From the NCBI GenBank assembly GCA_902800395.1, contig CADCEC010000007.1, forward strand, positions 42,405-106,404: a stretch of DNA of 64,000 nt. Direction: 5' to 3'. Positions 1 to 64,000 of this stretch are shown piece after piece. This DNA is from an uncultured Bacteroidota bacterium. GTDB taxonomy: Bacteria > Bacteroidota > Bacteroidia > Bacteroidales > P3. The notes under the pieces are model-generated. The model saw only the letters and a program-made list of their open reading frames with translations. It did not search any database and was not told the origin of the DNA. The first letter of the stretch is position 1; every line of letters starts with the position of its first letter. A program made the translations under genes and the position numbers.

Positions 1-1162
1 CTTCAAGTTGCTGGAGCTCCTTTGGGAGCGGGACTGATTTCTTCTGCTCGGGTTTGCCATAGAGCAGCTCGGAAATCTGGTCAACAATCTTGTCGGCAGC
101 ATGACGGACGGCCATCTTCGAGATGGCGGCGCTCATGCTGGCCTGCCTGCTGGGCGACTCAAATATCTCTTTCACGGTAGAAAGCCCCTGACCCGCACAG
201 TCGGCATCCTTCACCATCACGGCAGCTCCACGGTCGACGAGGGCCAGTGCGTTTTTGGTCTGATGGTCCTCCGCCACATTGGGAGAAGGGATGAGCACCA
301 CGGGTTTGCCCACAAGGCAAAGCTCGCTGATGGCGATAGCGCCAGCACGCGACACCACGATGTCGGCGGCAGCGTAGGCCATATCCATGCGGGAGATGAA
401 CTGATGTACTTTGACCCACCGTCCCACTCCTGCACGCTCGACAGCGGCCACTGCCTCGTCGTACATCCAACGGCCCGTCTGCCAGAGGAGTTGTATCTTG
501 TTCTCACGGAAGAAATGGAGATGTCCCATTATCATCTCGTTGATGCTACGGGCCCCTAGACTTCCCCCGACGGAGAGGAGCACACGACCCTCCGGCTCGA
601 GACCGAAATGGGCACGTCCTTCGGCGACAGTGGCCGTCATCTGCTCGATGTCGGCACGCACGGGATTGCCAGTGAAGACAATCTTCTCACGGGGGAAGAA
701 ACGCTCCATCCCGTCGTAGGCGACGCAGATGCGACAAGCCTTGCGGGCCAGCATCTTGTTGGTGAGACCTGCGTAGGAATTCTGTTCCTGGAGGAGAGTC
801 TTGTAGCCCATCGAGGCGGCAGCCTTGAGGGTAGGCTCGCTGGCGAAACCGCCGACACCCACCACGATGTCGGGATTGAACTCACCGATAACTCCTCTCA
901 CCTTGCTGCGACTTTTCAGTATCCGGAATGGCAGCTGGAGGTTTTTGATGATGTTGGCGGGTGTCAGTTTACGCTGCAATCCTGCAATCGGCAGTCCCAC
1001 TATCTTGTAGCCTGCCGCAGGCACCTTCTCCATCTCCATGCGTCCTTCGGCACCGACAAACAGGATGTCGGCATCGCTCCAACGGGCCTTCACGGCGTTG
1101 GCTATTGCCACTGCGGGGAAGATGTGTCCGCCGCTGCCTCCTCCACTGATGATGATTTTCAT
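1..1162 (-). CDS. murG: MurG N-acetylglucosaminyltransferase (partial, runs off left edge)
   Basis: Peripheral inner-membrane glycosyltransferase that adds GlcNAc from UDP-GlcNAc to lipid I, giving lipid II. The reading frame opens with ATG at 1162 and stays open to the window edge, about 387 codons, so only the last residues and stop are missing. The start MKIIISGGGSGGHIFPA carries the family's glycine-rich loop, and the C-terminal half has SRAGAIAISEL, the donor-sugar signature, followed by a proline/lysine-rich tail. It starts 4 bases after the ftsW stop, so the two are probably translated together. It is the last dcw gene visible; murC and ftsQAZ would be expected beyond the edge. Identification is secure from motifs, length and position. 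Confidence 0.95.
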   Translation of the reverse strand, partial: MKIIISGGGSGGHIFPAVAIANAVKARWSDADILFVGAEGRMEMEKVPAAGYKIVGLPIAGLQRKLTPANIIKNLQLPFRILKSRSKVRGVIGEFNPDIVVGVGGFASEPTLKAAASMGYKTLLQEQNSYAGLTNKMLARKACRICVAYDGMERFFPREKIVFTGNPVRADIEQMTATVAEGRAHFGLEPEGRVLLSVGGSLGARSINEMIMGHLHFFRENKIQLLWQTGRWMYDEAVAAVERAGVGRWVKVHQFISRMDMAYAAADIVVSRAGAIAISELCLVGKPVVLIPSPNVAEDHQTKNALALVDRGAAVMVKDADCAGQGLSTVKEIFESPSRQASMSAAISKMAVRHAADKIVDQISELLYGKPEQKKSVPLPKELQQLE

Positions 1163-1166
1163 ATCT

Positions 1167-2420
1167 TTATTGTTTTTCTGTATCGTCTGTTATTTGCATT
1201 TCTTCGTCGGCGGTGATGTCGGGGGTGGTGTCGGCAACTGCGCTTTCGCCGCCGTCCACACTGGGTTTAGGGTCGGCATAGACTCCTGCCGCTACCGACT
1301 GGATGATTCCCATACCGAGGCTGAGGAAGAGATAGGCTGTGCCGCCATAGCTGATGAAAGGAAGTGTCTGACCCGTCACCGGGAGGACACCGACGGCCAC
1401 ACCCATGTTGGCCAGTGCCTGCAGGTAAATCATGGTGCCCAATCCGGCCACGGTGAGGGCGCCGAAGCGTCCGTTGCACCTCCAAGCCAAGCGCACGCAT
1501 CGGAAGTAGAAGAAACTGTAGAGCAGCAGCACCAGCACGCCGCCCACGAGACCCGTTTCCTCGATGATGATAGCGTAGATGAAGTCGTTGTGCGACTGCG
1601 TCATCAGTCGCGCATAGAGGGTGTTTCCGGGTCCCACCCCGAAGACGCCGCCACGGGCGACGGCGATGCGGGCATCGTTCTCCTGAGTGATAACGGTGGG
1701 GTCGGGGTCGTCGAAATAGGAATGGAGACGGTGGCCCCACGTGCTGGAGCGTTCCAGCACCTGCTCGCTCTTGGGCTGTCCGCCTTTGTCGCTCTGCTCG
1801 CCCGCCTTGTAGCGATTCATGGCGACACCCAAGCCTATGGCTGTCAGCGCCACAAGGGCAATCATGATGCGCCACCACCATTTTCGGTCCACGCCGCCGA
1901 AGAAGAGCATGAGATAGCAGGAGACGAAGAGCAGTGCGGCGGTGGAGAAATTCTCTGGGAGGACGAAGGCGGCGACCAGGACGATATAGGCCAGCAGGGA
2001 GAAGAAAGTGCCCTTCTCGGCCACCTGGTCTTTCTTCAAAGTCAGCATGCGAGCGATGAAAAGTACGAGGGCAATTTTGGCTACTTCGGAGGGCTGGAAC
2101 TGGTTAACCACGGGAATCCTTATCCAGCGGCCGCCCATCATCAGTGTGACGGCCAGCAGCACCACCGACGCCCAGAGTCCAAGTACTGCGAAACGGGAGA
2201 AGAAGCGGTAGTTTATTTTGCTGCATACGATGACGATGCCCCACGACGCAAGGACAATGAGCAGATGGCGCAAGAAGAGGCCTGTGGGCCCTCCGGCGCT
2301 GTCGTGAGAATAGGCCTCCAGTCCGATGGAGCTGTAGACCCCAACAAGAGAGATGATGCTGAGCAGCAGAAACACCACCCAGAGCGTTTTATCTCCCTTG
2401 AAAACCTTGGACATCTTCAT
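1167..2420 (-). CDS. ftsW: FtsW septal peptidoglycan glycosyltransferase (SEDS family)
   Basis: Polytopic SEDS protein that polymerises lipid II at the division septum together with the FtsI transpeptidase encoded upstream. At 417 residues it has family length, with about ten hydrophobic segments. The late signature around SHNDFIYAIIIEETG and GYGG-like FISYGGTAYL near the C-terminus is typical of FtsW/RodA. It lies between the MurD remnant and murG, where FtsW normally sits; a second SEDS gene at 46042 is the RodA partner of PBP2, so the two roles can be told apart by neighbours. The start MKMSK has a second Met two codons later. The last ~45 residues are acidic and hydrophilic, a cytoplasmic tail. 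Confidence 0.93.
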   Translation of the reverse strand: MKMSKVFKGDKTLWVVFLLLSIISLVGVYSSIGLEAYSHDSAGGPTGLFLRHLLIVLASWGIVIVCSKINYRFFSRFAVLGLWASVVLLAVTLMMGGRWIRIPVVNQFQPSEVAKIALVLFIARMLTLKKDQVAEKGTFFSLLAYIVLVAAFVLPENFSTAALLFVSCYLMLFFGGVDRKWWWRIMIALVALTAIGLGVAMNRYKAGEQSDKGGQPKSEQVLERSSTWGHRLHSYFDDPDPTVITQENDARIAVARGGVFGVGPGNTLYARLMTQSHNDFIYAIIIEETGLVGGVLVLLLYSFFYFRCVRLAWRCNGRFGALTVAGLGTMIYLQALANMGVAVGVLPVTGQTLPFISYGGTAYLFLSLGMGIIQSVAAGVYADPKPSVDGGESAVADTTPDITADEEMQITDDTEKQ

Positions 2421-2471
2421 TTTAGATAATTGTTAAGAGATAATAGTTGGACCGATAACCTATAACCTTTC

Positions 2472-3011
2472 CTAGAGTTCATTGACTTGTTGGCGAAATT
2501 CCTCTCCGCGGTCGACGACATCCGAACCGTTTTCGCAAGCCGGTGAGTAGAGCACCTTCACATCGTCGCTCTCATAGCGGTAAGCCTTCTGGAGGGCATC
2601 GGCCATCGTGGGGCAAGTTTCGATGGTAGGGACGACACCCGAGAAAGCCTTGCGCATCTCTTCCCCCTCGCCGCCCACGATGAGCAGCATCCTCACCTTG
2701 CGCAGCGCCGCAGGCAGCAGCCGGCTGTAGTCGGCGGGAGTGGCGGGTGCATCGGCAATCCATATCAAGCCCCCCGGAGTGCTCTCCAGAGAATACCACG
2801 TAGAGTTAACGGAACGGGCGGCAGCATCGTTGATGTATACGCGTCCCCTCACGCGAGCCACGAATTCGAGGCGGTAGCGCGTCTCCTCCATACGGTTGAA
2901 GCAAGCCCTCAACGAGGCGTTGCGTATAGCCTTCAACCGCTGGGTGTCAATACCCGCAAGTCCGATGTGTGTTCTTTCACGGCCTTCCTTGACCAGAGTG
3001 TCTATAGTCAT
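2472..3011 (-). CDS. MurD-derived C-terminal domain remnant (179 aa)
   Basis: This sits exactly where full-length murD (about 440-450 residues) belongs in the Bacteroidota dcw order mraY-murD-ftsW-murG, but only the last ~175 residues of a MurD are recognisable. Homologous stretches are IRNASLR, EETRYRLEFVARVRG (MurD: GVEHRLE-VA-V-G), YINDAAARSVNSTWYSLES (MurD: INDSKATN-NS-WYAL-S), a LYSPAC block and VDRGEEFRQQV. The UDP-MurNAc-Ala and ATP-binding domains, including the GTNGKTT loop, are absent, and only 34 bases separate it from mraY. Several ligase-domain residues are also changed (the His of HRLE, the Lys of DSKAT, the GG-DKG loop). It cannot be a D-glutamate ligase by itself. The open frame over 179 codons suggests it may still be translated; a non-catalytic role or slow decay are both possible. 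Confidence 0.75.
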   Translation of the reverse strand: MTIDTLVKEGRERTHIGLAGIDTQRLKAIRNASLRACFNRMEETRYRLEFVARVRGRVYINDAAARSVNSTWYSLESTPGGLIWIADAPATPADYSRLLPAALRKVRMLLIVGGEGEEMRKAFSGVVPTIETCPTMADALQKAYRYESDDVKVLYSPACENGSDVVDRGEEFRQQVNEL

Positions 3012-3045
3012 TATTGATAAGTTGATAAATTGATATGTTGATATG

Positions 3046-4227
3046 TTATCGTAGTTTCAGTGTCGAGAGGGTAAAGATTGCTAACAAAATAGCGATGATA
3101 ATGAACCTCACCACCACCTTCTCTTCCGCCTGGCCCTTCTTCTGGTAGTGGTGATGCAGCGGCGTCATCAGGAAGGGACGCTTCTCCACAGGCACCATCT
3201 CGCTGGGCGGCAGCTTGTGCTTCCGCCGGTAGTATTTGCAGTAGGTGGTCTGGATAATCACCGAGAGGTTCTCCACCACATAGATGCCGCAGAGCACAGG
3301 CAACAGGAGCTCTTTCTTGATAAGCACGGCAAACACCGCAATGATGCCGCCAATGGAGAGCGAGCCCGTGTCACCCATGAAGATATCGGCAGGGTGACCG
3401 TTGAACCACAGGAAACCTATCGTGGCACCGACAAAAGCAGTGCTGAAAATAGCCAGCTCGCCGATATTGGGAAGGTACATGATGTTGAAATAGGTGGCCA
3501 TGATGGCGTTACCGCTCACCCATGCCAGCAGCGCCAAAGCGCCGCCATTCACGGCCGCCACACCCGTGGCGATGCCGTCAATGCCGTCGGTGAGATTCGA
3601 CGCATTGCTCACAGCAGTAACTATCAGGATGATGACCAGCACATAGACCACCCACACCAAATCCTGCGCCCAGTCGCCCATCCACGTCACCAGCCAGGCA
3701 TAGTCGAACTCATTGTTCTTCACAAAAGGTATCGTCGTCGTGGTGCCGCCACTGAGCGCAGGGTGGTACACGATAAGCAGTCCCACCACAAGCGCCAGCA
3801 ATACCTGCCCCAGTATCTTGTACTTGCCCGCCAGACCTTTCTTCCCGCGTGTCTTCTTCAGATAGTCGTCCAGAAAACCCAACAGTCCCAGCCACACCGT
3901 GGTACCCACCATGATGAGCACGTAGATATTGTCGAGTTTGGCGAAGAGCAACGTGGGAATGAGGATAGCAGTAAGGATAAGCAGTCCACCCATGGTGGGG
4001 GTGTTGGCCTTTCGCGCCGCCCCTTCGAGCCCCAGCTCGGTGCGCACTTCGTCCATCATGCCCATCTTATTCTTCATCCAGCGGATGAAAGGCTTGCCCG
4101 CAAGCAGCATAATCAGCAGCGAAGTCACCATGCCCGCCGCTGCCCTGAAAGTGATGCCGATGAAAGCACCCGCCCCAGGGACATGAATTCCCATATCGTT
4201 CAGCCAGTCTAACAAATGATATATCAT
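3046..4227 (-). CDS. mraY: MraY phospho-MurNAc-pentapeptide translocase
   Basis: Inner-membrane enzyme that transfers phospho-MurNAc-pentapeptide from UDP to undecaprenyl phosphate, making lipid I. The 393 residues contain the family motifs in order: LGFLDDYLKKTRGKKGL (DD pair with basic loop), NLTDGIDGIATG (catalytic Asp region), FMGDTGSLS, and the HHHYQKKG triple-histidine loop near the C-terminus. About ten hydrophobic helices alternate with these loops. It is 12 bases downstream of murE and reads into the MurD remnant. The spacer on its downstream side is an 8-base tandem repeat. Confidence 0.96.
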   Translation of the reverse strand: MIYHLLDWLNDMGIHVPGAGAFIGITFRAAAGMVTSLLIMLLAGKPFIRWMKNKMGMMDEVRTELGLEGAARKANTPTMGGLLILTAILIPTLLFAKLDNIYVLIMVGTTVWLGLLGFLDDYLKKTRGKKGLAGKYKILGQVLLALVVGLLIVYHPALSGGTTTTIPFVKNNEFDYAWLVTWMGDWAQDLVWVVYVLVIILIVTAVSNASNLTDGIDGIATGVAAVNGGALALLAWVSGNAIMATYFNIMYLPNIGELAIFSTAFVGATIGFLWFNGHPADIFMGDTGSLSIGGIIAVFAVLIKKELLLPVLCGIYVVENLSVIIQTTYCKYYRRKHKLPPSEMVPVEKRPFLMTPLHHHYQKKGQAEEKVVVRFIIIAILLAIFTLSTLKLR

Positions 4228-4239
4228 AACTCTTACTTC

Positions 4240-5703
4240 TTAGTTCTTACCTCTTAGTTCCTTCTCCGCTTCTTCCACGTCGTCGAAGTGGCTTCTCACA
4301 CCGTTCACCTCCTGATAGGTCTCGTGACCCTTGCCGGCGATAAGGATGATGTCGCCCTCACGGGCCATCATGCAGGCCGTACGAATAGCCTGCCGCCGGT
4401 CGGTGATACGCACCGTGCGGCTCAGTTGCTCCGCCGTGAGGCCAGCCTCCATGTCGTCCAGGATGCTCTCAGGCTGCTCCGTACGGGGATTGTCGCTGGT
4501 CAGCACCAACTTGTCACTCCCCTCGGCGGCAATCTGCGCCATCTCCGGACGCTTCGTCTTGTCGCGGTCACCACCACAACCCACCACCGTAATCAGCTGC
4601 TGTTCCGGTCTCCGGATGGCGGCAATTGTCTCTATCACATTCTGCAGCGCATCCGGCGTATGGGCATAGTCGACAATGGCGGTGATGCCACTCCCACTCA
4701 CACACTGGAACCTCCCAGGGGCAGGCTCCAAGGTGGAGAGTACCCTCAAGGCCTCATCCGGCTCGGCACCGCTCAACACCGCGGCACCATAGATGGCCAG
4801 CAGATTGTAGGCATTGAAGCGACCCACCAGTCTCACCCAAACCTCTCGGCCGCACAGAGAAAGATGCATACCTTCAAATCCCTCCTCTATCACACGGCAG
4901 TGGAAGTCGCCCTTCTGCTGCAATCCATAGGTGTAGACTTTGGCTTCGCAGTTCTGCACCATCACCCTACCGTTCCTGTCGTCGATATTCGTCAGCGCCC
5001 ACGCCCCCTTCGGAAGCGCGTCGAAAAAGCCCTTCTTCGCGGCAATATAGTTCGCCATCGTCTTGTGGAAGTCCAGATGGTCATGAGTAATGTTGCTGAA
5101 GATGCCACCGGCGAATACCACACCGGCGATGCGTTTCTGCACCACAGCATGGGAACTGACCTCCATGAAACAGTAGTCGCAGCCCCTATCCACCATCCTG
5201 CGTAGCAGCTGGTTCAGCTCCAGCGCATCGGGGGTCGTGTGCCCCGTAGGCAGCTCCTCTTCATCCACCTTGTTCACAATGGTGGATACCAATCCCACAT
5301 GATGTCCCAGCTGGCGGAACATCCTGTGCAGCAGGGTGACAGTAGTGGTCTTCCCATTGGTGCCGGTGATACCCACCAGCTTCAGCTGGCTCGACGGGTG
5401 TCCGTAGAAATTGTCCGCCATCAAGCCCAACACCTCGCTGCTGTCCTTCACCACCACAAACGTCACCTTCTCACTTTCCACTCTCCACTTTCCTCTCTCC
5501 ACTTTCTCACACACCACGGCGACAGCACCCTGCTCCACGGCTTTGCCGATGAAGTCGTGCCCGTCAACCTTCGTGCCCCGTTGGGCCACAAAGAGGGTCC
5601 CCTGCGAAACTTTTCGCGAGTCGAACTGGATATCCTTCACCTCCAGCTCCATATCTCCGTCCACCTTGCAGTCAATTCCCTTTATTATATCTTTTAGTTT
5701 CAT
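4240..5703 (-). CDS. murE: MurE UDP-MurNAc-L-Ala-D-Glu:meso-DAP ligase
   Basis: Cytoplasmic ATP-dependent ligase adding the third stem residue. Three Mur domains are present: N-terminal UDP-binding part, central ATPase with GITGTNGKTTT, and C-terminal ligase domain. The motif DNPR (in LTSDNPRTEQP) is the meso-diaminopimelate specificity signature, so the stem peptide should be DAP-type. Length 487 is normal. Residues about 66-80 (EKVERGKWRVESEKV) are encoded by a 7-base tandem repeat (5470-5510) lying in a surface loop between strands, and the last residues ELRGKN come from another repeat array covering the stop codon. Both look like repeat DNA accommodated in an essential gene. Confidence 0.95.
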   Translation of the reverse strand: MKLKDIIKGIDCKVDGDMELEVKDIQFDSRKVSQGTLFVAQRGTKVDGHDFIGKAVEQGAVAVVCEKVERGKWRVESEKVTFVVVKDSSEVLGLMADNFYGHPSSQLKLVGITGTNGKTTTVTLLHRMFRQLGHHVGLVSTIVNKVDEEELPTGHTTPDALELNQLLRRMVDRGCDYCFMEVSSHAVVQKRIAGVVFAGGIFSNITHDHLDFHKTMANYIAAKKGFFDALPKGAWALTNIDDRNGRVMVQNCEAKVYTYGLQQKGDFHCRVIEEGFEGMHLSLCGREVWVRLVGRFNAYNLLAIYGAAVLSGAEPDEALRVLSTLEPAPGRFQCVSGSGITAIVDYAHTPDALQNVIETIAAIRRPEQQLITVVGCGGDRDKTKRPEMAQIAAEGSDKLVLTSDNPRTEQPESILDDMEAGLTAEQLSRTVRITDRRQAIRTACMMAREGDIILIAGKGHETYQEVNGVRSHFDDVEEAEKELRGKN

Positions 5704-5739
5704 CTATAAAATCTATCTAATCTATCGTATCTTTCTAAT

Positions 5740-7977
5740 CTATTTCAAATTCAACACGACCGTCGTCCCTTTCTTCACCGCAGCCCCTGCCTGTGGACTC
5801 TGCGACGAGACTTTCCCGTAACCTGTCAACCGCACCTTCAGCCCCAACGAATGGAGCATCTCGACGGCATCCTTCGCACTCATCCGGCGGCAATTCGGCA
5901 TACGACCCTGCACAGGTTTCTCGGGCAGTATTTTGACATTGGTGCACCGAATCAGGCGGCACGCCTGCTGCAACCCACCCAGATTGCCGCGCAAGAGCAG
6001 GGGTTCCCGCTCAAGGATGGTACTATCCACCGGCGTGAGTGCCGCAAAATCCTCTCCCAAGCGTTCGTCGATAGCCATCACACAGTCGGCAATGGTCCTG
6101 AATACACGTGCCGCCTGGGTACCGAATGCCTCGTGCGGCACCCGCTCCAGCATCACATAGCACGTATAGCGCGGATGCTCGGCAGGGAAGAATCCCGCAA
6201 ACGACGAGTTGTTATAGGCCTGCGTGTGCATTCTCGTCGACTGGTCGTAATAGTCGGCCGTACCTGTCTTTCCGGCGAAATGATACACCTCACTCTTCAT
6301 CCGCTTCGCCGTTCCATGATCCACCACACCCTCGAGCATCTCTCTCACAACCTTTGCGCTCTCTTTGCTGAAAGCATGCTCCCTCATCACCACGGGTTTC
6401 ACCTCCGTGCGTCTCCCATAGCGGTCGTAGATGGCCCGACAGAACAACGGCTTCACCATCCGCCCATCACCAGCCACAGCGTTATAGAAGGTAATTATCT
6501 GCATCGGCGTCACTGCTGTGGAATAACCATAAGTGAGTCGGAGGAAGTCGTCGACAGAGACATTGACATCATTGATACTTGTCTTCGGTTCTGGAGCTTT
6601 CACGTCCAAGTTCAGCTTCTCATAGGGGAACACCTGCCGCATCAGCGCCACCAGGTCGTCGCGCCGATCGCGGTAGTATTTCCATCCCAGCTGGCACATA
6701 CCCACGTTCGACGATTCCTCTATCACCTCCCTCACACTCAAGGAGTCGCGACCATTCTTCTTGTGGCTGTCCTTCACCTCACGGGCATTCGGGAACACTC
6801 CCACACCCACTCGCACTTTCATCGCCGTATCTATCTTTATCTTCGGATCGTTCAGCATGGCCATCAGAGCCACCGTCTTCATTGTCGACCCAGGCTCATA
6901 GCGGCTCGATACAGCCGTATTCCAGTCTCTCAATTCATTATACACCCAGTCCGTTTCGTCGGTCGGAGAAGTCCTCATTTCGGCACGCGCCAGATTCGCA
7001 CATGCCACCACATAACCCGTCTCTACCTCCATCACGATGGCACAACCAGCCTTGCCGCCAAACCTCGCAAGCGTCTGTCTCAACGCGTCCTCCGCCACAT
7101 CCTGTATCCTCGTGTCTATCGTCGATACAATATTCTGACCGTCGATTCTCTTCTGTAGCACCACCTTCTCCACGCTGTCGCCATCCGTTCGGTGTTCCGT
7201 CGAGGAACCCTCGTTGGGCATATCCGCCAGCCAGACACCTTTTGTCAAGCGCCGACTGTTGAAGACTCCATCCCTACCCTTCAAAATCGAATCATACGTG
7301 CCTTCGAGACCCGTAAAATCACCCGTACCTCGGCCATTCTCCAACCCCACCGTATTCGATGCCATCTCGCTATATATATGGGCTCTTACCTCATATTTCA
7401 CACTCCTGCGGTCCACCTCCTTCACCACACACCTCTTCCATCCCGGCAACCGCGCAATCGAAAGCCAAACGGAATAGGGCACATGCTGCTCCACCCTGAA
7501 ACACTGGCGGGGACGCTCCTTCATGCGCTCTTTCTTTACCATCTCCACATAATAATCACTCCCATGTTTGCCCATCGACTCGCTGAGCATCAAAGCCATC
7601 GTGTCCAACGACGCAAACAGCACGCTGTCCGAGACCGCACCCGAGAATTTCTTTTTCCCCTTCGCGTCAGTGTCATATTTCTTACCCAAATCAAGATAAA
7701 GGTCGCACTCCGACACCGTTGTCGCCAGCACCTTCCCATCGCTCGACAAGATATCGCCCCTTTTGGCGGGCTCAACCTGATTAACCCTCGTCTCCCTGCC
7801 GGCTCCCCATTCGCGCCACGATTTACGCACCACACTGCCGTCAGCCATCTTACCCTCCACCTCGGCGGTCTGCGTCTTCACAATACCCACCACAATCGCC
7901 GTACCCATCACCAACGTAAGCAACAGATACAGCACCAACATGCCCCCGGCCATCCGTGTATTTTTATCCTTCTTCAA
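5740..7977 (-). CDS. ftsI: FtsI-type septal penicillin-binding protein with PASTA domain
   Basis: Class B PBP: the division transpeptidase that cross-links strands made by FtsW. A single N-terminal transmembrane helix (about residues 11-33) anchors 745 residues. Catalytic motifs are intact: STMK at about 364-367 (active Ser364), SSN near 422, and KTGT in FAGKTGTADYY near 590. The last ~60 residues (MPNCRRMSAKDAVEMLHSLG onward, ending in VVLNLK) form a PASTA domain, as in SpoVD/FtsI proteins of Bacteroidota. Upstream lies FtsL and downstream murE; both spacers are short tandem repeats. Codon and motif integrity give high confidence. Confidence 0.94.
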   Translation of the reverse strand: MKKDKNTRMAGGMLVLYLLLTLVMGTAIVVGIVKTQTAEVEGKMADGSVVRKSWREWGAGRETRVNQVEPAKRGDILSSDGKVLATTVSECDLYLDLGKKYDTDAKGKKKFSGAVSDSVLFASLDTMALMLSESMGKHGSDYYVEMVKKERMKERPRQCFRVEQHVPYSVWLSIARLPGWKRCVVKEVDRRSVKYEVRAHIYSEMASNTVGLENGRGTGDFTGLEGTYDSILKGRDGVFNSRRLTKGVWLADMPNEGSSTEHRTDGDSVEKVVLQKRIDGQNIVSTIDTRIQDVAEDALRQTLARFGGKAGCAIVMEVETGYVVACANLARAEMRTSPTDETDWVYNELRDWNTAVSSRYEPGSTMKTVALMAMLNDPKIKIDTAMKVRVGVGVFPNAREVKDSHKKNGRDSLSVREVIEESSNVGMCQLGWKYYRDRRDDLVALMRQVFPYEKLNLDVKAPEPKTSINDVNVSVDDFLRLTYGYSTAVTPMQIITFYNAVAGDGRMVKPLFCRAIYDRYGRRTEVKPVVMREHAFSKESAKVVREMLEGVVDHGTAKRMKSEVYHFAGKTGTADYYDQSTRMHTQAYNNSSFAGFFPAEHPRYTCYVMLERVPHEAFGTQAARVFRTIADCVMAIDERLGEDFAALTPVDSTILEREPLLLRGNLGGLQQACRLIRCTNVKILPEKPVQGRMPNCRRMSAKDAVEMLHSLGLKVRLTGYGKVSSQSPQAGAAVKKGTTVVLNLK

Positions 7978-8016
7978 ACCCTTAACTATTATCTATTAAC
8001 TATTATCTATTAACTA

Positions 8017-8613
8017 TCATATCACTTCCGGCGGCGTCGGCATTATCCCTAAACCTTTCTCCCGCTCCAGATCATCCCTGATTTGGGAAATCCGCACCGT
8101 GTTCTGGTTCATCTTCTGCAGTTGTATCTGCTGCTCCCTCAACTCGTTCACCCTCTCCTGCACCACCATCTTCTTTCGGCTCAACGACTCCACCTGATAA
8201 CGGTTGGCCACCACCAAAAGCAGATACACCAGACACAACAGCAGCAACGGAATCTGCTTCAACACCAGTTTGTCTGACAGCACATCACCACCCAGCACCT
8301 TCGCCACTCCCTTCGCCACATGGCCTCCGCGGCCACTAACCTCTGGGGTGTCGTCACCCTCTTCCACCTCGTCAACAACAGGTTGTTCCACTGTTTCGAC
8401 TTCCTCTTCCACCGGAGTTTCCTGCTCAACAACTTTTTTCTCCTCCTTTTCACTCATCTTCTCCGTTTCCACTTCCTCATGCTTACGGCGGCGGTTACCG
8501 ATTCTTCTCTTCTCTCCGCTCTCTAACTTCTGTACCCTGCCAACAATCGCCTCGCGAGCCACATCGCCCTCGAGACCCTCTTCCACAGCCTTTTCCCTGA
8601 ACCTATTCCCCAT
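8017..8613 (-). CDS. ftsL: FtsL-like divisome protein with long acidic N-terminus
   Basis: A bitopic membrane protein in the FtsL slot between rsmH and ftsI. It has one hydrophobic helix (LLLLCLVYLLLVVANRY, about residues 128-145) followed by a short periplasmic coiled coil (VQERVNELREQQIQLQKM), the FtsL architecture that bridges FtsB/FtsQ and FtsI. The preceding ~125 residues are an unusual, highly charged Glu/Lys-rich cytoplasmic extension (EKEEKKVVEQETPVEEEVE), making it 198 residues where FtsL is usually 100-130. FtsL is poorly conserved, so the call rests on topology and position. Confidence 0.8.
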   Translation of the reverse strand: MGNRFREKAVEEGLEGDVAREAIVGRVQKLESGEKRRIGNRRRKHEEVETEKMSEKEEKKVVEQETPVEEEVETVEQPVVDEVEEGDDTPEVSGRGGHVAKGVAKVLGGDVLSDKLVLKQIPLLLLCLVYLLLVVANRYQVESLSRKKMVVQERVNELREQQIQLQKMNQNTVRISQIRDDLEREKGLGIMPTPPEVI

Positions 8614-8665
8614 ATATTATTAATGTATACTTAATTCTTAACTATTAACTCTCAACGATTAACTC

Positions 8666-9607
8666 TTAACTATTAACCACCCTCTCTCCCACCCGTAGTC
8701 TCGCACTACGGGCACGATTGTTTCTCGCCACCTCCTCCTCGCTAGCTTTCACCGCCCCATGGCTCACCATCCGCATCGGCGACAGCACGTTGCCATAAAA
8801 ATCCTTTTCCACCTCACCCTCAAAATTGCCGCTGCGCATGAAATTTTTCACCAGTCGGTCCTCGAGCGAATGGTAACTGATAACCACCAGACGTCCGCCG
8901 GGCTTCAGCACCTCGCTGGCCTGCTGCAACATCTCCTTCAACGCCTCCAACTCACCGTTCACCTCAATCCTCAGCGCCTGAAACAGCATCGCCAGATACT
9001 TGTTCTCCATCCCCCTCGGCAGATGCCGCTGCACCGCCTCCTTCAACTCCCCTGTCGTCTTTATCTCTCTCCGCTCTCCACTTTCCACTTTCCACTTCAC
9101 TATTGCCCTCGCCATCTGCCTCGCATTCGGCAACTCGCCATAGAGTTTCAACAACCGCGCCAACTCCTCCTCCCCGAGACTATTCACCAAGTCGGATGCC
9201 GTCACCTCGCCACGACGGTCCATCCTCAAATCAAGGGCACCGTCGAAACGGGTCGAGAAACCACGCTCAGCCACATCAAATTGATGACTGCTCACACCTA
9301 AGTCCGCCAATATACCATCCACCTGCCGCACTCCATGCAACCGCAGGAAACTCTTCAAATAACGAAAATTTTCATTGATGAAATCAAACTGAGCACCGTT
9401 TTCAACTTTCAACTTTCCACTTTCAACTTTCGCATCCTCATCCTGATCGAACGCCAACAGTCGCCCACCCTCTCCCAATCGTTCCAGAATGGCACGCGAA
9501 TGGCCACCTCCCCCGAAAGTCACGTCGACATACGTACCGTCGGGATGCAATGCGAGGCCATCCAAAGCCTCATCCAACATCACTGGGATATGGTACTCAC
9601 TGCTCAT
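8666..9607 (-). CDS. rsmH: RsmH 16S rRNA (cytosine-1402-N4)-methyltransferase
   Basis: SAM-dependent methyltransferase modifying C1402 of 16S rRNA, conventionally second in dcw clusters. The start MSSEYHIPVMLDEAL at 9607 is chosen because it matches the family N-terminus; the frame could open 15 codons further upstream, but that part lies in mraZ. It overlaps the mraZ end by 11 bases. Motifs: VDVTFGGGGHSRAIL (SAM loop), ILADLGVSSHQFD, GFSTRFDGALDLRMD, and VVISYHSLEDRLVK. Two 7-base repeat arrays are read in frame, giving KVESGKLKVENG (about residues 59-70) and KWKVESGERRE (about 171-181). The C-terminal ERVVNS and stop also lie in a repeat. Confidence 0.95.
   Translation of the reverse strand: MSSEYHIPVMLDEALDGLALHPDGTYVDVTFGGGGHSRAILERLGEGGRLLAFDQDEDAKVESGKLKVENGAQFDFINENFRYLKSFLRLHGVRQVDGILADLGVSSHQFDVAERGFSTRFDGALDLRMDRRGEVTASDLVNSLGEEELARLLKLYGELPNARQMARAIVKWKVESGERREIKTTGELKEAVQRHLPRGMENKYLAMLFQALRIEVNGELEALKEMLQQASEVLKPGGRLVVISYHSLEDRLVKNFMRSGNFEGEVEKDFYGNVLSPMRMVSHGAVKASEEEVARNNRARSARLRVGERVVNS
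9070..9096 (-). repeat. Heptad array inside rsmH (copy 1)
   Basis: CTTTCCA units (plus-strand view), read as KWKVESGERR in RsmH. Confidence 0.85.
9398..9431 (-). repeat. Heptad array inside rsmH (copy 2)
   Basis: Units AACTTTC/CACTTTC, read as KVESGKLKVENG in RsmH. Confidence 0.88.
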
Positions 9608-10058
9608 TCTTGACAGGCATTGTGCCCAGCAGCGCCTCTGCCTTCTCGGCAAAATCCCTGCTCGACTGGTTCATCTTCTCGTAGGTCTCACGGCCCCACA
9701 GCTCGATGAACTTGCCCGTCGATTGCAACACAATCTCCTTCGCCTTCGCAATCATATGCTTCTGCTCCGCCGGCACCAAAAGCCTGTCGTTCGAATCCAA
9801 TTCGATAACATTGCCCTCCGTCAGCTTACGAAGCACCTCACGATCTTCGCGGCGATAAGGATTCAGCAGCCCTTGCAACTTCTCCACTTCCTCCCTGAAA
9901 CTGGCATACGTCCATAGCTCCAAACACTCGGCATAGACACTCTCGCGGATAACGAAACGACCGTCCTCCGTCTCCAACTGCCTCTTCAGCGCAATTGGGA
10001 ACTTGAAGCGGCCATTCGAGTCCACCTTACAATATTCTTTTCCAAGTATTAAGGCCAT
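9597..10058 (-). CDS. mraZ: MraZ transcriptional regulator
   Basis: Small AbrB-fold DNA-binding protein (153 residues, two swapped-hairpin repeats) that usually binds GGGN-type boxes upstream of its own dcw operon. Family features are the N-terminal LGKEYCKVDSNGRFKFP and the second-repeat counterpart VIELDSNDRLLVPAE. It is first in the operon and overlaps rsmH by 11 bases. The repeat-rich region upstream (10226-10275), read on its strand, contains TGGGA/GTGGGAAA-like words that could serve as operators, but this overlaps a tandem-repeat array and is not decisive. Confidence 0.94.
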   Translation of the reverse strand: MALILGKEYCKVDSNGRFKFPIALKRQLETEDGRFVIRESVYAECLELWTYASFREEVEKLQGLLNPYRREDREVLRKLTEGNVIELDSNDRLLVPAEQKHMIAKAKEIVLQSTGKFIELWGRETYEKMNQSSRDFAEKAEALLGTMPVKNEQ

Positions 10059-10502
10059 TTTTACCTATTTTTTTCAAGGTGTAAAAATACGAAGAATTTT
10101 CCAATTTCTGCCTTAAAATTCCAAAATTTGTTGTTTTTAACCAATTTTTGTTGTTCATAACCCTAAACGAACAATTCAAAATTTTGTTTCACTTTTCCAC
10201 AAAAAAAATTTTTACCCCTCCTCAATCCTTTCCCACTCTCACTTTCCACTTTTCACTTTCCACTCTCCACCCTTCACCTTCCCATCCCCTCCCCTGTTGA
10301 AAACTTTTTTACCTTGCTGCCGACAGAGCGTTTTTTTTTGTCGAACTTGAAAAAAAATGTTAAAAGTGTGACCCAAAATCGACACCTCGCCGTCTTTATA
10401 TATAGACGAAATATTGTCTAACTATTAACTTTTATCTATTAACTATTGACTTTTATTGTATATTTGTACACAAAACAAGAACCTAAAAAATAACACAAAA
10501 GT
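10059..10502. promoter_or_regulatory. Divergent intergenic region between mraZ and the T9SS-B gene
   Basis: 444 bases with no gene. Minus strand: a near-consensus TATTTTTA at 10082-10089 is the best candidate for the mraZ promoter (7 of 8 positions), in an AT-rich tract. Middle: a 7-base degenerate array at 10226-10275 (units such as ACTTTCC, ACTCTCC). Plus strand: a second 7-base array at 10418-10455 (TAACTAT, TAACTTT), then an exact TATATTTG at 10459-10466 feeding the gene at 10503. Around 10395-10420 there is an imperfect inverted repeat GTCTTTATATATAGAC followed by GACGAAATATTGTC. Confidence 0.6.
10459..10466 (+). promoter_or_regulatory. Bacteroidota -7 element TATATTTG
   Basis: Exact TAnnTTTG match 36 bases before the start codon of the large T9SS protein. 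The upstream TTG at 10446-10448 is only 10 bases away, so the -33 element is not convincing. Confidence 0.6.
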
Positions 10503-13500
10503 ATGTCATACAGAAGATTATATAAATTCTTGTTCTTACTGGGCTTTTTATTCCCGTGGCAATCCCTTCTTTTTGCTCAGAGTAACCGCGTCATGCTACT
10601 CAACGAAGAATGGGACACCTACAGCCAAACCAGCAACCGCTACGTCAACGGATGGTACTTCTGCAAGAGCGGCATCAACGACCAATCCATTGTCCAGCGC
10701 GCCAACCTCCATGCCTTCCTCTCCACCGGCACTACCGAGGGCAGCGGCACCACCGTCGCCACCCCTTGGCTGGCTCAAGTAGCCGACACCTTCTCTTTCT
10801 ACATCTATGGCTCCAATCTCCGTGGGCACACGGCCCAGGTGGAGTTCGGATTCATCCCCGACACCGCAACAATCACCGACCCCTCCGATATCTGCGCCCT
10901 CTTCATCCCCTACGACACCGTCTCCCTCTCCGTCTCCAACCAGTGGCAGCGCACCACACGCGACATGCACCCCTACTACGCCATCCACGGCACCACCCAC
11001 CGCTTCGCCATCCGACTGATCAACAACTATCACCAAGAACTCTACCTCGACGAAATCCGTGCCTGGATACCCGCCGACGACACCTCCACCGCCTCCTGCC
11101 CCACTTCCCTCGGTCGCGACTTCTGGGTGATGTTCCTCGCCAACGGTGGCGACCAAACGCCCCACCAAACCCTTCTCACAGCCGTCGGCGACAGCAACGC
11201 CTCCATCACCGTCTCCAACCCCTCCACAGGATGGAGCACCACCTCCTCCCTGACCGCCAACCAGTCTACCCAAATCTCCGTTCCCATAGCCTCCTCCATC
11301 AGCGAACAGTCCAACACCCCACAAACCAAACGTGTAGGCCTGCACGTCACCTCCACCTCCTCCATCTCGCTCTACGCCAAGAACTACAAGTTCAAATGCA
11401 ACGACCTCACCCTGATACTCCCCTCCCACGCTTTAGGCACCCGATACATCATGCAAGACTATCCGGGAGACCCGTCTCAATCTTCGTCGCCGGGACCAGG
11501 AGCTGAAGTAGGCTTCGTGGCCACCCTCGACAACACAACTCTGACTATGGTGCTCCCCTGCAACCTGACAAACAACTCCGCCCTCGCTGGCGACACCCTG
11601 ACCGTCAACCTCATGCAGGGCGAAAGCTATCAACTCATCGCCAACGCCTCGGATTCCTTCTCCGGCATGGAAGTCACCTCCAACGGGAAACCCTTCGCTG
11701 CCTTCCAGGGCAACCGCGAGGCTCATATCCCCGCAGGGTACGGCGGTGCCGACCTAATCTACGAGCAAGCCGTACCTGTGGATTATTGGGGCACCACCCA
11801 TGTGGTGGTGCCTTCCTACGGACGCAGCGGCGACCGCGTAAGAATCACCTCGAGCGAAGACAACTGCCAAGTGTACGACAACGGCACCTTCCTCCAAACC
11901 CTCCAGAAAGGAGACACCTATGAAGTCGTCATTTCAGGCTCTGCCCATCAATATAGCAGCAACAAGAAAGTCTGCGTAGGCCGCTATCTCCGTGGCTCAC
12001 AGTCGGCCGGCAACCCCGGCGACCCCGCCTCGGTGATGATTCCCCCGGTCGACCTCGGCGTGCAGCACCTCCGATTCGACGTCCCGACGGCCACCGACAT
12101 CAGCAACCATTACCTCAACATCGTCGCCCGCAATTCCTATGTCGGCAGCATCACTCTCGACGGAAACAATATCAGTAGCCAATTCACCCAACTCAACAGC
12201 ACCTACAGCTTCGCACAAATCCCCGTCTCAACCGGCATCCACCTGCTTGAAAGTCCCCTTGGCCCTGTCGTGGCCGACTACTACGCTTTGGGCAACTATG
12301 CGGGCTACGCCTCACTTATAGGCCAATCCTTCTGTAATCAACAAACGCCAATCGAGACCTCCTGCATGGGCAGAAGTTCCAAGGGGCGTGATTTCTGGGC
12401 CACTTTCCTGTGCAACGACGACGATCCCGAGAACAGCGCCCTCTCTTTGATAGCTACCGGTGCACAGCAGGCGTCGGTCACGGTGACCAACCCCGAGACG
12501 GGATGGACTCAAACGGCATCCATGCCGGCAGGCGGGAAAGTGCAAATCAACCTCCCCACCGCCAACACCATCCCTTCGGGTCAACCGCACAACATCGGGT
12601 ACCACATCACCTCGACGGTACCCGTCACACTCTATTCTTGTAATTTCAAAGGGGGGTCTTGGGATTTCGCACAAGTATTTCCTACTTTCGCCATTGACGA
12701 CAACTACATAGTGCAGAACTACCCCAACAATAGCGACCATCCCGCCAACGTGGCCTTTGTGGCCACCGAGAATGGAACGAACCTTTCAATGGTACTCCCT
12801 TGTACCGTGACGGGCCTCAGTCTGCCCGCGGGAAGCCAATACACGGCGACCCTTGATTCCGGGCAGAGTTTGCTGCTACGCGCCGACCCAGGTGGCGACT
12901 TCTCTGGTATGGAAGTGAGTTCGAACTGCAAACCCTTTGCCCTTTTCCAAGGTTGCGCTGCAGGACGCGTGGGTGACAATGGCACCAATTCAGGTCGCGA
13001 CCACTTCTTCGAGCAAGCTTTGTCGCCTGCGATGTGGGGCACGGAATTTGTGGCCGATGCCTCTCTCAACCGTAGCGAAGGCGACCGCGTGGTGGTCACC
13101 GCTGGGGCCGACAACTGCACTGTGCAAATCAACGGCAGCATCGTCACCACCCTCATGCGCGGCCAAAGCTACGAACACACCCTTGCTTCCAGCACCACCG
13201 CCCATATTATCACCTCTCAGCCCTCCTACGCCTGTCTCTACCTCGTCAGTTACCGCAATGGAGGAACCAATGGCGACCCGGGGGCCGCTACACTGCCCCC
13301 CGTGAACCGTTGGGTTTGCCATAGTGACTTCATGTTGCACCAGTGCAACAACAACCCTTCGAGCCAATACTACATCGCCAACCCATACATCAACATCATT
13401 GCCGAAAACAGCGCCGTGGGTACCCTCGCCCTCGATGGAACGGTTATCCCTGCCTCCCAATTCTCCCCCATCGCAGGCACCTCCTTCAGCCACACTCGGA

Positions 13501-14540
13501 TGCACATTGACTATGGTGCCCACACCCTCGACGCCGGCGACGCAGGCACCTTCTCGGCACGTGCTTACGGACTGGGCCAATGGGTGGGATTCGCTTACAA
13601 CATCGACATGCTGGTGGACACAATGGAACGCTGCCTTCCTCAGTTACACCACGACACAATAACCTATTCCGACAGCGTCTGCATGGGGCAGGCTTACCTC
13701 TTGTCGAGCGAGATTGTCTGTGGCGGCGAAACCTATTTCCCTCCTGAAGGGCTCATTTATGTGCGCCCCGCTGAGACAGCCACAGCGGGCACCCTCGAAC
13801 GATGGTCCAACTGGGTGGTGGACGATACTGTGGTGCATCACATCCACCTGACGCTCACCGTGCTGCCTTCCTACAGCGAAGAGGTATACGTCTCCCTTCC
13901 GCCAGGCGAGAGCGTCTCCTTCGCCGACACCCTCATCGCCGACACCGGCACCTGGGTTTTCCACTACACCACCGTGGGGGGCTGCGACTCGACGGTGACA
14001 CTCCATGTGCAGGACTGCGAGATAGAGGTCTGCGTCGAGGTGAACCGCGACTTCATTGACTTCGACCATCCTGTGGTGACGCTCCACGACTGTTCTCCGG
14101 ACCGTTATTCTTCAACGTGGGTTTTCTCCGACGGATACACCCTTAATGGCGAGCGTGCCCGCCGGCAGTTTGTGCATCCGTTGCCCGACACCGTCACTGT
14201 GACGCTGCGTTCGTGCAACCGTTACGGCTGCTGCGCTGATACTACCATTGGTTTCCGCCCTTTGATTCGTTCGGTTTGGTTCCCCAATGTCTTCATTCCC
14301 GACGGGGAGCAGAACAATCGCTTCGGCGCTGTCACCAGCTGTCAGGTGGCGGAGTTCGAGCTCTTCGTCTACAACCGCTGGGGCCTGCTGGTCTACCACA
14401 CCACCGACATCCTCGCCCTTTGGGACGGTACACGTGACGGGGTGCCTTTGTCGCAGGGGGCTTACGCCTACCGCTGGTACCTGAAGGATGTCTACGGGGA
14501 CCGCTGGAGCGGCACCGGCACCGTCACCCTCCTCCGCTAA
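10503..14540 (+). CDS. Giant T9SS type B cargo protein with two IgGFc-binding-like repeats
   Basis: Predicted secreted 1345-residue protein. An N-terminal signal peptide ends around LLFAQS. Two tandem segments of ~430 residues start at about 200 (SLGRDFWVMFLANGGD) and 628 (KGRDFWATFLCNDDD); both contain DFW, P-TGW, a GMEV-S-GKPFA-FQG block and NIIA-NS, the pattern of the IgGFc-binding N-terminal domain family. After a cysteine-containing linker (about 1060-1240) the last ~85 residues (FPNVFIPDGEQNNRFG, YNRWGLLVY, WDGTRDG, GAYAYRWYLKD) form the gliding-motility-associated C-terminal domain, the T9SS type B sorting signal. Likely surface-attached; the ligand is unknown. The coding strand is strongly C-rich. 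Monocistronic, with its own promoter. Confidence 0.85.
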   Translation: MSYRRLYKFLFLLGFLFPWQSLLFAQSNRVMLLNEEWDTYSQTSNRYVNGWYFCKSGINDQSIVQRANLHAFLSTGTTEGSGTTVATPWLAQVADTFSFYIYGSNLRGHTAQVEFGFIPDTATITDPSDICALFIPYDTVSLSVSNQWQRTTRDMHPYYAIHGTTHRFAIRLINNYHQELYLDEIRAWIPADDTSTASCPTSLGRDFWVMFLANGGDQTPHQTLLTAVGDSNASITVSNPSTGWSTTSSLTANQSTQISVPIASSISEQSNTPQTKRVGLHVTSTSSISLYAKNYKFKCNDLTLILPSHALGTRYIMQDYPGDPSQSSSPGPGAEVGFVATLDNTTLTMVLPCNLTNNSALAGDTLTVNLMQGESYQLIANASDSFSGMEVTSNGKPFAAFQGNREAHIPAGYGGADLIYEQAVPVDYWGTTHVVVPSYGRSGDRVRITSSEDNCQVYDNGTFLQTLQKGDTYEVVISGSAHQYSSNKKVCVGRYLRGSQSAGNPGDPASVMIPPVDLGVQHLRFDVPTATDISNHYLNIVARNSYVGSITLDGNNISSQFTQLNSTYSFAQIPVSTGIHLLESPLGPVVADYYALGNYAGYASLIGQSFCNQQTPIETSCMGRSSKGRDFWATFLCNDDDPENSALSLIATGAQQASVTVTNPETGWTQTASMPAGGKVQINLPTANTIPSGQPHNIGYHITSTVPVTLYSCNFKGGSWDFAQVFPTFAIDDNYIVQNYPNNSDHPANVAFVATENGTNLSMVLPCTVTGLSLPAGSQYTATLDSGQSLLLRADPGGDFSGMEVSSNCKPFALFQGCAAGRVGDNGTNSGRDHFFEQALSPAMWGTEFVADASLNRSEGDRVVVTAGADNCTVQINGSIVTTLMRGQSYEHTLASSTTAHIITSQPSYACLYLVSYRNGGTNGDPGAATLPPVNRWVCHSDFMLHQCNNNPSSQYYIANPYINIIAENSAVGTLALDGTVIPASQFSPIAGTSFSHTRMHIDYGAHTLDAGDAGTFSARAYGLGQWVGFAYNIDMLVDTMERCLPQLHHDTITYSDSVCMGQAYLLSSEIVCGGETYFPPEGLIYVRPAETATAGTLERWSNWVVDDTVVHHIHLTLTVLPSYSEEVYVSLPPGESVSFADTLIADTGTWVFHYTTVGGCDSTVTLHVQDCEIEVCVEVNRDFIDFDHPVVTLHDCSPDRYSSTWVFSDGYTLNGERARRQFVHPLPDTVTVTLRSCNRYGCCADTTIGFRPLIRSVWFPNVFIPDGEQNNRFGAVTSCQVAEFELFVYNRWGLLVYHTTDILALWDGTRDGVPLSQGAYAYRWYLKDVYGDRWSGTGTVTLLR

Positions 14541-14575
14541 ACCCTTCCTCCTCACCTTTAATGTTTTTCTCTCTC

Positions 14576-14595
14576 GTCCCCTGTCCCGAGGGGAC
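14576..14595 (+). terminator. Weak hairpin after the T9SS-B gene
   Basis: GTCCCC and GGGGAC arms around an 8-base loop, about 35 bases after the stop. No U-run follows immediately, so intrinsic termination is uncertain. Confidence 0.3.
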
Positions 14596-14653
14596 AATCT
14601 ACAGAGGGGGAGCCTAAAACGTATTTTTTATTTCACATTTTCAATTTTTTTCG

Positions 14654-14661
14654 TATCTTTG
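14654..14661 (+). promoter_or_regulatory. Bacteroidota -7 element TATCTTTG
   Basis: Exact TAnnTTTG in an AT-rich tract 47 bases before the S46 peptidase start; no clear TTTG upstream element. It would drive the peptidase and the overlapping rpoN-M23 gene. Confidence 0.65.
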
Positions 14662-14708
14662 CAGTCTTGAATCATTTTAAATATTAATAATTAAAAACAT
14701 TTAAAACA

Positions 14709-16883
14709 ATGAAAATTCGCACCTTAGTTATCGCCCTCGCCCTTTCGCTGGTGATGCCCAACATTGCCCGCGCCGACGAAGGCATGTGGCTCCTCTCCCT
14801 GATTGGCAAGAACTATCAGGACATGCAGCGCCAGGGCTTCAAGCTCACGCCCGAGGACATCTACAACGTCAACAACGCCTGCCTCAAAGACGCCATCGTC
14901 GGACTCGGCAATGCCGGCAGCCCCTTCTGGCACTTCTGCACCGGCGAAATCATCTCCTCCAAGGGTCTCGTCTCCACCAACCACCACTGTGGCTACGGAA
15001 AGCTGCAGGAGCACTCCACCGTGGAACATGACTACCTGCGCGACGGCTTCTGGGCCTACTCGATGGACCAGGAACTCCCCAACCCCGGCCTCACTGCCTC
15101 TATCCTTGTCCGCATGGAAGATGTCACCGACCAAGTGAAGAAGGCTATTACCGACGAGATGAACGAGGGCGACCGCGCCGAAGCGGTGAAGAAAATCTCC
15201 GAGCAGATTGCCGAGAAGGCTGTCGAGGGAACGGTGTATGACGCTAAAGTCATCCCGATGTTCAACGACAACCAGTACTTCCTCTTCGTGCATATCATCT
15301 ACAAGGATGTCCGCCTCGTGGGCGCTCCCCCCTCGTCAATGGGCAAGTTCGGCGGCGACACCGACAACTGGAGCTGGCCGCGCCACACCTGCGACTTCTC
15401 CATGTTCCGCATCTACACCGCCCCCGACGGCAGCCCCGCCGACTACAGCAAGGACAACATCCCCCTGGAACCCAAGCACCATCTCCCCGTGAGCGCCGGC
15501 GAGATTAACGACGGCGACTTTGCGATGGTGATGGGCTTCCCCGGCACCACCGACCATTTCCTGACCAGCTACGGCTTGGAGGAGACGATGAATATCACCA
15601 ACAAGCTGCGCTACGAAATCCGCACCGTGAAAATCAACATCCTCCGCGAGGAGATGGCCGCCAGCCAGGCCACCCGCATCAAATACGCCTCCAAGTATGC
15701 CAGCTGCTCCAACTACTGGAAATACAGCTACGAGCAGAACAAGGCCCTGAAGAACCTCAACACCATGGGTGTGAAGAAAGAGGTGGAGAAAGAGTATCTG
15801 GACTGGGCCCGTAAGCAGACGAACCCGAAGTATGTGCGTGCCCTCGACCTCATCCAGAAAGGCTATGCCGCCCGTGCCGTTGCCGAAGAGGCCAACATGT
15901 ACCTTGTGGAAGGTCTGCTGACCGGTCCCGAGCTGCTGCTGCAGGCTGTGCGCATCTACAACACCCTCGAAGCCGCCGAGAACCCCGACTATGCTGCCTA
16001 CCGCGACAATATCCTCGAGGGCATGACGGCCAAAGCCGCCGATTTCTACAAGGACTACAACATGGAGACGGAGATGCGCGTGATGACCGGCCTCTTCGCC
16101 CATGTCTACAAGAACATGAACGAACAGTATATGCCCGAATTCCTTGTGAAAGCCGGCAAAAAGAAAGACGGCGACTTTACGAAATATGTGGCTGAGATGT
16201 TCGAGGAGAGCATCTTCGCCACTGAGGAGAGCTTCATGAAGTTCATGCAGAAGCCTTCGCTGAAGAAACTGGCCAAAGACCCCATCTACAAGGCTGGCAA
16301 GGAGACCTTCGAGAAATATCAGGAGGTGAACAGCATCGTTCCGCAGGAAGAGCAGGAGAACCTGGAGCGCGGCATCCGCGACTTCACCGACGGCATCCTG
16401 CAGATTAACGACGGCCGCAAACTCATGTCGCCCGATGCCAACTCGACCATCCGCCTGACTTACGGCAACGTAATGAGCTACGACCCGCGCGACGGTGTCT
16501 CCTACCACTACTACACCACCATGAAGGGTGTCATCGAGAAGGAAGACCCGGACAACGCCGAGTTCAACGTCCCCACCCGACTGAAAGAGCTCTATGCCAA
16601 GAAGGAGTTCGGCAGCTACGCCAACAAGCGCGGAGAACTGCCCACCTGCTTCATCACCAACAACGACATCACTGGCGGCAACTCCGGCTCACCCGTCATC
16701 AACGGCAAGGGTGTCCTCATCGGACTGGCCTTCGACGGCAACAGCGAGGCCATGAGCGGCGACATCGACTTCGAGGAGAACCTGCAGCGCTGCATCTGCC
16801 TCGATAGCCGCTACATGCTCTGGGTCATCGACGTCTACGCCGGTGCCAAGAACCTCATCGCCGAGATGGATATTGTCAGATAA
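14709..16883 (+). CDS. S46 family dipeptidyl-peptidase (DPP7-like)
   Basis: Periplasmic serine exopeptidase that removes dipeptides from oligopeptides, used by asaccharolytic Bacteroidota. 724 residues with signal peptide (cleavage after NIARA). Catalytic elements: STNHHCGYG (His92/93), GGDTDNWSWPRHTCDF (Asp near 225) and GGNSGSPVING (Ser659). In the family the residue 18 positions after the serine sets P1 preference: Arg in DPP11 (acidic P1), Gly in DPP7 (hydrophobic P1). Here it is Gly677 in FDGNSEAMSGD, so DPP7-type specificity is predicted. The stop overlaps the next start as TAATG, implying translational coupling to rpoN-M23. Confidence 0.92.
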   Translation: MKIRTLVIALALSLVMPNIARADEGMWLLSLIGKNYQDMQRQGFKLTPEDIYNVNNACLKDAIVGLGNAGSPFWHFCTGEIISSKGLVSTNHHCGYGKLQEHSTVEHDYLRDGFWAYSMDQELPNPGLTASILVRMEDVTDQVKKAITDEMNEGDRAEAVKKISEQIAEKAVEGTVYDAKVIPMFNDNQYFLFVHIIYKDVRLVGAPPSSMGKFGGDTDNWSWPRHTCDFSMFRIYTAPDGSPADYSKDNIPLEPKHHLPVSAGEINDGDFAMVMGFPGTTDHFLTSYGLEETMNITNKLRYEIRTVKINILREEMAASQATRIKYASKYASCSNYWKYSYEQNKALKNLNTMGVKKEVEKEYLDWARKQTNPKYVRALDLIQKGYAARAVAEEANMYLVEGLLTGPELLLQAVRIYNTLEAAENPDYAAYRDNILEGMTAKAADFYKDYNMETEMRVMTGLFAHVYKNMNEQYMPEFLVKAGKKKDGDFTKYVAEMFEESIFATEESFMKFMQKPSLKKLAKDPIYKAGKETFEKYQEVNSIVPQEEQENLERGIRDFTDGILQINDGRKLMSPDANSTIRLTYGNVMSYDPRDGVSYHYYTTMKGVIEKEDPDNAEFNVPTRLKELYAKKEFGSYANKRGELPTCFITNNDITGGNSGSPVINGKGVLIGLAFDGNSEAMSGDIDFEENLQRCICLDSRYMLWVIDVYAGAKNLIAEMDIVR

Positions 16884-19213
16884 TGAAACAGGTTCAGCGA
16901 CAGCAACTGCAGCAGAAACTCTCACCGCAACAGATACAACTGATGCGGCTGCTGCAGTTGCCCGTCACTGACCTCGAGCTGGCCATTAAAGAGGAAATAG
17001 AGAAAAACCCTCTGCTGGAGGCGGAGGCTCCCGCCAACGAGGAAAGCTTCGACACCATCGACACGGGAGGCAACGACTCCTCCGACTGGGACAGCGACGA
17101 GGAGGAGTTCGGCTACGACTACCACGAGCATCTGGAGAGCGACCCCAACGCCGGACGGCGCGAGTTCGTCGTCTCCGACAGGCCCTCTTTCTCCGACCAG
17201 CTGTCCGACCAGCTCATCACACACCCCCTCACCGATCGGCAGCGCCTGATAGCAGGCGAGCTGATAGGAACCCTCGACGAGGCGGGTTACCTCAGCCGCG
17301 ACCTCGACCTGGTGACCAACGACCTCGCCTTCCGGCAAGGAATCGACGCTTCTCGCGAAGAGGTCCTCGAAGTGCTCCGCATCATCCAGAGTCTTGAACC
17401 CGCCGGCATCGGTGCCCGCAGCCTGCAGGAGTGCCTGTTGCTGCAGTTGGAGAGGATGTCGACGGAGGAACCGTCGACCGCAATGGCTCTCGCCATTGTA
17501 CGCGACCACTTCGACGACTTCGCCAATCACCGCTACGAGCGCATCTGTACCGCTCTCGGCATCAGTCAGGCTCAGCTCGACGAAGCCGCCTCCGTCATTC
17601 GCCGTCTCAACCCCAAACCCGGCAGTTCGGATGCAGAGAGTGAGCTGTCGGCAGCCGTCATCACTCCCGACATCATCCTGCAGCAACATGAAGGGGAGCT
17701 GAGTTTCTACCTCAACGACGGCAATCTGCCGCGTCTCTCGCTCAACACCTACTACACCGACATGCTGGCCGAGATGGAGTCTGCAGGGGCGCGCCGTGGT
17801 GCGTCGGCAGCCGACAAGGAGACTATCAACTTCCTCCGCACCAAACAAAACGACGCACAAGGCTTCATCGACCTGCTTGGGCAGCGGCGCGATACCATCG
17901 AACGGGTGATGCGATATATCGTCCGCCACCAGCGCCAGTTCCTCCTCACCGGCGACCCCGACCTCATGCAGCCCTTGCGGCAACGGGAAGTGGCCGACGC
18001 CACAGGCCTCGACATCTCCACCGTCTCTCGAATGGCCAACAGCAAATACCTGCAGACCGACTTCGGGACCATTCCTCTCAAAGATTGTTTCTCGAAAGGC
18101 ATCTCCAACGAATCCGGAGAAGAGATATCGGTGGAAATCATCAAGCAACGTCTCTCCGACATTATCGGCAAAGAGGACAAACGCTCGCCTCTCTCGGACG
18201 ACGCCCTCACCAAACAGCTCAACAGCCAAGGATTTCCGCTGGCTCGCCGCACAGTGGCGAAATATCGGGAGCAACTAGGCATCCCGGTGGCGCGACTGCG
18301 TCGGGTCCTGATGCTGGCAATCATCCTTCTTTCCACTTTCTATTTTCCGCTTTCCGCCCAATCCTCCTACTACGACTCGCTGATTTCCGTCCGGCTCGAA
18401 GCAGCACAGCGGAAGAATGCCCAGCTGGAGAAAAGAGAGCAACAAAAGGCCTCCCGCGAAAAAGCGACGAATCAGCAGAAGCAATCTTACGAACGCCCCA
18501 GCCGCAGTTCCGAAAGCGTCAACCTTCCCACTCCTGACGCTGGACTCTCGGCCCCGATGGTACCGCTGTGGTACACGGGATTTCCACACAATCGCGTCAA
18601 TCCGATGGGACGCACCCATATAGATCTGCTGCCCGACGAAATCGTCCTCAAACTCGTCTCGGACAGCAACGATTTCTGCTTCCCCGTGAAACGGCCCAAA
18701 ACCTCCAACTATGGCTGGCGTTGGGAGCGCGGTCACCACGGAGTGGACATCGGCCTCCCTGTGGGGGAGCCCGTCCACTGCGCTTTCAGTGGCATCGTCC
18801 GAGTAGCCACCCGAATGGGCGGTTACGGAAACTGTATCGTCGTCCGCCATCCCAACGGCCTCGAGACCCTCTACGGCCACCTCTCCAAAATCAACGTCAA
18901 ACCCGACCAGCAAGTCGAAGTGGGCGAAGTGATAGGCCTCGGTGGCAACACCGGCAATTCCACAGGGCCGCACCTCCATTTCGAATGCCGGTTCCTTTAC
19001 CAGACCTTCGATCCCGAATGGATTCTCGACTTCACCAACTACACCCTCCGCACTCGTCGGCTACACCTCGACAAGAGCTATTTCGGAATCCATCAGCCCC
19101 GAAAAGGGAAACCCCTCGACTATAAAGCCGACAACAGCATCATCAAAGAAACCAAAAAAGGGAAGAAAAGGAACGCCTCTTCCGCTCCCACCTTCAATAT
19201 AAAAGATTTTTAG
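16883..19213 (+). CDS. rpoN: RNA polymerase sigma-54 (RpoN) fused in frame to a signal peptide and M23 endopeptidase
   Basis: Residues 1-474 are a complete sigma-54: glutamine-rich region I (QQKLSPQQIQLMRLLQLP), acidic region II, core-binding and HTH regions (DATGLDISTVSRM), and the RpoN box ARRTVAKYRE at 454-463, ending ARLRRVL where RpoN proteins normally stop. There is no stop codon; the frame continues with Met477 and a textbook signal peptide (LAIILLSTFYFPLSAQS), a coiled-coil/linker, and an M23 (LytM) domain with intact zinc motifs HHGVDIG (His618/619, Asp622) and GPHLHFE (His697, His699). The product is either a real fusion, or two proteins with M23 starting at the internal ATG at 18311. 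Part of the signal peptide is encoded by four 7-base repeat units (18329-18356). A lost stop codon or an assembly error are the main alternatives. Confidence 0.85.
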   Translation: MKQVQRQQLQQKLSPQQIQLMRLLQLPVTDLELAIKEEIEKNPLLEAEAPANEESFDTIDTGGNDSSDWDSDEEEFGYDYHEHLESDPNAGRREFVVSDRPSFSDQLSDQLITHPLTDRQRLIAGELIGTLDEAGYLSRDLDLVTNDLAFRQGIDASREEVLEVLRIIQSLEPAGIGARSLQECLLLQLERMSTEEPSTAMALAIVRDHFDDFANHRYERICTALGISQAQLDEAASVIRRLNPKPGSSDAESELSAAVITPDIILQQHEGELSFYLNDGNLPRLSLNTYYTDMLAEMESAGARRGASAADKETINFLRTKQNDAQGFIDLLGQRRDTIERVMRYIVRHQRQFLLTGDPDLMQPLRQREVADATGLDISTVSRMANSKYLQTDFGTIPLKDCFSKGISNESGEEISVEIIKQRLSDIIGKEDKRSPLSDDALTKQLNSQGFPLARRTVAKYREQLGIPVARLRRVLMLAIILLSTFYFPLSAQSSYYDSLISVRLEAAQRKNAQLEKREQQKASREKATNQQKQSYERPSRSSESVNLPTPDAGLSAPMVPLWYTGFPHNRVNPMGRTHIDLLPDEIVLKLVSDSNDFCFPVKRPKTSNYGWRWERGHHGVDIGLPVGEPVHCAFSGIVRVATRMGGYGNCIVVRHPNGLETLYGHLSKINVKPDQQVEVGEVIGLGGNTGNSTGPHLHFECRFLYQTFDPEWILDFTNYTLRTRRLHLDKSYFGIHQPRKGKPLDYKADNSIIKETKKGKKRNASSAPTFNIKDF
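18329..18356 (+). repeat. Heptad repeat inside the RpoN-M23 junction
   Basis: Four units CTTTCCA, CTTTCTA, TTTTCCG, CTTTCCG, 18 bases after the internal ATG, coding part of the M23 signal peptide. Confidence 0.85.
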
Positions 19214-19228
19214 ATTTTATAGACCCTA

Positions 19229-19714
19229 ATGAAAAAGACCAATCTCTCCGATTACAACCCTTCCACCGTCCCCAACGGAGGAGAATACCGTATCGGCATC
19301 ATCGCCGCTGAATGGAACCCCGAAGTCACCGACGCACTCCTCAAAGGTGCCGTCGACACCCTCCTCGAACACGGTGTCAAAGAAGAACACCTCATCGTGC
19401 GCCGCGTCCCAGGCACCTTCGAGCTCTCTTCGGCTGCCGATATCATGCTCGATTCACAATACCCCGATGCCGTCATCTGCATCGGCTGTGTTATCCAAGG
19501 CGAGACCCGCCACTTCGAGTTCATCTGCCAGGCCGTGTCGCAAGGACTCACCAATGTGGCCATCAAACACGAGTGCCCCGTCATCTTCAGCGTCCTCACC
19601 ACCGACACCATGCAGCAGGCCCTCGACCGCGCCGGAGGAAAACACGGCAACAAAGGTGTCGAAGGAGCCATCACAGCCCTCAAGATGCTCGCTTTCAAGG
19701 AATCTGTCGCCTAA
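19229..19714 (+). CDS. ribH: 6,7-dimethyl-8-ribityllumazine synthase
   Basis: Penultimate riboflavin enzyme: condenses 5-amino-6-ribitylaminouracil with 3,4-dihydroxybutanone phosphate. The 161 residues show family motifs: IIAAEWNPEVTDALLKGA (substrate loop), VPGTFELSSAAD, CIGCVIQGETRHFEFI with the catalytic His, and VLTTDTMQQALDRAGGKHGNKG binding phosphate. It begins 15 bases after the rpoN-M23 stop and ends 3 bases before fmt, so it looks operonic. Confidence 0.95.
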   Translation: MKKTNLSDYNPSTVPNGGEYRIGIIAAEWNPEVTDALLKGAVDTLLEHGVKEEHLIVRRVPGTFELSSAADIMLDSQYPDAVICIGCVIQGETRHFEFICQAVSQGLTNVAIKHECPVIFSVLTTDTMQQALDRAGGKHGNKGVEGAITALKMLAFKESVA

Positions 19715-19717
19715 CTT

Positions 19718-20653
19718 ATGAAAATCGTCTACTTCGGAACCCCCGATTTCGCCGTCGAGAGCCTCGACGCCATCATGCAGAGCCGCCATGAAGTAGCGGC
19801 CGTTGTCACCGTTCCCGACCGTCAGGCCGGACGGGGGCAGAAAGTGGTATTCAGCCCTGTCAAGGAATATGCCCTTGCGCACAGCCTCCCGCTGCTACAA
19901 CCCGAAAAACTGAGGGACGAGGACTTCCTTCGCCAACTGGCGGCTTTCCAAGCCGACATGTTCGTCGTTGTAGCCTTCCGCATGCTGCCCGAGTCGGTGT
20001 GGAACATGCCGCCTCACGGCACTTTCAACCTTCATGCCTCCCTCCTGCCTCGCTACCGTGGAGCAGCACCCATCAATCACGCCATCATCAACGGCGACAC
20101 CGAGACTGGAGTAACCACGTTCCTACTCAATCATAACATCGACGAGGGGCAGATTCTCCTTCAGGAACGTACCCCCATCAAACCCGACGACAATGCAGGC
20201 TCCCTTCACGACCGACTGGCTGTCATGGGCCGCACCCTAGTCGTCCGCACCCTCGACGGCATAGAAGACGGCACACTCTCCCCCATGCCTCAGCAGGGAA
20301 TACCGACGTTAGCGCCTAAAATCTTCAAAGACGACTGTCGCATTCATTTTGACCTCACCTGCCGGCAAGCGGCCAACTTTGTCCGCGGACTCTCCCCCTA
20401 CCCTGCTGCCCTCCTCACCCTCATCTCACCTCAAGGCGAAAAAATCCTCTTCAAAGTCTTTGATGCCATCGCTATTCCTGACCCTTCAGCCACTCCCGGA
20501 GCACTGATTTGTGACCAAAAAAAGGTGTTAAAAATTGGTGTAACCGACGGATTTTTACAGATTTTGACTCTTCAAATGAGCGGAAAACGAAAAAATAACA
20601 CAGAAGATTTTTTGCGGGGAAATAAATTAATTGACTGGAAATTAGATATTTAG
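19718..20653 (+). CDS. fmt: Methionyl-tRNA formyltransferase
   Basis: Transfers a formyl group from 10-formyl-tetrahydrofolate to initiator Met-tRNA. 311 residues: Rossmann-like N-terminal domain (YFGTPDFAVESLDAI), the folate/catalytic loop NLHASLLPRYRGAAPINHAI (Asn, His; the Asp lies further on), and a C-terminal tRNA-binding OB domain (KIFKDDCRIHFD and after). Spacing of 3 bases from ribH indicates one transcript. The last ~30 residues are AT-rich and lysine/asparagine-rich, a common drift at gene ends here. Confidence 0.95.
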   Translation: MKIVYFGTPDFAVESLDAIMQSRHEVAAVVTVPDRQAGRGQKVVFSPVKEYALAHSLPLLQPEKLRDEDFLRQLAAFQADMFVVVAFRMLPESVWNMPPHGTFNLHASLLPRYRGAAPINHAIINGDTETGVTTFLLNHNIDEGQILLQERTPIKPDDNAGSLHDRLAVMGRTLVVRTLDGIEDGTLSPMPQQGIPTLAPKIFKDDCRIHFDLTCRQAANFVRGLSPYPAALLTLISPQGEKILFKVFDAIAIPDPSATPGALICDQKKVLKIGVTDGFLQILTLQMSGKRKNNTEDFLRGNKLIDWKLDI

Positions 20654-20693
20654 ATTTTTTTAATAATTTTTTTGAAAAAAAATCAAAAAAAAT

Positions 20694-20726
20694 TTTGGAA
20701 TATATTGAAAAATATTCCTACATTTG
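20694..20726 (+). promoter_or_regulatory. Consensus promoter for the HU gene
   Basis: TTTG at 20694-20697, a 21-base spacer, then TACATTTG at 20719-20726. Both Bacteroidota elements match; the transcript should start ~50 bases before the start codon. Confidence 0.75.
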
Positions 20727-20774
20727 CAGCGAAAAAGAAAGTCAATAATTATTAACCTTTTAAACATTATCATT

Positions 20775-21038
20775 ATGAACAAAACTGAACTTGTTAACGC
20801 CATGGCCGACAAGGCCGGCATGACCAAAGTCGCTGCCAAAAAGGCTATGACCGCTTGCTTCGACACCATCCAGGAGCAGCTGAAAAAAGGCGAGAAGGTG
20901 ACCCTCATCGGTTTCGGTACCTTCAGCGTGGTGAAGCGCAAAGCTCGCACCGCCAAGAACCCCCGCACCGGCAAAGCCGTCAAAGTGCCCGCCAAGAAAG
21001 TGGCCAAATTCAAAGCTGGCAGCAAGCTCCTCAAATAA
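20775..21038 (+). CDS. HU-family DNA-binding protein
   Basis: 87-residue histone-like protein that bends and compacts DNA as a dimer. The start MNKTELVNAMADKAGMTK at 20775 is chosen because it matches the HU N-terminus and lies downstream of the promoter; an upstream in-frame ATG at 20724 falls within the -7 element. The diagnostic GFGTFSVVKRKARTAKNP arm and the C-terminal KVPAKKVAKFKAGSKL are present. Monocistronic with its own promoter and terminator. HU versus IHF cannot be settled by eye, but the sequence is most HU-like. Confidence 0.93.
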   Translation: MNKTELVNAMADKAGMTKVAAKKAMTACFDTIQEQLKKGEKVTLIGFGTFSVVKRKARTAKNPRTGKAVKVPAKKVAKFKAGSKLLK

Positions 21039-21056
21039 GAAGAGTTCCACCATTAG

Positions 21057-21090
21057 AAAAAAGACGAGCCAAAAGGTTCGTCTTTTTTTT
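21057..21090 (+). terminator. Intrinsic terminator after the HU gene
   Basis: AGACGAGCC and GGTTCGTCT arms around an AAAA loop, followed by eight T and preceded by an A-run, so it may work in both directions. Confidence 0.85.
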
Positions 21091-21151
21091 CACAAAAAGT
21101 GTATTAACAGAATTTAACAGAATAGTGTTATAAAATGTGAAAAAAGATTAG

Positions 21152-21159
21152 TATCTTTG
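21152..21159 (+). promoter_or_regulatory. Bacteroidota -7 element TATCTTTG before gpsA
   Basis: Exact match about 69 bases before the gpsA start. No clean TTTG upstream. Confidence 0.6.
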
Positions 21160-21227
21160 CATTTTAAATACACACACGACACAATCGTGTAACCATTGAT
21201 AACTAACTATATATATAGTATATATAA

Positions 21228-22220
21228 ATGATAGGAGTGATTGGAAGTGGCACCTGGGCCACTGCAATTGTCAAAATACTATTGGAAGAGGAGGGACGAA
21301 AAGTCAACTGGTGGGTCAGAAACGATGCCGTCCGCGAAGGATTGCAACGCGATGGTCGCAACCCCAAATACCTTCCCTCTGTTCAGCTCGACGCTAGCCG
21401 ACTGAACCTTAGCGGCAATTTGGCACAAATTGTCGCTGAAAGCAAATACCTCTTCCTCGTTATCCCTTCGGCCTACGTCGCCAGCACACTCGAACAACTC
21501 CCCCGCATCGCATACAAAGGCAAGAAATTCATCTCAGCCATCAAAGGCGTCATCCCCGACAAAAGGGTCTCCGTCTCAGTCTATCTGGAAAACATGCTGA
21601 AAGTCAAGCGCAACGACATCTGTGTCATCAGCGGCCCCACCCACGCCGAAGAGGCCAGCCGTTGCATGCCCACCTTCCTCACCATGGCCTCCAGTAGCCC
21701 TACCCTCGCTGTCGAAGTGGAGCAGATGATGCGCTGTAGCTACCTCCACACCACCCACACCACCGACATCTGGTTCCTCGAACGTGTCGGCCTGCTGAAA
21801 AACATCTACGCCATCTGCGCCGGCATCTGCCAAGGACTGGGCTACGGTGACAACCTCAACGCCGTCATGGTCAGCGCCGCCGTCCGCGAACTCAACAAAC
21901 ACACACGAAGTCTCAGCCCCTCGGCTGCCAACTTCTTTGAAAACTGCTACCTCGGCGACCTCATGGTCACCTGCTGGTCGCATCACAGCCGCAACCGCCG
22001 CCTCGGCGAAGCCATCGCCCAAGGCAAACCCCTGAAAGACATCTTCGACGAAATGGGCATGGTGGCCGAAGGCTACTACTCCGCCAAAAACCTCCATGAA
22101 CTCGGATTGATGACCGGTAAAGTGGACGAAATGCCAATCGCCGAAGCCGTCTACCGCATCCTCTACGAAGATGCCAACCCGAAAGAAGAAATCAACGCTT
22201 TGATAGACAACGCATTCTAA
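21228..22220 (+). CDS. gpsA: NAD(P)-dependent glycerol-3-phosphate dehydrogenase
   Basis: Reduces dihydroxyacetone phosphate to sn-glycerol-3-phosphate, the backbone of phospholipids. 330 residues: dinucleotide-binding GVIGSGTWATAI, catalytic Lys region (AIKGVIPDK, GPTHAEE), and helical C-terminal domain with NIYAICAGICQGLGYGDN (family: K-N-AI-AG---G---G-N). The stop overlaps the acyltransferase start as TAATG, so the two phospholipid-precursor genes are coupled. Confidence 0.94.
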   Translation: MIGVIGSGTWATAIVKILLEEEGRKVNWWVRNDAVREGLQRDGRNPKYLPSVQLDASRLNLSGNLAQIVAESKYLFLVIPSAYVASTLEQLPRIAYKGKKFISAIKGVIPDKRVSVSVYLENMLKVKRNDICVISGPTHAEEASRCMPTFLTMASSSPTLAVEVEQMMRCSYLHTTHTTDIWFLERVGLLKNIYAICAGICQGLGYGDNLNAVMVSAAVRELNKHTRSLSPSAANFFENCYLGDLMVTCWSHHSRNRRLGEAIAQGKPLKDIFDEMGMVAEGYYSAKNLHELGLMTGKVDEMPIAEAVYRILYEDANPKEEINALIDNAF

Positions 22221-23323
22221 TGACACCTGATACTTTCGACGACATACGACCCTACTACGATAGCGAAATCCCGGCCGCCATCGAACGAATCGCACAATGG
22301 GAACTCATCCCCCAAATCCTGCGTTTCATCTACCCTAAAGAGAAAGTCAACGACACCATGGAGCGGCTGCGCGCGGTGAAAACCGTCAAAGAACTGCAGA
22401 CCACTTTCATGGTCGACGCCATCCACCGCATCGTCACCACAACCTCCGACGGCTTTGAGTGCACTGGCTACGAACACATCAAGCGCGGCCAGTCCTACCT
22501 TTTCATCTCCAACCACCGCGACATCACACTCGACGCTTTCCTCCTGCAGATGGTCTTCATCGATCGCCAACGCGACACCTCCTATATCATCTTCGGCAAC
22601 AACCTGCTGGAGACACCCCTGATGCGCGACCTCTACTTCAGCAACAAACTCGTCCAGATGGAACGCGGCGGCAACCCCATGGCCTTCTACCGCAGCCTGC
22701 AACATCTCTCGCAATACATCCACCACCTCATCGTCGACCAGAACCAATCCGTCTGGATTGCCCAGAAAAATGGCCGCAGCAAGGACGGCATAGACTCCAC
22801 GGCCCCCGCCATCATCAAGATGCTCACCCTCGGAGCCGACACCCCGGCCACACAAACCCTGGCCGACCTACACATCGTCCCCCTTTCCGTCTCCTACGAA
22901 TGGGACCCCTGCGACTTGATGAAAGTCAACGAGCTCTATCAGAAAGCCCACGGCGAATATCATAAGGTCGAAGGAGAAGACACCAATAGCGTCGCCACCG
23001 GCATCGTGGGCTCCAAGGGACACATCCACCTATCTATCGGCAAACCACTGACCACCAGCGAACTGACACCAAAAGACGGGAAAGATTTCGCCGACCATGT
23101 CGCCAACGTTCTCGACCGCCGCATCCAACGCCTCTACCACCTCATGCCCACCAACTATCTGGCATACGACATGCTCAACAATACCAACCAACACCGCCAA
23201 CGCTACACCGTCGACGTGAAAAACAAATTCCTACAGCGCATGAGCCAACTCCCCGAAGGCGAACCCCAGCGCATCTTCCTCGAGATGTACGCCAACCCCG
23301 TCGTCTCCGCACGGAAGAAATAA
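22220..23323 (+). CDS. PlsC-like 1-acyl-glycerol-3-phosphate acyltransferase
   Basis: Acyltransferase of the PlsC/LPLAT superfamily. The catalytic motif NHRDITLD (NHxxxxD) is at about residues 96-103, followed by a substrate-binding FGNNLLETPL region and a DQNQSVWIAQKNGRSKDG block in place of the usual EGTRS motif. At 367 residues it is longer than PlsC (about 240), with extra N- and C-terminal helical parts. Coupling to gpsA supports a role in phosphatidate synthesis; transfer of acyl groups to another envelope lipid cannot be excluded. It converges on the helicase gene with 2 bases between stops. Confidence 0.82.
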   Translation: MTPDTFDDIRPYYDSEIPAAIERIAQWELIPQILRFIYPKEKVNDTMERLRAVKTVKELQTTFMVDAIHRIVTTTSDGFECTGYEHIKRGQSYLFISNHRDITLDAFLLQMVFIDRQRDTSYIIFGNNLLETPLMRDLYFSNKLVQMERGGNPMAFYRSLQHLSQYIHHLIVDQNQSVWIAQKNGRSKDGIDSTAPAIIKMLTLGADTPATQTLADLHIVPLSVSYEWDPCDLMKVNELYQKAHGEYHKVEGEDTNSVATGIVGSKGHIHLSIGKPLTTSELTPKDGKDFADHVANVLDRRIQRLYHLMPTNYLAYDMLNNTNQHRQRYTVDVKNKFLQRMSQLPEGEPQRIFLEMYANPVVSARKK

Positions 23324-23325
23324 AA

Positions 23326-24759
23326 CTATTCGAAAAATCTTTTCTCGAAATTCAGCAGATACACCTTGTCTGTAGCACGGGTGAAAGCCGTGTATAACCA
23401 CCTCAGGTAGTCGCGGTCAAGCGACATGTCTGGCGGCAGAAACCCCTGGTCCACAATCACCGTGCGCCATTGTCCACCCTGCGTCTTATGGCAGGTCAGC
23501 GCATAGGCAAATTTTACCTGCAAAGCGTTGTAGTAAGGATTCTGACGCATCTCGCGCAACCGGTCGGCCTTATGCGGCAGGTCCGCATAATCCTCCATGA
23601 CAGCATTGAAAAAGCGCTCCGATTCCTCGGCAGTGAGCGACGGCGACTCAGAATAGAGCGTGCTGAGCAACAGTTTGCAGTCACGCGGCTCTTCATCGGG
23701 ATAGTCGACAAAGCGGAGCGTGGCATCCGCAAAACGAAACCCATAGAGCTCCTGCATGTTGCGCACACTGAGCACCTCCACAATATCGCCGTTGGCGATG
23801 AATCCTATCGTGCTCTCCTCGTCGAGCCAGAAGTAGTTGTTCTTCACCACCATCAGGTAATCGCCGGCATTCACCTCCTCCTCACGGAAGAGCACACTGT
23901 TGCGCACCCCTTGGTTGAACAGGTTGGCACGCTTGTTGGAACGGCAGATGATTGCCACCTGCTCGAGCGCGTAATCACCGTATTCTCGATAGAGGGTCTC
24001 CATCAAATCCTCGCCAGCCAGCCTGACAACATCGGTGTCGTTAGGCGTGAACAACGGCAGCGAAGCCTCCTCGCCGTCACCGAGAACTGCAATCTGGTTC
24101 CTCAACGCCGTGGCGTTAGCGAGAATACCCGACAACTGCTGCTGACGCACCACCTCCGTGAGTTCCGAAACGATAACATTCAGTCCGAAAGCCGCGGAGA
24201 GATAACGCTCATCGAGGGCCGGACTCTCACTCTGCCCCACTGGCGGCAACTGCGCGGTATCGCCTATCAGCATCAGACGGCAGTGGTCGCCATCGTAGAC
24301 ATAGTCTATCAAATCCTCCAGCAAGCTATGTCGCGACGTGGTGGGTTCCAGACCAATCATCGACGCCTCGTCGACAATAAACAATGTATAGGCGTGTTTG
24401 TTAATGGCCCTGACCGTGCGTACCACCCCACCGGCATCGGTCACAGTCATGTAGATTTTCTTGTGAATCGTGTAAGCCGGACGACCCGAATAGTTGGCAA
24501 TCACCTTGGCGGCACGTCCCGTGGGAGCCAGCAGAAGCGTGTCCACACGCAACTGCGGCAATGTCTGTATCAGGGCCGACACCAAGGAGGTCTTGCCTGT
24601 GCCGGCATATCCTTTCAGCAGAAAGACCGAGCGCGGATCGCCGTCATAAAGGAAACGGGACATAGAAGCGCAGGCATCCCGCTGTCCACCGGTGGGTTCG
24701 TGTGGAAAGCGGGATAGGATAAGTCGTTGAACTGTCGGACCGTAGCCTGACGTTGTCAC
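23326..24759 (-). CDS. RecD-like superfamily 1 DNA helicase
   Basis: 477-residue single-subunit helicase related to the RecD/Dda (SF1B, 5'-3') group. Visible motifs: Walker A LKGYAGTGKTSLV (about residues 44-56), Walker B LFIVDEASMIG, motif III LIGDTAQLPPVGQSES, motif IV RSNKRANLFNQ, and the C-terminal UvrD_C_2-type ALTCHKTQGGQW with a final YTAFTRATDKVYLL. There are no RecB/RecC genes nearby, so it probably acts alone in DNA repair or replication restart. It is downstream of secG on the same strand (15-base gap). Confidence 0.88.
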   Translation of the reverse strand: MTTSGYGPTVQRLILSRFPHEPTGGQRDACASMSRFLYDGDPRSVFLLKGYAGTGKTSLVSALIQTLPQLRVDTLLLAPTGRAAKVIANYSGRPAYTIHKKIYMTVTDAGGVVRTVRAINKHAYTLFIVDEASMIGLEPTTSRHSLLEDLIDYVYDGDHCRLMLIGDTAQLPPVGQSESPALDERYLSAAFGLNVIVSELTEVVRQQQLSGILANATALRNQIAVLGDGEEASLPLFTPNDTDVVRLAGEDLMETLYREYGDYALEQVAIICRSNKRANLFNQGVRNSVLFREEEVNAGDYLMVVKNNYFWLDEESTIGFIANGDIVEVLSVRNMQELYGFRFADATLRFVDYPDEEPRDCKLLLSTLYSESPSLTAEESERFFNAVMEDYADLPHKADRLREMRQNPYYNALQVKFAYALTCHKTQGGQWRTVIVDQGFLPPDMSLDRDYLRWLYTAFTRATDKVYLLNFEKRFFE

Positions 24760-24774
24760 TTTTGCCTTCTATTC

Positions 24775-25101
24775 TTAGTATTCAGCGGTAGTATTACCAC
24801 CCTGCTGCTGGGCGTTGTTCTGCTGCTGGGCGTTGTTCTGCTGCTGGACCTGTTCGGTTCTCTTGGGTTTGCCGTTCTGGTTGTGGTTGACAATGGGAGC
24901 CATCAGGCAGAGCACCACGAGGATGCCTGCCAGCCACCAGCTGGCTTTCTCAAGGAAATCAGCCGTCTGGCGCACACCCATCACCTGGGTGGGAGCCGAG
25001 AAATTGGCAGCAAGACCACCGCCTTTCGAGTTCTGAACAAGCACAATCAGTCCAAGCAGAATGCAGACAATAATACAGAGGATGACGATAAACGTATACA
25101 T
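24775..25101 (-). CDS. secG: SecG subunit of the Sec translocon
   Basis: Two-helix membrane protein that assists SecYEG export. The N-terminal helix (FIVILCIIVCILLGLIVLVQ), the conserved NSKGGGLAANFSAPTQVMGVRQTADFLEK loop region, and the second helix (WWLAGILVVLCLMAPIV) are typical. The hydrophilic tail is built of repeated QQQNNA units (18-base DNA repeats at about 24790-24850), a length-variable low-complexity end. It follows the TPR-like gene by 13 bases. Confidence 0.93.
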   Translation of the reverse strand: MYTFIVILCIIVCILLGLIVLVQNSKGGGLAANFSAPTQVMGVRQTADFLEKASWWLAGILVVLCLMAPIVNHNQNGKPKRTEQVQQQNNAQQQNNAQQQGGNTTAEY

Positions 25102-25114
25102 ATTATTATATTAT

Positions 25115-25789
25115 TTATTTACTATTTATTAATGATTCCAATTCCTGAATTCGGGGTGCAAAAATACTACTTTTTTCGGGATTATTCGCCAATAAATTCT
25201 TATAAATTGCCAGCGCCTTGTCGTAACGCCCTTGGTTTTTAAGTATAATAGCAAGAGTTTCAGTTCCTAACGAAACATCTGCCGTTAAACTTTTTTTGTC
25301 GTTATAATTGCGTTTTTCGCCCTCCTGACCCTCCGAATCTCCCCTTTCCGAAGCCTCGTTAGGCAGAAAATTCGATAAAATGACACTCTTGGGAGCCGTC
25401 TTGAACGACACCTCTTGGAAGGTGTTGATTTCGTTCAGTACATCGAACGGCTGCTCCTCTTTGGGTTGCTCCATTTTCGGCTGCTCCACTTTCGGCATTA
25501 CCTTTTGCATCTGTTCCTCCTTCACGGCAGGCGCCTCGTCAACCACACCGGTGCCGATAGCCGCTCCAGCCAACAATGCGTCAAGCACCGCGGGATTGCA
25601 CACCGACAAAGCCACTGCACGGCGCTCTTCCGGTGTCTCAAAGCCATGCGCATGGTCCGCCAGCAACGCCAGCGTCCCCACAACCGATGAATAGGGATAC
25701 TTCGAGAACATGGCCTTCAGCCATCCCCGATCCTGCGAAGTGAACTCCACCGGATTCGACACCCTATCGGCAAACTGTCTCTTGTCCAT
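25115..25789 (-). CDS. Small TPR-like protein of the secG operon
   Basis: 224 residues, no signal peptide or membrane helix. The C-terminal ~50 residues (TETLAIILKNQGRYDKALAIYKNLLANNP) form a tetratricopeptide-type helix pair. The centre carries imperfect repeats KVEQPKMEQPKEEQP, encoded by degenerate repeat DNA (about 25455-25500). The N-terminal part (DRGWLKAMFSKYPYSSVVGTLALLADHAHG) looks like a family kept next to secG in Bacteroidales, but its role is unknown to me. A role at the Sec machinery is only an inference from position. Confidence 0.7.
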   Translation of the reverse strand: MDKRQFADRVSNPVEFTSQDRGWLKAMFSKYPYSSVVGTLALLADHAHGFETPEERRAVALSVCNPAVLDALLAGAAIGTGVVDEAPAVKEEQMQKVMPKVEQPKMEQPKEEQPFDVLNEINTFQEVSFKTAPKSVILSNFLPNEASERGDSEGQEGEKRNYNDKKSLTADVSLGTETLAIILKNQGRYDKALAIYKNLLANNPEKSSIFAPRIQELESLINSK

Positions 25790-25822
25790 TTTAACAAATT
25801 TTTACACTCAAAATTGGATTTG

Positions 25823-25853
25823 CAAATGTACAAAAAAATTTTCTAACAGCAAA
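25823..25853 (-). promoter_or_regulatory. Consensus promoter for the TPR-secG-helicase operon
   Basis: Read on the minus strand: TTTG at 25853-25850, a 19-base spacer, TACATTTG at 25830-25823. Both elements are exact; the transcript would begin just upstream of the gene ending at 25115. Confidence 0.75.
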
Positions 25854-25956
25854 AAAAGAATTTATTTTACAATATTATATATCTGTATTTGTGATAATTA
25901 TGTACAAAAAAGTTTTTTCGGGAATAATTTTTTATCAACAATTCAAAAATAATTCG

Positions 25957-25964
25957 TACTTTTG
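25957..25964 (+). promoter_or_regulatory. Bacteroidota -7 element TACTTTTG before rpmH
   Basis: Exact TAnnTTTG 44 bases before the L34 start; the -33 region is AT-rich without a clear TTTG. Confidence 0.65.
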
Positions 25965-26008
25965 CACTTCAATTTTGACAAGAAAAGAAACAAAAATATA
26001 GCTAAAAA

Positions 26009-26155
26009 ATGAAAAGAACATTCCAACCGTCAACGAGGAAAAGAGTCAACAAGCACGGTTTCCGCAAGAGAATGTCTACCGCCAACGGTAGAAAAGTGCT
26101 GGCTGCACGTCGCAGAAAAGGCAGAAAAAGACTGACTGTCTCCGACGAGAGATAG
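26009..26155 (+). CDS. rpmH: 50S ribosomal protein L34
   Basis: Short highly basic ribosomal protein: 48 residues starting [20 protein letters not shown] and ending KRLTVSDER. The signature KRTFQPS-RKR--KHGFR-RM-T-NGR-VL--RR-KGR--L is complete. It has its own promoter and is followed 16 bases later by rlmD. L34 is usually beside rnpA/dnaA, so this isolated placement next to an rRNA methyltransferase is a Bacteroidota-type arrangement. Confidence 0.97.
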
Positions 26156-26171
26156 CAAGTGCTACCCTAGC

Positions 26172-27599
26172 ATGGCGAAAAAGAAAGAGTTACCCCTGCT
26201 TGAGCAGGTGACCATCGCCGATGCGGGCGCAGAAGGAAAGGCCGTTGCTAAAGTCAACGGCCTTGTTGTGTTTGTACCCTTCGTCGTCCCGGGAGATGTG
26301 GTGGACATCCAGCTGCTCAAGAAGAAAAAGAGCTACGCCGAAGGACGCGCCGTCCGCTTCCACCACTACTCCGAGGCTCGCGTCGAACCCCGTTGTCCCC
26401 ATTTCGGGGTCTGCGGCGGATGCAAATGGCAGACACTGAACTATGCCGCACAGCTCGACGCCAAGCAGCGTCAGGTGCGCGACAACCTCGAGCGTCTCGG
26501 TAATGTCGACTGCTCCGGGATGCGGCCCATCTGCGGCTCCGACAACATCTACTACTACCGCAACAAGCTGGAATTCACCTTCTCCACCAAAACCTGGCGC
26601 ACTCCCGAGCAGATAGCCTCCGGCGAGCCATTGCCTTCCCGTGGTGCCCTCGGATTTCACATCCCCCAACTCTTCGACAAAGTGCTTCCCATCGAGCACT
26701 GCGCCCTACAGGCCGACCCCAGCAACGACATCCGCCTCGCCGTGAGCCGTTTTGCAGAAGACAACAACTTGGAATACTACGACATACGCAACCATACGGG
26801 ATTCCTCCGCAACCTCGTCATCCGCAACACCTCCACCGGCCACTGGATGGTTATCGTCATCGTGGCCCAGGACAACCCCTCGCAACTCTTCCCCCTACTC
26901 GACATGCTGGCCGAACGCTTCCCGCAAATCACCTCGCTCCAATATATCGTCAACACCAAATTCAACGACTCCTACGGCGACCTGCAGGTCATCACCTACC
27001 GCGGCGCCGACCACATCGAGGAGCAGATGGAAGGCTACAACGGTAGCCGTCCGCTGCATTTCATCATCAACCCCAAGTCGTTCTACCAGACCAACTCCGC
27101 CCAAGCGCAACGTCTCTACAGTTTCGTGGCCGAACTCGCTGAGTTACAGCCCACCGACACCCTCTACGACCTCTACACCGGCACCGGCACCATCGCCCTC
27201 TTCCTCGCCGATAAATGCCGTCGAGTGGTAGGCATCGAGTATGTTGAGGAGGCCATTGCCGACGCCAAAGTCAACGCGCGCCTCAACGGATTCGACAACA
27301 CCCGTTTTTATGCTGGCGATATGGCGCAGGTCCTCACCCCCGAATTCATCGCCGCCAACGGCCGCCCCGACGTGGTGGTCACCGACCCCCCGCGCGCCGG
27401 CATGCACGAGAAAGTGGTCGCCCAACTCCTCGCCACGGCACCACGCAAAATCGTCTACGTCAGCTGCAACCCCGCCACCCAGGCCCGCGACCTGCAGCTC
27501 CTTGCCGAACGCTACGAGGTCCGTCGCATCCAGCCCGTCGACATGTTCCCCCACACTCAGCACGTCGAAAACATCGCCGAACTGATGTTAAAAAACTGA
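26172..27599 (+). CDS. rlmD: RlmD-type 23S rRNA (uracil-C5)-methyltransferase
   Basis: RumA/TrmA-family SAM methyltransferase, probably for U1939 of 23S rRNA. 475 residues: N-terminal TRAM domain (VTIADAGAEGKAVAKVNGLVVFV), iron-sulfur cysteines in CPHFGVCGGCKWQ, central insert, then methyltransferase core with DLYTGTGTIALFL (SAM loop), VVVTDPPRAGMH, and catalytic-cysteine motif VYVSCNPATQARDL. Co-transcribed with rpmH. TrmA-like specificity cannot be fully excluded, but the TRAM and Fe-S features favour RlmD. Confidence 0.92.
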   Translation: MAKKKELPLLEQVTIADAGAEGKAVAKVNGLVVFVPFVVPGDVVDIQLLKKKKSYAEGRAVRFHHYSEARVEPRCPHFGVCGGCKWQTLNYAAQLDAKQRQVRDNLERLGNVDCSGMRPICGSDNIYYYRNKLEFTFSTKTWRTPEQIASGEPLPSRGALGFHIPQLFDKVLPIEHCALQADPSNDIRLAVSRFAEDNNLEYYDIRNHTGFLRNLVIRNTSTGHWMVIVIVAQDNPSQLFPLLDMLAERFPQITSLQYIVNTKFNDSYGDLQVITYRGADHIEEQMEGYNGSRPLHFIINPKSFYQTNSAQAQRLYSFVAELAELQPTDTLYDLYTGTGTIALFLADKCRRVVGIEYVEEAIADAKVNARLNGFDNTRFYAGDMAQVLTPEFIAANGRPDVVVTDPPRAGMHEKVVAQLLATAPRKIVYVSCNPATQARDLQLLAERYEVRRIQPVDMFPHTQHVENIAELMLKN

Positions 27600-27648
27600 A
27601 AAAATTCATTTTTTTCAATAAGGTAACACACATTTCCAAAAAAAGTGT

Positions 27649-27656
27649 TATCTTTG
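27649..27656 (+). promoter_or_regulatory. Bacteroidota -7 element TATCTTTG
   Basis: Exact match 110 bases before the T9SS cargo start, giving a leader of roughly 100 bases. Confidence 0.6.
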
Positions 27657-27766
27657 CATGTTGTTCCCTGCGGTAAACAAAACGCCCGCATCGATGCAAC
27701 ACCCTATATTTTAAAGGAATATATATATTTAACATAGAATAATAATAAATAAAAATACAAACTGAC

Positions 27767-29680
27767 ATGATGAAAAAAGTATTTTTGAGTCTGCTTTGGG
27801 CCATCGCTTGCATGCCTGCTGCTTTCAGCCAGACCAAAGCTGGCGACCTGGTCGTCACCGACACCTCTGTTTGTGGCTCTTTCACATGGGACATTAACAA
27901 CGTCACCTACACCAGGGACACCACCGTCGTCTACACGACTGCTTCCACCACCTACGTGCTCCACCTCTCCACGGGCGGCGCCACCTACGACACCGCTGTC
28001 GCCTACGACCTCACCGGCTACTGCTACGCCAACTGGAACAACAAACGTTATGTCGCCAACGGCACCTATTTCGACACCATCCATGTCGCCGGCTCCTGCG
28101 ACACCATCGTGAAAGTCAATGTCAACCTCACCATCGCCCACCCCGACACCACCCTCTCCACCGTCTACGGCGACTGCTCCTACCTCTGGGACGATGAGGT
28201 CATTACCGAGGCCGGTATCTACACCCGCTCCCTCACCACCGTCGAGGAAGGCTGCGACAGCGTCGTCGCCATCAATGTCATCCTCTCCGGTGTCCTCAAC
28301 ATCGACACCACCATCGTGGCTTGCGAGAGCTTCATCTCCGGCGAAGACACCATCACCTCCGACACCACGCTGGTCGTCCACGGCACCACCGCCACCTGCG
28401 CCATCAACACCTCCCTCCACATCGTCATCGCCCATGGCGTCAGCGACACCACAGTGGTCGACACCATCGGTGGTTGTAAGATTGTCTGGGGCGGCGTCAC
28501 CTATGGCTACACCAGCGTCGGCAACACCTACTACGCCAATATCGGCACCGTCAACGGCTGCGACAGCGTCGTGGGTATCCACATCGTCGCCTTCGACAGC
28601 ATCGAACACGAGACCATCGTCTCCGAAAACGAGCGCTGCGGCTCCTACTCCCTCGCCTATTCCGCCCTCAAACCCAACGGCACCTACGAGAACCGCACCG
28701 CCACCTTCACCGTCGACGGCACCTACAACAATGCCCCCAACGGCGACACCCTCATGAAATACGACCGCTACGCCTACTGCCGCTCCTACAAGACCCTCGT
28801 CCTTAACGTTATCGAGATTGAAGACAGAGTCCGCGACTACACCGTCGACACCATGGTGTGCGACAAATATACCTTCTCCTTCAACGACTTTGAAGGCAAC
28901 CTCATGTACTTCTACGAGTCTGTCGACACCGTCCTGAGAAGTTCCGGTGCCCACCAGAACCTCAACTCCTGCTACGACTCCCTCGCCCACTTCATCGTCG
29001 TGGTGAACCACAAGCACTACAACGACACCATCGCCAAAGTTTGCGAAAGCTTCACCTGGGAGGCCAACGGCGTCACCTACACCTCCTCCACCGTCGATTC
29101 CGTCCGCCTCTCCATCCGCACCGTCGGTGAGAACTGCGACTCCATCTGCCGCCTCCGCCTCACCATCAACAAGAACCCCGATGTGCATATCGAAGGCGAC
29201 TGGCACGTCAACCCCGGCGAGACCGCTCACCTCAAGGCAGTCTACAAGACCTCCGACCATCCCACCTTCCAGTGGTACAAGAACGAGGTAGCCATTCCCG
29301 CCAGCCAGGGTGGTAAAGCCGACTCCCTCAATGTCACCGAGAGCACCAACACCGACATCCGCCTCGAGTCCACCAGCAACAAGGGCTGCGTCACCAACAA
29401 CTGGATTACCGTCACCTTCCATGTGGGCATCGACGAGGTCGAGAACCTCCAGGTCAACATCTACCCCAACCCCGCCAGCCGCTTCATCAACATCGAGAGT
29501 GCCGACGCCATCAGCCAGGTGATTGTCTACAACATCATCGGCCAGCAGGTCATCGCCCGCACCGTCGACGCCAACGCCACACAGCTTGACCTCGGCAACC
29601 TCGCCACCGGTACCTACACCATGGCCATCCTCTCCGCCAACGGCGACCGTGCCACACGCAAATTCATTGTCAATAAATAA
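27767..29680 (+). CDS. T9SS type A cargo protein with repeated Cys-rich modules
   Basis: 637-residue exported protein: signal peptide ending AAFSQ, then five to six degenerate modules each containing a C-S-x-W type core (SVCGSFTWDI, GDCSYLWDDE, GGCKIVWGG, VCESFTWEANG) and a GCDSVV/NCDSIC closing motif, followed by an Ig-like segment (HVNPGETAHLKAVYKTS, TFQWYKN). The last ~75 residues (VNIYPNPASRFINIES, VIVYNIIGQQV, LATGTYTMAIL, KFIVNK) are a T9SS type A sorting domain, normally cleaved on export. Function of the modules is unknown; adhesion or surface layer is plausible. The coding strand is C-rich. The stop overlaps apbE (TAATG). Confidence 0.82.
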   Translation: MMKKVFLSLLWAIACMPAAFSQTKAGDLVVTDTSVCGSFTWDINNVTYTRDTTVVYTTASTTYVLHLSTGGATYDTAVAYDLTGYCYANWNNKRYVANGTYFDTIHVAGSCDTIVKVNVNLTIAHPDTTLSTVYGDCSYLWDDEVITEAGIYTRSLTTVEEGCDSVVAINVILSGVLNIDTTIVACESFISGEDTITSDTTLVVHGTTATCAINTSLHIVIAHGVSDTTVVDTIGGCKIVWGGVTYGYTSVGNTYYANIGTVNGCDSVVGIHIVAFDSIEHETIVSENERCGSYSLAYSALKPNGTYENRTATFTVDGTYNNAPNGDTLMKYDRYAYCRSYKTLVLNVIEIEDRVRDYTVDTMVCDKYTFSFNDFEGNLMYFYESVDTVLRSSGAHQNLNSCYDSLAHFIVVVNHKHYNDTIAKVCESFTWEANGVTYTSSTVDSVRLSIRTVGENCDSICRLRLTINKNPDVHIEGDWHVNPGETAHLKAVYKTSDHPTFQWYKNEVAIPASQGGKADSLNVTESTNTDIRLESTSNKGCVTNNWITVTFHVGIDEVENLQVNIYPNPASRFINIESADAISQVIVYNIIGQQVIARTVDANATQLDLGNLATGTYTMAILSANGDRATRKFIVNK

Positions 29681-30750
29681 TGAATATATATTGTAAAAAC
29701 AGAAGCGTCTGGCACCCCCGTGCCGGACGCTTTTTGATAGCCCTCCTCGCCTCGGCCATCCTCACCGCCTGCCACACCCCCGTTCGTCACAACGCGAACG
29801 AGCCTGTGCGCCTCAGCGGCGAAGCCCAGGGCACCTACTATTCCATCCTCTACTACGATAGCCTGCAGCGTAACCTGCAGCCGCAGATAGACTCCCTCCT
29901 CGACGACTTCGACCTCACAGCCTCCCTCTGGGTCGACAGCTCGCTCCTGCGCCGTCTCAACGCCAACCTCACCGACACCCTCAACCCACTTCTCGCCGAC
30001 CTCCTGCAGCAGTCACTCTACATCAACCGCTACACCGACGGAGCCTTCGACTGCCGCATCGGCCGTCTCGTACAGGCCTGGGGCTTCAGCTTCCGCCAGC
30101 GCGAAGAGCTCGACGGCAGCACCCTCGACAGCCTCCTCCACGCTGCACGCGCCACCGTAGCCGTCGACACCGTCGACGGCGCCCTCCTCCTCCGCAAGGA
30201 AAACGCCGCCACCGAGCTCGACTTCAACGCCATCGCCCAAGGCTACGCCTCCGACCTCCTGGCACAATACCTCGAGAGTCAAGGCATCAGCTCCTACATC
30301 GTCAACATCGGCGGCGAAGTCATCAGCCACGGCGCCAAACCCGACGGCAGACCTTGGGTAGCAGGTATCGAGCAACCTTCCGAGGACCGCTACAGCAGTC
30401 CCATAGTACACACCCGCATAGCTCTCCACGACCAGTCCGTTGTCACCTCAGGCAGCTATCGCAAATATTATGAGAAAGACGGAGCCCGCTATTCCCACAC
30501 CATCGACCCCGCCACGGGGCGCCCGGTGGGTCACACTCTCCTCAGCACCTCCGTTGTGGAGAAGGAATGCTGGCTCGCCGACGCTATGGCCACGGCCTAC
30601 ATGGTCATGGGACTGGAGAAAGGCAAAGCCTTCATCTCCGCCCATCCCAACGGCCCCGGCACCCAAGCGGTCTTCTTCATCTACGACTCCTGCGGCACCC
30701 TGGCCACCTACGCCACCCCAGGATTTGAACGAATGATAATAAAAAAGTAA
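29680..30750 (+). CDS. apbE: ApbE FAD:protein FMN transferase (lipoprotein)
   Basis: Periplasmic flavinyltransferase that attaches FMN to Thr residues of target proteins such as NqrB/C or RnfD/G subunits. 356 residues with lipoprotein signal LIALLASAILTAC. Family motifs: EAQGTYYSILYYD, the FNAIAQGYASDLLAQYLE region (family D-GGIAKGYA, here with Asn/Gln differences), VNIGGEVISHG, and C-terminal HTIDPATGRPVGH with ADAMATAYMVMG. Start chosen at the TAATG overlap with the upstream gene. Unusually, a rho-independent terminator (29704-29735) lies inside the first 19 codons. Confidence 0.9.
   Translation: MNIYCKNRSVWHPRAGRFLIALLASAILTACHTPVRHNANEPVRLSGEAQGTYYSILYYDSLQRNLQPQIDSLLDDFDLTASLWVDSSLLRRLNANLTDTLNPLLADLLQQSLYINRYTDGAFDCRIGRLVQAWGFSFRQREELDGSTLDSLLHAARATVAVDTVDGALLLRKENAATELDFNAIAQGYASDLLAQYLESQGISSYIVNIGGEVISHGAKPDGRPWVAGIEQPSEDRYSSPIVHTRIALHDQSVVTSGSYRKYYEKDGARYSHTIDPATGRPVGHTLLSTSVVEKECWLADAMATAYMVMGLEKGKAFISAHPNGPGTQAVFFIYDSCGTLATYATPGFERMIIKK
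29704..29735 (+). terminator. Terminator of the T9SS gene embedded in the 5' end of apbE
   Basis: Arms AGCGTCTGGCAC and GTGCCGGACGCT (12 pairs, one G-U) with loop CCCC, then TTTT. It lies 24 bases after the upstream stop and inside apbE coding codons 9-19, so apbE expression should depend on read-through or on ribosomes disrupting the hairpin. Confidence 0.8.
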
Positions 30751-30754
30751 TCAT

Positions 30755-31618
30755 ATGAAATCTATGACCGGTTACGCCAAGGTGCAGTCCACCTTTGGCG
30801 ACAAGAAACTGAACATCGAAATCAAGACCCTCAACAGCAAGCAGCTCGACCTCATCGTCAAAGTCCCCGCCGCCTACCGCGCCAAGGAACTCGACATCCG
30901 CGCCATGCTGGGCCAGCTCGAACGCGGCAAGGTGGAATGCATCTTAAGTGAAGAAAGCACCGCCACCGCGGCAGCCTCCTTCAACAGCGACCTGCTGGCG
31001 GCGCGTTACTCCGCCTTGTGGGGGCTCGCCAACAAAATCGGCGCCCCTGTCGACAATCTCTACAGCCACCTCGCCACCATGCCTGACATCTGGAACAGTG
31101 CCTCCGACAGCGAGATTACCGACGACGAATGGAGCGTCGTCAGCGCCGATCTCCAACGCGCCATCGACCTCTGCGACCAGTTCCGCGCCCATGAAGGCGA
31201 CGTGCTGGAGAAGGACTTCCACAAGCATGTCGACCTCATCGAGGAGAAGCTCCGCGCCATTCCCGCCCTCGAGGGCGAGCGCATCGACACCGCCAAGGAA
31301 CGCATCCGCCGCTATATGGCCGAAGCCGCCGTCAAGGAAGTCGACGAGAACCGCTTCGAGCAGGAACTCATCTACTACCTCGAGAAGCTCGACATCACCG
31401 AGGAGAAGGTGCGCCTGCAGAAACACATCGACTATTTCCGCCAGACGATGGCCAACGAACCCTCCTGCGGCAAGAAGCTGGCCTTCGTGGCACAGGAGAT
31501 GGGGCGCGAAATCAACACCACAGGTTCCAAAGCCAACCACGCCGAGATACAGAAAATCGTCGTCGAGATGAAAGACGAACTGGAGAAAATCAAGGAGCAA
31601 CTAGGCAACGTGTTATAA
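30755..31618 (+). CDS. yicC: YicC-family protein (endoribonuclease-like)
   Basis: 287 residues, complete YicC architecture: N-terminal MKSMTGYAKVQ and IEIKTLNSKQLDLIVKVP, central helical part, C-terminal DUF1732 segment (RLQKHIDYFRQTM, CGKKLAFVAQEMGREINTTGSKAN, VVEMKDELEKIKEQLGNV). YicC proteins degrade RNA in E. coli and affect stationary phase. It follows apbE by 4 bases and ends at a strong terminator. Confidence 0.93.
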   Translation: MKSMTGYAKVQSTFGDKKLNIEIKTLNSKQLDLIVKVPAAYRAKELDIRAMLGQLERGKVECILSEESTATAAASFNSDLLAARYSALWGLANKIGAPVDNLYSHLATMPDIWNSASDSEITDDEWSVVSADLQRAIDLCDQFRAHEGDVLEKDFHKHVDLIEEKLRAIPALEGERIDTAKERIRRYMAEAAVKEVDENRFEQELIYYLEKLDITEEKVRLQKHIDYFRQTMANEPSCGKKLAFVAQEMGREINTTGSKANHAEIQKIVVEMKDELEKIKEQLGNVL

Positions 31619-31631
31619 AAAACACACAATA

Positions 31632-31665
31632 AAAAAAAAGGCTCCCGTTCGGGAGCCTTTTTTTT
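31632..31665 (+). terminator. Bidirectional terminator between convergent genes
   Basis: GGCTCCCG/CGGGAGCC stem with a TT loop, flanked by a run of A on the left and eight T on the right. Serves yicC on the plus strand and is positioned to serve the minus-strand gene ending at 31680. Confidence 0.88.
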
Positions 31666-31679
31666 ATGAGTTACTCGTC

Positions 31680-34463
31680 TTATTTGATGATGAGTTTCTC
31701 GATCTTGCTGAAGGTGTCGTTGGTGACACGCACGAAGTAAGCGCCGGCGGGGATGTTGCTGACGTTAATCATGTGCTCGCTCTCAGCATTGATGTTGGCA
31801 TTGTAGATCACGCGGCCGCTCATGTCGAGGATGCTGCAGTTGACCATGCCAGTGACACCCTTCATGTTCAGCTTCACAGTGGAAGTGGCAGGATTCGGGG
31901 CGACGCTGAGGATAGCCTCAGGAGCAACGGGGTCGATGCCCACGTTGAAGGGCTCCCAACGGGTGTAGACGGTGAGGTCGTACTCCTGGTTGGCCTCGAA
32001 CTCGTTCATATAGAGCACCCAGTAGCTACGCTCGAGAAGGGTAACGTCGTTACTGTCAACAACATTGTATTCCTGAACATAGTAGTCACCTTCGCCAGTT
32101 TCCTCATTGAGGGGCTGCAGCAGCTCACCATTGAGCTCGACGCGGTCGAGAACAGCGTGGTCGCTGGTGGGGACAATGTCGATGCGCTGCTGGGAACCAG
32201 CAACAACCTGGATAGGAGTGCCGCAGAGCTCATCATCGTTACGGGTAACGGAGACCTCGGTGGAGTCGGTGGTCATGCAGATAGCACCCAGCTGAGCGTA
32301 CTCAACGGGACGGGCGGGTCCGACGATGGGGCGAATCATAGGATAGTTGTCAATGTTATAAGCGGTGATGTTCTTGCCGGAAGCGGGACCTTCGGGGTCG
32401 TAAACGATAACCTCGAGATAGTTGGCTTCGCCGGGAGCAGGGACATAACGATAGTCGCGGGATTCGGCAGCAGCCGCGGCATACTGGGCTTCCTCTCCGT
32501 TGTAGCCAAAGCCCACATTGACAGTAGCTCCAGTATCATTGATAAATCTGAAGGTGCTGCGGGTACCAGCGATGGCGAAGTTAGCGTCATCGTTCAGACG
32601 ATAGCCGAAACGGTAGGAGGTGTTGGGCTCAAGAGCGGGCTGCTCGATGAATTGGATATTGATGGCCTTATAACCAGAATTGGGAAGAAGATAGCCACCG
32701 TTGGTGTAGAGCTGGCCGTTGATGTCGTTAGCGTCGACTTCGAAAGCCATACCGTCGATACCGCAGGGGAGAGAGTTGAAGTAGAGGGAGGAACCATCCT
32801 CGGTCTCTTCATAGCTCTCTTTGTAGGTCACGGGGACAATGGAAGCACCTTCAAGGTCGGTAGCATCACGGTCGGTGGCAGCGATAAGCTCGAGGCCACG
32901 GAAGACCCAGCCCTCGGGGATGTCGTTACCGGTGACGAAACGGCCATGGACAGCGTAGCCGGCCATGCTAACGTGGCCACCATTAGCAGGATCAGAACCT
33001 TCGTTGGTCACAAACTGAGCACCATCGTAACGAGGATCGGGATCGGTGAAAGCGGTCTGGAAAGAAGCACCCGAGGGGATGATACCATTGTCGAAGCCCC
33101 AGCGGTAGCCGCCCTCGCGGGTGGAACCGGCGCCGAAGGTCATCTCGGGAGAGACATAGTAGAGAACGGTGTCGTAGACGCGGCTGAGGTTGCCACCAGT
33201 GACACCGAAACTATAGAAGTTCTTGCCCTCGGTGGTCACAGGAAGACCACGTCCCTGATAGCCACCAACGAGGGTACCGGTGGTGTTCTCGAAGTTGGCG
33301 GAGTGGTTGATCCAGCTCTGCATGCCAGAGTTGGCCAGATATTCAGTGTTGAAGAAGCCACGCTCGTCGATAGCCACAGCGTAAGAGGTGTCGATGTTGC
33401 CCTGAGGAACGGTGACACCAGTACCCTGGAAAATCTGACTGATAGCATCGCGGTCAGAGCCAGCATTGAGGGTAACCTTGGCATTGCTGATGTTAGCGGA
33501 GCTGAGGTTCTGAGCGTTGACACCCCAAGTCATAGGAATGTTCATGCCCTGAGGCATCATGCCATAGATACCGTCGATACGGGAGGGGCTGTTGAGAGCC
33601 CAGTACTCGCTGAGGGTAAGAGCCATCACGGCCACATTGTCGACAGCCCAGAAGTAGCCGAAAGCAGAGCCACGGCCGTTGGACCAAGCACGGATACGGA
33701 GTTCAACAGTGCTCTCAGTGTTGAGACTGTGGGGCATGACATAGCGAACCTTGTTGGCACCCCAGCTGTTGACGCTTATGTCGATACCGGTGATGTTGAT
33801 TTCGCGGGCCCACCACTGGCCATTGACCTTATAGTCGATGTAGCACTTGTCGTAGTATTTACGATAGCACTGGGTGAGGGAAACCTCAATCATCTGGGCG
33901 TTGGAAGGACGAGCCACCTGCGGGATGGTGAAGTAGGTGTTGAAAATACCACGGGTGGCGCTGGTTTCCATGTAGGAAAGGAACATGAAACCATCATCAT
34001 TTGGCTCGCGAGGACTCACAGAGGGCTCGATATCCTCAGTGATGTACTCCGGATGGCACGTGGGCACACCCTGAACATCCCATGTCAACCAATCGGCGAG
34101 ACCGGGAACAATGGAAGTGATGTTTTGAGTGAAACTTTCACAACTGGCAACACGCTGCCATTTGTTCTTGTCACCATTGATAGAGTGTTTGTTGCCGTTA
34201 CCAACGACGGTGTCGTTGATTCGGTCGCTAGCCCCGACCACACCGATGGTGTAGTCGCTGGCAACGTCAATCTTGAAGACATGAATGGTGTCGTGACCAT
34301 TGGCCTTGCTGAAGATGGAGGCCTTGTAGTCCACAGCTGCCTTGGTAGGAGCGGTAGGAGCCTTCTCTTTGCGCACATCATCTTTGATGGAAATGCGCGA
34401 GGTCTGTGCAAAGGCGACGGAAGCGCACAGTGCAAAACCCATAACCATTAATACTTTTTTCAT
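31680..34463 (-). CDS. T9SS type A cargo protein, 927 aa, function unknown
   Basis: Signal peptide MKKVLMVMGFALCASVAFAQ; then a long extracellular region with a probable jelly-roll/choice-of-anchor-like segment (FWAVDNVAVMALTLSEYWA near residue 270), several Asp/Asn-rich beta-sandwich blocks, and the C-terminal ~75 residues (LSVAPNPATSTVKLNM, CSILDMSGRVIYNA, IPAGAYFVRVTN, KLIIK), a T9SS type A sorting domain. No catalytic motif is recognisable. Monocistronic, with a promoter and a ~150-base leader. Its coding strand lacks the strong C bias of the cargo genes at 10503 and 27767. Confidence 0.75.
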   Translation of the reverse strand: MKKVLMVMGFALCASVAFAQTSRISIKDDVRKEKAPTAPTKAAVDYKASIFSKANGHDTIHVFKIDVASDYTIGVVGASDRINDTVVGNGNKHSINGDKNKWQRVASCESFTQNITSIVPGLADWLTWDVQGVPTCHPEYITEDIEPSVSPREPNDDGFMFLSYMETSATRGIFNTYFTIPQVARPSNAQMIEVSLTQCYRKYYDKCYIDYKVNGQWWAREINITGIDISVNSWGANKVRYVMPHSLNTESTVELRIRAWSNGRGSAFGYFWAVDNVAVMALTLSEYWALNSPSRIDGIYGMMPQGMNIPMTWGVNAQNLSSANISNAKVTLNAGSDRDAISQIFQGTGVTVPQGNIDTSYAVAIDERGFFNTEYLANSGMQSWINHSANFENTTGTLVGGYQGRGLPVTTEGKNFYSFGVTGGNLSRVYDTVLYYVSPEMTFGAGSTREGGYRWGFDNGIIPSGASFQTAFTDPDPRYDGAQFVTNEGSDPANGGHVSMAGYAVHGRFVTGNDIPEGWVFRGLELIAATDRDATDLEGASIVPVTYKESYEETEDGSSLYFNSLPCGIDGMAFEVDANDINGQLYTNGGYLLPNSGYKAINIQFIEQPALEPNTSYRFGYRLNDDANFAIAGTRSTFRFINDTGATVNVGFGYNGEEAQYAAAAAESRDYRYVPAPGEANYLEVIVYDPEGPASGKNITAYNIDNYPMIRPIVGPARPVEYAQLGAICMTTDSTEVSVTRNDDELCGTPIQVVAGSQQRIDIVPTSDHAVLDRVELNGELLQPLNEETGEGDYYVQEYNVVDSNDVTLLERSYWVLYMNEFEANQEYDLTVYTRWEPFNVGIDPVAPEAILSVAPNPATSTVKLNMKGVTGMVNCSILDMSGRVIYNANINAESEHMINVSNIPAGAYFVRVTNDTFSKIEKLIIK

Positions 34464-34917
34464 TTTGATTGTTGTTTGATGTTAATATTTTGTTTTTTCA
34501 ATCTTTTTCTTTGTCTTCAATTCAATTTCGCCTGCATTACCTAAAATCCAACCTTTTCAGTACCAAAAACATGCACCCCCGAGGGGCACTTTTCCACAAT
34601 ATGTTTTACGATGCAAATATAAGCATTTTTTTTTACACACCAACTATTGACATCATTTTTTTGTTTTTTTATGATTTCCTCACCCCCTTCCGCATAGCCT
34701 CCGGAAGCTCATTTCTCCAGTATTTGTTCAGTATTTGTTCAGTATTTGTTCAGTATTTGTTCAGTGATTCACTGAACAAATACTGAACAATAACAATACA
34801 TCTATATGACAACTAGTTATTTGTGGCGCTGGCTTCAAGTCGGCATAGCAACTTAAAAAAATTGTTTCGACACAATAAAAACGGCCGCAGGGCGTTGTAT
34901 GCTGAAAACAGAGAAGA
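34464..34917. repeat. Divergent intergenic region with 11-base repeats and a 45-base palindrome
   Basis: 454 bases without a gene. The left part is the leader and promoter of the minus-strand T9SS gene (a CCCC/GGGG hairpin near 34574-34588). 34717-34768 holds four copies of the 11-base unit CAGTATTTGTT. The last copy merges into a perfect inverted repeat at 34746-34790 (22-base arms, one-base centre, CAGTGATTCACTG). The remaining ~125 bases before the TPR lipoprotein show no clear promoter; TTGTTTCGACACAATAAAA near 34863 is the best candidate region. Confidence 0.75.
34614..34643 (-). promoter_or_regulatory. Promoter of the 927-aa T9SS gene
   Basis: Minus strand: TTG at 34643-34641, 19-base spacer, TATATTTG at 34621-34614. 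Implies a leader of about 145 bases. Confidence 0.7.
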
Positions 34918-36561
34918 ATGACCCTCATCAGAAAAATTCTATTCATTATAATAATAAGCGCTGTGGCGGGCTGCGGGAGCCGCAAGGCGGCGACCCCCGA
35001 CGCCAAGGGACGCTACGAGCGGCCGCCGCTGCGGGAGGTGAGCGAGGAGCAGCTGAAGAACGACGGACGCCTCATCGACGCCCTGGCGCTGCAGGAGAGC
35101 GGCAGAGTGGACGAGGCTGTGGGAGCCTACGCCCGGCTGGCCAAGGACGACCCCTCCTGTGCGGCAGCATGGTACGAGCTGGGACGCCACATGATGGTAC
35201 GCCACTGGGCCGACAGCGCGGAGCGTTGCCTGCAGCGCGCCGTGAAGCTGCAGCCGGAGAATGTGTGGTACCTCAAGGCACTGGCGCAGAACGAGGAGCA
35301 GAGCGGCAACGGCAAGGCTCTGACGCAGACCTGGGAGCGCATCGTTAAGGTGCAGCCCACGGTGCTGGAGAACTACTACGAACTGTCGAACGCTTACATC
35401 ACCGTCGGCGACCTGGGGAAAGCCATCGAGGTGCTGAACCGCGTGGAGAAGATGATAGGCGTCAGCGAGGAGGTGTCGCTGCAGAAGCAGAAATTATGGG
35501 CCGCCGCCGGCAAGCCCGACAAAGCCCTGAAGGAGGTGGAGGCGCTGGCCGACGCCTACCCGGGCGAAACACGCTACAGCTCCATCCTCGCCCAGACCTA
35601 CATGGAGCAGAAGAAATACAGCAAGGCCAAGGTCCACTACGACCGCATCCTGAAGCAGAATCCCGACGACCCCTATATCCACATCCAGTTGGCGGAATAC
35701 TACAAAGCCACGGGGAATCCCGCGGAAGCCGACAGCGAGATGGTGCAGGCTTTCGCCCACCCGGCGCTGTCGAGCCGCACGAAGCTGCAGCTGCTGGGGT
35801 CGTTCTACAGCGAGGAGGAGTTCTACAACACACGCCGCACGACGGCCTTCCGCCTGATGGATATGGCCATGAAGGGATGCGAGGACAGCACGGAGTACGC
35901 CGTGTTCTACGGCGACGTGCTGATGCGGCAGGAGAAGTACGCCGAGGCGGCGCGCCAGTTCATGCTGGCGCTGCAGAAGGACAGCAGCGAGTACGACTTG
36001 TGGGAGGCGGCGCTGATATGCCTCAACGCCGACAAGAAGAGCGAGGCGACGATGGCGGACTATGCCGCACGCGCCGCACGCCTGTTCCCCATGCACACGC
36101 TGCCGCACTACCTGCTTGCGCTGCACTGCTACAACGAGAAGCGCTACGACGACGCCCTGAAACATCTGGACGACATCATGAAGTGGGGCTTCAGCAAGGG
36201 CTACCTCGAGTCCGAGAGCTATGCGCTGACGGCGGAGTGCCACTACCGCGCCGGCCACTACGACAAGACCTGGGCCACCTTCGAGAAAATCCTCGCCAAG
36301 TATCCCAACGACATCGAGACGCTGAACAACTACGCCTACTACCTCGCCGAGCAGGGGCTCAACCTCGAGAAGGCCCTGGAGATGAGCCGCCGCACCATCG
36401 AGGGCGAGGATGCCAACGCCAACAGCCTGGACACCTACGCGTGGATTCTGCACCTGCTGGGGCGCGACCGCGAGGCATTGCCCTATATGGAGAAGGCCGT
36501 GAAACTCGACCCCACAAGCGACACGCTGCAGGAGCATTACAAGGCGATTAAGGGAGAGTGA
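34918..36561 (+). CDS. TPR-repeat lipoprotein
   Basis: 547 residues: lipobox signal (FIIIISAVAGC, Cys20) then at least ten tetratricopeptide helix pairs from about residue 55 to the end (for example AWYELGRHMMVRHWADSAERCLQRAVKLQPENV; NNYAYYLAEQGLNLEKALEMSRR). A periplasmic or outer-membrane scaffold is expected. It heads a cluster with a DUF4292-like lipoprotein and a LolA-like protein, a grouping seen in Bacteroidales before cell-envelope peptidases. Coding-strand composition is more G-rich than the genes to its left. Confidence 0.85.
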   Translation: MTLIRKILFIIIISAVAGCGSRKAATPDAKGRYERPPLREVSEEQLKNDGRLIDALALQESGRVDEAVGAYARLAKDDPSCAAAWYELGRHMMVRHWADSAERCLQRAVKLQPENVWYLKALAQNEEQSGNGKALTQTWERIVKVQPTVLENYYELSNAYITVGDLGKAIEVLNRVEKMIGVSEEVSLQKQKLWAAAGKPDKALKEVEALADAYPGETRYSSILAQTYMEQKKYSKAKVHYDRILKQNPDDPYIHIQLAEYYKATGNPAEADSEMVQAFAHPALSSRTKLQLLGSFYSEEEFYNTRRTTAFRLMDMAMKGCEDSTEYAVFYGDVLMRQEKYAEAARQFMLALQKDSSEYDLWEAALICLNADKKSEATMADYAARAARLFPMHTLPHYLLALHCYNEKRYDDALKHLDDIMKWGFSKGYLESESYALTAECHYRAGHYDKTWATFEKILAKYPNDIETLNNYAYYLAEQGLNLEKALEMSRRTIEGEDANANSLDTYAWILHLLGRDREALPYMEKAVKLDPTSDTLQEHYKAIKGE

Positions 36562-36581
36562 AAGGGACAATAACTATAGAT

Positions 36582-37055
36582 ATGAAGAAATCGTTTATCA
36601 TAGGGTTGATGATGGTGGCGGCGGCGGTGCTGATGACGGGGTGCCGAAGCACGGAGAATCTCGCCGCGCCGTCCTCCACAGCACGGGAGTACTACACGAT
36701 GAACTTCAGCGGCGAGGCCGACGGCATCGGCTTCAGCGGCCAGTTGCGCATGGCTAAGGACAGCGTCATCTGGTGCAACTTCAGTAAAATCATCGACCTG
36801 GGCCGCGCCCTGGCGACACCGGACTCGGTGTGGGTGCGCATCCCCCTGCTGGGGAACAACCATGCCGGCGACTACGGGATGGTGAAACGCCTGACGGGCG
36901 TGAGCACCAGCTTCGCCGAGTTGCAGGCCATCGTGCTGAGCGACAACGCCGAGGAGGAGATACGCCGCCTGGCGCAACGCATGGGCCACGATGTCAAGGT
37001 GCGCATCAAGAAGCGCGAACGCGTGACAAGTCTCACCTTCCCGTTCAACAAATAA
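36582..37055 (+). CDS. DUF4292-like lipoprotein
   Basis: 157 residues from the start MKKSFIIGLMMVAAAVLMTGC (lipobox Cys21); an earlier in-frame ATG at 36558 would disrupt the signal peptide. The following sequence (YYTMNFSGEADGIGFSGQLRMAKDSVIWCNFSK, LGRALATPDSVWVRIP) resembles the N-terminal half of DUF4292 lipoproteins, but the protein ends at ~155 residues, well short of the ~250 of the family. Possible LolA-like fold. The gene follows the TPR lipoprotein by 20 bases. Confidence 0.6.
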   Translation: MKKSFIIGLMMVAAAVLMTGCRSTENLAAPSSTAREYYTMNFSGEADGIGFSGQLRMAKDSVIWCNFSKIIDLGRALATPDSVWVRIPLLGNNHAGDYGMVKRLTGVSTSFAELQAIVLSDNAEEEIRRLAQRMGHDVKVRIKKRERVTSLTFPFNK

Positions 37056-37067
37056 TATCCACGAAAG

Positions 37068-37811
37068 ATGAAACGCACAGTCATAGCCATACTTCTGCTG
37101 CTGCCGGCACTGGCCTTCGGGCAACGCACGCCGGGCACGGGCGACGACACCTCGGCGATGGTGGTGGACCGCTACCTCCAGCTGATGAATTTCGAGGGCT
37201 ACTCGACAGACAGCATGCTGGTGATGGAGACCGCGGTGACGGTCTACGGGTCGGACGACACGCTGTGGATGTACCGCTGGTTCTCGCCGCCGAGAAAGCA
37301 CCGCGTCGAGTTGTGGCACAAGGGCACCCTCATCGAGGGGCTGATAGGCAACAACGAGGATGTCTTCCTCCACTACGATGCCCAGGAGCACCAGTGGAAG
37401 GAGCTTGAGGAGCAGGAATTCCTCACCCAGGTGTCGGGCTACGACTTCCGCGGACCATTGTATCTGTGGCGCTGGAACGGTTCCTCACTCACCTGGAACG
37501 GTCTCACCGAACTCGACGGCCACCCGATGCAGGTGGTCAAGGTGTCGCGGCCAGGCATGTACGACCGCTTCTACATGTTCGATCCCGGCAGCGGCCTGCT
37601 GACGCTGATAGTGGAGAGCGAGAACTACAGCACCACCCATGCGCCGATGAAAGAGAGCCATGTGGAATGGAAGAGCATCCACGAATACCTGCCGGTGAGC
37701 ACCCACCTGGTGCCGTCGCTGGAGAGTTTCCAACGCGACGGGAAGCTGACCATCCTCAGCACCACGGCGCACATAGAGCATATGAGACCCCGAATCTTCA
37801 ACCGCGAATAA
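37068..37811 (+). CDS. Secreted protein resembling outer-membrane-lipoprotein-sorting (LolA-fold) proteins
   Basis: 247 residues with signal peptide ending ALAFGQ. The body has alternating strands with conserved-looking aromatic motifs (VDRYLQLMNF, LWMYRWFSPPRKHRVELW, KGTLIEGLIGNNEDVFLH, DFRGPLYLW, MYDRFYMFDPGSGLLTL), compatible with the LolA/LppX beta-sheet fold that handles lipids or lipoproteins. No catalytic residues evident. It sits between the DUF4292-like gene (12 bases) and tadA (3 bases). Confidence 0.55.
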   Translation: MKRTVIAILLLLPALAFGQRTPGTGDDTSAMVVDRYLQLMNFEGYSTDSMLVMETAVTVYGSDDTLWMYRWFSPPRKHRVELWHKGTLIEGLIGNNEDVFLHYDAQEHQWKELEEQEFLTQVSGYDFRGPLYLWRWNGSSLTWNGLTELDGHPMQVVKVSRPGMYDRFYMFDPGSGLLTLIVESENYSTTHAPMKESHVEWKSIHEYLPVSTHLVPSLESFQRDGKLTILSTTAHIEHMRPRIFNRE

Positions 37812-37814
37812 GTC

Positions 37815-38261
37815 ATGGGCATACTGGAGCGCGACGACGAATACTATATGGGCGAGGCCCTCCGCGAGGCCCGCAAGGCCGCGGATGCCGACGAGATTCC
37901 CGTGGGCGCTGTGGTGGTGGCGGGCGACGACATCATCGGACGCGCCCACAACCAGACGGAGCTGCTGCACGACGTGACGGCTCACGCCGAGATACTGGCC
38001 ATCAGCGCCGCCACGGAGAACCTGGGGGCGAAGTACCTCACGGACTGCACCCTTTATGTCACCCTGGAGCCCTGCGTGATGTGCGCAGGAGCCTTGGGAT
38101 GGGCTCAGGTGGGACGCATCGTCTACGGCGCCAGCGACGAGAAGCGGGGCTTCGAACGGCTGGGGCGCTCGATGCTGCACCCCAAGACAGAAGTCACCGC
38201 CGGCGTGAGGGGAGAAGAGTGCGGCGAGCTGGTGAAAGAGTTTTTCAGGAAGAAAAGATAA
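37815..38261 (+). CDS. tadA: TadA tRNA(Arg) adenosine-34 deaminase
   Basis: Zinc-dependent deaminase converting A34 to inosine in tRNA-Arg(ACG). 148 residues with the full signature: THDVTAHAEILAI (zinc His and proton-shuttle Glu in HAE) and LEPCVMCAGAL (zinc Cys pair PCxxC). It could also be called a generic nucleoside deaminase, but length and motif spacing are TadA-like. Spaced 3 bases from the previous gene. Confidence 0.9.
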   Translation: MGILERDDEYYMGEALREARKAADADEIPVGAVVVAGDDIIGRAHNQTELLHDVTAHAEILAISAATENLGAKYLTDCTLYVTLEPCVMCAGALGWAQVGRIVYGASDEKRGFERLGRSMLHPKTEVTAGVRGEECGELVKEFFRKKR

Positions 38262-38277
38262 CAAAAACAATATTATT

Positions 38278-39168
38278 ATGAAACCTACACTACTTGTTCT
38301 TGCTGCCGGTATGGGTAGCCGCTACGGAGGATTGAAACAGATGGACGGCGTAGGCCCCCACGGCGAAATCATCATGGACTACAGCATCGAGGATGCCATC
38401 CGCGCCGGCTTCGGCAAGGTGGTCTTCGTCATCCGCCACTCGTTCGAAGAGGAGTTCAAGAAGCACATCAATGCCGACCACTTCGGCAACCGCATCGCGG
38501 TGGAGTATGTCTTCCAGGAGCTCGACAAACTGCCGGCGGGCTTCAAGGTCCCCGAAGGACGCGAGAAACCTTGGGGCACCAACCACGCCATCCTCATGGC
38601 CAAGGAGGTCATCCACGAGCCCTTCGCCATCATCAACGCCGACGACTTCTACGGCCGCGATGCCTTCGAGGTGATGGCCCGACACCTGGAAACCCTCGGC
38701 TCGGCCAAGGGTAAGTACTGCATGGTGGGCTACCGCCTGGAGAACACCCTGAGCGAGAACGGCACGGTGAGCCGCGGCGTCTGCGAGACCTCGGCCGACG
38801 GCCTGCTTGTCGGCATGACGGAGCGCACCTCCATCGGCCGCACCGCGAACGGCATCGAATACAAGGACACCGACGGCAGCATGCACCCGCTGGCCGCCGA
38901 CGCTACCGTGAGCATGAACCTCTTCGGCTTCACGCCCGACTATTTCGAGAAGAGCGAGGAGCTCTTCGTGGACTTCCTCAAGGAGCACGGCAACGAGCTC
39001 AAGAGTGAATACTACATCCCCTTCGCGGTGAACACCTTCATCCATAGCGGCTACGCCACGATGACGGTCCTCAAGACCACAGCGCAGTGGTTCGGCGTCA
39101 CCTACAAGGAAGACCGCCCCATGGTCGTCGCCCGCCTGCAGAAACTTCATGACCAGGGAGTTTATTGA
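38278..39168 (+). CDS. NDP-sugar nucleotidyltransferase-like protein
   Basis: 296 residues of the GT-A nucleotidyltransferase fold. N-terminal LVLAAGMGSRYGGLKQMDGVGPHGE is the nucleotide-binding signature (LAAGxGxRxG-K), followed by IIMDYSIEDAIRAGFGKVVFVI and IINADDFYGRDAF with the metal-binding Asp pair. The substrate sugar is not evident; this Bacteroidales group is usually annotated as nucleotidyltransferase only. The gene overlaps the methyltransferase by 20 bases. Confidence 0.83.
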   Translation: MKPTLLVLAAGMGSRYGGLKQMDGVGPHGEIIMDYSIEDAIRAGFGKVVFVIRHSFEEEFKKHINADHFGNRIAVEYVFQELDKLPAGFKVPEGREKPWGTNHAILMAKEVIHEPFAIINADDFYGRDAFEVMARHLETLGSAKGKYCMVGYRLENTLSENGTVSRGVCETSADGLLVGMTERTSIGRTANGIEYKDTDGSMHPLAADATVSMNLFGFTPDYFEKSEELFVDFLKEHGNELKSEYYIPFAVNTFIHSGYATMTVLKTTAQWFGVTYKEDRPMVVARLQKLHDQGVY

Positions 39169-40330
39169 TTTCGTAAACGCCCACAAGGACGAGGATACCG
39201 CGAGGCTGATGCTGAGTGCCGCGCGGTATCCTGCTATTGATATGGCTGCGGCGGTGCAGCAGATCGAGGGGTTGAGGACGGCGAGGGAGAAGTGGCCTTC
39301 GCTGCTGGAGTACACCGATTTCGTCTACCCACCACGACTCAACCGTGAGCAGGCATCGTCAGAGGTGACAGCGAGATATAAAACCCATCTCCTGCTCGCT
39401 CCGCTCGCGAAATCTATAAATCCAACTATCGCCGACCTCACGGGCGGCATGGGGGTGGATACGCTGGCGTTTGCCAGGGTAGCAGAACATGTGGATTATG
39501 TAGAGTGCAATGCAGAACTGTGTGAGTTAATGGAGCATAACCTCAAAGCCCTTGGTATAACCAACGTCGCCGTCCATTGCGCCGACAGCATGGAGTGGTT
39601 TGGGCGTACACAGGGGTACGCCCCTACAATAATATATATAGACCCAGCACGTCGGTCGGCCGCGGGTCGCAAGGTGGCGGCCTTCGAGGACTGTACGCCC
39701 AACATCTTGGAGCATGCGGAGTTGCTACGCTCGCACTGTCAACACCTCATGGTCAAGGCCAGTCCGATGATTGACATCGACCTCGCCTGCCGCCAGTTGG
39801 GCGATGTGTCGGAAGTGCATATTGTGGGAGTGAAGGGGGAGTGCAAGGAGGTGCTGTTTGTCTGCGGCGAGCCGCAAGGCGAGCCGCGGATAGTGTGTAG
39901 GGACCTTAAGGACCTTAATGTCTTTGCTTTCTCGCGCAGCGAGGAGGCGGAGGCCGAAGGCCGCTACTGCCTGCAGGTGGGACGCTACCTCTATGAGCCC
40001 GACGCCACACTGATGAAGGGCGGCCCCTTCAGGCTGATAGCCCAGCGTTACGGCTTGGAGCAGCTGGGACGCAACACCCACCTCTACACCTCGGGCCAAA
40101 GGCTTGACGACTTCCCTGGCCGGGTGTTCGAGGTGCTGCAGGAGCTGAAACTCAGCAAGAAAGAAGTGTCCGCCGTCATCCCGGAGGGCAGAGCCCATGT
40201 GGTGACGAGGAACTACCCCATGGAGGCAGCGTCATTACAGAAGCAGTTAGGGCTGAAAGAGGGCGGCGAGAAGTTCGTCATCGCGACCACCATAGGTACC
40301 TCGAAAAAGGGGTTTCTTGCAAAATTGTGA
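39149..40330 (+). CDS. Class I SAM-dependent methyltransferase with THUMP-like C-terminal domain
   Basis: 393 residues. SAM-binding core: PTIADLTGGMGVDTLAFA (motif I), VECNAELCELMEHN, and IIYIDPARRS (motif IV, DPAR), followed by the HLMVKASPMIDID and a C-terminal THUMP-like part (VKGECKEVLFVC, LYEPDATLMKGG, YPMEAASLQKQLGLKEGGEKFVIATTI). Probably an RNA or base methyltransferase; substrate unknown. The coding sequence contains four short repeat-like insertions (39395-39430, 39601-39627, 39866-39888, 39901-39918) between conserved motifs, all in frame, including half of a palindromic element. Start overlaps the upstream gene by 20 bases. Confidence 0.8.
   Translation: MTREFIDFVNAHKDEDTARLMLSAARYPAIDMAAAVQQIEGLRTAREKWPSLLEYTDFVYPPRLNREQASSEVTARYKTHLLLAPLAKSINPTIADLTGGMGVDTLAFARVAEHVDYVECNAELCELMEHNLKALGITNVAVHCADSMEWFGRTQGYAPTIIYIDPARRSAAGRKVAAFEDCTPNILEHAELLRSHCQHLMVKASPMIDIDLACRQLGDVSEVHIVGVKGECKEVLFVCGEPQGEPRIVCRDLKDLNVFAFSRSEEAEAEGRYCLQVGRYLYEPDATLMKGGPFRLIAQRYGLEQLGRNTHLYTSGQRLDDFPGRVFEVLQELKLSKKEVSAVIPEGRAHVVTRNYPMEAASLQKQLGLKEGGEKFVIATTIGTSKKGFLAKL
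39601..39627 (+). repeat. Single arm of the palindromic element
   Basis: GGGCGTACACAGGGGTACGC followed by CCCTAC matches the right arm at 63265-63291 at 25 of 27 positions. It is inside the methyltransferase gene between conserved motifs. Confidence 0.85.
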
Positions 40331-40338
40331 AAATTTTT

Positions 40339-40369
40339 TTTGCCAGTTGAAAAATTGTTCGTAACTTTG
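40339..40369 (+). promoter_or_regulatory. Consensus promoter of rplM-rpsI
   Basis: TTTG at 40339-40342, a 19-base spacer, then TAACTTTG at 40362-40369. An excellent Bacteroidota match. Confidence 0.78.
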
Positions 40370-40375
40370 CACTCT

Positions 40376-40534
40376 CCAAAAATGGGGAAGTTGCACCTTG
40401 TCTACCCGTTCAAGTTGCACTTTCTCAGGTTGATAAGCATGGAGACCAATTATCCGTCAGCGGTCAAAATGTGATGCAATCGGAGGAGAAAAGAATAGTT
40501 TTGAACAAAAATATCATCGTTAGTAAAATAAAAA
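40376..40534 (+). promoter_or_regulatory. Long 5' leader of rplM
   Basis: About 160 transcribed but untranslated bases before L13. It contains a direct repeat AAGTTGCAC (near 40389 and 40413) and complementary blocks such as CTCAGGTTGATAAGC. Length and position suit an autoregulatory ribosomal-protein leader, but I could not derive a convincing fold. Confidence 0.4.
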
Positions 40535-40990
40535 ATGAGTACGTTAAGTTACAAAACCGTATCAGCCAACAAGCAGACCGTCCAGAAGGAATGGGTGCTG
40601 GTTGATGCCGAAGGACAGACCGTAGGTCGCCTGGCTACCCGCGTGGCCAACATTCTGCGCGGCAAGACCAAGCCCTGCTACACCCCGCACGTCGACTGCG
40701 GCGACAATGTCATCATCATCAATGCCGAGAAGGTTGTCTTCAGCGGCAACAAGGAGACTGACAAAATTTATCAGCGCTACACCGGTTATCCCGGCGGCCA
40801 GCGTGAGACCACCCCTGCCAAGGTGCGCGCCATCCACCCTGAGCGTATCCTCGAGCACGCCATCAAGGGCATGCTTCCGAAGACCCGCCTCGGTGCTGCT
40901 CTCTACCGCAACCTCTACATCTATGCCGGCAGCGAGCATCCCCATCAGGGTCAGAACCCCAAAGCCATCAATATCAACGAAGTTAGATAA
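40535..40990 (+). CDS. rplM: 50S ribosomal protein L13
   Basis: 151 residues with family landmarks: WVLVDAEGQTVGRLATRVANILRGK, Y-PHVDCGDNVIIINAEKV, SGNKETDKIYQRYTGYPGG and AIKGMLPKTRLG. First gene of rplM-rpsI-rpsB-tsf, the usual Bacteroidota order. Confidence 0.97.
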   Translation: MSTLSYKTVSANKQTVQKEWVLVDAEGQTVGRLATRVANILRGKTKPCYTPHVDCGDNVIIINAEKVVFSGNKETDKIYQRYTGYPGGQRETTPAKVRAIHPERILEHAIKGMLPKTRLGAALYRNLYIYAGSEHPHQGQNPKAININEVR

Positions 40991-41037
40991 TTGCGACTTT
41001 AGGGAGCAAATATTGTATTAAAAGATAAGAATAAGAT

Positions 41038-41427
41038 ATGGCAGAAGTTATCAACACCATTGGTAGAAGAAAGACCGCCGTGGCCCGCGTCTATATGACC
41101 CTCGGCAATGGCGAAATCAAAGTCAACGGCCGCGACTACAAGGAGTATTTCCCCACCGGTCCGCTGCAGTACATCGTGAACCAGGCTTTCGCCGTGGCTA
41201 ACGCCGAAGGCAAATGGGATGTCAAAGCCAACCTCGACGGTGGCGGCATCACCGGCCAGGCCCAGGCCCTGCGTATGGCTATCGCCCGCGCCCTCTGCGA
41301 GAACAACATCGAGGATCGTCCCGCCCTGAAGAAGGAAGGCTTCCTGATGCGTGACCCGCGTATGGTCGAGCGTAAGAAAGCTGGTCAGCCCAAGGCCCGT
41401 AAGCGCTTCCAGTTCAGCAAGCGTTAA
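41038..41427 (+). CDS. rpsI: 30S ribosomal protein S9
   Basis: 129 residues: AEVINTIGRRKTAVARVYM start, GGITGQAQALRMAIARAL centre, and the basic C-terminal tail KARKRFQFSKR, whose final Lys-Arg reaches the P-site tRNA. 47 bases after rplM. Confidence 0.97.
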   Translation: MAEVINTIGRRKTAVARVYMTLGNGEIKVNGRDYKEYFPTGPLQYIVNQAFAVANAEGKWDVKANLDGGGITGQAQALRMAIARALCENNIEDRPALKKEGFLMRDPRMVERKKAGQPKARKRFQFSKR

Positions 41428-41637
41428 TCTAGAGAGACTAGTAGAGAGGCTAGTAGAACTAGTAAAACTAGTAGGACTAGTCATACTAGCTAGAAAAAAG
41501 AAAGTTTAGTATCCAAACCCGTGGGATGCTCCGCCGCGCTGACAGTTCGCGCTGCGTAGAAAAGCCGAAAAACGCGGCCTGATGGACCCCCCAAGGGTTG
41601 GCAAAAGTTTAACAACAAAAAAGGAAAGTAAACAAAC
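41428..41637 (+). repeat. rpsI-rpsB spacer: 9-base repeat plus structured GC-rich leader
   Basis: 210 bases. 41432-41492 is an array of degenerate 9-base units (AGTAGAACT, AGTAAAACT, AGTAGGACT, AGTCATACT). The next ~120 bases are GC-rich with potential stems (CGCGCTGACAGTTCGCGCTG near 41540) and may be an rpsB leader that senses S2. No promoter match is obvious. Confidence 0.55.
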
Positions 41638-42471
41638 ATGAACGAACTCAAATTCGAAGAACTGCTCGAGGCTGGTTGCCACTTTGGCCACCTCAAGCGT
41701 AAATGGAATCCCAAAATGGCTCCTTATATCTTCAAGGAGCACAACGGCATTCACGTCATCGACCTCCAGAAGACCATCGCCAAAGCCGACGAAGCCGCCG
41801 CTGCCCTGAAGCAGATGGCCAAGAGTGGCAAGAAGGTCCTCTTCGTGGCCACCAAAAAACAGGCCAAGGAAGTGGTCGCCGAGATGGCTAAGAGCGTGGA
41901 TATGCCCTTCGTGACCGAGCGTTGGCCGGGCGGTATGCTCACCAACTTCCAGACCATCCGCAAGGCTGTCAAGAAGATGAACAGCCTCGACCAGCTGATG
42001 CACGACAAGGATTTCAACAATATCAGCAAGCGTGAGCGCCTCCAGGTGCAGCGCGAGCGTGCCAAACTCGACAAGAACCTCGGTTCTATCGCCGACCTTA
42101 CCCGTCTGCCCAGCGCCCTGTTTGTCATCGACATCAACAAGGAGCACATTGCCGTCGCCGAAGCACGTCGCCTGAACATCCCCACCTTCGCCCTCGTGGA
42201 CACCAACACCAACCCCGAGCTTATCGACTTCCCGATTCCCGCTAACGATGATGCGTCGAAGTCGATTGCCGCCATCCTCAAGCACATGTGCGAGGCCATC
42301 CAGGAAGGTCTGAACGAGCGCATGCTCGACAAAGACGCCCAGGCCGAGGAAGAGGCTCCCGTGGAGAACACCGAGGAGAAGCCCGTCGAGAAGAAGACCC
42401 GCGCCCGCCGTCCCCGCAAGAGCGAGGAGGCTCCCAAGGCCGAGGCCGAAGAAGCTCCCAAAGCTGAATAA
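41638..42471 (+). CDS. rpsB: 30S ribosomal protein S2
   Basis: 277 residues: FEELLEAGCHFGHLKRKWNPKM start, VLFVATKKQAKE, ERWPGGMLTNFQTI, LPSALFVIDINKEHIAVAEA and FALVDTNTNPELIDFPIPANDDASKSI all as in S2. The last ~45 residues form a Glu/Ala/Lys-rich extension (EEAPVENTEEKPVEKKTRARR) beyond the usual fold, common in Bacteroidota. Confidence 0.97.
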   Translation: MNELKFEELLEAGCHFGHLKRKWNPKMAPYIFKEHNGIHVIDLQKTIAKADEAAAALKQMAKSGKKVLFVATKKQAKEVVAEMAKSVDMPFVTERWPGGMLTNFQTIRKAVKKMNSLDQLMHDKDFNNISKRERLQVQRERAKLDKNLGSIADLTRLPSALFVIDINKEHIAVAEARRLNIPTFALVDTNTNPELIDFPIPANDDASKSIAAILKHMCEAIQEGLNERMLDKDAQAEEEAPVENTEEKPVEKKTRARRPRKSEEAPKAEAEEAPKAE

Positions 42472-42500
42472 TTAATTTAAAGAAAAGAAAGGAACACAAT

Positions 42501-43487
42501 ATGGCAATTACCGCTTCACAGGTTAATGAACTCCGCCAACTCACCGGTGTCGGCATGATGGACTGCAAGAAAGCCCTCGTCGAGACCGACGGCGACATGC
42601 AGAAAGCTATCGAGCTGCTCCGCCAGAAGGGTCAGAAGATGGCCGCCAAACGCGCCGACCGCGACGCCAACGAAGGCTGCGTCCTCGCTAAGACCACCGG
42701 CAACTTCGGCGCCATCATCATGGTGAGCTGCGAGACCGACTTCGTGGCCACCAACGCCGGCTTTGTCGAGTTCACCACCAGCATCCTTGACGCAGCCATG
42801 GCCAAGCACCTCACCACCAAAGAGCAGGTTATGGACATGGACCTCAACGGCAGCAAGGTTGCTGACGCCATCACCGATCAGATTGCCAAGATCGGCGAGA
42901 AGATTGAGCTTGCTCACTTCGAGACCATCGAGGCCGAGAAGGTCTACTCCTACATCCACCCGGGCAACCGCATGGCTTCCATCGTCGGACTGAACAAGGC
43001 CGGTTACGACCAGGTCGGTCACGACATCGCCATGCAGGTCGTCGCCATGCGCCCCGTCGCCCTCGACGCTGAGAGCGTGCCCCAGGAGATTAAGGACCAG
43101 GAGTTCCGCGTGGCCGTCGAGAAGACCAAAGAGGAGCTCATCGGCAAGGCCGTCGACGCCGCTCTGAAGAAAGCTGGCATCAACCCCGCCCACGTCGACA
43201 GCGAGGAGCACATGGCCTCCAACATGGGCAAAGGCTGGATCACCGAGGAGCAGGTCAACCAGGCCCGCGAAATCAAGGAGAAGGTCGCTGCCGAGAAGGC
43301 TGCCCAGCTCAGCGAGCAGCAGATCAACCAGATTGCCAACGGCCGTCTGAACAAGTACTTCCAGGAGAACACCCTCATGGAGCAGGAGTACATCATGGAA
43401 GCCAAGGTGAAGGTCAAAGACTTCATCGCCAAGGCCGACAAGGATCTGAAGTGCACCGGTTTCAAGCGCCTCGAACTTGGTGCCTAA
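42501..43487 (+). CDS. tsf: Elongation factor Ts
   Basis: Guanine-nucleotide exchange factor for EF-Tu. 328 residues: UBA-like start VNELRQLTGVGMMDCKKALVE, catalytic ETDFVATN motif (as CETDFVATNAGFVEF), KIGEKIELAHFE and the C-terminal dimerisation/coiled-coil region. Follows rpsB by 29 bases and ends at a strong terminator. Confidence 0.96.
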   Translation: MAITASQVNELRQLTGVGMMDCKKALVETDGDMQKAIELLRQKGQKMAAKRADRDANEGCVLAKTTGNFGAIIMVSCETDFVATNAGFVEFTTSILDAAMAKHLTTKEQVMDMDLNGSKVADAITDQIAKIGEKIELAHFETIEAEKVYSYIHPGNRMASIVGLNKAGYDQVGHDIAMQVVAMRPVALDAESVPQEIKDQEFRVAVEKTKEELIGKAVDAALKKAGINPAHVDSEEHMASNMGKGWITEEQVNQAREIKEKVAAEKAAQLSEQQINQIANGRLNKYFQENTLMEQEYIMEAKVKVKDFIAKADKDLKCTGFKRLELGA

Positions 43488-43508
43488 GCCTTACGCATAT
43501 CCAAAATG

Positions 43509-43542
43509 AAGCGCGTCCAGCAATGCTGGACGCGCTTTTTTT
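43509..43542 (+). terminator. Strong terminator after tsf
   Basis: Stem AGCGCGTCCAGCA / TGCTGGACGCGCT with a short loop and seven T. Also placed to stop the convergent lipoprotein gene. Confidence 0.88.
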
Positions 43543-43558
43543 AAGACCAACAGACGCG

Positions 43559-44050
43559 TTATCGCTTCTGGCCATAGATGGTGGCCACAGCGGTAGTGGT
43601 AACGTTCTCGTTGATATCCTTCATCACCATGGAGACGTCGCCCGAGAGTACCTGGGTCTCCTTGTTGTAACGCAAGGTACTGCTCTGGATAGTGGCCTCG
43701 AAGCTCTGCTCGGCAAGGGTAATCTTGTCCGGTGTAATGGTGCCGTCGTTGTTGAACTTGCCGGTCACCGTCACAGGCATGCCGTTCACCTCGGGCACCG
43801 TGATGGCTATCCGCTGTCCGCCGGGATTGGTGAGCGAGATATTGTTACCCTCATAGCGATTGTTATACTCCTCGCCGTTGAAGGTGTAGGCGATGACAAG
43901 ATAGCCGTCGTATGTACCCACGGCGGCGGCGGCATAGGCGCGGGCCTCGGCCGACGAAGCCTCGTCGTTGTCATCGTCCTTGCAGGACATCATGGTCCCC
44001 ATGGCTGCCACAAACAGCAACATGGTCATCAGTTTGAGCGTTTTTTTCAT
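43559..44050 (-). CDS. Calycin-like lipoprotein
   Basis: 163 residues. Lipoprotein signal ending MGTMMSC (Cys23), an acidic DDDNDE linker for outer-membrane sorting, then a ~110-residue beta-barrel-like domain (VGTYDGYLVIAY, NNISLTNPGGQRIAITVPEV, VTGKFNNDGTI, LRYNKETQVLSGDVSM), matching the calycin-like small lipoproteins of Bacteroidales. Ligand unknown. Divergent from mrdA; a TATTTTTG -7 element lies at 44138-44131 on its strand. Confidence 0.7.
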   Translation of the reverse strand: MKKTLKLMTMLLFVAAMGTMMSCKDDDNDEASSAEARAYAAAAVGTYDGYLVIAYTFNGEEYNNRYEGNNISLTNPGGQRIAITVPEVNGMPVTVTGKFNNDGTITPDKITLAEQSFEATIQSSTLRYNKETQVLSGDVSMVMKDINENVTTTAVATIYGQKR

Positions 44051-44130
44051 GTCTATGTTTATTTTAATGTTATTATTGCATTCGTAATTGAGACATTAAC
44101 GCTATTTGTACCAAATTATTATGACGGAGG

Positions 44131-44138
44131 CAAAAATA
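44131..44138 (-). promoter_or_regulatory. -7 element TATTTTTG for the calycin-like gene
   Basis: Exact TAnnTTTG on the minus strand, 81 bases before the start; TTG at 44163-44161 gives a 22-base spacer, slightly long. Confidence 0.5.
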
Positions 44139-44194
44139 GAAAAAAACAGAATGCTCATCACAATAATTCACGCACGCCCGCGTTTAATGATTTA

Positions 44195-46045
44195 ATGTCG
44201 AACAAGTATGCAGACCGCAGCCGTGTGGTGAGGGTTATCTTCATCGTCGTCTTTGCCCTTTTTGTGGGGCGACTGGCGATGCTGCAGTTGTTCAGTTCCG
44301 AGTACAAGGAGAAGGCCGAACAGCAGTCGCTGCGCAACATCACGCAGTATCCTGCCCGCGGTTTCATCTATGACCGCAACGGCAAGCTACTTGTCCACAA
44401 CGAGGCCGTCTACGACCTGATGGTCATCCCCCGCATGGTGAAAGACCTCGACACCAATCTCTTCTGCAAAAGTCTGGGCATCACGCGCGACGACTTCGAC
44501 GAGCGCATGCTCAAAGCCCGTAAATACTCACCCTATTCGAGCTCCATCTTCATCAAGCAAATCTCGAAAGAAGAATATGCGAGATTCGAGAACAAGATGT
44601 ATCGCTTCAAAGGGTTCTATATCTCGCAGCGCACCCTGAGGATCTACGACCGGCCCATCGCCGCACAGGTGCTGGGCTATGTCGGTGAGGTGAACGATGC
44701 CGACCTAAAGCGCGACTCCTACTATCGCATGGGTGACTATATCGGCAAAAGCGGCATCGAGAAGAGTTATGAGGAGGTGCTGCGCGGTGTCAAGGGCAAG
44801 AAAGTGATGCATGTCGACGTCCACAGCCGCGAGATCGGCCCCTATCGCAACGGGGCTTTCGACACCCTCCCCATCGAAGGCAGCAACCTCTACACCACCC
44901 TCGATGCCGACCTGCAGGCCTATGCCGAGGACCTGATGGCCAACAAGCGCGGCTGTGTGGTGGCCATCGAGCCTTCCACTGGCGAGGTGCTGGCCATGGT
45001 GTCGGCTCCCACCTATGACCCCAACCTCTTGGTGGGCCGCATCCGCGGCAAGAACTACGTGATGCTCAACACCGACATCGCCAAGCCCATGCTCAACCGC
45101 GCCCTGATGGGGCAGTACCCTCCGGGCTCCATCTTCAAGGTGGCTCAGGCCATGACGGCCCTCGACCTGGGCGTCATCACTCCCAACACAGGCTTCGTGT
45201 GCGACAAACACCCCGGCTGCCACAACCACCCGTCGGCACGCTCGGTGCGCGAGGCCATCAAGATGAGCTGCAACCCCTATTTCTACCAAGTCTACCGCCG
45301 CGTCATCCAACAAGGCAAATACAAAAACATCTACAAGGACTCACAGTACGGCCTCACCGTGTGGCACGACTACATGCTGCGCTTCGGCTTCGGCCAGAAG
45401 CTGGACATCGACCTGCCCAAGACGGGCATGTCCACCGGCAACATTCCCGACACCGCCTACTACAACCGCTGGTATGGCAAGGAACGCTGGGCCTTCTCGA
45501 CCATCTACTCCAACTCCATCGGTCAGGGCGAGGTGACGGTGGTACCCATCCAGATGGCCAACCTCGCCGCCATCGTGGCCAACCACGGCTGGTACATCAC
45601 GCCCCATGTGGTGCGTTTCTACGGAAACGACTCCATCCAGGACGAGAAATACAAAATACGCCACGAGACGGGCATCAAGAAAGAGTATTTCGACATCGCC
45701 GCCGACGGCATGTACGACGTGGTGCATGTGGCCGGTGGTACCGCACGGCGCGCCCGTGTCGACGGACTCGACATCTGCGGCAAGACCGGCACCGCCGAGA
45801 ACTACGGCAACGACCACTCCGTCTTCATCGCTTTCGCCCCCAAGAACAATCCCAAGATAGCCCTCGCCGTCTACGTGGAGAACGCCCAGGGTGGCGGCGG
45901 CAGCTGGGCAGCCCCTATCGCAGGACTCATCATCGAGAAATACCTCAACGGCGAGGTGAAGCGCAAGGACGTGGAGAAGATGTACCGCGAAATCAATCCC
46001 TGTCAGAAACTACCGCTCACCAGAAGGGTTAAAAAGAAAAAATGA
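44195..46045 (+). CDS. mrdA: Penicillin-binding protein 2 (elongation transpeptidase)
   Basis: Class B PBP of the elongasome, partner of RodA. 616 residues from MSNKYADRSRVV at 44195 (the frame is open further upstream but only because it is antisense to the lipoprotein gene). One transmembrane helix (VIFIVVFALFVGRLAML), a pedestal domain (YPARGFIYDRNGKLL), then the transpeptidase domain with PPGSIFK (active Ser of SxxK), MSCNPYF (SxN) and CGKTGTAEN (KTGT). It overlaps rodA by 4 bases. mreBCD, commonly upstream, are not here. Confidence 0.94.
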   Translation: MSNKYADRSRVVRVIFIVVFALFVGRLAMLQLFSSEYKEKAEQQSLRNITQYPARGFIYDRNGKLLVHNEAVYDLMVIPRMVKDLDTNLFCKSLGITRDDFDERMLKARKYSPYSSSIFIKQISKEEYARFENKMYRFKGFYISQRTLRIYDRPIAAQVLGYVGEVNDADLKRDSYYRMGDYIGKSGIEKSYEEVLRGVKGKKVMHVDVHSREIGPYRNGAFDTLPIEGSNLYTTLDADLQAYAEDLMANKRGCVVAIEPSTGEVLAMVSAPTYDPNLLVGRIRGKNYVMLNTDIAKPMLNRALMGQYPPGSIFKVAQAMTALDLGVITPNTGFVCDKHPGCHNHPSARSVREAIKMSCNPYFYQVYRRVIQQGKYKNIYKDSQYGLTVWHDYMLRFGFGQKLDIDLPKTGMSTGNIPDTAYYNRWYGKERWAFSTIYSNSIGQGEVTVVPIQMANLAAIVANHGWYITPHVVRFYGNDSIQDEKYKIRHETGIKKEYFDIAADGMYDVVHVAGGTARRARVDGLDICGKTGTAENYGNDHSVFIAFAPKNNPKIALAVYVENAQGGGGSWAAPIAGLIIEKYLNGEVKRKDVEKMYREINPCQKLPLTRRVKKKK

Positions 46046-47301
46046 TGTACCAAGAGAAACTGAAATACGACTGGCTCACCATCGGGCTCTACTTCGCCAT
46101 CATGCTCTTCGGATGGATTAACATCTATGCGGCGGGCTACAGCGAGGGCCATACCGGCCTGTTCGACTTCTCGGTGCAGCATGGCAAACAGATTATTTGG
46201 ATAGCCATCGCCCTCTTCCTCGCCGCCGTGATAGTGCTCACCGAACCACGGGTCTTCTCCAATACCGCCTACGCCATCTATGGCATCGTCATCGCCCTAC
46301 TGGTGGTCACACTCTTCATCGCCACAGTAACCAAGGGTGGCAAGTCGTGGATAGATTTCGGGGCCTTCAAGTTCCAGCCCTCAGAATTCGCCAAGTTCGC
46401 CACAGCCTTGGTGGTAGCCAAATATATGTCGGCCATCGACATCGATATGAAGAATATGCGCACCAAGATGGTAGTGGCGGCACTTGTCGTCATTCCCGCG
46501 GCACTCATCTTCCTGCAGCACGACACCGGCTCGGCACTCGTCTTCCTCGGCTTCATCTTCCCCCTCTACCGCGAGGGACTCTCCGGCAACATCCTCGTCA
46601 TCGGTGTCACCGCCATCATCCTTTTCGTTCTGGCACTCCTTGTAGACAAGTTCATCCTTCTCGCTGCCATCGCAGCCATCGCAGCGCTCTACCTCTTCGT
46701 GTGGCTCAACAAACGCACCTCGCACGACTATTGGCGCACCATCATCATCGCGGTGTGCTGCGCCGCATTCGTTTTTTCTGTCGACTTCGTCTTCAATTCC
46801 ATCCTCGAGCCCCATCAGCGCGAGCGTATCGATGTGTTGCTGGGCAAGAGTGAAGACCTGCAGGGTTCCGGCTACAACGTCAACCAGTCGAAGATAGCCA
46901 TCGGCTCCGGCGGGCTGTTCGGAAAGGGATTCCTTAACGGCACCCTCACCAAAGCCGATTTCGTCCCGGAGCAGGAGACCGACTTCATCTTCTGTACCGT
47001 GGGCGAGGAATGGGGATTCCTCGGATGTGTGGTACTTCTCGTACTCTACACCCTGCTGCTGCAGCGTCTCATCGTCATGGCCGAGCGACAACGCTCCACC
47101 TTCGCGCGTGTCTACGGATATTCCGTGGCCAGCATCCTCTTCATCCACCTCTTCGTCAATGTCGGCATGGTGCTGGGACTCGTCCCCGTCATCGGCATTC
47201 CCCTGCCCTACTTCAGCTACGGCGGCTCCTCACTGCTGGCTTTCACCATCCTCCTCTTTATCTTCATCCGCCAGGACGCCTCAAAGAACCAACTCCTATA
47301 G
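46042..47301 (+). CDS. rodA: RodA rod-shape SEDS glycosyltransferase
   Basis: 419 residues, about ten membrane helices. SEDS signatures: KGGKSWIDFGAFKFQPSEFAK, LQHDTGSALVFLG, AIGSGGLFGKGFLNG, PEQETDFIFCTVGEEWGF (catalytic-region Glu/Asp) and GIPLPYFSYGGSSLL. The ATGATG start overlaps the mrdA stop by 4 bases, confirming the RodA-PBP2 pairing and distinguishing it from ftsW at 1167. Confidence 0.95.
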   Translation: MMYQEKLKYDWLTIGLYFAIMLFGWINIYAAGYSEGHTGLFDFSVQHGKQIIWIAIALFLAAVIVLTEPRVFSNTAYAIYGIVIALLVVTLFIATVTKGGKSWIDFGAFKFQPSEFAKFATALVVAKYMSAIDIDMKNMRTKMVVAALVVIPAALIFLQHDTGSALVFLGFIFPLYREGLSGNILVIGVTAIILFVLALLVDKFILLAAIAAIAALYLFVWLNKRTSHDYWRTIIIAVCCAAFVFSVDFVFNSILEPHQRERIDVLLGKSEDLQGSGYNVNQSKIAIGSGGLFGKGFLNGTLTKADFVPEQETDFIFCTVGEEWGFLGCVVLLVLYTLLLQRLIVMAERQRSTFARVYGYSVASILFIHLFVNVGMVLGLVPVIGIPLPYFSYGGSSLLAFTILLFIFIRQDASKNQLL

Positions 47302-47310
47302 TAAAAAATA

Positions 47311-48534
47311 ATGTCCAAGAAACCCCAAAACGAAGAACACTGCTCTTTCTGCGGCCGTCCTGCCTCACAGGCCGGCATGCTCCTTGCTGGCCTCAACGGC
47401 TACATCTGCCAAGACTGCTCCGCCCAGGCCGAGAAGATCTTCAAAGAGCAGGGCTCCCAAGTTCAAAACTCAAAATTCGAAATCCAGAATTCCGACATCC
47501 CCGTCCCAGCCGACATCAAGGCCTTCCTCGACCAGTATGTCATAGGCCAGGAGGCCGCCAAGCGCGTCCTCTCCGTGGCCGTATACAACCACTACAAACG
47601 TCTGAAATACAATTCTGAGCACGGCGACAAGAACGATGTGGAGATTGAGAAGTCTAACATCATCCTCGTCGGCGAGACCGGCACCGGCAAGACCCTTCTG
47701 GCCCGCACCATCGCGCGCCTCCTCAAGGTGCCTTTCTGCATCGCCGATGCCACCACGCTGACGGAAGCCGGCTATGTAGGCGACGACGTGGAGAACGTCC
47801 TCGTGCGTCTCCTCCAGGCCGCCGACTACAACGTGGAGGCCTGCCAGCGCGGCATCGTCTTCATCGACGAAATCGACAAGATAGCGCGCAAGAGCGAGAA
47901 CACCTCCATCACCCGCGATGTCAGCGGCGAGGGTGTGCAGCAGGCCCTGCTGAAACTCCTCGAGGGTGCCCTCGTGTCCGTCCCCCCCGAAGGGGGCCGC
48001 AAACACCCCGAGCAGAAGCTCATCACCATCGACACCCGCAATATCCTCTTCATCTGCGGCGGCGCCTTCGACGGCATCGAGCGCACCATCGCCTCGCGCC
48101 TCAACAGCAATGTCATCGGCTTCAAGGGCGACGAGACACGCGCCGAACTCGACCGCGACAACATGCTGCAGTATGTCCAGCCTATGGACATCAAGAAGTT
48201 CGGCCTCATCCCCGAACTGGTGGGCCGCTTCCCCGTGCTCACGGCCCTGCAGCCCCTCGACCGCGACGCCCTGCGCCGCATCCTCGTCGAACCTAAGAAC
48301 GCACTCGTCAAGCAGTACCAGGAACTCTTCCGCATGGACGACGTCACCCTCGAGTTCGCCCCCGAGACCCTCGACCTCATCGTCGACCGAGCCGTGAAGT
48401 ACCACCTCGGCGCCCGCGGCCTGCGCTCCATCATGGAGAGCATCATGACCGACCTCATGTTCGACCTCCCGTCACAGGCCAAAGGCTCCACCTTCATCAT
48501 CACCCCCGACATCGCAAAAAAGAAACTGATATGA
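47311..48534 (+). CDS. clpX: ClpX unfoldase subunit of ClpXP
   Basis: AAA+ unfoldase feeding substrates to ClpP. 407 residues: N-terminal zinc-binding domain ([20 protein letters not shown]), AAA+ core with GETGTGKT (Walker A), [11 protein letters not shown] (Walker B), the ELVGRFPV sensor/IGF-adjacent region and [12 protein letters not shown] sensor 2. Residues about 51-62 ([12 protein letters not shown]), in the linker between the zinc domain and the AAA+ core, are encoded by a 7-base repeat array (47463-47492). clpP is not adjacent. The sirtuin gene overlaps its end by 4 bases. Confidence 0.95.
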
Positions 48535-49211
48535 AAAAAATCGTAGTATTGACCGGTGCAGGCATCAGCGCCGAGAGCGGTATCTCCACCTTCCGCGACA
48601 GCGACGGACTGTGGGAGCACTACCGCGTGGAAGATGTGGCTACCCACGAGGCCTACGTGCGCAACCCCGAGCTAGTGCTCAACTTCTACAACGAGCGCCG
48701 TCGCCAGCTCTTCCAGGCGCAGCCCAACGAGGCTCACCGCCAGCTGGTGCGGCTTGAGGAGAAATACGACGTGCGCATCGTCACACAGAACATCGACGAC
48801 CTGCATGAACGCGCCGGCAGCAGCCATGTGCTGCACCTCCACGGAGAACTCACCAAAGGACGCTCCGACCGCAACCCCGACCTCATCGTCGAGGTGGGCG
48901 ACAAGGACATCGTCCTCGGCGACAAAGCCCCCGACGGCACCCAGCTGCGCCCCCACATCGTCTGGTTCGGCGAGGCAGTGCCCAACATCGAACCCGCCGC
49001 AGCACTCTGCGAAGAGGCCGACATCTTCATCGTCGTCGGCACCTCCATGGCCGTCTACCCCGCCGCCGGACTCATCCACTACGTGCAGCGCGGCGTCCCC
49101 TGCTATGTCGTCGACCCCAAAGAGGTGCCCGTCAGCCGCCCCGTCACCTTCATCAAAGAGATCGCTACCAAAGGCGTCACACAACTGGTTGAACAATTAA
49201 TGAAAGATTAA
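48531..49211 (+). CDS. cobB: NAD-dependent protein deacylase (sirtuin, CobB-like)
   Basis: 226 residues. Rossmann-type NAD site [33 protein letters not shown], the catalytic His in LHLHGEL, and [13 protein letters not shown]. The small zinc-binding module is degenerate: none of the four usual zinc Cys residues is present between LHGEL and PHIVWFGE, as in other Bacteroidota sirtuins. Acceptor specificity (acetyl versus succinyl) cannot be read. Coupled to clpX by a 4-base overlap. Confidence 0.9.
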
Positions 49212-49213
49212 AC

Positions 49214-49753
49214 ATGAAAACAATAGCCTTACTCATCCTTCTCGTGGTCACCACACTGAGCGCTGTCGCCATCACCGGATGGATTCTCTACCTGCTGGTG
49301 AAACGCTATTTCGACAACCAGCAGAAAGAACGTCTGTTGCAGATGAAAATCGACGAGCGCCGCGAGACCCTCAAGGTAGTCACCCCCATCCGTCTGCAGG
49401 CCTACGAGCGCATGGCGCTCTTCCTCGAGCGCATCTCGCCCGACAGCCTCGTGCTGCGCTGCTGGCAGCCTGGCATGGACCTCAAGCTCTTACAGGGCGT
49501 GATGACCAAGAACATCCGCGACGAGTGGGAGCACAACCTCTCCCAGCAGGTCTATATCGACACCGCCACCTGGGCCCACATCCGCGAGGCCAAAGACGAG
49601 ATGATCAACCTCGTCAACTCCTCCGCCGTCACCCTCACCGACACCGACGATCCCACACGTCTGGCAGCCTCCATCTTCGCCTCGGCGGCACAACAACGCC
49701 CCACCGACCGCGCCCTCGAGATACTGCACAAAGAAATCAACGAACTCTTCTAA
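49214..49753 (+). CDS. Membrane-anchored conserved Bacteroidota protein of unknown function
   Basis: 179 residues: one N-terminal membrane helix (ALLILLVVTTLSAVAITGWILYLLV), then a soluble helical domain with conserved-looking blocks (LQAYERMALFLERISPDSLVLR, IRDEWEHNLSQQVYIDTATWAHIREAKDEM). No catalytic motif. It starts 2 bases after the sirtuin stop. The family is familiar beside sirtuin/ClpX genes in Bacteroidota but I cannot assign a role. Confidence 0.65.
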   Translation: MKTIALLILLVVTTLSAVAITGWILYLLVKRYFDNQQKERLLQMKIDERRETLKVVTPIRLQAYERMALFLERISPDSLVLRCWQPGMDLKLLQGVMTKNIRDEWEHNLSQQVYIDTATWAHIREAKDEMINLVNSSAVTLTDTDDPTRLAASIFASAAQQRPTDRALEILHKEINELF

Positions 49754-49756
49754 ACT

Positions 49757-49801
49757 AAAGGAGTGAAAGGGAGTGAGAGGGAGTGACGAGGAGTGAAAGG
49801 A
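49757..49801 (+). repeat. 10-base tandem array GGAGTGAAAG
   Basis: About four degenerate units (GGAGTGAAAG, GGAGTGAGAG, GGAGTGACGA, GGAGTGAAAG) between two genes. The reverse complement of the same unit is found inside the next gene (49900-49938) and at 52264-52306. Confidence 0.85.
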
Positions 49802-49834
49802 CAATAGTTCCGGCCTACAACAAGCATACAACAA

Positions 49835-51646
49835 ATGCAAAGAAAAAGATATAACAAAAAACAGAGAAAAGCGTCACGACAAACATCATTTGTCTTCTCA
49901 CTCCCTTTCACTCCTTTTCACTCCCTTTCACTCCTTCTACTACTCTTCACCGCCGGTTGCGCCCGTCAGGGCTACCCCACCGGCGGCCATAAGGACGAAG
50001 AAGCTCCTGTGGCCCTCGGCTGCAAGCCCGACAACGGTAGCCGCCACTTCGCCAAGGACGAGTTCTACATCCAGTTCGACGAATATGTGGTGCTCAAAAA
50101 CCCCACCGACAACATTTTGGTGTCGCCGCCCATGAAACAGCAGCCCGAATACACCACCAAAGGGAAGGGCATCCTGGTGAGAATCAAGGACACGCTGCAG
50201 GAGAACACCACCTACCTCTTCCAGTTCAAGGAGGCCATCGCCGACTTCAACGAGGGCAACCTGTTGCCCAGCTTCGAGTATGTCTTCTCCACCGGCGACG
50301 CCATGGACTCCCTCATGCTCGAAGGTCGCGTCCTCGACCCCCGCACCGGCAAACCATGGAAAGAGACGGTGACTGTGATGGCTTATAAGGATATCAAAAG
50401 CGATGTTATCGCTCTCGACGATACCATAGCCTCCTACGCACAACCCGACTTTGTGACCCGTTGTGACAAAGAGGGCTATTTTGCCTTCCATTTTATCCCC
50501 GATACTGTCTATCGCATTGTAGCCCTCGAGGACAAGAATCGCAACTTGCGCGTCGACGCAAGCGATGCCGTAGCATGGGACACCACCGCCTTCAAAGCTC
50601 ATCCCGCTCCCGACAGCATTCAGGCAATCAGACAATCAGGCAATCAAGCAATCACTCTCTACATCTCGCAGCCCGAAATACAACGTCAGCGCATCACCAA
50701 GAGCGAGTTCACCGCCAAAGGACGTATCCAGCTCGTCTCCCAACTGCCCATGCAGCAGCCCTCTGTTGAAGGTCTACGAGCAGAATGGCGTCTCAACAGC
50801 CGCAAAGACACGATGACGCTCTGGTGCCTCGATGCCAAACTCGATTCCGCACGCTTCATCGTCAGCGACCCCTCGGGCATCCAAGACACCCTCAAACTGC
50901 GCTATACCGAGAAGAAGAAAAAGGGCTCGCGCCACAAAGCAGGAGAGAAAGAGCAGAAGGTTCCCCTGATGAAAACCCTCTGCGACGGCAACAAAGCATT
51001 CTATGACGACCTGCGACTGGCCTTCGAAAATCCCATTGTTGCCCTGCGCGACAGCGCACAGGCCGAAATCAAGTACCTCAAGGACAGCAGCGTCACCCGT
51101 TGCCCGATAGCACTCGACAGCACTGGCCTCACCGCACGTCTGCTAACCACCCTCAAGTCGGGCGAGAAATACCATGTCCACCTGCGCGACAGCCTCTTCA
51201 CCGACCTCTATGGTCGCACCAGCGACAGCCTCGATTTCGACCTCACCCCCAAGGACTATGGCACCCTCACCCTCCATATCGAAAACCTCACCGACCTTCC
51301 GCTGGTCATCGAGGTCCTCGACAAGCGCGACACCGTCGTCCAATCCCAAACTCTTAACTCTAAACTCTTAACTCTAAACTTCCTACGCCTTCCTGCCGGC
51401 GACTACCGCCTGCGCGCCATCCTCGACGCCAACGGCGACGGCCGCTGGACTCCCGGCGACTATTTCCTGAACCGCCAACCCGAGCAGGCCATCTTCTTCA
51501 AGAAGACACTCTCCCTCCGCGAGAAATGGGAGATGGAAGAGCAATGGATAATCCGCAAATCCGCACCGATGGAATTGGAGAGGGTGCCCATCAGAAGCCT
51601 TGATACCCCAAAAGGCGGAAAAAAGATATTTGAACCCAAACAGTAG
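49835..51646 (+). CDS. Ig-like (Big_5) domain lipoprotein
   Basis: 603 residues. The N-terminal ~40 residues form a basic region plus lipoprotein signal ending FTAGC (Cys42), whose hydrophobic core LPFTPFHSLSLLLLLF is encoded by the 10-base repeat CACTCCCTTT. Next the Bacteroidota Big_5 Ig-like domain (GYPTGGHKDEEAP, FAKDEFYIQFDEYVVLKNP, YLFQFKEAIADFNEGN), then beta-rich domains. Two more repeat segments lie in frame: AIRQSGNQAIT (8-base units) and QTLNSKLLTLNF (7-base units). Likely outer-membrane lipoprotein of unknown role. Coupled to the flippase by a 3-base gap. Confidence 0.75.
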   Translation: MQRKRYNKKQRKASRQTSFVFSLPFTPFHSLSLLLLLFTAGCARQGYPTGGHKDEEAPVALGCKPDNGSRHFAKDEFYIQFDEYVVLKNPTDNILVSPPMKQQPEYTTKGKGILVRIKDTLQENTTYLFQFKEAIADFNEGNLLPSFEYVFSTGDAMDSLMLEGRVLDPRTGKPWKETVTVMAYKDIKSDVIALDDTIASYAQPDFVTRCDKEGYFAFHFIPDTVYRIVALEDKNRNLRVDASDAVAWDTTAFKAHPAPDSIQAIRQSGNQAITLYISQPEIQRQRITKSEFTAKGRIQLVSQLPMQQPSVEGLRAEWRLNSRKDTMTLWCLDAKLDSARFIVSDPSGIQDTLKLRYTEKKKKGSRHKAGEKEQKVPLMKTLCDGNKAFYDDLRLAFENPIVALRDSAQAEIKYLKDSSVTRCPIALDSTGLTARLLTTLKSGEKYHVHLRDSLFTDLYGRTSDSLDFDLTPKDYGTLTLHIENLTDLPLVIEVLDKRDTVVQSQTLNSKLLTLNFLRLPAGDYRLRAILDANGDGRWTPGDYFLNRQPEQAIFFKKTLSLREKWEMEEQWIIRKSAPMELERVPIRSLDTPKGGKKIFEPKQ

Positions 51647-51649
51647 CCC

Positions 51650-53026
51650 ATGCAGAAGAAACTTCTCTCCGGACTCTTCTGGCTGCTGCTGGCCAACCTC
51701 ATCGTCAAGCCCCTCTGGATTCTTGGCATCGAAGTCGGCGCACAAAACGCCGTGGGCAACAGCGCTTACGGCTTTTACTTCGCCATCTTCAACCTTGCCT
51801 ATATCTTCAATATCCTCCTCGACCTCGGCATCACCAACTTCAACACCCGTAATATCGCCCAGCACCCGCAACTCATCACCAAGCACCTCCCGGGCATCCT
51901 CTCCATCAAACTGCTGCTCTTCGTCCTCTACCTCGTCGTGACCTTCACCGTGGGAGCCCTCATGGGCTACGGCAGTGACGAGTTCCGCCTGCTGGCGTGG
52001 CTCACCGTGGCACAATTCCTCAACTCACTCATCCTCTACCTCCGCAGCAACCTCCAAGGACTCCTGCTCTTCCGCTGGGACAGCCTCTTCTCGGTGATGG
52101 ACCGGGTGTTGATGATTCTCATCTGCGGCTGCCTGTTGTGGGGTCCGAAATTCTCCATTTTCAATTCCCAATTCTCCATTTACCACTTCGTCTACGCTCA
52201 AGTCGCCGCCTACCTCCTCACCGCCCTCACCGCCCTCGTCGTCATCCTCCGCAAAACCCACCTTTCACTCCCTTTCACTCCCTTTCACTCCCTTTCACTC
52301 CCATTTATGCTTGTCATCCTCCGCAAGAGTGCCCCCTTCGCCTTGCTGGTGCTCTTGATGGCCTCCTATAACCGCATCGACCCCATCCTGCTGCGTGCGC
52401 TGGCCTCCGACGCCGACGCCGGCATCTATGCCGGCGCCTTCCGCCTCCTCGACGCCCTCACCATGATATGCTACCTCGTCAGCGTCCCACTCCTCCCCAT
52501 CTTCTCCAAACTCTGTAAAGAACAAAAATCCGCGCCAACAAACTTTCAACTTTCAACTTTCAACTTTCAACTACAAGACGCCTTGCGTCTTGTCTTCTGG
52601 CCCTTGATGATATTTGCTGTGGGAGTTTCTGTGGTTTGCGCGATATGCGCCGAGCCCCTGATGGACCTCCTCTATCCCGGCCGCGGCGCCCTTTATGTGC
52701 CGGCCTTCCGCGTGGTCATCTTCGGCCTCATCCCCATCGCCGTCACCTATATCTTCGGCACTCTCCTCACCGCCGGCGGACACCTGAAGCAGCTCAATAT
52801 CTTCGCCGCCTCCAGCCTGCTCCTCAATATCGTCGTCAACCTCATCCTCATCCCCCGGTTCGGTGCCGCAGGCTCCGCCTGGGCCTCCCTCACCGCCCAG
52901 ACCTTCATGGCCCTGGCCCAGCTCCTGCTGGCCATCCGCCTCTTCCACCTGCCACCTGCCGCTTTCCGTCTCCCGAGACTCTACGAGATAAAGGAACTCG
53001 CTAGCCAGCTTCTTGAAAAAGACTAA
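51650..53026 (+). CDS. Polysaccharide/oligosaccharide flippase (Wzx/MATE-like)
   Basis: 458 residues with about 12-14 predicted membrane helices, starting KKLLSGLFWLLLANLIVKPLWILG and containing DLGITNFNTRNIA and YNRIDPILLRALASDADAGIYAGAFRL, the lipid-linked-sugar flippase pattern. Three repeat arrays are read in frame: FSIFNSQFSIYHF (7-base), LSLPFTPFHSLSLPF (10-base, 52264-52306) and NFQLSTFNFQLQ (7-base, 52548-52576). They sit at helix ends and loops. Substrate unknown. It converges on the M48 gene with a 4-base overlap of stops. Confidence 0.82.
   Translation: MQKKLLSGLFWLLLANLIVKPLWILGIEVGAQNAVGNSAYGFYFAIFNLAYIFNILLDLGITNFNTRNIAQHPQLITKHLPGILSIKLLLFVLYLVVTFTVGALMGYGSDEFRLLAWLTVAQFLNSLILYLRSNLQGLLLFRWDSLFSVMDRVLMILICGCLLWGPKFSIFNSQFSIYHFVYAQVAAYLLTALTALVVILRKTHLSLPFTPFHSLSLPFMLVILRKSAPFALLVLLMASYNRIDPILLRALASDADAGIYAGAFRLLDALTMICYLVSVPLLPIFSKLCKEQKSAPTNFQLSTFNFQLQDALRLVFWPLMIFAVGVSVVCAICAEPLMDLLYPGRGALYVPAFRVVIFGLIPIAVTYIFGTLLTAGGHLKQLNIFAASSLLLNIVVNLILIPRFGAAGSAWASLTAQTFMALAQLLLAIRLFHLPPAAFRLPRLYEIKELASQLLEKD
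52548..52576 (+). repeat. Perfect heptad array in the flippase gene
   Basis: Four consecutive AACTTTC units, read as NFQLSTFNFQLQ in frame. Confidence 0.9.
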
Positions 53027-55701
53027 AATGGCAACACGCCAAGGCCTATCCGTAACATCATCACGTTGGCCACCACCGCATCGGCCATGTGGAGCCGACT
53101 GTCAAGATTGGCTAAAGACTTCATAAAGTCCAATAAACCGTAAGTATAGGAGTAGCGGGCCTCAATATTTAGGAGCAGACGTTGGAGGAACACATAATTG
53201 CGCCCAAGACTCAAATGTAGACCAAAAGTGTTGCCACCACTGCTGCCATCGCTCATATTGGTGAAATGCACCCAATGAATACCCACACCGAAATATGGCC
53301 CCAGCGGAGCAAAGTCTGTGTTGCTGTAGAAACGGGCCGTGAGATTCCAAGTAGTCATATCTTTTGACAAATCCGCGGTGGTTCTGTTCAGTTCCTCGAA
53401 GCCTCCTTGTCGGGCCCATCCTGCCGCAAGGGTAAATCTGCGAGACAAAGCATATTCAAGATTCACCCAAGGGGTGATCGAGACGGCTTTTCCAATCTTA
53501 AAAGGCTGCTTGCCGGAGAAAGCCAGGTTGGCGCCGGCAGAGAATGCAAAACGGAGTCCCGTTAACCCCACGGGATTGCTCTCTCCCCCCCATGCTCTAA
53601 CATACGAATCATAAATCATACCGTCGAGGAGTGCCTCCTGGTCGGACACATTGTAGTTGTAATCCTGCCGCGTCACTATTTCCCCCTCACGGGCATCGGC
53701 GACGATATTCTCCATCACCGTACTCTGAGTATTGGCAAAAGAACTGTATAAAGCCACAGGCGCCAATGGAAGGAGTATGATACCGAAGGCAGATGACAAT
53801 CCATTATAAAGATGCTCCATGTTCAACACTGCCGTCATACTAATTGTACTGGCTCCATAGCGTCCCAGCACATCGTTCATCTCAGGCTGCATCAGGCGGA
53901 CTGTCTTGTACTGGCCTTTATTCTGCCAGAATTCGTTCACCCACTCGTTAAGGACAACAAAATCGTTATACTGTTCAGCATTGGTCATCGCATGCAACCC
54001 CTCGTCCGAGAAATCTATGCTTTTACAACCGAATCGGTTGACCATCTTCTTCATGCGAGAAGTGAGGCTGCGTTCCATCCTATCGCTTCGGTCTACTTCC
54101 AATTTGTCGTCCCGATTGTCCACCACCCAATAGGAAGGACTGTAGAGGATGACCGCACCGAGAGAGTCGCCTTCAGGCACTTCATGCTGTGTTTCCTCCC
54201 CGCGGTCTTTCCCCATCCAACTCTTAAATTCGGAAGCGAAGAGACTGTCGGTCATCAGCAGATCCGTCAAAGCGTAGGCAAAAGAATCCCTGCCACCCTT
54301 CGACTGGCGTTTTTGTTTGATGCGCTCGTACTTTGTCATTGGCTTGTCCTCCACGGCAACAACATTGCCAGCGGTGTCGGCCGACGGCGGTGTGGACAGG
54401 AAGTCAGCATATCCCAACTTCAACTGTCCATGAAGTGCCTCCATCAAATCGTTACACATCGCGGGATAGGCCTCTTCTATCGGGAAACGGTGACGCTGCT
54501 GCCAGAGGATTCGCAAGGCCGCCAACACGGCATCCCTGCCGTTCATCTGCCGCATGGCATAATACACCTGCTGGCTTTCTCCTTCTATCTTGTTGTAATC
54601 ACCGGCAAAGGCATTGGTCCCGTTGTAAATCTTCGACATAGCGATGCCATAAATAGCCTGTGCCATATAGCGGTTCAGCAGTGCATCGTCGGAGTGGTCC
54701 CGCAACAGAACCCAGCTGTTGTAGAAAGCCCTGGAATACTCGCCGTAGACCAGCTCTTGGCGGATACACTCCAAACGGGCCATGTGACGTATTTGTTCGA
54801 ATTCCTCTTGTGTGCTGACCACAAAGTGAGCCCCGCCGAAGCGACCGTCTAAGGCAGCGGCGCAGTGGCGACGGCGAGACAGGATGTTGGGATGCGTGCT
54901 TCGGCTGTCGTCGTAGTCGTCACGACTGCTGATGGGAGCCACCTGCCCTAACCAGCACCCCGTCAACTTATAATACGGTGTGTTGAAATAGGTGGTGTCG
55001 AACGGTACATCGTCAAACGGCAATGCACTGTATTGCAACACATCGAACACTCCCTCAGTCACCTCCTTGTCATAAGGACTATTCGCATAGAACATAGCGA
55101 TGCCAAGTGAGTCGGCTTCACTCTCCATTTCGCGGCTACGGCTGTGATGCCGCAGAAATTCATTCATTTCATCACGTTCCTTGTCGGTGTCGTGTTTCTT
55201 TTTGCCTTTGCCACCCACAAGTTCCTCCATGACATGGCTGCGGAAATAGTGTATGATTTCGTGGCTCAGTATGAAGGCCAGCTGGGCTTCGTCTTCCACC
55301 TGAGCCATAAGGCCCGCGTTAACGAACACCATGCCCTGACCCGTAGCGAAAGCGTTCACCTCGGGGCTTTTCACCGTGTAGAAGCGCAACTCCGACCGCA
55401 GTGCGGGATAATCCTTGAGCAACGTGTCGGCGATACGGCTTGCTAACCGGCTGATGGGGTCGCCATAGACGATGCGTCCGCTGGCCATCATCTTCCCCAC
55501 ACGGTAGGAGGCCTCCTTCAAAGAATTCTTGTCTTTCACACGTCCTCCCGCATAGGTCTCGGCCCTTTGCAGGTCAGCCTCGTAGAGTTCGTTCATGCTC
55601 TTCTTCAGGTCAGCCGGCACCTCACCCACACTTTTCAGCTGGCACTGACCGGTGGCGGCCACAGCAAGCAACACAGCCAAGACCCTCGCCTTCTTATTCA
55701 T
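53023..55701 (-). CDS. M48-family metalloprotease with a beta-barrel-like C-terminus
   Basis: 892 residues from MNKKARVLAVLLAVAATGQC, chosen over an ATG 6 codons upstream (55719) because it gives a clean signal peptide and avoids overlap with the previous gene. Zinc protease core: LAFILSHEIIHYFRSH (HExxH) and EMESEADSLGIAMFYAN (third ligand Glu). A long middle region is followed by ~200 residues (about 690 to end) of alternating amphipathic strands (LRFAFSAGANLAF, WVNLEYALSRRFTLAAGWA, LGPYFGVGIHWVHF, MMLRIGLGVLPF) ending in Phe, like an outer-membrane barrel. Could process envelope proteins at the outer membrane. Confidence 0.78.
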   Translation of the reverse strand: MNKKARVLAVLLAVAATGQCQLKSVGEVPADLKKSMNELYEADLQRAETYAGGRVKDKNSLKEASYRVGKMMASGRIVYGDPISRLASRIADTLLKDYPALRSELRFYTVKSPEVNAFATGQGMVFVNAGLMAQVEDEAQLAFILSHEIIHYFRSHVMEELVGGKGKKKHDTDKERDEMNEFLRHHSRSREMESEADSLGIAMFYANSPYDKEVTEGVFDVLQYSALPFDDVPFDTTYFNTPYYKLTGCWLGQVAPISSRDDYDDSRSTHPNILSRRRHCAAALDGRFGGAHFVVSTQEEFEQIRHMARLECIRQELVYGEYSRAFYNSWVLLRDHSDDALLNRYMAQAIYGIAMSKIYNGTNAFAGDYNKIEGESQQVYYAMRQMNGRDAVLAALRILWQQRHRFPIEEAYPAMCNDLMEALHGQLKLGYADFLSTPPSADTAGNVVAVEDKPMTKYERIKQKRQSKGGRDSFAYALTDLLMTDSLFASEFKSWMGKDRGEETQHEVPEGDSLGAVILYSPSYWVVDNRDDKLEVDRSDRMERSLTSRMKKMVNRFGCKSIDFSDEGLHAMTNAEQYNDFVVLNEWVNEFWQNKGQYKTVRLMQPEMNDVLGRYGASTISMTAVLNMEHLYNGLSSAFGIILLPLAPVALYSSFANTQSTVMENIVADAREGEIVTRQDYNYNVSDQEALLDGMIYDSYVRAWGGESNPVGLTGLRFAFSAGANLAFSGKQPFKIGKAVSITPWVNLEYALSRRFTLAAGWARQGGFEELNRTTADLSKDMTTWNLTARFYSNTDFAPLGPYFGVGIHWVHFTNMSDGSSGGNTFGLHLSLGRNYVFLQRLLLNIEARYSYTYGLLDFMKSLANLDSRLHMADAVVANVMMLRIGLGVLPF

Positions 55702-55708
55702 ACATTTT

Positions 55709-57151
55709 CTATTTTTCAAGTTTCATTTTTGCAAAATAGCCACGGCTTCCTCCTCGCACCAACAGCAGGTAGTCTCCGTTGTCCATCAAGTGCGGTGCGC
55801 CCAAAAGCGACTGCTTCGAAGATATCTCATAATGCTGGCGTGTCGCACTTCCGTCCTTCCCAAGACGCATGGCCGAAAGTATACCTGCACTGTTCAGCAT
55901 CTTATAGTCTTTCACTGTTTTCTCCTCAGGTTCGTCATACGTGCTCTTACTTTCCACCCACACCAGCACAGGGCCTTTCTCCGTATTCACCCACCGATAG
56001 CTCGCCAACGACTGCGCCTCCCATGAAGTCACGTTCGACACACGGAAGGTCTTCTCCCACTCGAATCGGCCGTCCTGGCCGATTCGACATACCATCATGC
56101 CCATCCGGTGAAACTCGGTGGGCACCCCGTCAAGGGTGACCCTCCACGACTGGTCCAGCATCGCATAGCAGCCGTCCTTGTCCTCCAGAGTCTGATTCAA
56201 CGACATGTACACCACCCTGTAGTCGTCATTCCTCACTCTCGCATCGTCCTTCTCGTTGTTCAGCCGGTTATACTCCACTTTGTCTATATTATGCCTTTCC
56301 ACTTTGACGCTCTTGGTTCGAGTGTCAAAACAAATCGCCCCCACATAGTCCACCATCGTGCCGCTCCCTCCCCAGTCGGTCTTGTCCGAGTGTGTGAACA
56401 CCAAGTAGACCTTACCGTCCGCATAACGCGCTATCCTCACCTCCGCAACATTCTCATCGCCCTCGAAACTATACTCATCCTCTCGTTCTCCATCCAATAT
56501 ATGCAAGGTATATTTTCCTCCCGACTGGTAGCCCAGCAGGACCTCTCCGCTGTCGGTCACATACACCATATTGAAACCCCGGCAGCGCGAATCCATTTTC
56601 CAATACTCCTCCAGCTCGCGACTGTAGAGCCCCACCTGCATCTCCCCTCGTTGATTTTCACGGCCTATTAGATAGATGCCCGCCAACAGCTGTTGGTTGG
56701 GCGACACTCCTAGCGAAAAACCCATCTTGTCGCCTTGAGTCCCTTTGTAGTCGGCCAACGTCAAACCCTCTCCGGATGGCTGCAGGGATTTGGCATCTCG
56801 GCGGTCGCGGTACACCCTCATGCCCTCATTCTGCCATCCTGCCATCAGCAGGTCCACGCTGTCACCATTGATATAGCCGCCATAGCACACCAACTCCTTG
56901 TCTTCGGTCACCGGCATTCGTACCAGCTCGTTCTGCTCCATGTCATAGCTCACCAAATCCATCTTGTTGCGCAACCGACCCGACATCTGCACGAAGATGG
57001 CCTGCCCTCCGTCACAGCCTATAAACATGGGCTCGTAGGTCTTCGCCAACGCTTTCCCTTGTGGGAAAAACTCCACACTGGCCACCTGGGCCGACACCGT
57101 GGCACACGGCAACAGTATTGCCATCAGCATACATTTCACGTTCCTTTTCAT
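55709..57151 (-). CDS. Secreted protein of unknown function, probable beta-propeller
   Basis: 480 residues from MKRNVKCMLMAILLPCATVSAQ (57151); an earlier in-frame ATG gives an implausible N-terminus. The rest is a series of ~45-residue strand-rich units with recurrent Y-D/G-V/L patterns (DLVSYDMEQNELV, GGYINGDSVDLLMAGW, VYVTDSGEVLLGYQSG, VYLVFTHSDKTDW), suggesting a six- or seven-bladed propeller. No catalytic motif. Just upstream (7 bases) of the M48 gene on the same strand, so the two are probably co-expressed and act together in the envelope. Confidence 0.55.
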   Translation of the reverse strand: MKRNVKCMLMAILLPCATVSAQVASVEFFPQGKALAKTYEPMFIGCDGGQAIFVQMSGRLRNKMDLVSYDMEQNELVRMPVTEDKELVCYGGYINGDSVDLLMAGWQNEGMRVYRDRRDAKSLQPSGEGLTLADYKGTQGDKMGFSLGVSPNQQLLAGIYLIGRENQRGEMQVGLYSRELEEYWKMDSRCRGFNMVYVTDSGEVLLGYQSGGKYTLHILDGEREDEYSFEGDENVAEVRIARYADGKVYLVFTHSDKTDWGGSGTMVDYVGAICFDTRTKSVKVERHNIDKVEYNRLNNEKDDARVRNDDYRVVYMSLNQTLEDKDGCYAMLDQSWRVTLDGVPTEFHRMGMMVCRIGQDGRFEWEKTFRVSNVTSWEAQSLASYRWVNTEKGPVLVWVESKSTYDEPEEKTVKDYKMLNSAGILSAMRLGKDGSATRQHYEISSKQSLLGAPHLMDNGDYLLLVRGGSRGYFAKMKLEK

Positions 57152-57187
57152 CTTACATATCTTTTTTACAATTTTTACAATAGGATG

Positions 57188-57234
57188 CAAAAATACGAAA
57201 AAATTTCTAATGTAGCACTTTTTTTGTATATTTG
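57188..57234. promoter_or_regulatory. Back-to-back promoters
   Basis: Minus strand TATTTTTG at 57195-57188 for the propeller-M48 operon and plus strand TATATTTG at 57227-57234 for the barrel gene at 57303. Their -7 elements are ~31 bases apart, so polymerase occupancy may be mutually exclusive. No clear -33 elements. Confidence 0.6.
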
Positions 57235-57302
57235 CAATACTCAAACAAAAGAGCAGAAAAATACAAACCTATCATAAAGAAGAATTTAATACAAAATCAA
57301 TA

Positions 57303-58025
57303 ATGAAAAAGTCTGCATTTTTTATTCTGGCACTCATCGCCGTCGCCCTCCCAGGCAACGCTCAAATCTATCACTACTACAGAACCGGCGGCGCCCCGTG
57401 GGACGGCAATAAGTCCTACATCCTCAATGTGGGTACCGACTTCAGCATCACGCCGCGCAACTTCGGAGAAAATTCCAACAACATTTCCTCCACCCCCGGC
57501 CTCGCTCTCTCCTTCCGCTACGAAGGCGACAAAAACATCAACGAACGCTTCACCTGGGGCCACCAGTTCGAAGTCAGCTACCTGAAACAAGGCTTCAAAT
57601 ACGAAGAGACCACCTATAACGGAACCCTCAAGCACGAAGACCTGACCTGGTGGGACCTCCAGGTCGACCTGCGTCTGTCGCTGGCCTACTGGATTAACGA
57701 CAACATCGAACTCCAGCTTGCTGCGGGTGTCTACCTCGGCCCCTTCTTCGGCTACTCCGGCGAGCACTACGAGACCAATGCCGCCGGCAACGAAATTGCC
57801 AATAGCCGTCAATCCGATAAAGTTTCCTCCTTCAGTTTCGCCACAGGTGTGAGCACCATGCTGCAGGCCAAATACTTCTTCAACGAGAACTTCTTCCTCA
57901 GCCTCAATCTCCACGATGACATCGCCCTGAAACTCTTTAGCGGGGATTTCAGCGACCACATCGTCAACGAGGGCGGCCAACGCGGAGTCATCCTCTTCGG
58001 CATCGGCTACAAGTTTATCCACTAA
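57303..58025 (+). CDS. Outer-membrane beta-barrel protein
   Basis: 240 residues, signal peptide ending LPGNAQ, then alternating amphipathic strands (SYILNVGTDFSI, GLALSFRYEGD, WGHQFEVSYLKQGF, LQVDLRLSLAYWI, IELQLAAGVYLGPFFGYSG, FFLSLNLHDDIAL, GVILFGIGYKF), consistent with an 8-stranded OMP_b-brl barrel; the last strand closes at the C-terminus (YKFIH). Function unknown. Monocistronic with its own promoter. Confidence 0.72.
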   Translation: MKKSAFFILALIAVALPGNAQIYHYYRTGGAPWDGNKSYILNVGTDFSITPRNFGENSNNISSTPGLALSFRYEGDKNINERFTWGHQFEVSYLKQGFKYEETTYNGTLKHEDLTWWDLQVDLRLSLAYWINDNIELQLAAGVYLGPFFGYSGEHYETNAAGNEIANSRQSDKVSSFSFATGVSTMLQAKYFFNENFFLSLNLHDDIALKLFSGDFSDHIVNEGGQRGVILFGIGYKFIH

Positions 58026-58085
58026 AAACCATGGAGCCTCACGACAATGACGCAAGGCTCCTGACCCTATATGTGCTTGCTATAA

Positions 58086-58134
58086 TTCTTTAACCTTTAA
58101 ACGTTAACCTTTAAACTTTAAACTTTAAACTTTA
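58086..58134 (-). repeat. 7-base tandem array between barrel gene and nrdJ
   Basis: Degenerate heptads TAACCTT, TAAACGT, TAACCTT, TAAACTT (three more). It ends at the nrdJ stop codon (58135). Confidence 0.9.
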
Positions 58135-60732
58135 TCACGAGCATTTGCTCCAGCCGCACTGCGGGCAGCTCTTGCAGCCACCGCTGTAGATGAGCTTGCT
58201 GCCACAGTCGGGACAGGTCTCGCCGGTCTCGGTGCCATCTTTGATGTAGCGCTTCAGCGCGCGGGCCACGCCGTTGCTCCACGTGGTGATGCTGTCGGTG
58301 TCGAAGGTGAGCTTGCCGATGAGCTCCACCACATTGGGGATGGGCATACCGTGGCGCAGGATGCCGGAGATGAGCTTGGCGTAGTTCCAGTACTCCTTGC
58401 GGAACATGCGCGAGAGTCCTTCCATGGTGATGTGGTAGCCGTCCTGGTCGAGGAACTGGAAGTCGTAGCGGGCATGCTCCTGGTCTTTCTCCTTCACACG
58501 GATGACCCAGCCTTTCTCCACCCATTTGGGCAGCAGGAAGTTCTCGGCGCGACCGGTGAATATCTCGTAGGGGCGACCTTCATACATGCCGACGACGGCA
58601 ATCCAGTCTTCTTTCTCGTTCTTGAAGCGCACCACCTCGGCCTCGAGTTTCTTGGGACGCTTGGGGGCTTTGTTCTCGCCGAAGCCGTGATTCTCGTCTT
58701 TCTTGCCCTCGTTGGTGCTGACGAGCACACCGGTGCGCGAGCCGTCGCGGTAGATGGTGCAGCCCTTGCAGCCACTCTCCCAGGCGGTCTCGTAAATCTT
58801 GCTGACGATTTCCTTGGTGGTCTCCTTGGGAATGTTGACGGTGACGGAGATGGAGTGGTCCACCCATTTCTGGATGGCGCCCTGCATCTTCACCTTGGCC
58901 ACCCAGTCGATGTCGGCACTCGTGGCGTGGAAGTAGGGGCTCTGCTCGATGACTTTCTGCAGGTCGGCGTCATTCATGTGCATCACCTCGTCGACGTCGT
59001 AGCCGTTGACCTTCGCCCAGTCGAGGAACTTGGGATGGAACACGTTGTACTCTTCGAAGTAGTCGCCGTTCTCGTCCTTGATGATATTATGATTGTTTGA
59101 TTGCTTGATTGCCTGATTGCTTGAGTCATCCGGCCGGTTGATTTTCTTCCTGCGCTTGTAGCTGACGAGGAAGACGGGCTCGATGCCGCTGGTCGTCTGG
59201 GTGCAGATGCTCACGGTGCCCGTGGGGGCGATGGTCAGCAGGGCGATGTTGCGGCGGCCGTGTTTCACCATCTCTTTGTAGAGCTCGGGGTCGGCCTCGC
59301 GTATGCGGCTGATGAGGGGGTTCTTCTCCTCGCGGCGGGCGTCGTAGATGGGGAAGCATCCACGCTCCTTGGCGAGCTGCACACTCGAGGCATAGGCGGC
59401 GCAGCAGAGCGTCTGCTGCACCTTGACGGCGAAGGCCGTGGCCTCCTCCGAGCCGTATTGCAGTCCCAGGGCAGCCAGCATGTCGCCCTCGGCGGTGATG
59501 CCGAAGCCGCTGCGACGGCCCTCCAGGCACTTCATCTTGATGTTCAGCCACAGGTTGTGCTCCACCTGCTTGATTTCGTCACTCTCGGGGTCTGTCTCAA
59601 TCTTCTTCAGTATCTGGTCCACCTTCTCGAGTTCCAGGTCGATGAGGTCGTCCATCAGACGCTGCCCCTTGCCGACATGCTCCTTGAAGAGGTCGAAGTT
59701 GAAGCGCGCCTCCTTGGTGAAGGGTTTTTCGACGTAACTGTAGAGGTTGATGGCCTGCAGACGGCAGCTGTCGTAGGGACACAGCGGTATCTCGCCGCAG
59801 GGGTTGGTGCTCACGGTGCGGTAGCCGAAGTCGGCATAGCAGTCGGGCACGCTCTCGCGCAGGATGGTGTCCCAGTAGAGCACGCCGGGCTCGGCACTGC
59901 TCCAGGCATTGGCGATAATCTTGTTCCACAGCGCGCGGGCGTCAATCTCCTTGGTATAGATGGGATTGGGCGAGTCGATGGGGTACTGCTGCACAAAGGG
60001 CTTGCCGCTCTTCACACACTCCATGAACTCATCGGTAATCTTCACACTCACGTTGGCACCGGTAATCTTGCCCTGCTCGAGCTTGGCGTCGATGAACTGC
60101 TCGGCATCGGGATGCTTGATGCTGATACTCAGCATCAGGGCGCCTCGGCGCCCCCCCTGCGCCACCTCGCGGGTGGTGTTGGAGTAGCGCACCATGAAAG
60201 GTACGATGCCTGTGGAGGTCAAGGCGCTGTTTTTCACGGGACTGCCACCCGGGCGGATATGGCTCAGGTCGTGGCCTACGCCACCGCGGCGTTTCATCAG
60301 CTGCACCTGCTCCTGGTCAATCTTCATGATGCCGCCATAGCTGTCGCTGTTGCCTTGGTTGCCGATGACGAAGCAGTTGCTCAGGCTCACCACCTGGAAG
60401 CCGTTGCCGATGCCACTCATCGGGCTGCCCTGCGGGACGATATACTTGAAGTCCTTGAGCAACTGGTAGATCTCCTCCTCGCTCATGGGATTCTGGTATT
60501 TCTCCTCGATGCGGGCATACTCCGCGGCCAGGCGGCGGTGCATCATGTCGGGATTCAGCTCGTAAACCTTATTCTCGTCGCGCAAGGCATATTTGTTCAT
60601 CCACACATTGGCGGCCAACTCGTCGCCATGGAAATAATCCACCGACGACTTCATAATCTCCTCGGGGGTGTATTGCTTATATTCTTTAGGGGCCTTCACG
60701 GGCTCAACTGCTGAAAACAAATCGCCTTGCAT
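58135..60732 (-). CDS. nrdJ: Class II (adenosylcobalamin-dependent) ribonucleotide reductase
   Basis: Makes deoxyribonucleotides using B12 instead of a diiron or glycyl radical. Start MQGDLFSAVEPVKAPKEY at 60732 (865 residues). Motifs: SGIGNGFQVVSLSNCFVI with catalytic Cys, VGHDLSHIRPGGSPVKNS, VSTNPCGEIPLCPYDSC (active-site Asn-Cys-Glu), TGTVSICTQTTSGIEP, and a C-terminal CPDCGSKLIYSGGCKSCPQCG zinc-ribbon with redox Cys. An 8-base repeat (59086-59122) inserts SSNQAIKQSNNH in a loop before the EENGDYF block. The coding strand is C-rich. Confidence 0.94.
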   Translation of the reverse strand: MQGDLFSAVEPVKAPKEYKQYTPEEIMKSSVDYFHGDELAANVWMNKYALRDENKVYELNPDMMHRRLAAEYARIEEKYQNPMSEEEIYQLLKDFKYIVPQGSPMSGIGNGFQVVSLSNCFVIGNQGNSDSYGGIMKIDQEQVQLMKRRGGVGHDLSHIRPGGSPVKNSALTSTGIVPFMVRYSNTTREVAQGGRRGALMLSISIKHPDAEQFIDAKLEQGKITGANVSVKITDEFMECVKSGKPFVQQYPIDSPNPIYTKEIDARALWNKIIANAWSSAEPGVLYWDTILRESVPDCYADFGYRTVSTNPCGEIPLCPYDSCRLQAINLYSYVEKPFTKEARFNFDLFKEHVGKGQRLMDDLIDLELEKVDQILKKIETDPESDEIKQVEHNLWLNIKMKCLEGRRSGFGITAEGDMLAALGLQYGSEEATAFAVKVQQTLCCAAYASSVQLAKERGCFPIYDARREEKNPLISRIREADPELYKEMVKHGRRNIALLTIAPTGTVSICTQTTSGIEPVFLVSYKRRKKINRPDDSSNQAIKQSNNHNIIKDENGDYFEEYNVFHPKFLDWAKVNGYDVDEVMHMNDADLQKVIEQSPYFHATSADIDWVAKVKMQGAIQKWVDHSISVTVNIPKETTKEIVSKIYETAWESGCKGCTIYRDGSRTGVLVSTNEGKKDENHGFGENKAPKRPKKLEAEVVRFKNEKEDWIAVVGMYEGRPYEIFTGRAENFLLPKWVEKGWVIRVKEKDQEHARYDFQFLDQDGYHITMEGLSRMFRKEYWNYAKLISGILRHGMPIPNVVELIGKLTFDTDSITTWSNGVARALKRYIKDGTETGETCPDCGSKLIYSGGCKSCPQCGWSKCS

Positions 60733-60798
60733 AGTTCGTGTCTTTATTTTTGTCCTGCAAAAATAGACAGAAAAACGCAAACCGCAGCGACGAGTTAT

Positions 60799-60827
60799 CA
60801 ACAAGGAGGCACCCATGCGGGTGCCTC
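60799..60827. terminator. Hairpin AAGGAGGCACC/GGTGCCTCCTT upstream of nrdJ
   Basis: Stem of 11 pairs with a short loop, followed by TT on the plus strand and G-rich sequence on the minus strand. Could be a leader hairpin of nrdJ or an orphan terminator; no upstream gene is visible for it. Confidence 0.45.
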
Positions 60828-61259
60828 CTTTGCCAGTCAAACGTTTGCTCGGTTGAAAAGTGGGTTTGATAACGGTTAAAGGTTAAAGGTTTGCTCCAGC
60901 CCCTTACACATCCTCTGCTTGCGTCGCAGGCCGTGCCCCAAGGGGCAGGCAGAAAGGTTAAAGAAAAACTGCCGCAACACGTTGACGACAATTCGCCTGC
61001 GTAGCCTCGTTAACCGTTAAACGTTAAACGTTAACCTTTACAGAATAACCTTCACCGGCGAGAGGCTGACAACGGGGCGCTTGGCAAAATGCAAAGATAC
61101 AACATATACCCGAAATTTTCAAAAAAATTCATCATAATCCAAAAAAAAGCGTACCTGCACCCCGGTTTCTCCCTCGTACTCTACGCCGGCGACAAGATTA
61201 ACCGAGACAGAAACTGAGGAGCGGGAAAACAAAAAAAAGTTTTTTCAAAAAAATTTTTG

Positions 61260-61267
61260 TATCTTTG
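61260..61267 (+). promoter_or_regulatory. -7 element TATCTTTG of the toxin-antitoxin operon
   Basis: Exact TAnnTTTG 22 bases before the antitoxin start at 61289, in an A/T-rich tract. This favours the 61289 start over the ATG at 61265, which lies within the element. Confidence 0.7.
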
Positions 61268-61288
61268 CAACGTAAAATACATTCATTT

Positions 61289-61585
61289 ATGTGTGAAGTT
61301 ACGCTGAAAATCAATGAAAATCAGATTCATAAGATCAATCCTAATCTGAAGGACCTCGGCGCCATTACACGCTGGGTCCAGCGGCTGGTGGATGTGAGAA
61401 TCGCCGATTTGGTTGAAATCCGCAGCAGGGAGAACCTTAAGCCCTACACCATGGAGGAAATCAACGCGCGAATCGACCAGGCGGAAGAGGAGCTTGCCAA
61501 CGGCGGGGGAATGGATTTCGATGAGGCTATGGATATGATCGAGAAAGAACTGGATGAAGAATTGGAAATGGCAGAAGCGGTATGA
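61289..61585 (+). CDS. Probable antitoxin of a RelE/ParE-type pair
   Basis: 98 residues, acidic C-terminal half (DQAEEELANGGGMDFDEAM, EKELDEELEMAEAV). The N-terminal part (CEVTLKINENQIHKINPN, ITRWVQRLVDVRIADL) resembles a ribbon-helix-helix type start found in antitoxins, while the tail would wrap the toxin. It overlaps the toxin gene by 4 bases (ATGA), the classical TA arrangement. The family is not one I can name. Confidence 0.65.
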   Translation: MCEVTLKINENQIHKINPNLKDLGAITRWVQRLVDVRIADLVEIRSRENLKPYTMEEINARIDQAEEELANGGGMDFDEAMDMIEKELDEELEMAEAV

Positions 61586-61896
61586 AGGTTCATACTTCTG
61601 ATATAGCACTACAGCGAATCCAAGAAACGGCTGGTTACATCCAACGGGAGTTTGGCAAGCAGTATCGAGTCGATTTCATGCAAAAGGTACGCGAGGTGAA
61701 ACGACTGCTTCGCCACAACCCCTACCTTGGCCCCATCGAGCCGCTGCTGGCCGACAGGGCGACGACCTACCGTAGCATTGTGGTGGCCAGACAAAACAAG
61801 ATGGTCTACCGCATCACGGACGACCGTATCGAGATTGTCGACTTTTGGGATGTGCGGAGAGAGCCGGAAAAACAGGCCGGCAATATTAAACGATGA
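61582..61896 (+). CDS. RelE/ParE superfamily toxin
   Basis: 104 residues. The body has the RelE/ParE helix-sheet pattern: N-terminal helix DIALQRIQETAGYIQREFGKQ, linker RLLRHNPYLGPIEP, Arg-containing strand TYRSIVVARQNKMVYRI and final IEIVDFWDVRRE (family: V-V--VWD-RR-P). Basic residues on the sheet fit an mRNA-cleaving or gyrase-poisoning toxin; which one is not clear. It overlaps both neighbours by 4 bases. Confidence 0.8.
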   Translation: MKVHTSDIALQRIQETAGYIQREFGKQYRVDFMQKVREVKRLLRHNPYLGPIEPLLADRATTYRSIVVARQNKMVYRITDDRIEIVDFWDVRREPEKQAGNIKR

Positions 61897-63683
61897 AGAA
61901 AGTAGTTGTAAACCTATATATTATATGTCTTTTAGCCGTTGCCGCCGTCGCCTGCTCGGGCCCTGAGAACGGCAACGCCCCCGTCGGCAACGACACTGTC
62001 TACACCGAAAAGGCAATACTGAATATCTACGGCAGCGACCCCCAGCGGGCGCTCACGATGATAGACTCCGGCCTCCTGGTGGGCACCCTCGACGAGGAGC
62101 AAGCCACGCTGCTGCGTGCCAGAGTCTATTGCTATTCGCCCGATGAATGGCCCCTCGATACTGTAAACCAGATGCTTGAAGGACTGCTGGAGAGCGATTT
62201 CGCTCAAAAGGACCCCGACAACCGTCAGGCTGTCCTCGACCTGCTTGTCTATGTCTCGCGCCGCCGCGGCGACAACGTCGCCTACCTGCGCTGGGCTACC
62301 GAGAAGGCCGACTTCTGCCACCAACGGGGTGAGGAGACCGAAGCCCTTCGCACCGAGGCCGAGATCGGCGCCATCCTCACCAGCATGGGGGAGGTGGAGA
62401 AGGGGCTCTCCAAGCTCGACGGCGTGATAGGCGCACTCGACAAGCAGCGCCACTTCAACGAGATGGACGCCTGCATCATCGCCCTCAAACGCAGGATTTA
62501 TGTCCTCTGCGACATCGACCGTTACGACGAGGTGATCCCCCTCGCCAAGCGTATTGTCGAGAAAATCAACGACTATCGCGAGCATCCCGATGACTATGAC
62601 GACGGTTCCTTCCGCCTGCCTTCCAACGAAGATAAACGTTTGGACTACTGCAACTTCTACACCTCCCAGGCCTACGGTTTCCTGATGATTGCCTATGGCG
62701 ACCTCGGCTCCCTCGACTCGTCAAGGTACTATCTATCCCTCTTCGAGCGCAGCGACTATTCCAAGACACTGGTAGGCAAGATGATGCTTGCCCCCGCCTA
62801 CCTCCGGCTCGGCCAATACAACAAGCTGAAGCCCCTCTACGACGAGATAGAGGCCTGCATGGGAGCCGACACCCTCAACAGCGACTACGCCCTCATCCTC
62901 CGTGGACGCGCCATCATGGCCGAGGCCGCAGGCAACTACTACGCCGCCAACAACTACGGGAAGCGTTACAACAACCTGAAGGAAACCCTTAACAAACAGC
63001 TCCTTGAGAGCCGCGCCCACGAGTATGCCGCTCGCTACCACCTGCAAGAGGAGAAGATGAAAGTGGAAAGTGAAAAGCGGAAAGTGGAAAGCGGAAGGAG
63101 GATGATTATAGGACTCACCATCTTTGCCCTGATAGCCATCGGACTCATCATACAGCTGCTCTTCCTGCGCAAGTCTATCGACCGCAAGAACAAGGTGTTG
63201 GCTGAACAGCTGGCCAACATCACCCGTAGGGGCGTACCCCCGTGTACGCCCGAAAACGACGCGTCGGGCGTACACGGGGGTACGCCCCTACCAGAACCGT
63301 CAGACATTAACGCATTCACACCGTCAGACATTAACGCGTTGTCTGACGAACAGCTCTTCGACCACCTGGCGGAGACCATCCGCGCCGAGAAGCTCTTCTT
63401 AGACAACAACTTCGGACGCGATTTCATCATGGCCCGTTTCCACCTCTCCGAGCGCCAAGTCGGTGCCGCCTTCTCCAAGGGCAGCCCGTATGCCTCCATC
63501 GCCGACTTCTCCCGCGAGCTGCGTCTCGAGTACGCCTGCCAGCTGCTCACCGAGTGCCCCGACATGAGTATCAGCGAGATAGCCGCCACCTGCGGCTACG
63601 GAAGCCCCGTCGCCTTCAACCGCGCTTTCAAAGCCAAATACGAAATCACCCCCTCCTACTACCGCGAACAGGTGAATGGTTAA
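61893..63683 (+). CDS. TPR sensor with transmembrane helix and AraC-type DNA-binding domain
   Basis: 596 residues: N-terminal lipoprotein-like signal (LLAVAAVAC, Cys21), periplasmic TPR-like helical region (about 30-385), membrane helix (about 409-426, IIGLTIFALIAIGLIIQLLFL), cytoplasmic linker, and C-terminal AraC/XylS HTH (LSERQVGAAFSKGS, MSISEIAATCGYGSPVAFNRAFKAKYEITPSYYR). Thus an external signal could gate transcription directly. Three repeat insertions are in the coding sequence: heptads KMKVESEKRKVESG before the helix, the 66-base palindrome RRGVPPCTPENDASGVHGGT after it, and a 24-base direct repeat (SDINAFTPSDINALSD). The start overlaps the toxin stop by 4 bases. Confidence 0.82.
   Translation: MKKVVVNLYIICLLAVAAVACSGPENGNAPVGNDTVYTEKAILNIYGSDPQRALTMIDSGLLVGTLDEEQATLLRARVYCYSPDEWPLDTVNQMLEGLLESDFAQKDPDNRQAVLDLLVYVSRRRGDNVAYLRWATEKADFCHQRGEETEALRTEAEIGAILTSMGEVEKGLSKLDGVIGALDKQRHFNEMDACIIALKRRIYVLCDIDRYDEVIPLAKRIVEKINDYREHPDDYDDGSFRLPSNEDKRLDYCNFYTSQAYGFLMIAYGDLGSLDSSRYYLSLFERSDYSKTLVGKMMLAPAYLRLGQYNKLKPLYDEIEACMGADTLNSDYALILRGRAIMAEAAGNYYAANNYGKRYNNLKETLNKQLLESRAHEYAARYHLQEEKMKVESEKRKVESGRRMIIGLTIFALIAIGLIIQLLFLRKSIDRKNKVLAEQLANITRRGVPPCTPENDASGVHGGTPLPEPSDINAFTPSDINALSDEQLFDHLAETIRAEKLFLDNNFGRDFIMARFHLSERQVGAAFSKGSPYASIADFSRELRLEYACQLLTECPDMSISEIAATCGYGSPVAFNRAFKAKYEITPSYYREQVNG
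63226..63291 (+). repeat. 66-base in-frame palindromic element
   Basis: Left arm (63226-63252, begins GTAGGGGCGTACC) and right arm (63265-63291, ends GGTACGCCCCTAC) are perfect 27-base inverted copies around a 12-base centre. 66 bases is 22 codons with no stop in frame. A single-arm copy is in the gene at 39149. Confidence 0.92.
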
Positions 63684-63706
63684 CGGTTAACGGTTAACGG
63701 TTAACG
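63678..63706 (+). repeat. GGTTAAC heptad array after the AraC-type gene
   Basis: Four units GGTTAAC/GGTTAACG directly after the stop region of the regulator gene. Confidence 0.9.
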
Positions 63707-63735
63707 AAAAAAAGCACGGGCACGCGCGGTCCCGT

Positions 63736-63753
63736 TGCCCATTTATGGGCAAG
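63736..63753. terminator. Hairpin TTGCCCAT / ATGGGCAA
   Basis: 8-base arms with a TT centre, ~55 bases after the regulator stop; no T-run, so terminator function is doubtful. Confidence 0.4.
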
Positions 63754-63791
63754 ACAATGGTAGCCAGCCATTTATACGCTTCACATCCTTT

Positions 63792-63818
63792 CCCGCCCCT
63801 CAACGGGGCGGGATTTTT
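63792..63818 (+). terminator. Intrinsic terminator of the toxin-antitoxin-regulator operon
   Basis: CCCGCCCC/GGGGCGGG stem, 5-base loop, then ATTTTT. The 317-base tail 63684-64000 otherwise holds repeats and a possible partial frame. Confidence 0.8.
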
Positions 63819-63891
63819 CATTTTTACCCCCCCCATGGAGTTTTCTCCCGGTTTTTAGGGATAAACATTTTGTGAAAAAACAATAAATACG

Positions 63892-64000
63892 ATGTTATTA
63901 TTTAACGACAACAGAGACAACAGAGACAACACGCTCAACACAACAAGTGTTGAGCCAGGCTGCCGCGTCAAAGCGACCCGCATGTGGCGGGGCGCAAGTT
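63892..64000 (+). other. Possible partial open frame at right edge
   Basis: An ATG at 63892 opens a frame running off the window (MLLFNDNRDNRDNTLNTTSV...). It begins with the 9-base repeat AGAGACAAC (63908-63930) and contains the inverted repeat CTCAACAC/GTGTTGAG (63934-63954). There is no promoter match and composition looks non-coding, so this may be only intergenic DNA. Confidence 0.2.

What the first reader, a model, noticed from the sequence alone, without database searches (positions are those of the whole stretch)
3014..63706. Genome-seeded degenerate heptamer repeat arrays (mostly 7-base period) across gene junctions and inside genes
Reading the window base by base shows more than thirty short tandem arrays, each with its own unit but the great majority with a strict 7-base period (4229, 5470, 7983, 8637, 9070, 9398, 10226, 10418, 18329, 47463, 51348, 52150, 52548, 58086, 60876, 61010, 63059, 63678). 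Others have periods of 8 (3014, 50628, 59086), 9 (5707, 39901, 41432, 63908), 10 (49757, 49900, 52264) or 11 (34717). Arrays in spacers are rich in TAA/TTA, arrays in genes are stop-free (CTTTC/AAGTG types). Degenerate heptamer repeats (STRR) are known from filamentous cyanobacteria such as Calothrix/Anabaena; I do not know of a description in Bacteroidales. Their different sequences with a shared period argue for a generating process, not a copied element.
Basis: partly seen in the sequence, partly recalled or inferred. Interest (0 to 1): 0.85.

Follow-up and report, generated by a model that had tools for sequence, protein, structure and literature searches.

The report
Genome-wide dialects of 7-base repeats
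This bacterium's genome is sprinkled, between and inside its genes, with short repeats mostly 7 letters long, and related species favour different repeat words, which suggests that the words are copied around the genome by a process not yet identified.

Summary
The arrays are real. TRF recovers 28 of 29 listed positions. A stricter scan keeps 21 arrays in the window, 18 at listed positions, against 1 in 20 Markov and 0 in 20 local shuffles. In 542 kb of the window's genome (G000) there are 210 arrays, 115 of period 7; a close relative (G031) has 274 in 610 kb.

Units are not independent: 31 of 115 heptamer arrays in G000 share CTTTCCA, while G031 prefers CACCTTT, CAATTTT and ACCCACT. Nearby arrays share units more often, and inverted partners exceed controls. 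Of 52 arrays co-located between the two species, 11 keep the unit. Co-location beats a uniform null, but in spacers not an independence test (18 against 14.5 expected; in genes 19 against 7.2).

Best explanation (inferred): STRR-like arrays whose units are copied from array to array by template switching and slippage, surviving in spacers and tolerant protein loops. Reverse transcriptase and SbcC do not track the arrays. Heptamer repeats are known in cyanobacteria, Beggiatoaceae, Xanthomonas and some Bacteroidetes; multi-period species dialects look new within my searches.

The parts
3014..3047 (.). 8-base array TTGATAAG by the end of the MraY-signature gene 3046-4227 (-)
   Evidence: no array above threshold at the orthologous G031 site, which reads as a degenerate 8-base pattern
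4231..4260 (.). 7/14-base array TCTTACC/TCTTAGT at the junction of genes 3046-4227 (-) and 4240-5703 (-), before the start of the former
   Evidence: below threshold 18; genes by Pfam
5472..5506 (.). 7/14-base array CACTTTC/CACTCTC inside the Mur ligase gene 4240-5703 (-)
5702..5743 (.). 9/18-base array ATCTATCTA at the Mur ligase / penicillin-binding transpeptidase junction
   Evidence: below threshold 18
7982..8017 (.). 7/14-base array TTAACTATTATCTA at the transpeptidase / FtsL_2 junction; the G031 spacer is 25 bp shorter, without array
8631..8677 (.). 7/14-base array TTAACTC/TTAACTA at the FtsL_2 / MraW junction; 48 bp here against 18 in G031
9067..9097 (.). 7-base array CCACTTT inside the MraW methylase gene 8666-9652 (-)
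9400..9431 (.). 7-base array TTTCAAC inside the MraW methylase gene 8666-9652 (-)
10228..10282 (.). 7-base array CTTTCCA / CACTCTC; co-located with a G031 array of CAATTTT type
10419..10455 (.). 7-base array TAACTAT before gene 10503-14540
   Evidence: below threshold 18
18329..18355 (.). 7-base array CTTTCCA in ORF 16883-19213 (+), between sigma-54 and M23 peptidase domains; G031 has CTCTCAC/CTTTCAT units there
34711..34790 (.). 11-base array CAGTATTTGTT followed by its inverted copy (22 of 22 paired); the orthologous G031 site carries a hairpin of another 11-base unit
41430..41495 (.). 9/12-base array CTAGTAGAA in a spacer, absent in G031
47462..47492 (.). weak 7-base array TTCAAAA near codon 50 of the ClpX-like gene 47311-48534 (name recalled)
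   Evidence: score 34; below threshold 18
49757..49800 (.). 10-base array GGAGTGAAAG; inverted partner of 49894-49938; conserved in G031
49894..49938 (.). 10-base array CTTTCACTCC preceded by CATTTGTC (GACAAATG on the other strand); conserved in G031
50616..50654 (.). 8-base array GCAATCAG inside gene 49835-51646 (+), no array in G031
51348..51380 (.). 7/14-base array AAACTCTTAACTCT inside gene 49835-51646 (+); G031 has an 8-base array AGCAATCA there
52149..52183 (.). degenerate 7-base array inside the Polysacc_synt gene; same length but (AATTTAC)n in G031 and (AATTTTC)n in G002
   Evidence: not in TRF
52261..52305 (.). 10-base array CCTTTCACTC inside the Polysacc_synt gene; (CACCTTT)n in G002, none in G031
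52541..52572 (.). 7-base array AACTTTC inside the Polysacc_synt gene 51650-53026 (+); five unit types among the 6 of 21 orthologues examined that have an array here
58088..58134 (.). 7-base array CTTTAAA directly after the ribonucleotide reductase gene 58135-60840 (-)
59081..59124 (.). 8-base array TGATTGCT inside the ribonucleotide reductase gene (nearly the reverse complement of the unit at 50616); no array in G031
60870..60891 (.). 7-base array TAAAGGT before the ribonucleotide reductase gene, opposite in orientation to 61008-61040
   Evidence: below threshold 18
61008..61040 (.). 7-base array CGTTAAA
63059..63102 (.). 7-base array GAAAGTG inside the AraC-type HTH gene 61893-63683 (+)
63671..63706 (.). 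7-base array GGTTAAC across the end of gene 61893-63683
63907..63931 (.). 9-base array GACAACAGA
   Evidence: below threshold 18

Best explanation
The arrays are a dispersed, lineage-specific family of degenerate short tandem repeats of the STRR kind. Shown: period 7 dominates, with smaller classes at 8-11; the two genomes studied in depth use small, different vocabularies of units; nearby arrays share units more often; inverted partners and hairpins occur; and where both species have an array at one place the unit usually differs. Inferred mechanism: arrays start and lengthen by slippage, and units spread and are overwritten by short replication template switches from array to array. Direct switches homogenise neighbours, fold-back switches make inverted partners and hairpins with mirrored arms, and rarer long-range switches produce the genome-wide dialect. 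Selection only filters: arrays survive in spacers and in tolerant loops, linkers and signal peptides, where they must be stop-free and keep the frame. No dedicated function is needed.
For: Not chance. Dialect. Local copying: same-unit fraction of same-period pairs in G000 is 0.55 under 500 bp, 0.36 at 0.5-2 kb and 0.19 beyond 50 kb; in G031 0.35, 0.29 and 0.15. Fold-back copies: 20 of 210 and 36 of 274 arrays have an inverted partner within 350 bp downstream, against 6 and 2 at random places. Hairpins with mirrored arms and different units at one orthologous site. Unit replacement: of 52 co-located arrays 11 keep the unit, 5 differ at one base, 21 at two or more, 15 have another period. More genes with arrays in both species than independence gives, 19 against 7.2 of 295 (gene length not controlled). 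Same loop, different units across the genus. Frame kept in 13 of 13 in-gene co-located period-7 pairs. Template switching can make and mend inverted repeats (PMC8794818, abstract read).
Against: No event was seen directly; the compared species are about 80% identical, so rates and single steps are unknown. Co-location (52 against 4.7 by circular shift) is mostly explained in spacers by both species placing arrays there: at 159 shared junctions both have one in 18, 14.5 expected, p=0.19. Of four equal-length pairs with different units, the register is kept at one, tied at two and lost at one. At least four of the 20 inverted partners in G000 involve the nearly self-complementary unit AAACTTT and are same-strand neighbours (listing). 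A genome-wide dialect needs long-range copying over about 30 bp, short for RecA (recalled). ACAAATG lies in the downstream flank of 12 of 193 G000 arrays (0.46 expected), often after four copies, which bare slippage does not predict.
Confidence: 0.4

Rival explanations
1. Independent local birth: each array is seeded from local sequence by slippage, and the same permissive sites are hit again in each species (closest to the first reader's view).
For: 95 of 147 G000 arrays and 103 of 155 G031 arrays are not co-located. In spacers, sharing is no more than independence (18 against 14.5, p=0.19). The same loops recur as sites. At one equal-length site the register is lost.
Against: Random local seeds do not give a genome-wide dialect that differs between close relatives, nor the excess of inverted partners.
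Confidence: 0.25
2. A trans-acting writer or small inserted element: a template (RNA or single-stranded DNA) or an element with defined ends adds arrays of the current unit, as telomerase adds repeats at breaks.
For: Genome-wide dialects. Some arrays end at a fixed tag: 12 of 26 GACAAATG in G000 and 17 of 46 in G031 follow an array, against 0-2 of 2-37 occurrences for each of five control words, mostly with three or four copies. CTGACGC in 11 of 375 G031 downstream flanks, 1.1 expected.
Against: No reverse transcriptase PF00078 match in array-rich G002, G041 and G007 (G007 79% complete). No common flank for most arrays. Several periods and units per genome would need several templates.
Confidence: 0.2
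3. Recognition sequences under drive or selection, such as DNA uptake sequences, recombination hot spots or sites for a regulator, with species dialects.
For: Species dialects are known for DNA uptake sequences (PMC3630211, search listing only). Purine-sense bias at co-directional junctions in G000 (38 to 14, p=0.001). Isolated dialect words slightly enriched (CACTTTC 74 in G000 against 43 per Mb in G031).
Against: That bias is absent in G031 (31 to 31). Enrichment is mainly in arrays (42 against 6 in-array words). Several unrelated units and periods coexist. Junction types follow background (61 of 96 co-directional against 298 of 445 in G000).
Confidence: 0.1

Closest known systems
STRR heptamer repeats of filamentous cyanobacteria (Calothrix, Anabaena/Nostoc)
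   Same: Degenerate tandem heptamers dispersed through a genome (largely recalled; three heptanucleotides in Calothrix are mentioned in the introduction of PMC4692102, read)
   Different: Here arrays are also common inside protein genes, periods 8-11 coexist, and close relatives use different units
TAACTGA direct repeats of Beggiatoaceae, Cyanobacteria and five Bacteroidetes (PMC4679880; abstract and section 10 read)
   Same: Heptamer arrays, strain-specific, indels mostly in steps of 7 in Cyanothece; other heptamers mixed in for some Bacteroidetes
   Different: One unit was studied, and in the BOGUAY genome most sets lie just before start codons; here many units and no junction preference
GGGNATC heptamers of Xanthomonas and Nostoc (PMC4692102; abstract and introduction read)
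   Same: Genome-wide heptamers over-represented in non-coding DNA, species-typical unit; a preference for four units, as in the GACAAATG-tagged subset here
   Different: Those are G-rich quadruplex formers; 11 of 12 and 10 of 12 of the commonest heptamer classes here lack G on one strand (read off)
DNA uptake sequence dialects of Neisseriaceae (PMC3630211; title and start of abstract in search listing)
   Same: Species dialects of a short word spread over the genome (further likeness recalled)
   Different: Single 10-12 base words (recalled), not tandem arrays of several periods
Phase-variable simple sequence repeats (contingency loci)
   Same: Short tandem repeats inside and before genes
   Different: Copies here are degenerate, and all 13 in-gene co-located period-7 pairs differ by a multiple of 3 bases, which speaks against on/off switching

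Membership tests
Heptamer STRR-type repeats | Tandem arrays of a 7-base unit, more than chance | tested here: met
Heptamer STRR-type repeats | Dispersed at many loci with preferred units per genome | tested here: met
Heptamer STRR-type repeats | Mainly intergenic | tested here: not met
   period-7 arrays genic/edge/intergenic: G000 51/25/39, G031 83/18/36 (greedy ORFs overstate genic). Spacers are still enriched: 73 of 265 and 95 of 303 junctions of 15-600 bp hold an array
Heptamer STRR-type repeats | Unit equal to TAACTGA or GGGNATC | tested here: not met
   neither is among the 12 commonest classes listed for each genome; rarer classes were not listed, and cyanobacterial STRR units were not tested
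Phase-variable contingency repeats | Near-perfect copies, unit-length frameshifts between relatives | tested here: not met
   degenerate copies; 13 of 13 in-gene co-located period-7 pairs differ by a multiple of 3; same-strain variation not testable
DNA uptake sequences | Over-represented word also as isolated copies | tested here: inconclusive
   isolated words per Mb, G000/G031: CACTTTC 74/43, CACCTTT 52/88; in arrays 42/6 and 6/31
DNA uptake sequences | Preferentially bound or taken up in transformation | not testable with these tools
   needs experiment
Reverse-transcriptase-made repeats (telomerase-like) | Reverse transcriptase in every array-rich genome | tested here: not met
   PF00078 in 7 of 12 genomes; no match in array-rich G002, G041, G007 (G007 79% complete)
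Consequence of losing SbcCD hairpin nuclease | Array-rich genomes lack SbcC | tested here: not met
   SbcC in 28 of 59 genus genomes; counts of four heptamer words median 1.5 with and 4.0 without, Mann-Whitney p=0.19; G050, G006 and G038 (word counts) and G041 (11 arrays in 20 kb) have SbcC
Known structured RNA | Match to an Rfam family in the window | tested here: not met
   0 matches at gathering score

The most novel reading that the evidence does not exclude
The genome carries a self-propagating vocabulary: a small set of 7-11 base words written into, and rewritten within, hundreds of sites genome-wide, loops of essential enzymes included, so that when a lineage's vocabulary changes, old arrays are re-typed in place to the new word. 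That would be a process that moves sequence between unlinked short arrays without any mobile gene, or with a still unknown trans-acting template.
Probability: 0.25. Interest if true: 0.85.

Novelty: new variant of a known kind. Interest (0 to 1): 0.58.

Why it matters
Heptamer repeats have been noticed in bacteria without an explanation for the number 7 or for their spread. A genus with many species whose members use different dialects and several periods makes the question testable, because close relatives show what became of each array. If units are really copied between unlinked 30-base arrays, this is a source of concerted, multi-base change in proteins (for example Mur ligase, MraW and, by recalled resemblance, uridine phosphorylase and agmatine deiminase) that ordinary substitution models leave out.

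Tried and rejected
Reverse transcriptase as generator: no match in several array-rich genomes. Loss of SbcC as cause: a 6 to 6 split in 12 genomes did not hold in 59. Arrays as rearrangement breakpoints: 5 of 15 clean breakpoints hold an array against 48 of 193 ordinary junctions, no clear difference. Promoters or terminators: junction types follow background, Rfam gives nothing. Phase coherence of differences (p<0.05 at 6 of 7 equal-length sites) was computed and dropped, because any two period-7 arrays differ phase-coherently; the register test is better and mixed. The shared copy-specific base in the uridine-phosphorylase-like array is one case. Assembly error: unlikely, since arrays are short and recur in other assemblies (inference). 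Literature: searches on repeats, Nostoc introns (46), uptake dialects (61) and template switching (62); none listed a report of such dialects in Bacteroidales, but most subscription papers are not held. Mrazek 2007 could not be read.
Full report
What is there. The window is contig 7, bases 42405-106404, of a 2.41-Mb, 21-contig genome. Its ClpX-like protein is closest (95%) to an uncultured Bacteroidetes genome, RUG12171 (L001; a rumen genome by its name, recalled), then to two Bacteroidales genomes at 70 and 72%. In a plain lag scan at threshold 18, 21 arrays remain, twelve of them period 7 or 14; 20 order-4 Markov shuffles gave one in all and 20 local triplet shuffles none. Several lie in a cell-wall and division gene cluster: at junctions of the MraY-signature, Mur ligase, transpeptidase, FtsL_2 and MraW genes and inside the Mur ligase and MraW genes.

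Not local to the window. 541,869 bases of the own genome (G000: contigs 7 and 1 whole, contig 2 in part, window included) hold 210 arrays of score 15 or more: 115 of period 7, 22 of 9, 19 of 8, 14 of 11, 9 of 10, the rest of other periods. 610,251 bases of RUG12171 (G031) hold 274, 137 of period 7. 73 of 265 and 95 of 303 gene junctions of 15-600 bp carry one (ORFs by a simple greedy rule). In 20-kb samples of 20 further genus genomes, 19 had at least one array and 10 had arrays of period 7, 14 or 21; one shuffle of each sample gave none. Of 80 ClpX loci from the scan (L001 included), 15 have period-7 arrays at threshold 17; over their 1.43 Mb the commonest periods are 7 (27), 11 (11), 8 (9) and 22 (9). 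The feature is patchy and wider than this genus.

Dialects. Merging rotations and strands, G000's heptamers are led by AAAGTGG (31 of 115; CTTTCCA on the other strand), G031's by AAAGGTG (22), AAAATTG (17), ACCCACT (14) and AAGAATT (10) of 137. AAAGTGG occurs at most twice in the G031 sample, since it is not among its twelve listed classes. Pairs of heptamer arrays share a unit within one mismatch in 0.193 (G000) and 0.145 (G031) of cases, against 0.057 and 0.047 with letters shuffled within units; the ratio is larger for periods 8-11. An exact 17-base word of the CACTTTC dialect occurs 102 times in G000, 26 in G012, 21 in G038, 19 in G049, and in 19 of 59 genus genomes in all; the mirror word, the CACCTTT dialect, occurs 88 times in G049, 26 in G002 and 5 in G000. 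The CAATTTT word peaks in G050 (120), G002 (70), G006 (64) and G001 (63); G000 has 11. G041 has 11 heptamer arrays in 20 kb, nine of them in three units; all four arrays of the G042 sample share one 11-base unit.

Local and inverted copies. In G000, pairs with the same unit are 22 of 40 under 500 bp, 20 of 55 at 0.5-2 kb and 308 of 1616 beyond 50 kb on one contig; G031 shows the same fall. An inverted partner lies within 350 bp downstream of 20 of 210 arrays in G000 and 36 of 274 in G031, against 6 and 2 at random places; at least four of the 20 involve the nearly self-complementary AAACTTT unit and are same-strand neighbours. Eleven-base arrays make hairpins: window 34711-34790 pairs 22 of 22 bases, and the orthologous G031 site pairs 43 of 48 with a different unit that recurs elsewhere in G031. 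Folding z-scores are -8.0 and -12.8.

Sites and units between species. Over 33 colinear blocks (380.7 kb) G000 has 147 and G031 155 arrays; 52 are co-located, 4.7 expected after circular shifts. Of the 52, 11 keep the unit, 5 differ at one base, 13 at two, 8 at three or more, and 15 have another period. That null ignores the shared preference for spacers. Tested by junction, both species have an array at 18 of 159, 14.5 expected, p=0.19; tested by gene, 19 of 295, 7.2 expected, p=3e-6, gene length not controlled. So spacer arrays may come and go independently, while some in-gene sites seem to be kept or preferred. In the loop of the polysaccharide-export-like protein (window 52541), 6 of 21 orthologues examined (20 of the 28 matched, plus G031) carry an array, of five kinds: AACTTTC (G000), TTCATCA (G002, G031), ACCTTTC (G035), CCACTCT (G007) and GGGAGTGAAA (G001). 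Some in-gene replacements keep exact length: at A_C1 60036 and 288781 CACTTTC-type arrays face CACCTTT-type arrays without a gap, and all 13 in-gene co-located period-7 pairs differ by a multiple of 3. In a uridine-phosphorylase-like gene the copies read CTTTCCA, CTTTCCG, CTTTCCA, CTTTCCA against CTGACCA, CTGACCG, CTGGCCT, CTGACCA. Of four equal-length different-unit pairs tested for register, it is kept at one, tied at two and lost at one.

Function was sought and not found. Junction types follow the background (co-directional: G000 61 of 96 against 298 of 445; G031 72 of 113 against 333 of 514). A purine-sense bias at co-directional junctions exists in G000 (38 to 14) but not in G031 (31 to 31); inside genes G031 is pyrimidine-sense biased (92 to 35), G000 not (39 to 33). 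Breakpoints are not clearly enriched. Rfam gives no match in the window. Reverse transcriptase and SbcC do not track the arrays.

A tagged subset. GACAAATG follows an array in 12 of its 26 occurrences in G000 and 17 of 46 in G031, against 0-2 for each of five control words. The array has four copies in 9 of 12 and 9 of 17; 3 and 4 of these ATGs open 60 codons. ACAAATG is the top downstream word in G000 (12 of 193 flanks, 0.46 expected) and third in G031 (13 of 375, 0.81 expected); CTGACGC (11 of 375, 1.1 expected) marks another G031 group. This hints at elements with defined ends and is the strongest point against pure slippage.

Judgement. The arrays are of the heptamer STRR kind, known from cyanobacteria, Beggiatoaceae, Xanthomonas and some Bacteroidetes (PMC4679880, abstract and section 10 read; PMC4692102, abstract and introduction read). 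Not described, within the searches made, is a genus whose sampled members differ in multi-period vocabularies and whose shared sites hold different words. Template switching can make and maintain inverted repeats (PMC8794818, abstract read); its extension to long-range re-typing of dispersed arrays is my inference, and independent birth at tolerant sites remains a serious rival.

Noticed in passing
window 49894-49938; G000 and G031 contigs: Arrays of 8-11 bases, often with four copies, end at GACAAATG; some are followed by a short loop, TATTGTC and the inverted array. Looks like a structured repeat element; a few of the ATGs open a reading frame.
   Followed up: partly
window 16883-19213 (+): One 776-aa ORF holds sigma-54 domains and a Peptidase_M23 domain, with a heptamer array in a signal-peptide-like stretch between them; G031 has a 776-aa ORF with the same arrangement around the array (the G031 domains were not scanned).
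   Followed up: partly
G031 array flanks: CTGACGC is enriched next to purine-rich arrays (11 of 375 flanks, 1.1 expected), a possible second end tag.
   Followed up: no
59 genus genomes: SbcC (TIGR00618, E up to 1e-12) was found in 28 of 59 genomes of one genus and in 14 of 34 of the more complete ones, so this hairpin nuclease seems patchy.
   Followed up: partly
G000 against G031, 33 colinear blocks: Several inversions and moves of about 2-15 kb between two genomes about 80% identical; breakpoints hold arrays in 5 of 15 cases against 48 of 193 ordinary junctions.
   Followed up: yes
arrays inside genes: Some in-gene arrays form signal-peptide-like or membrane-like segments, or give peptides such as VESGKWK inside enzymes (uridine-phosphorylase-like and agmatine-deiminase-like; names recalled from the sequence).
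   Followed up: partly
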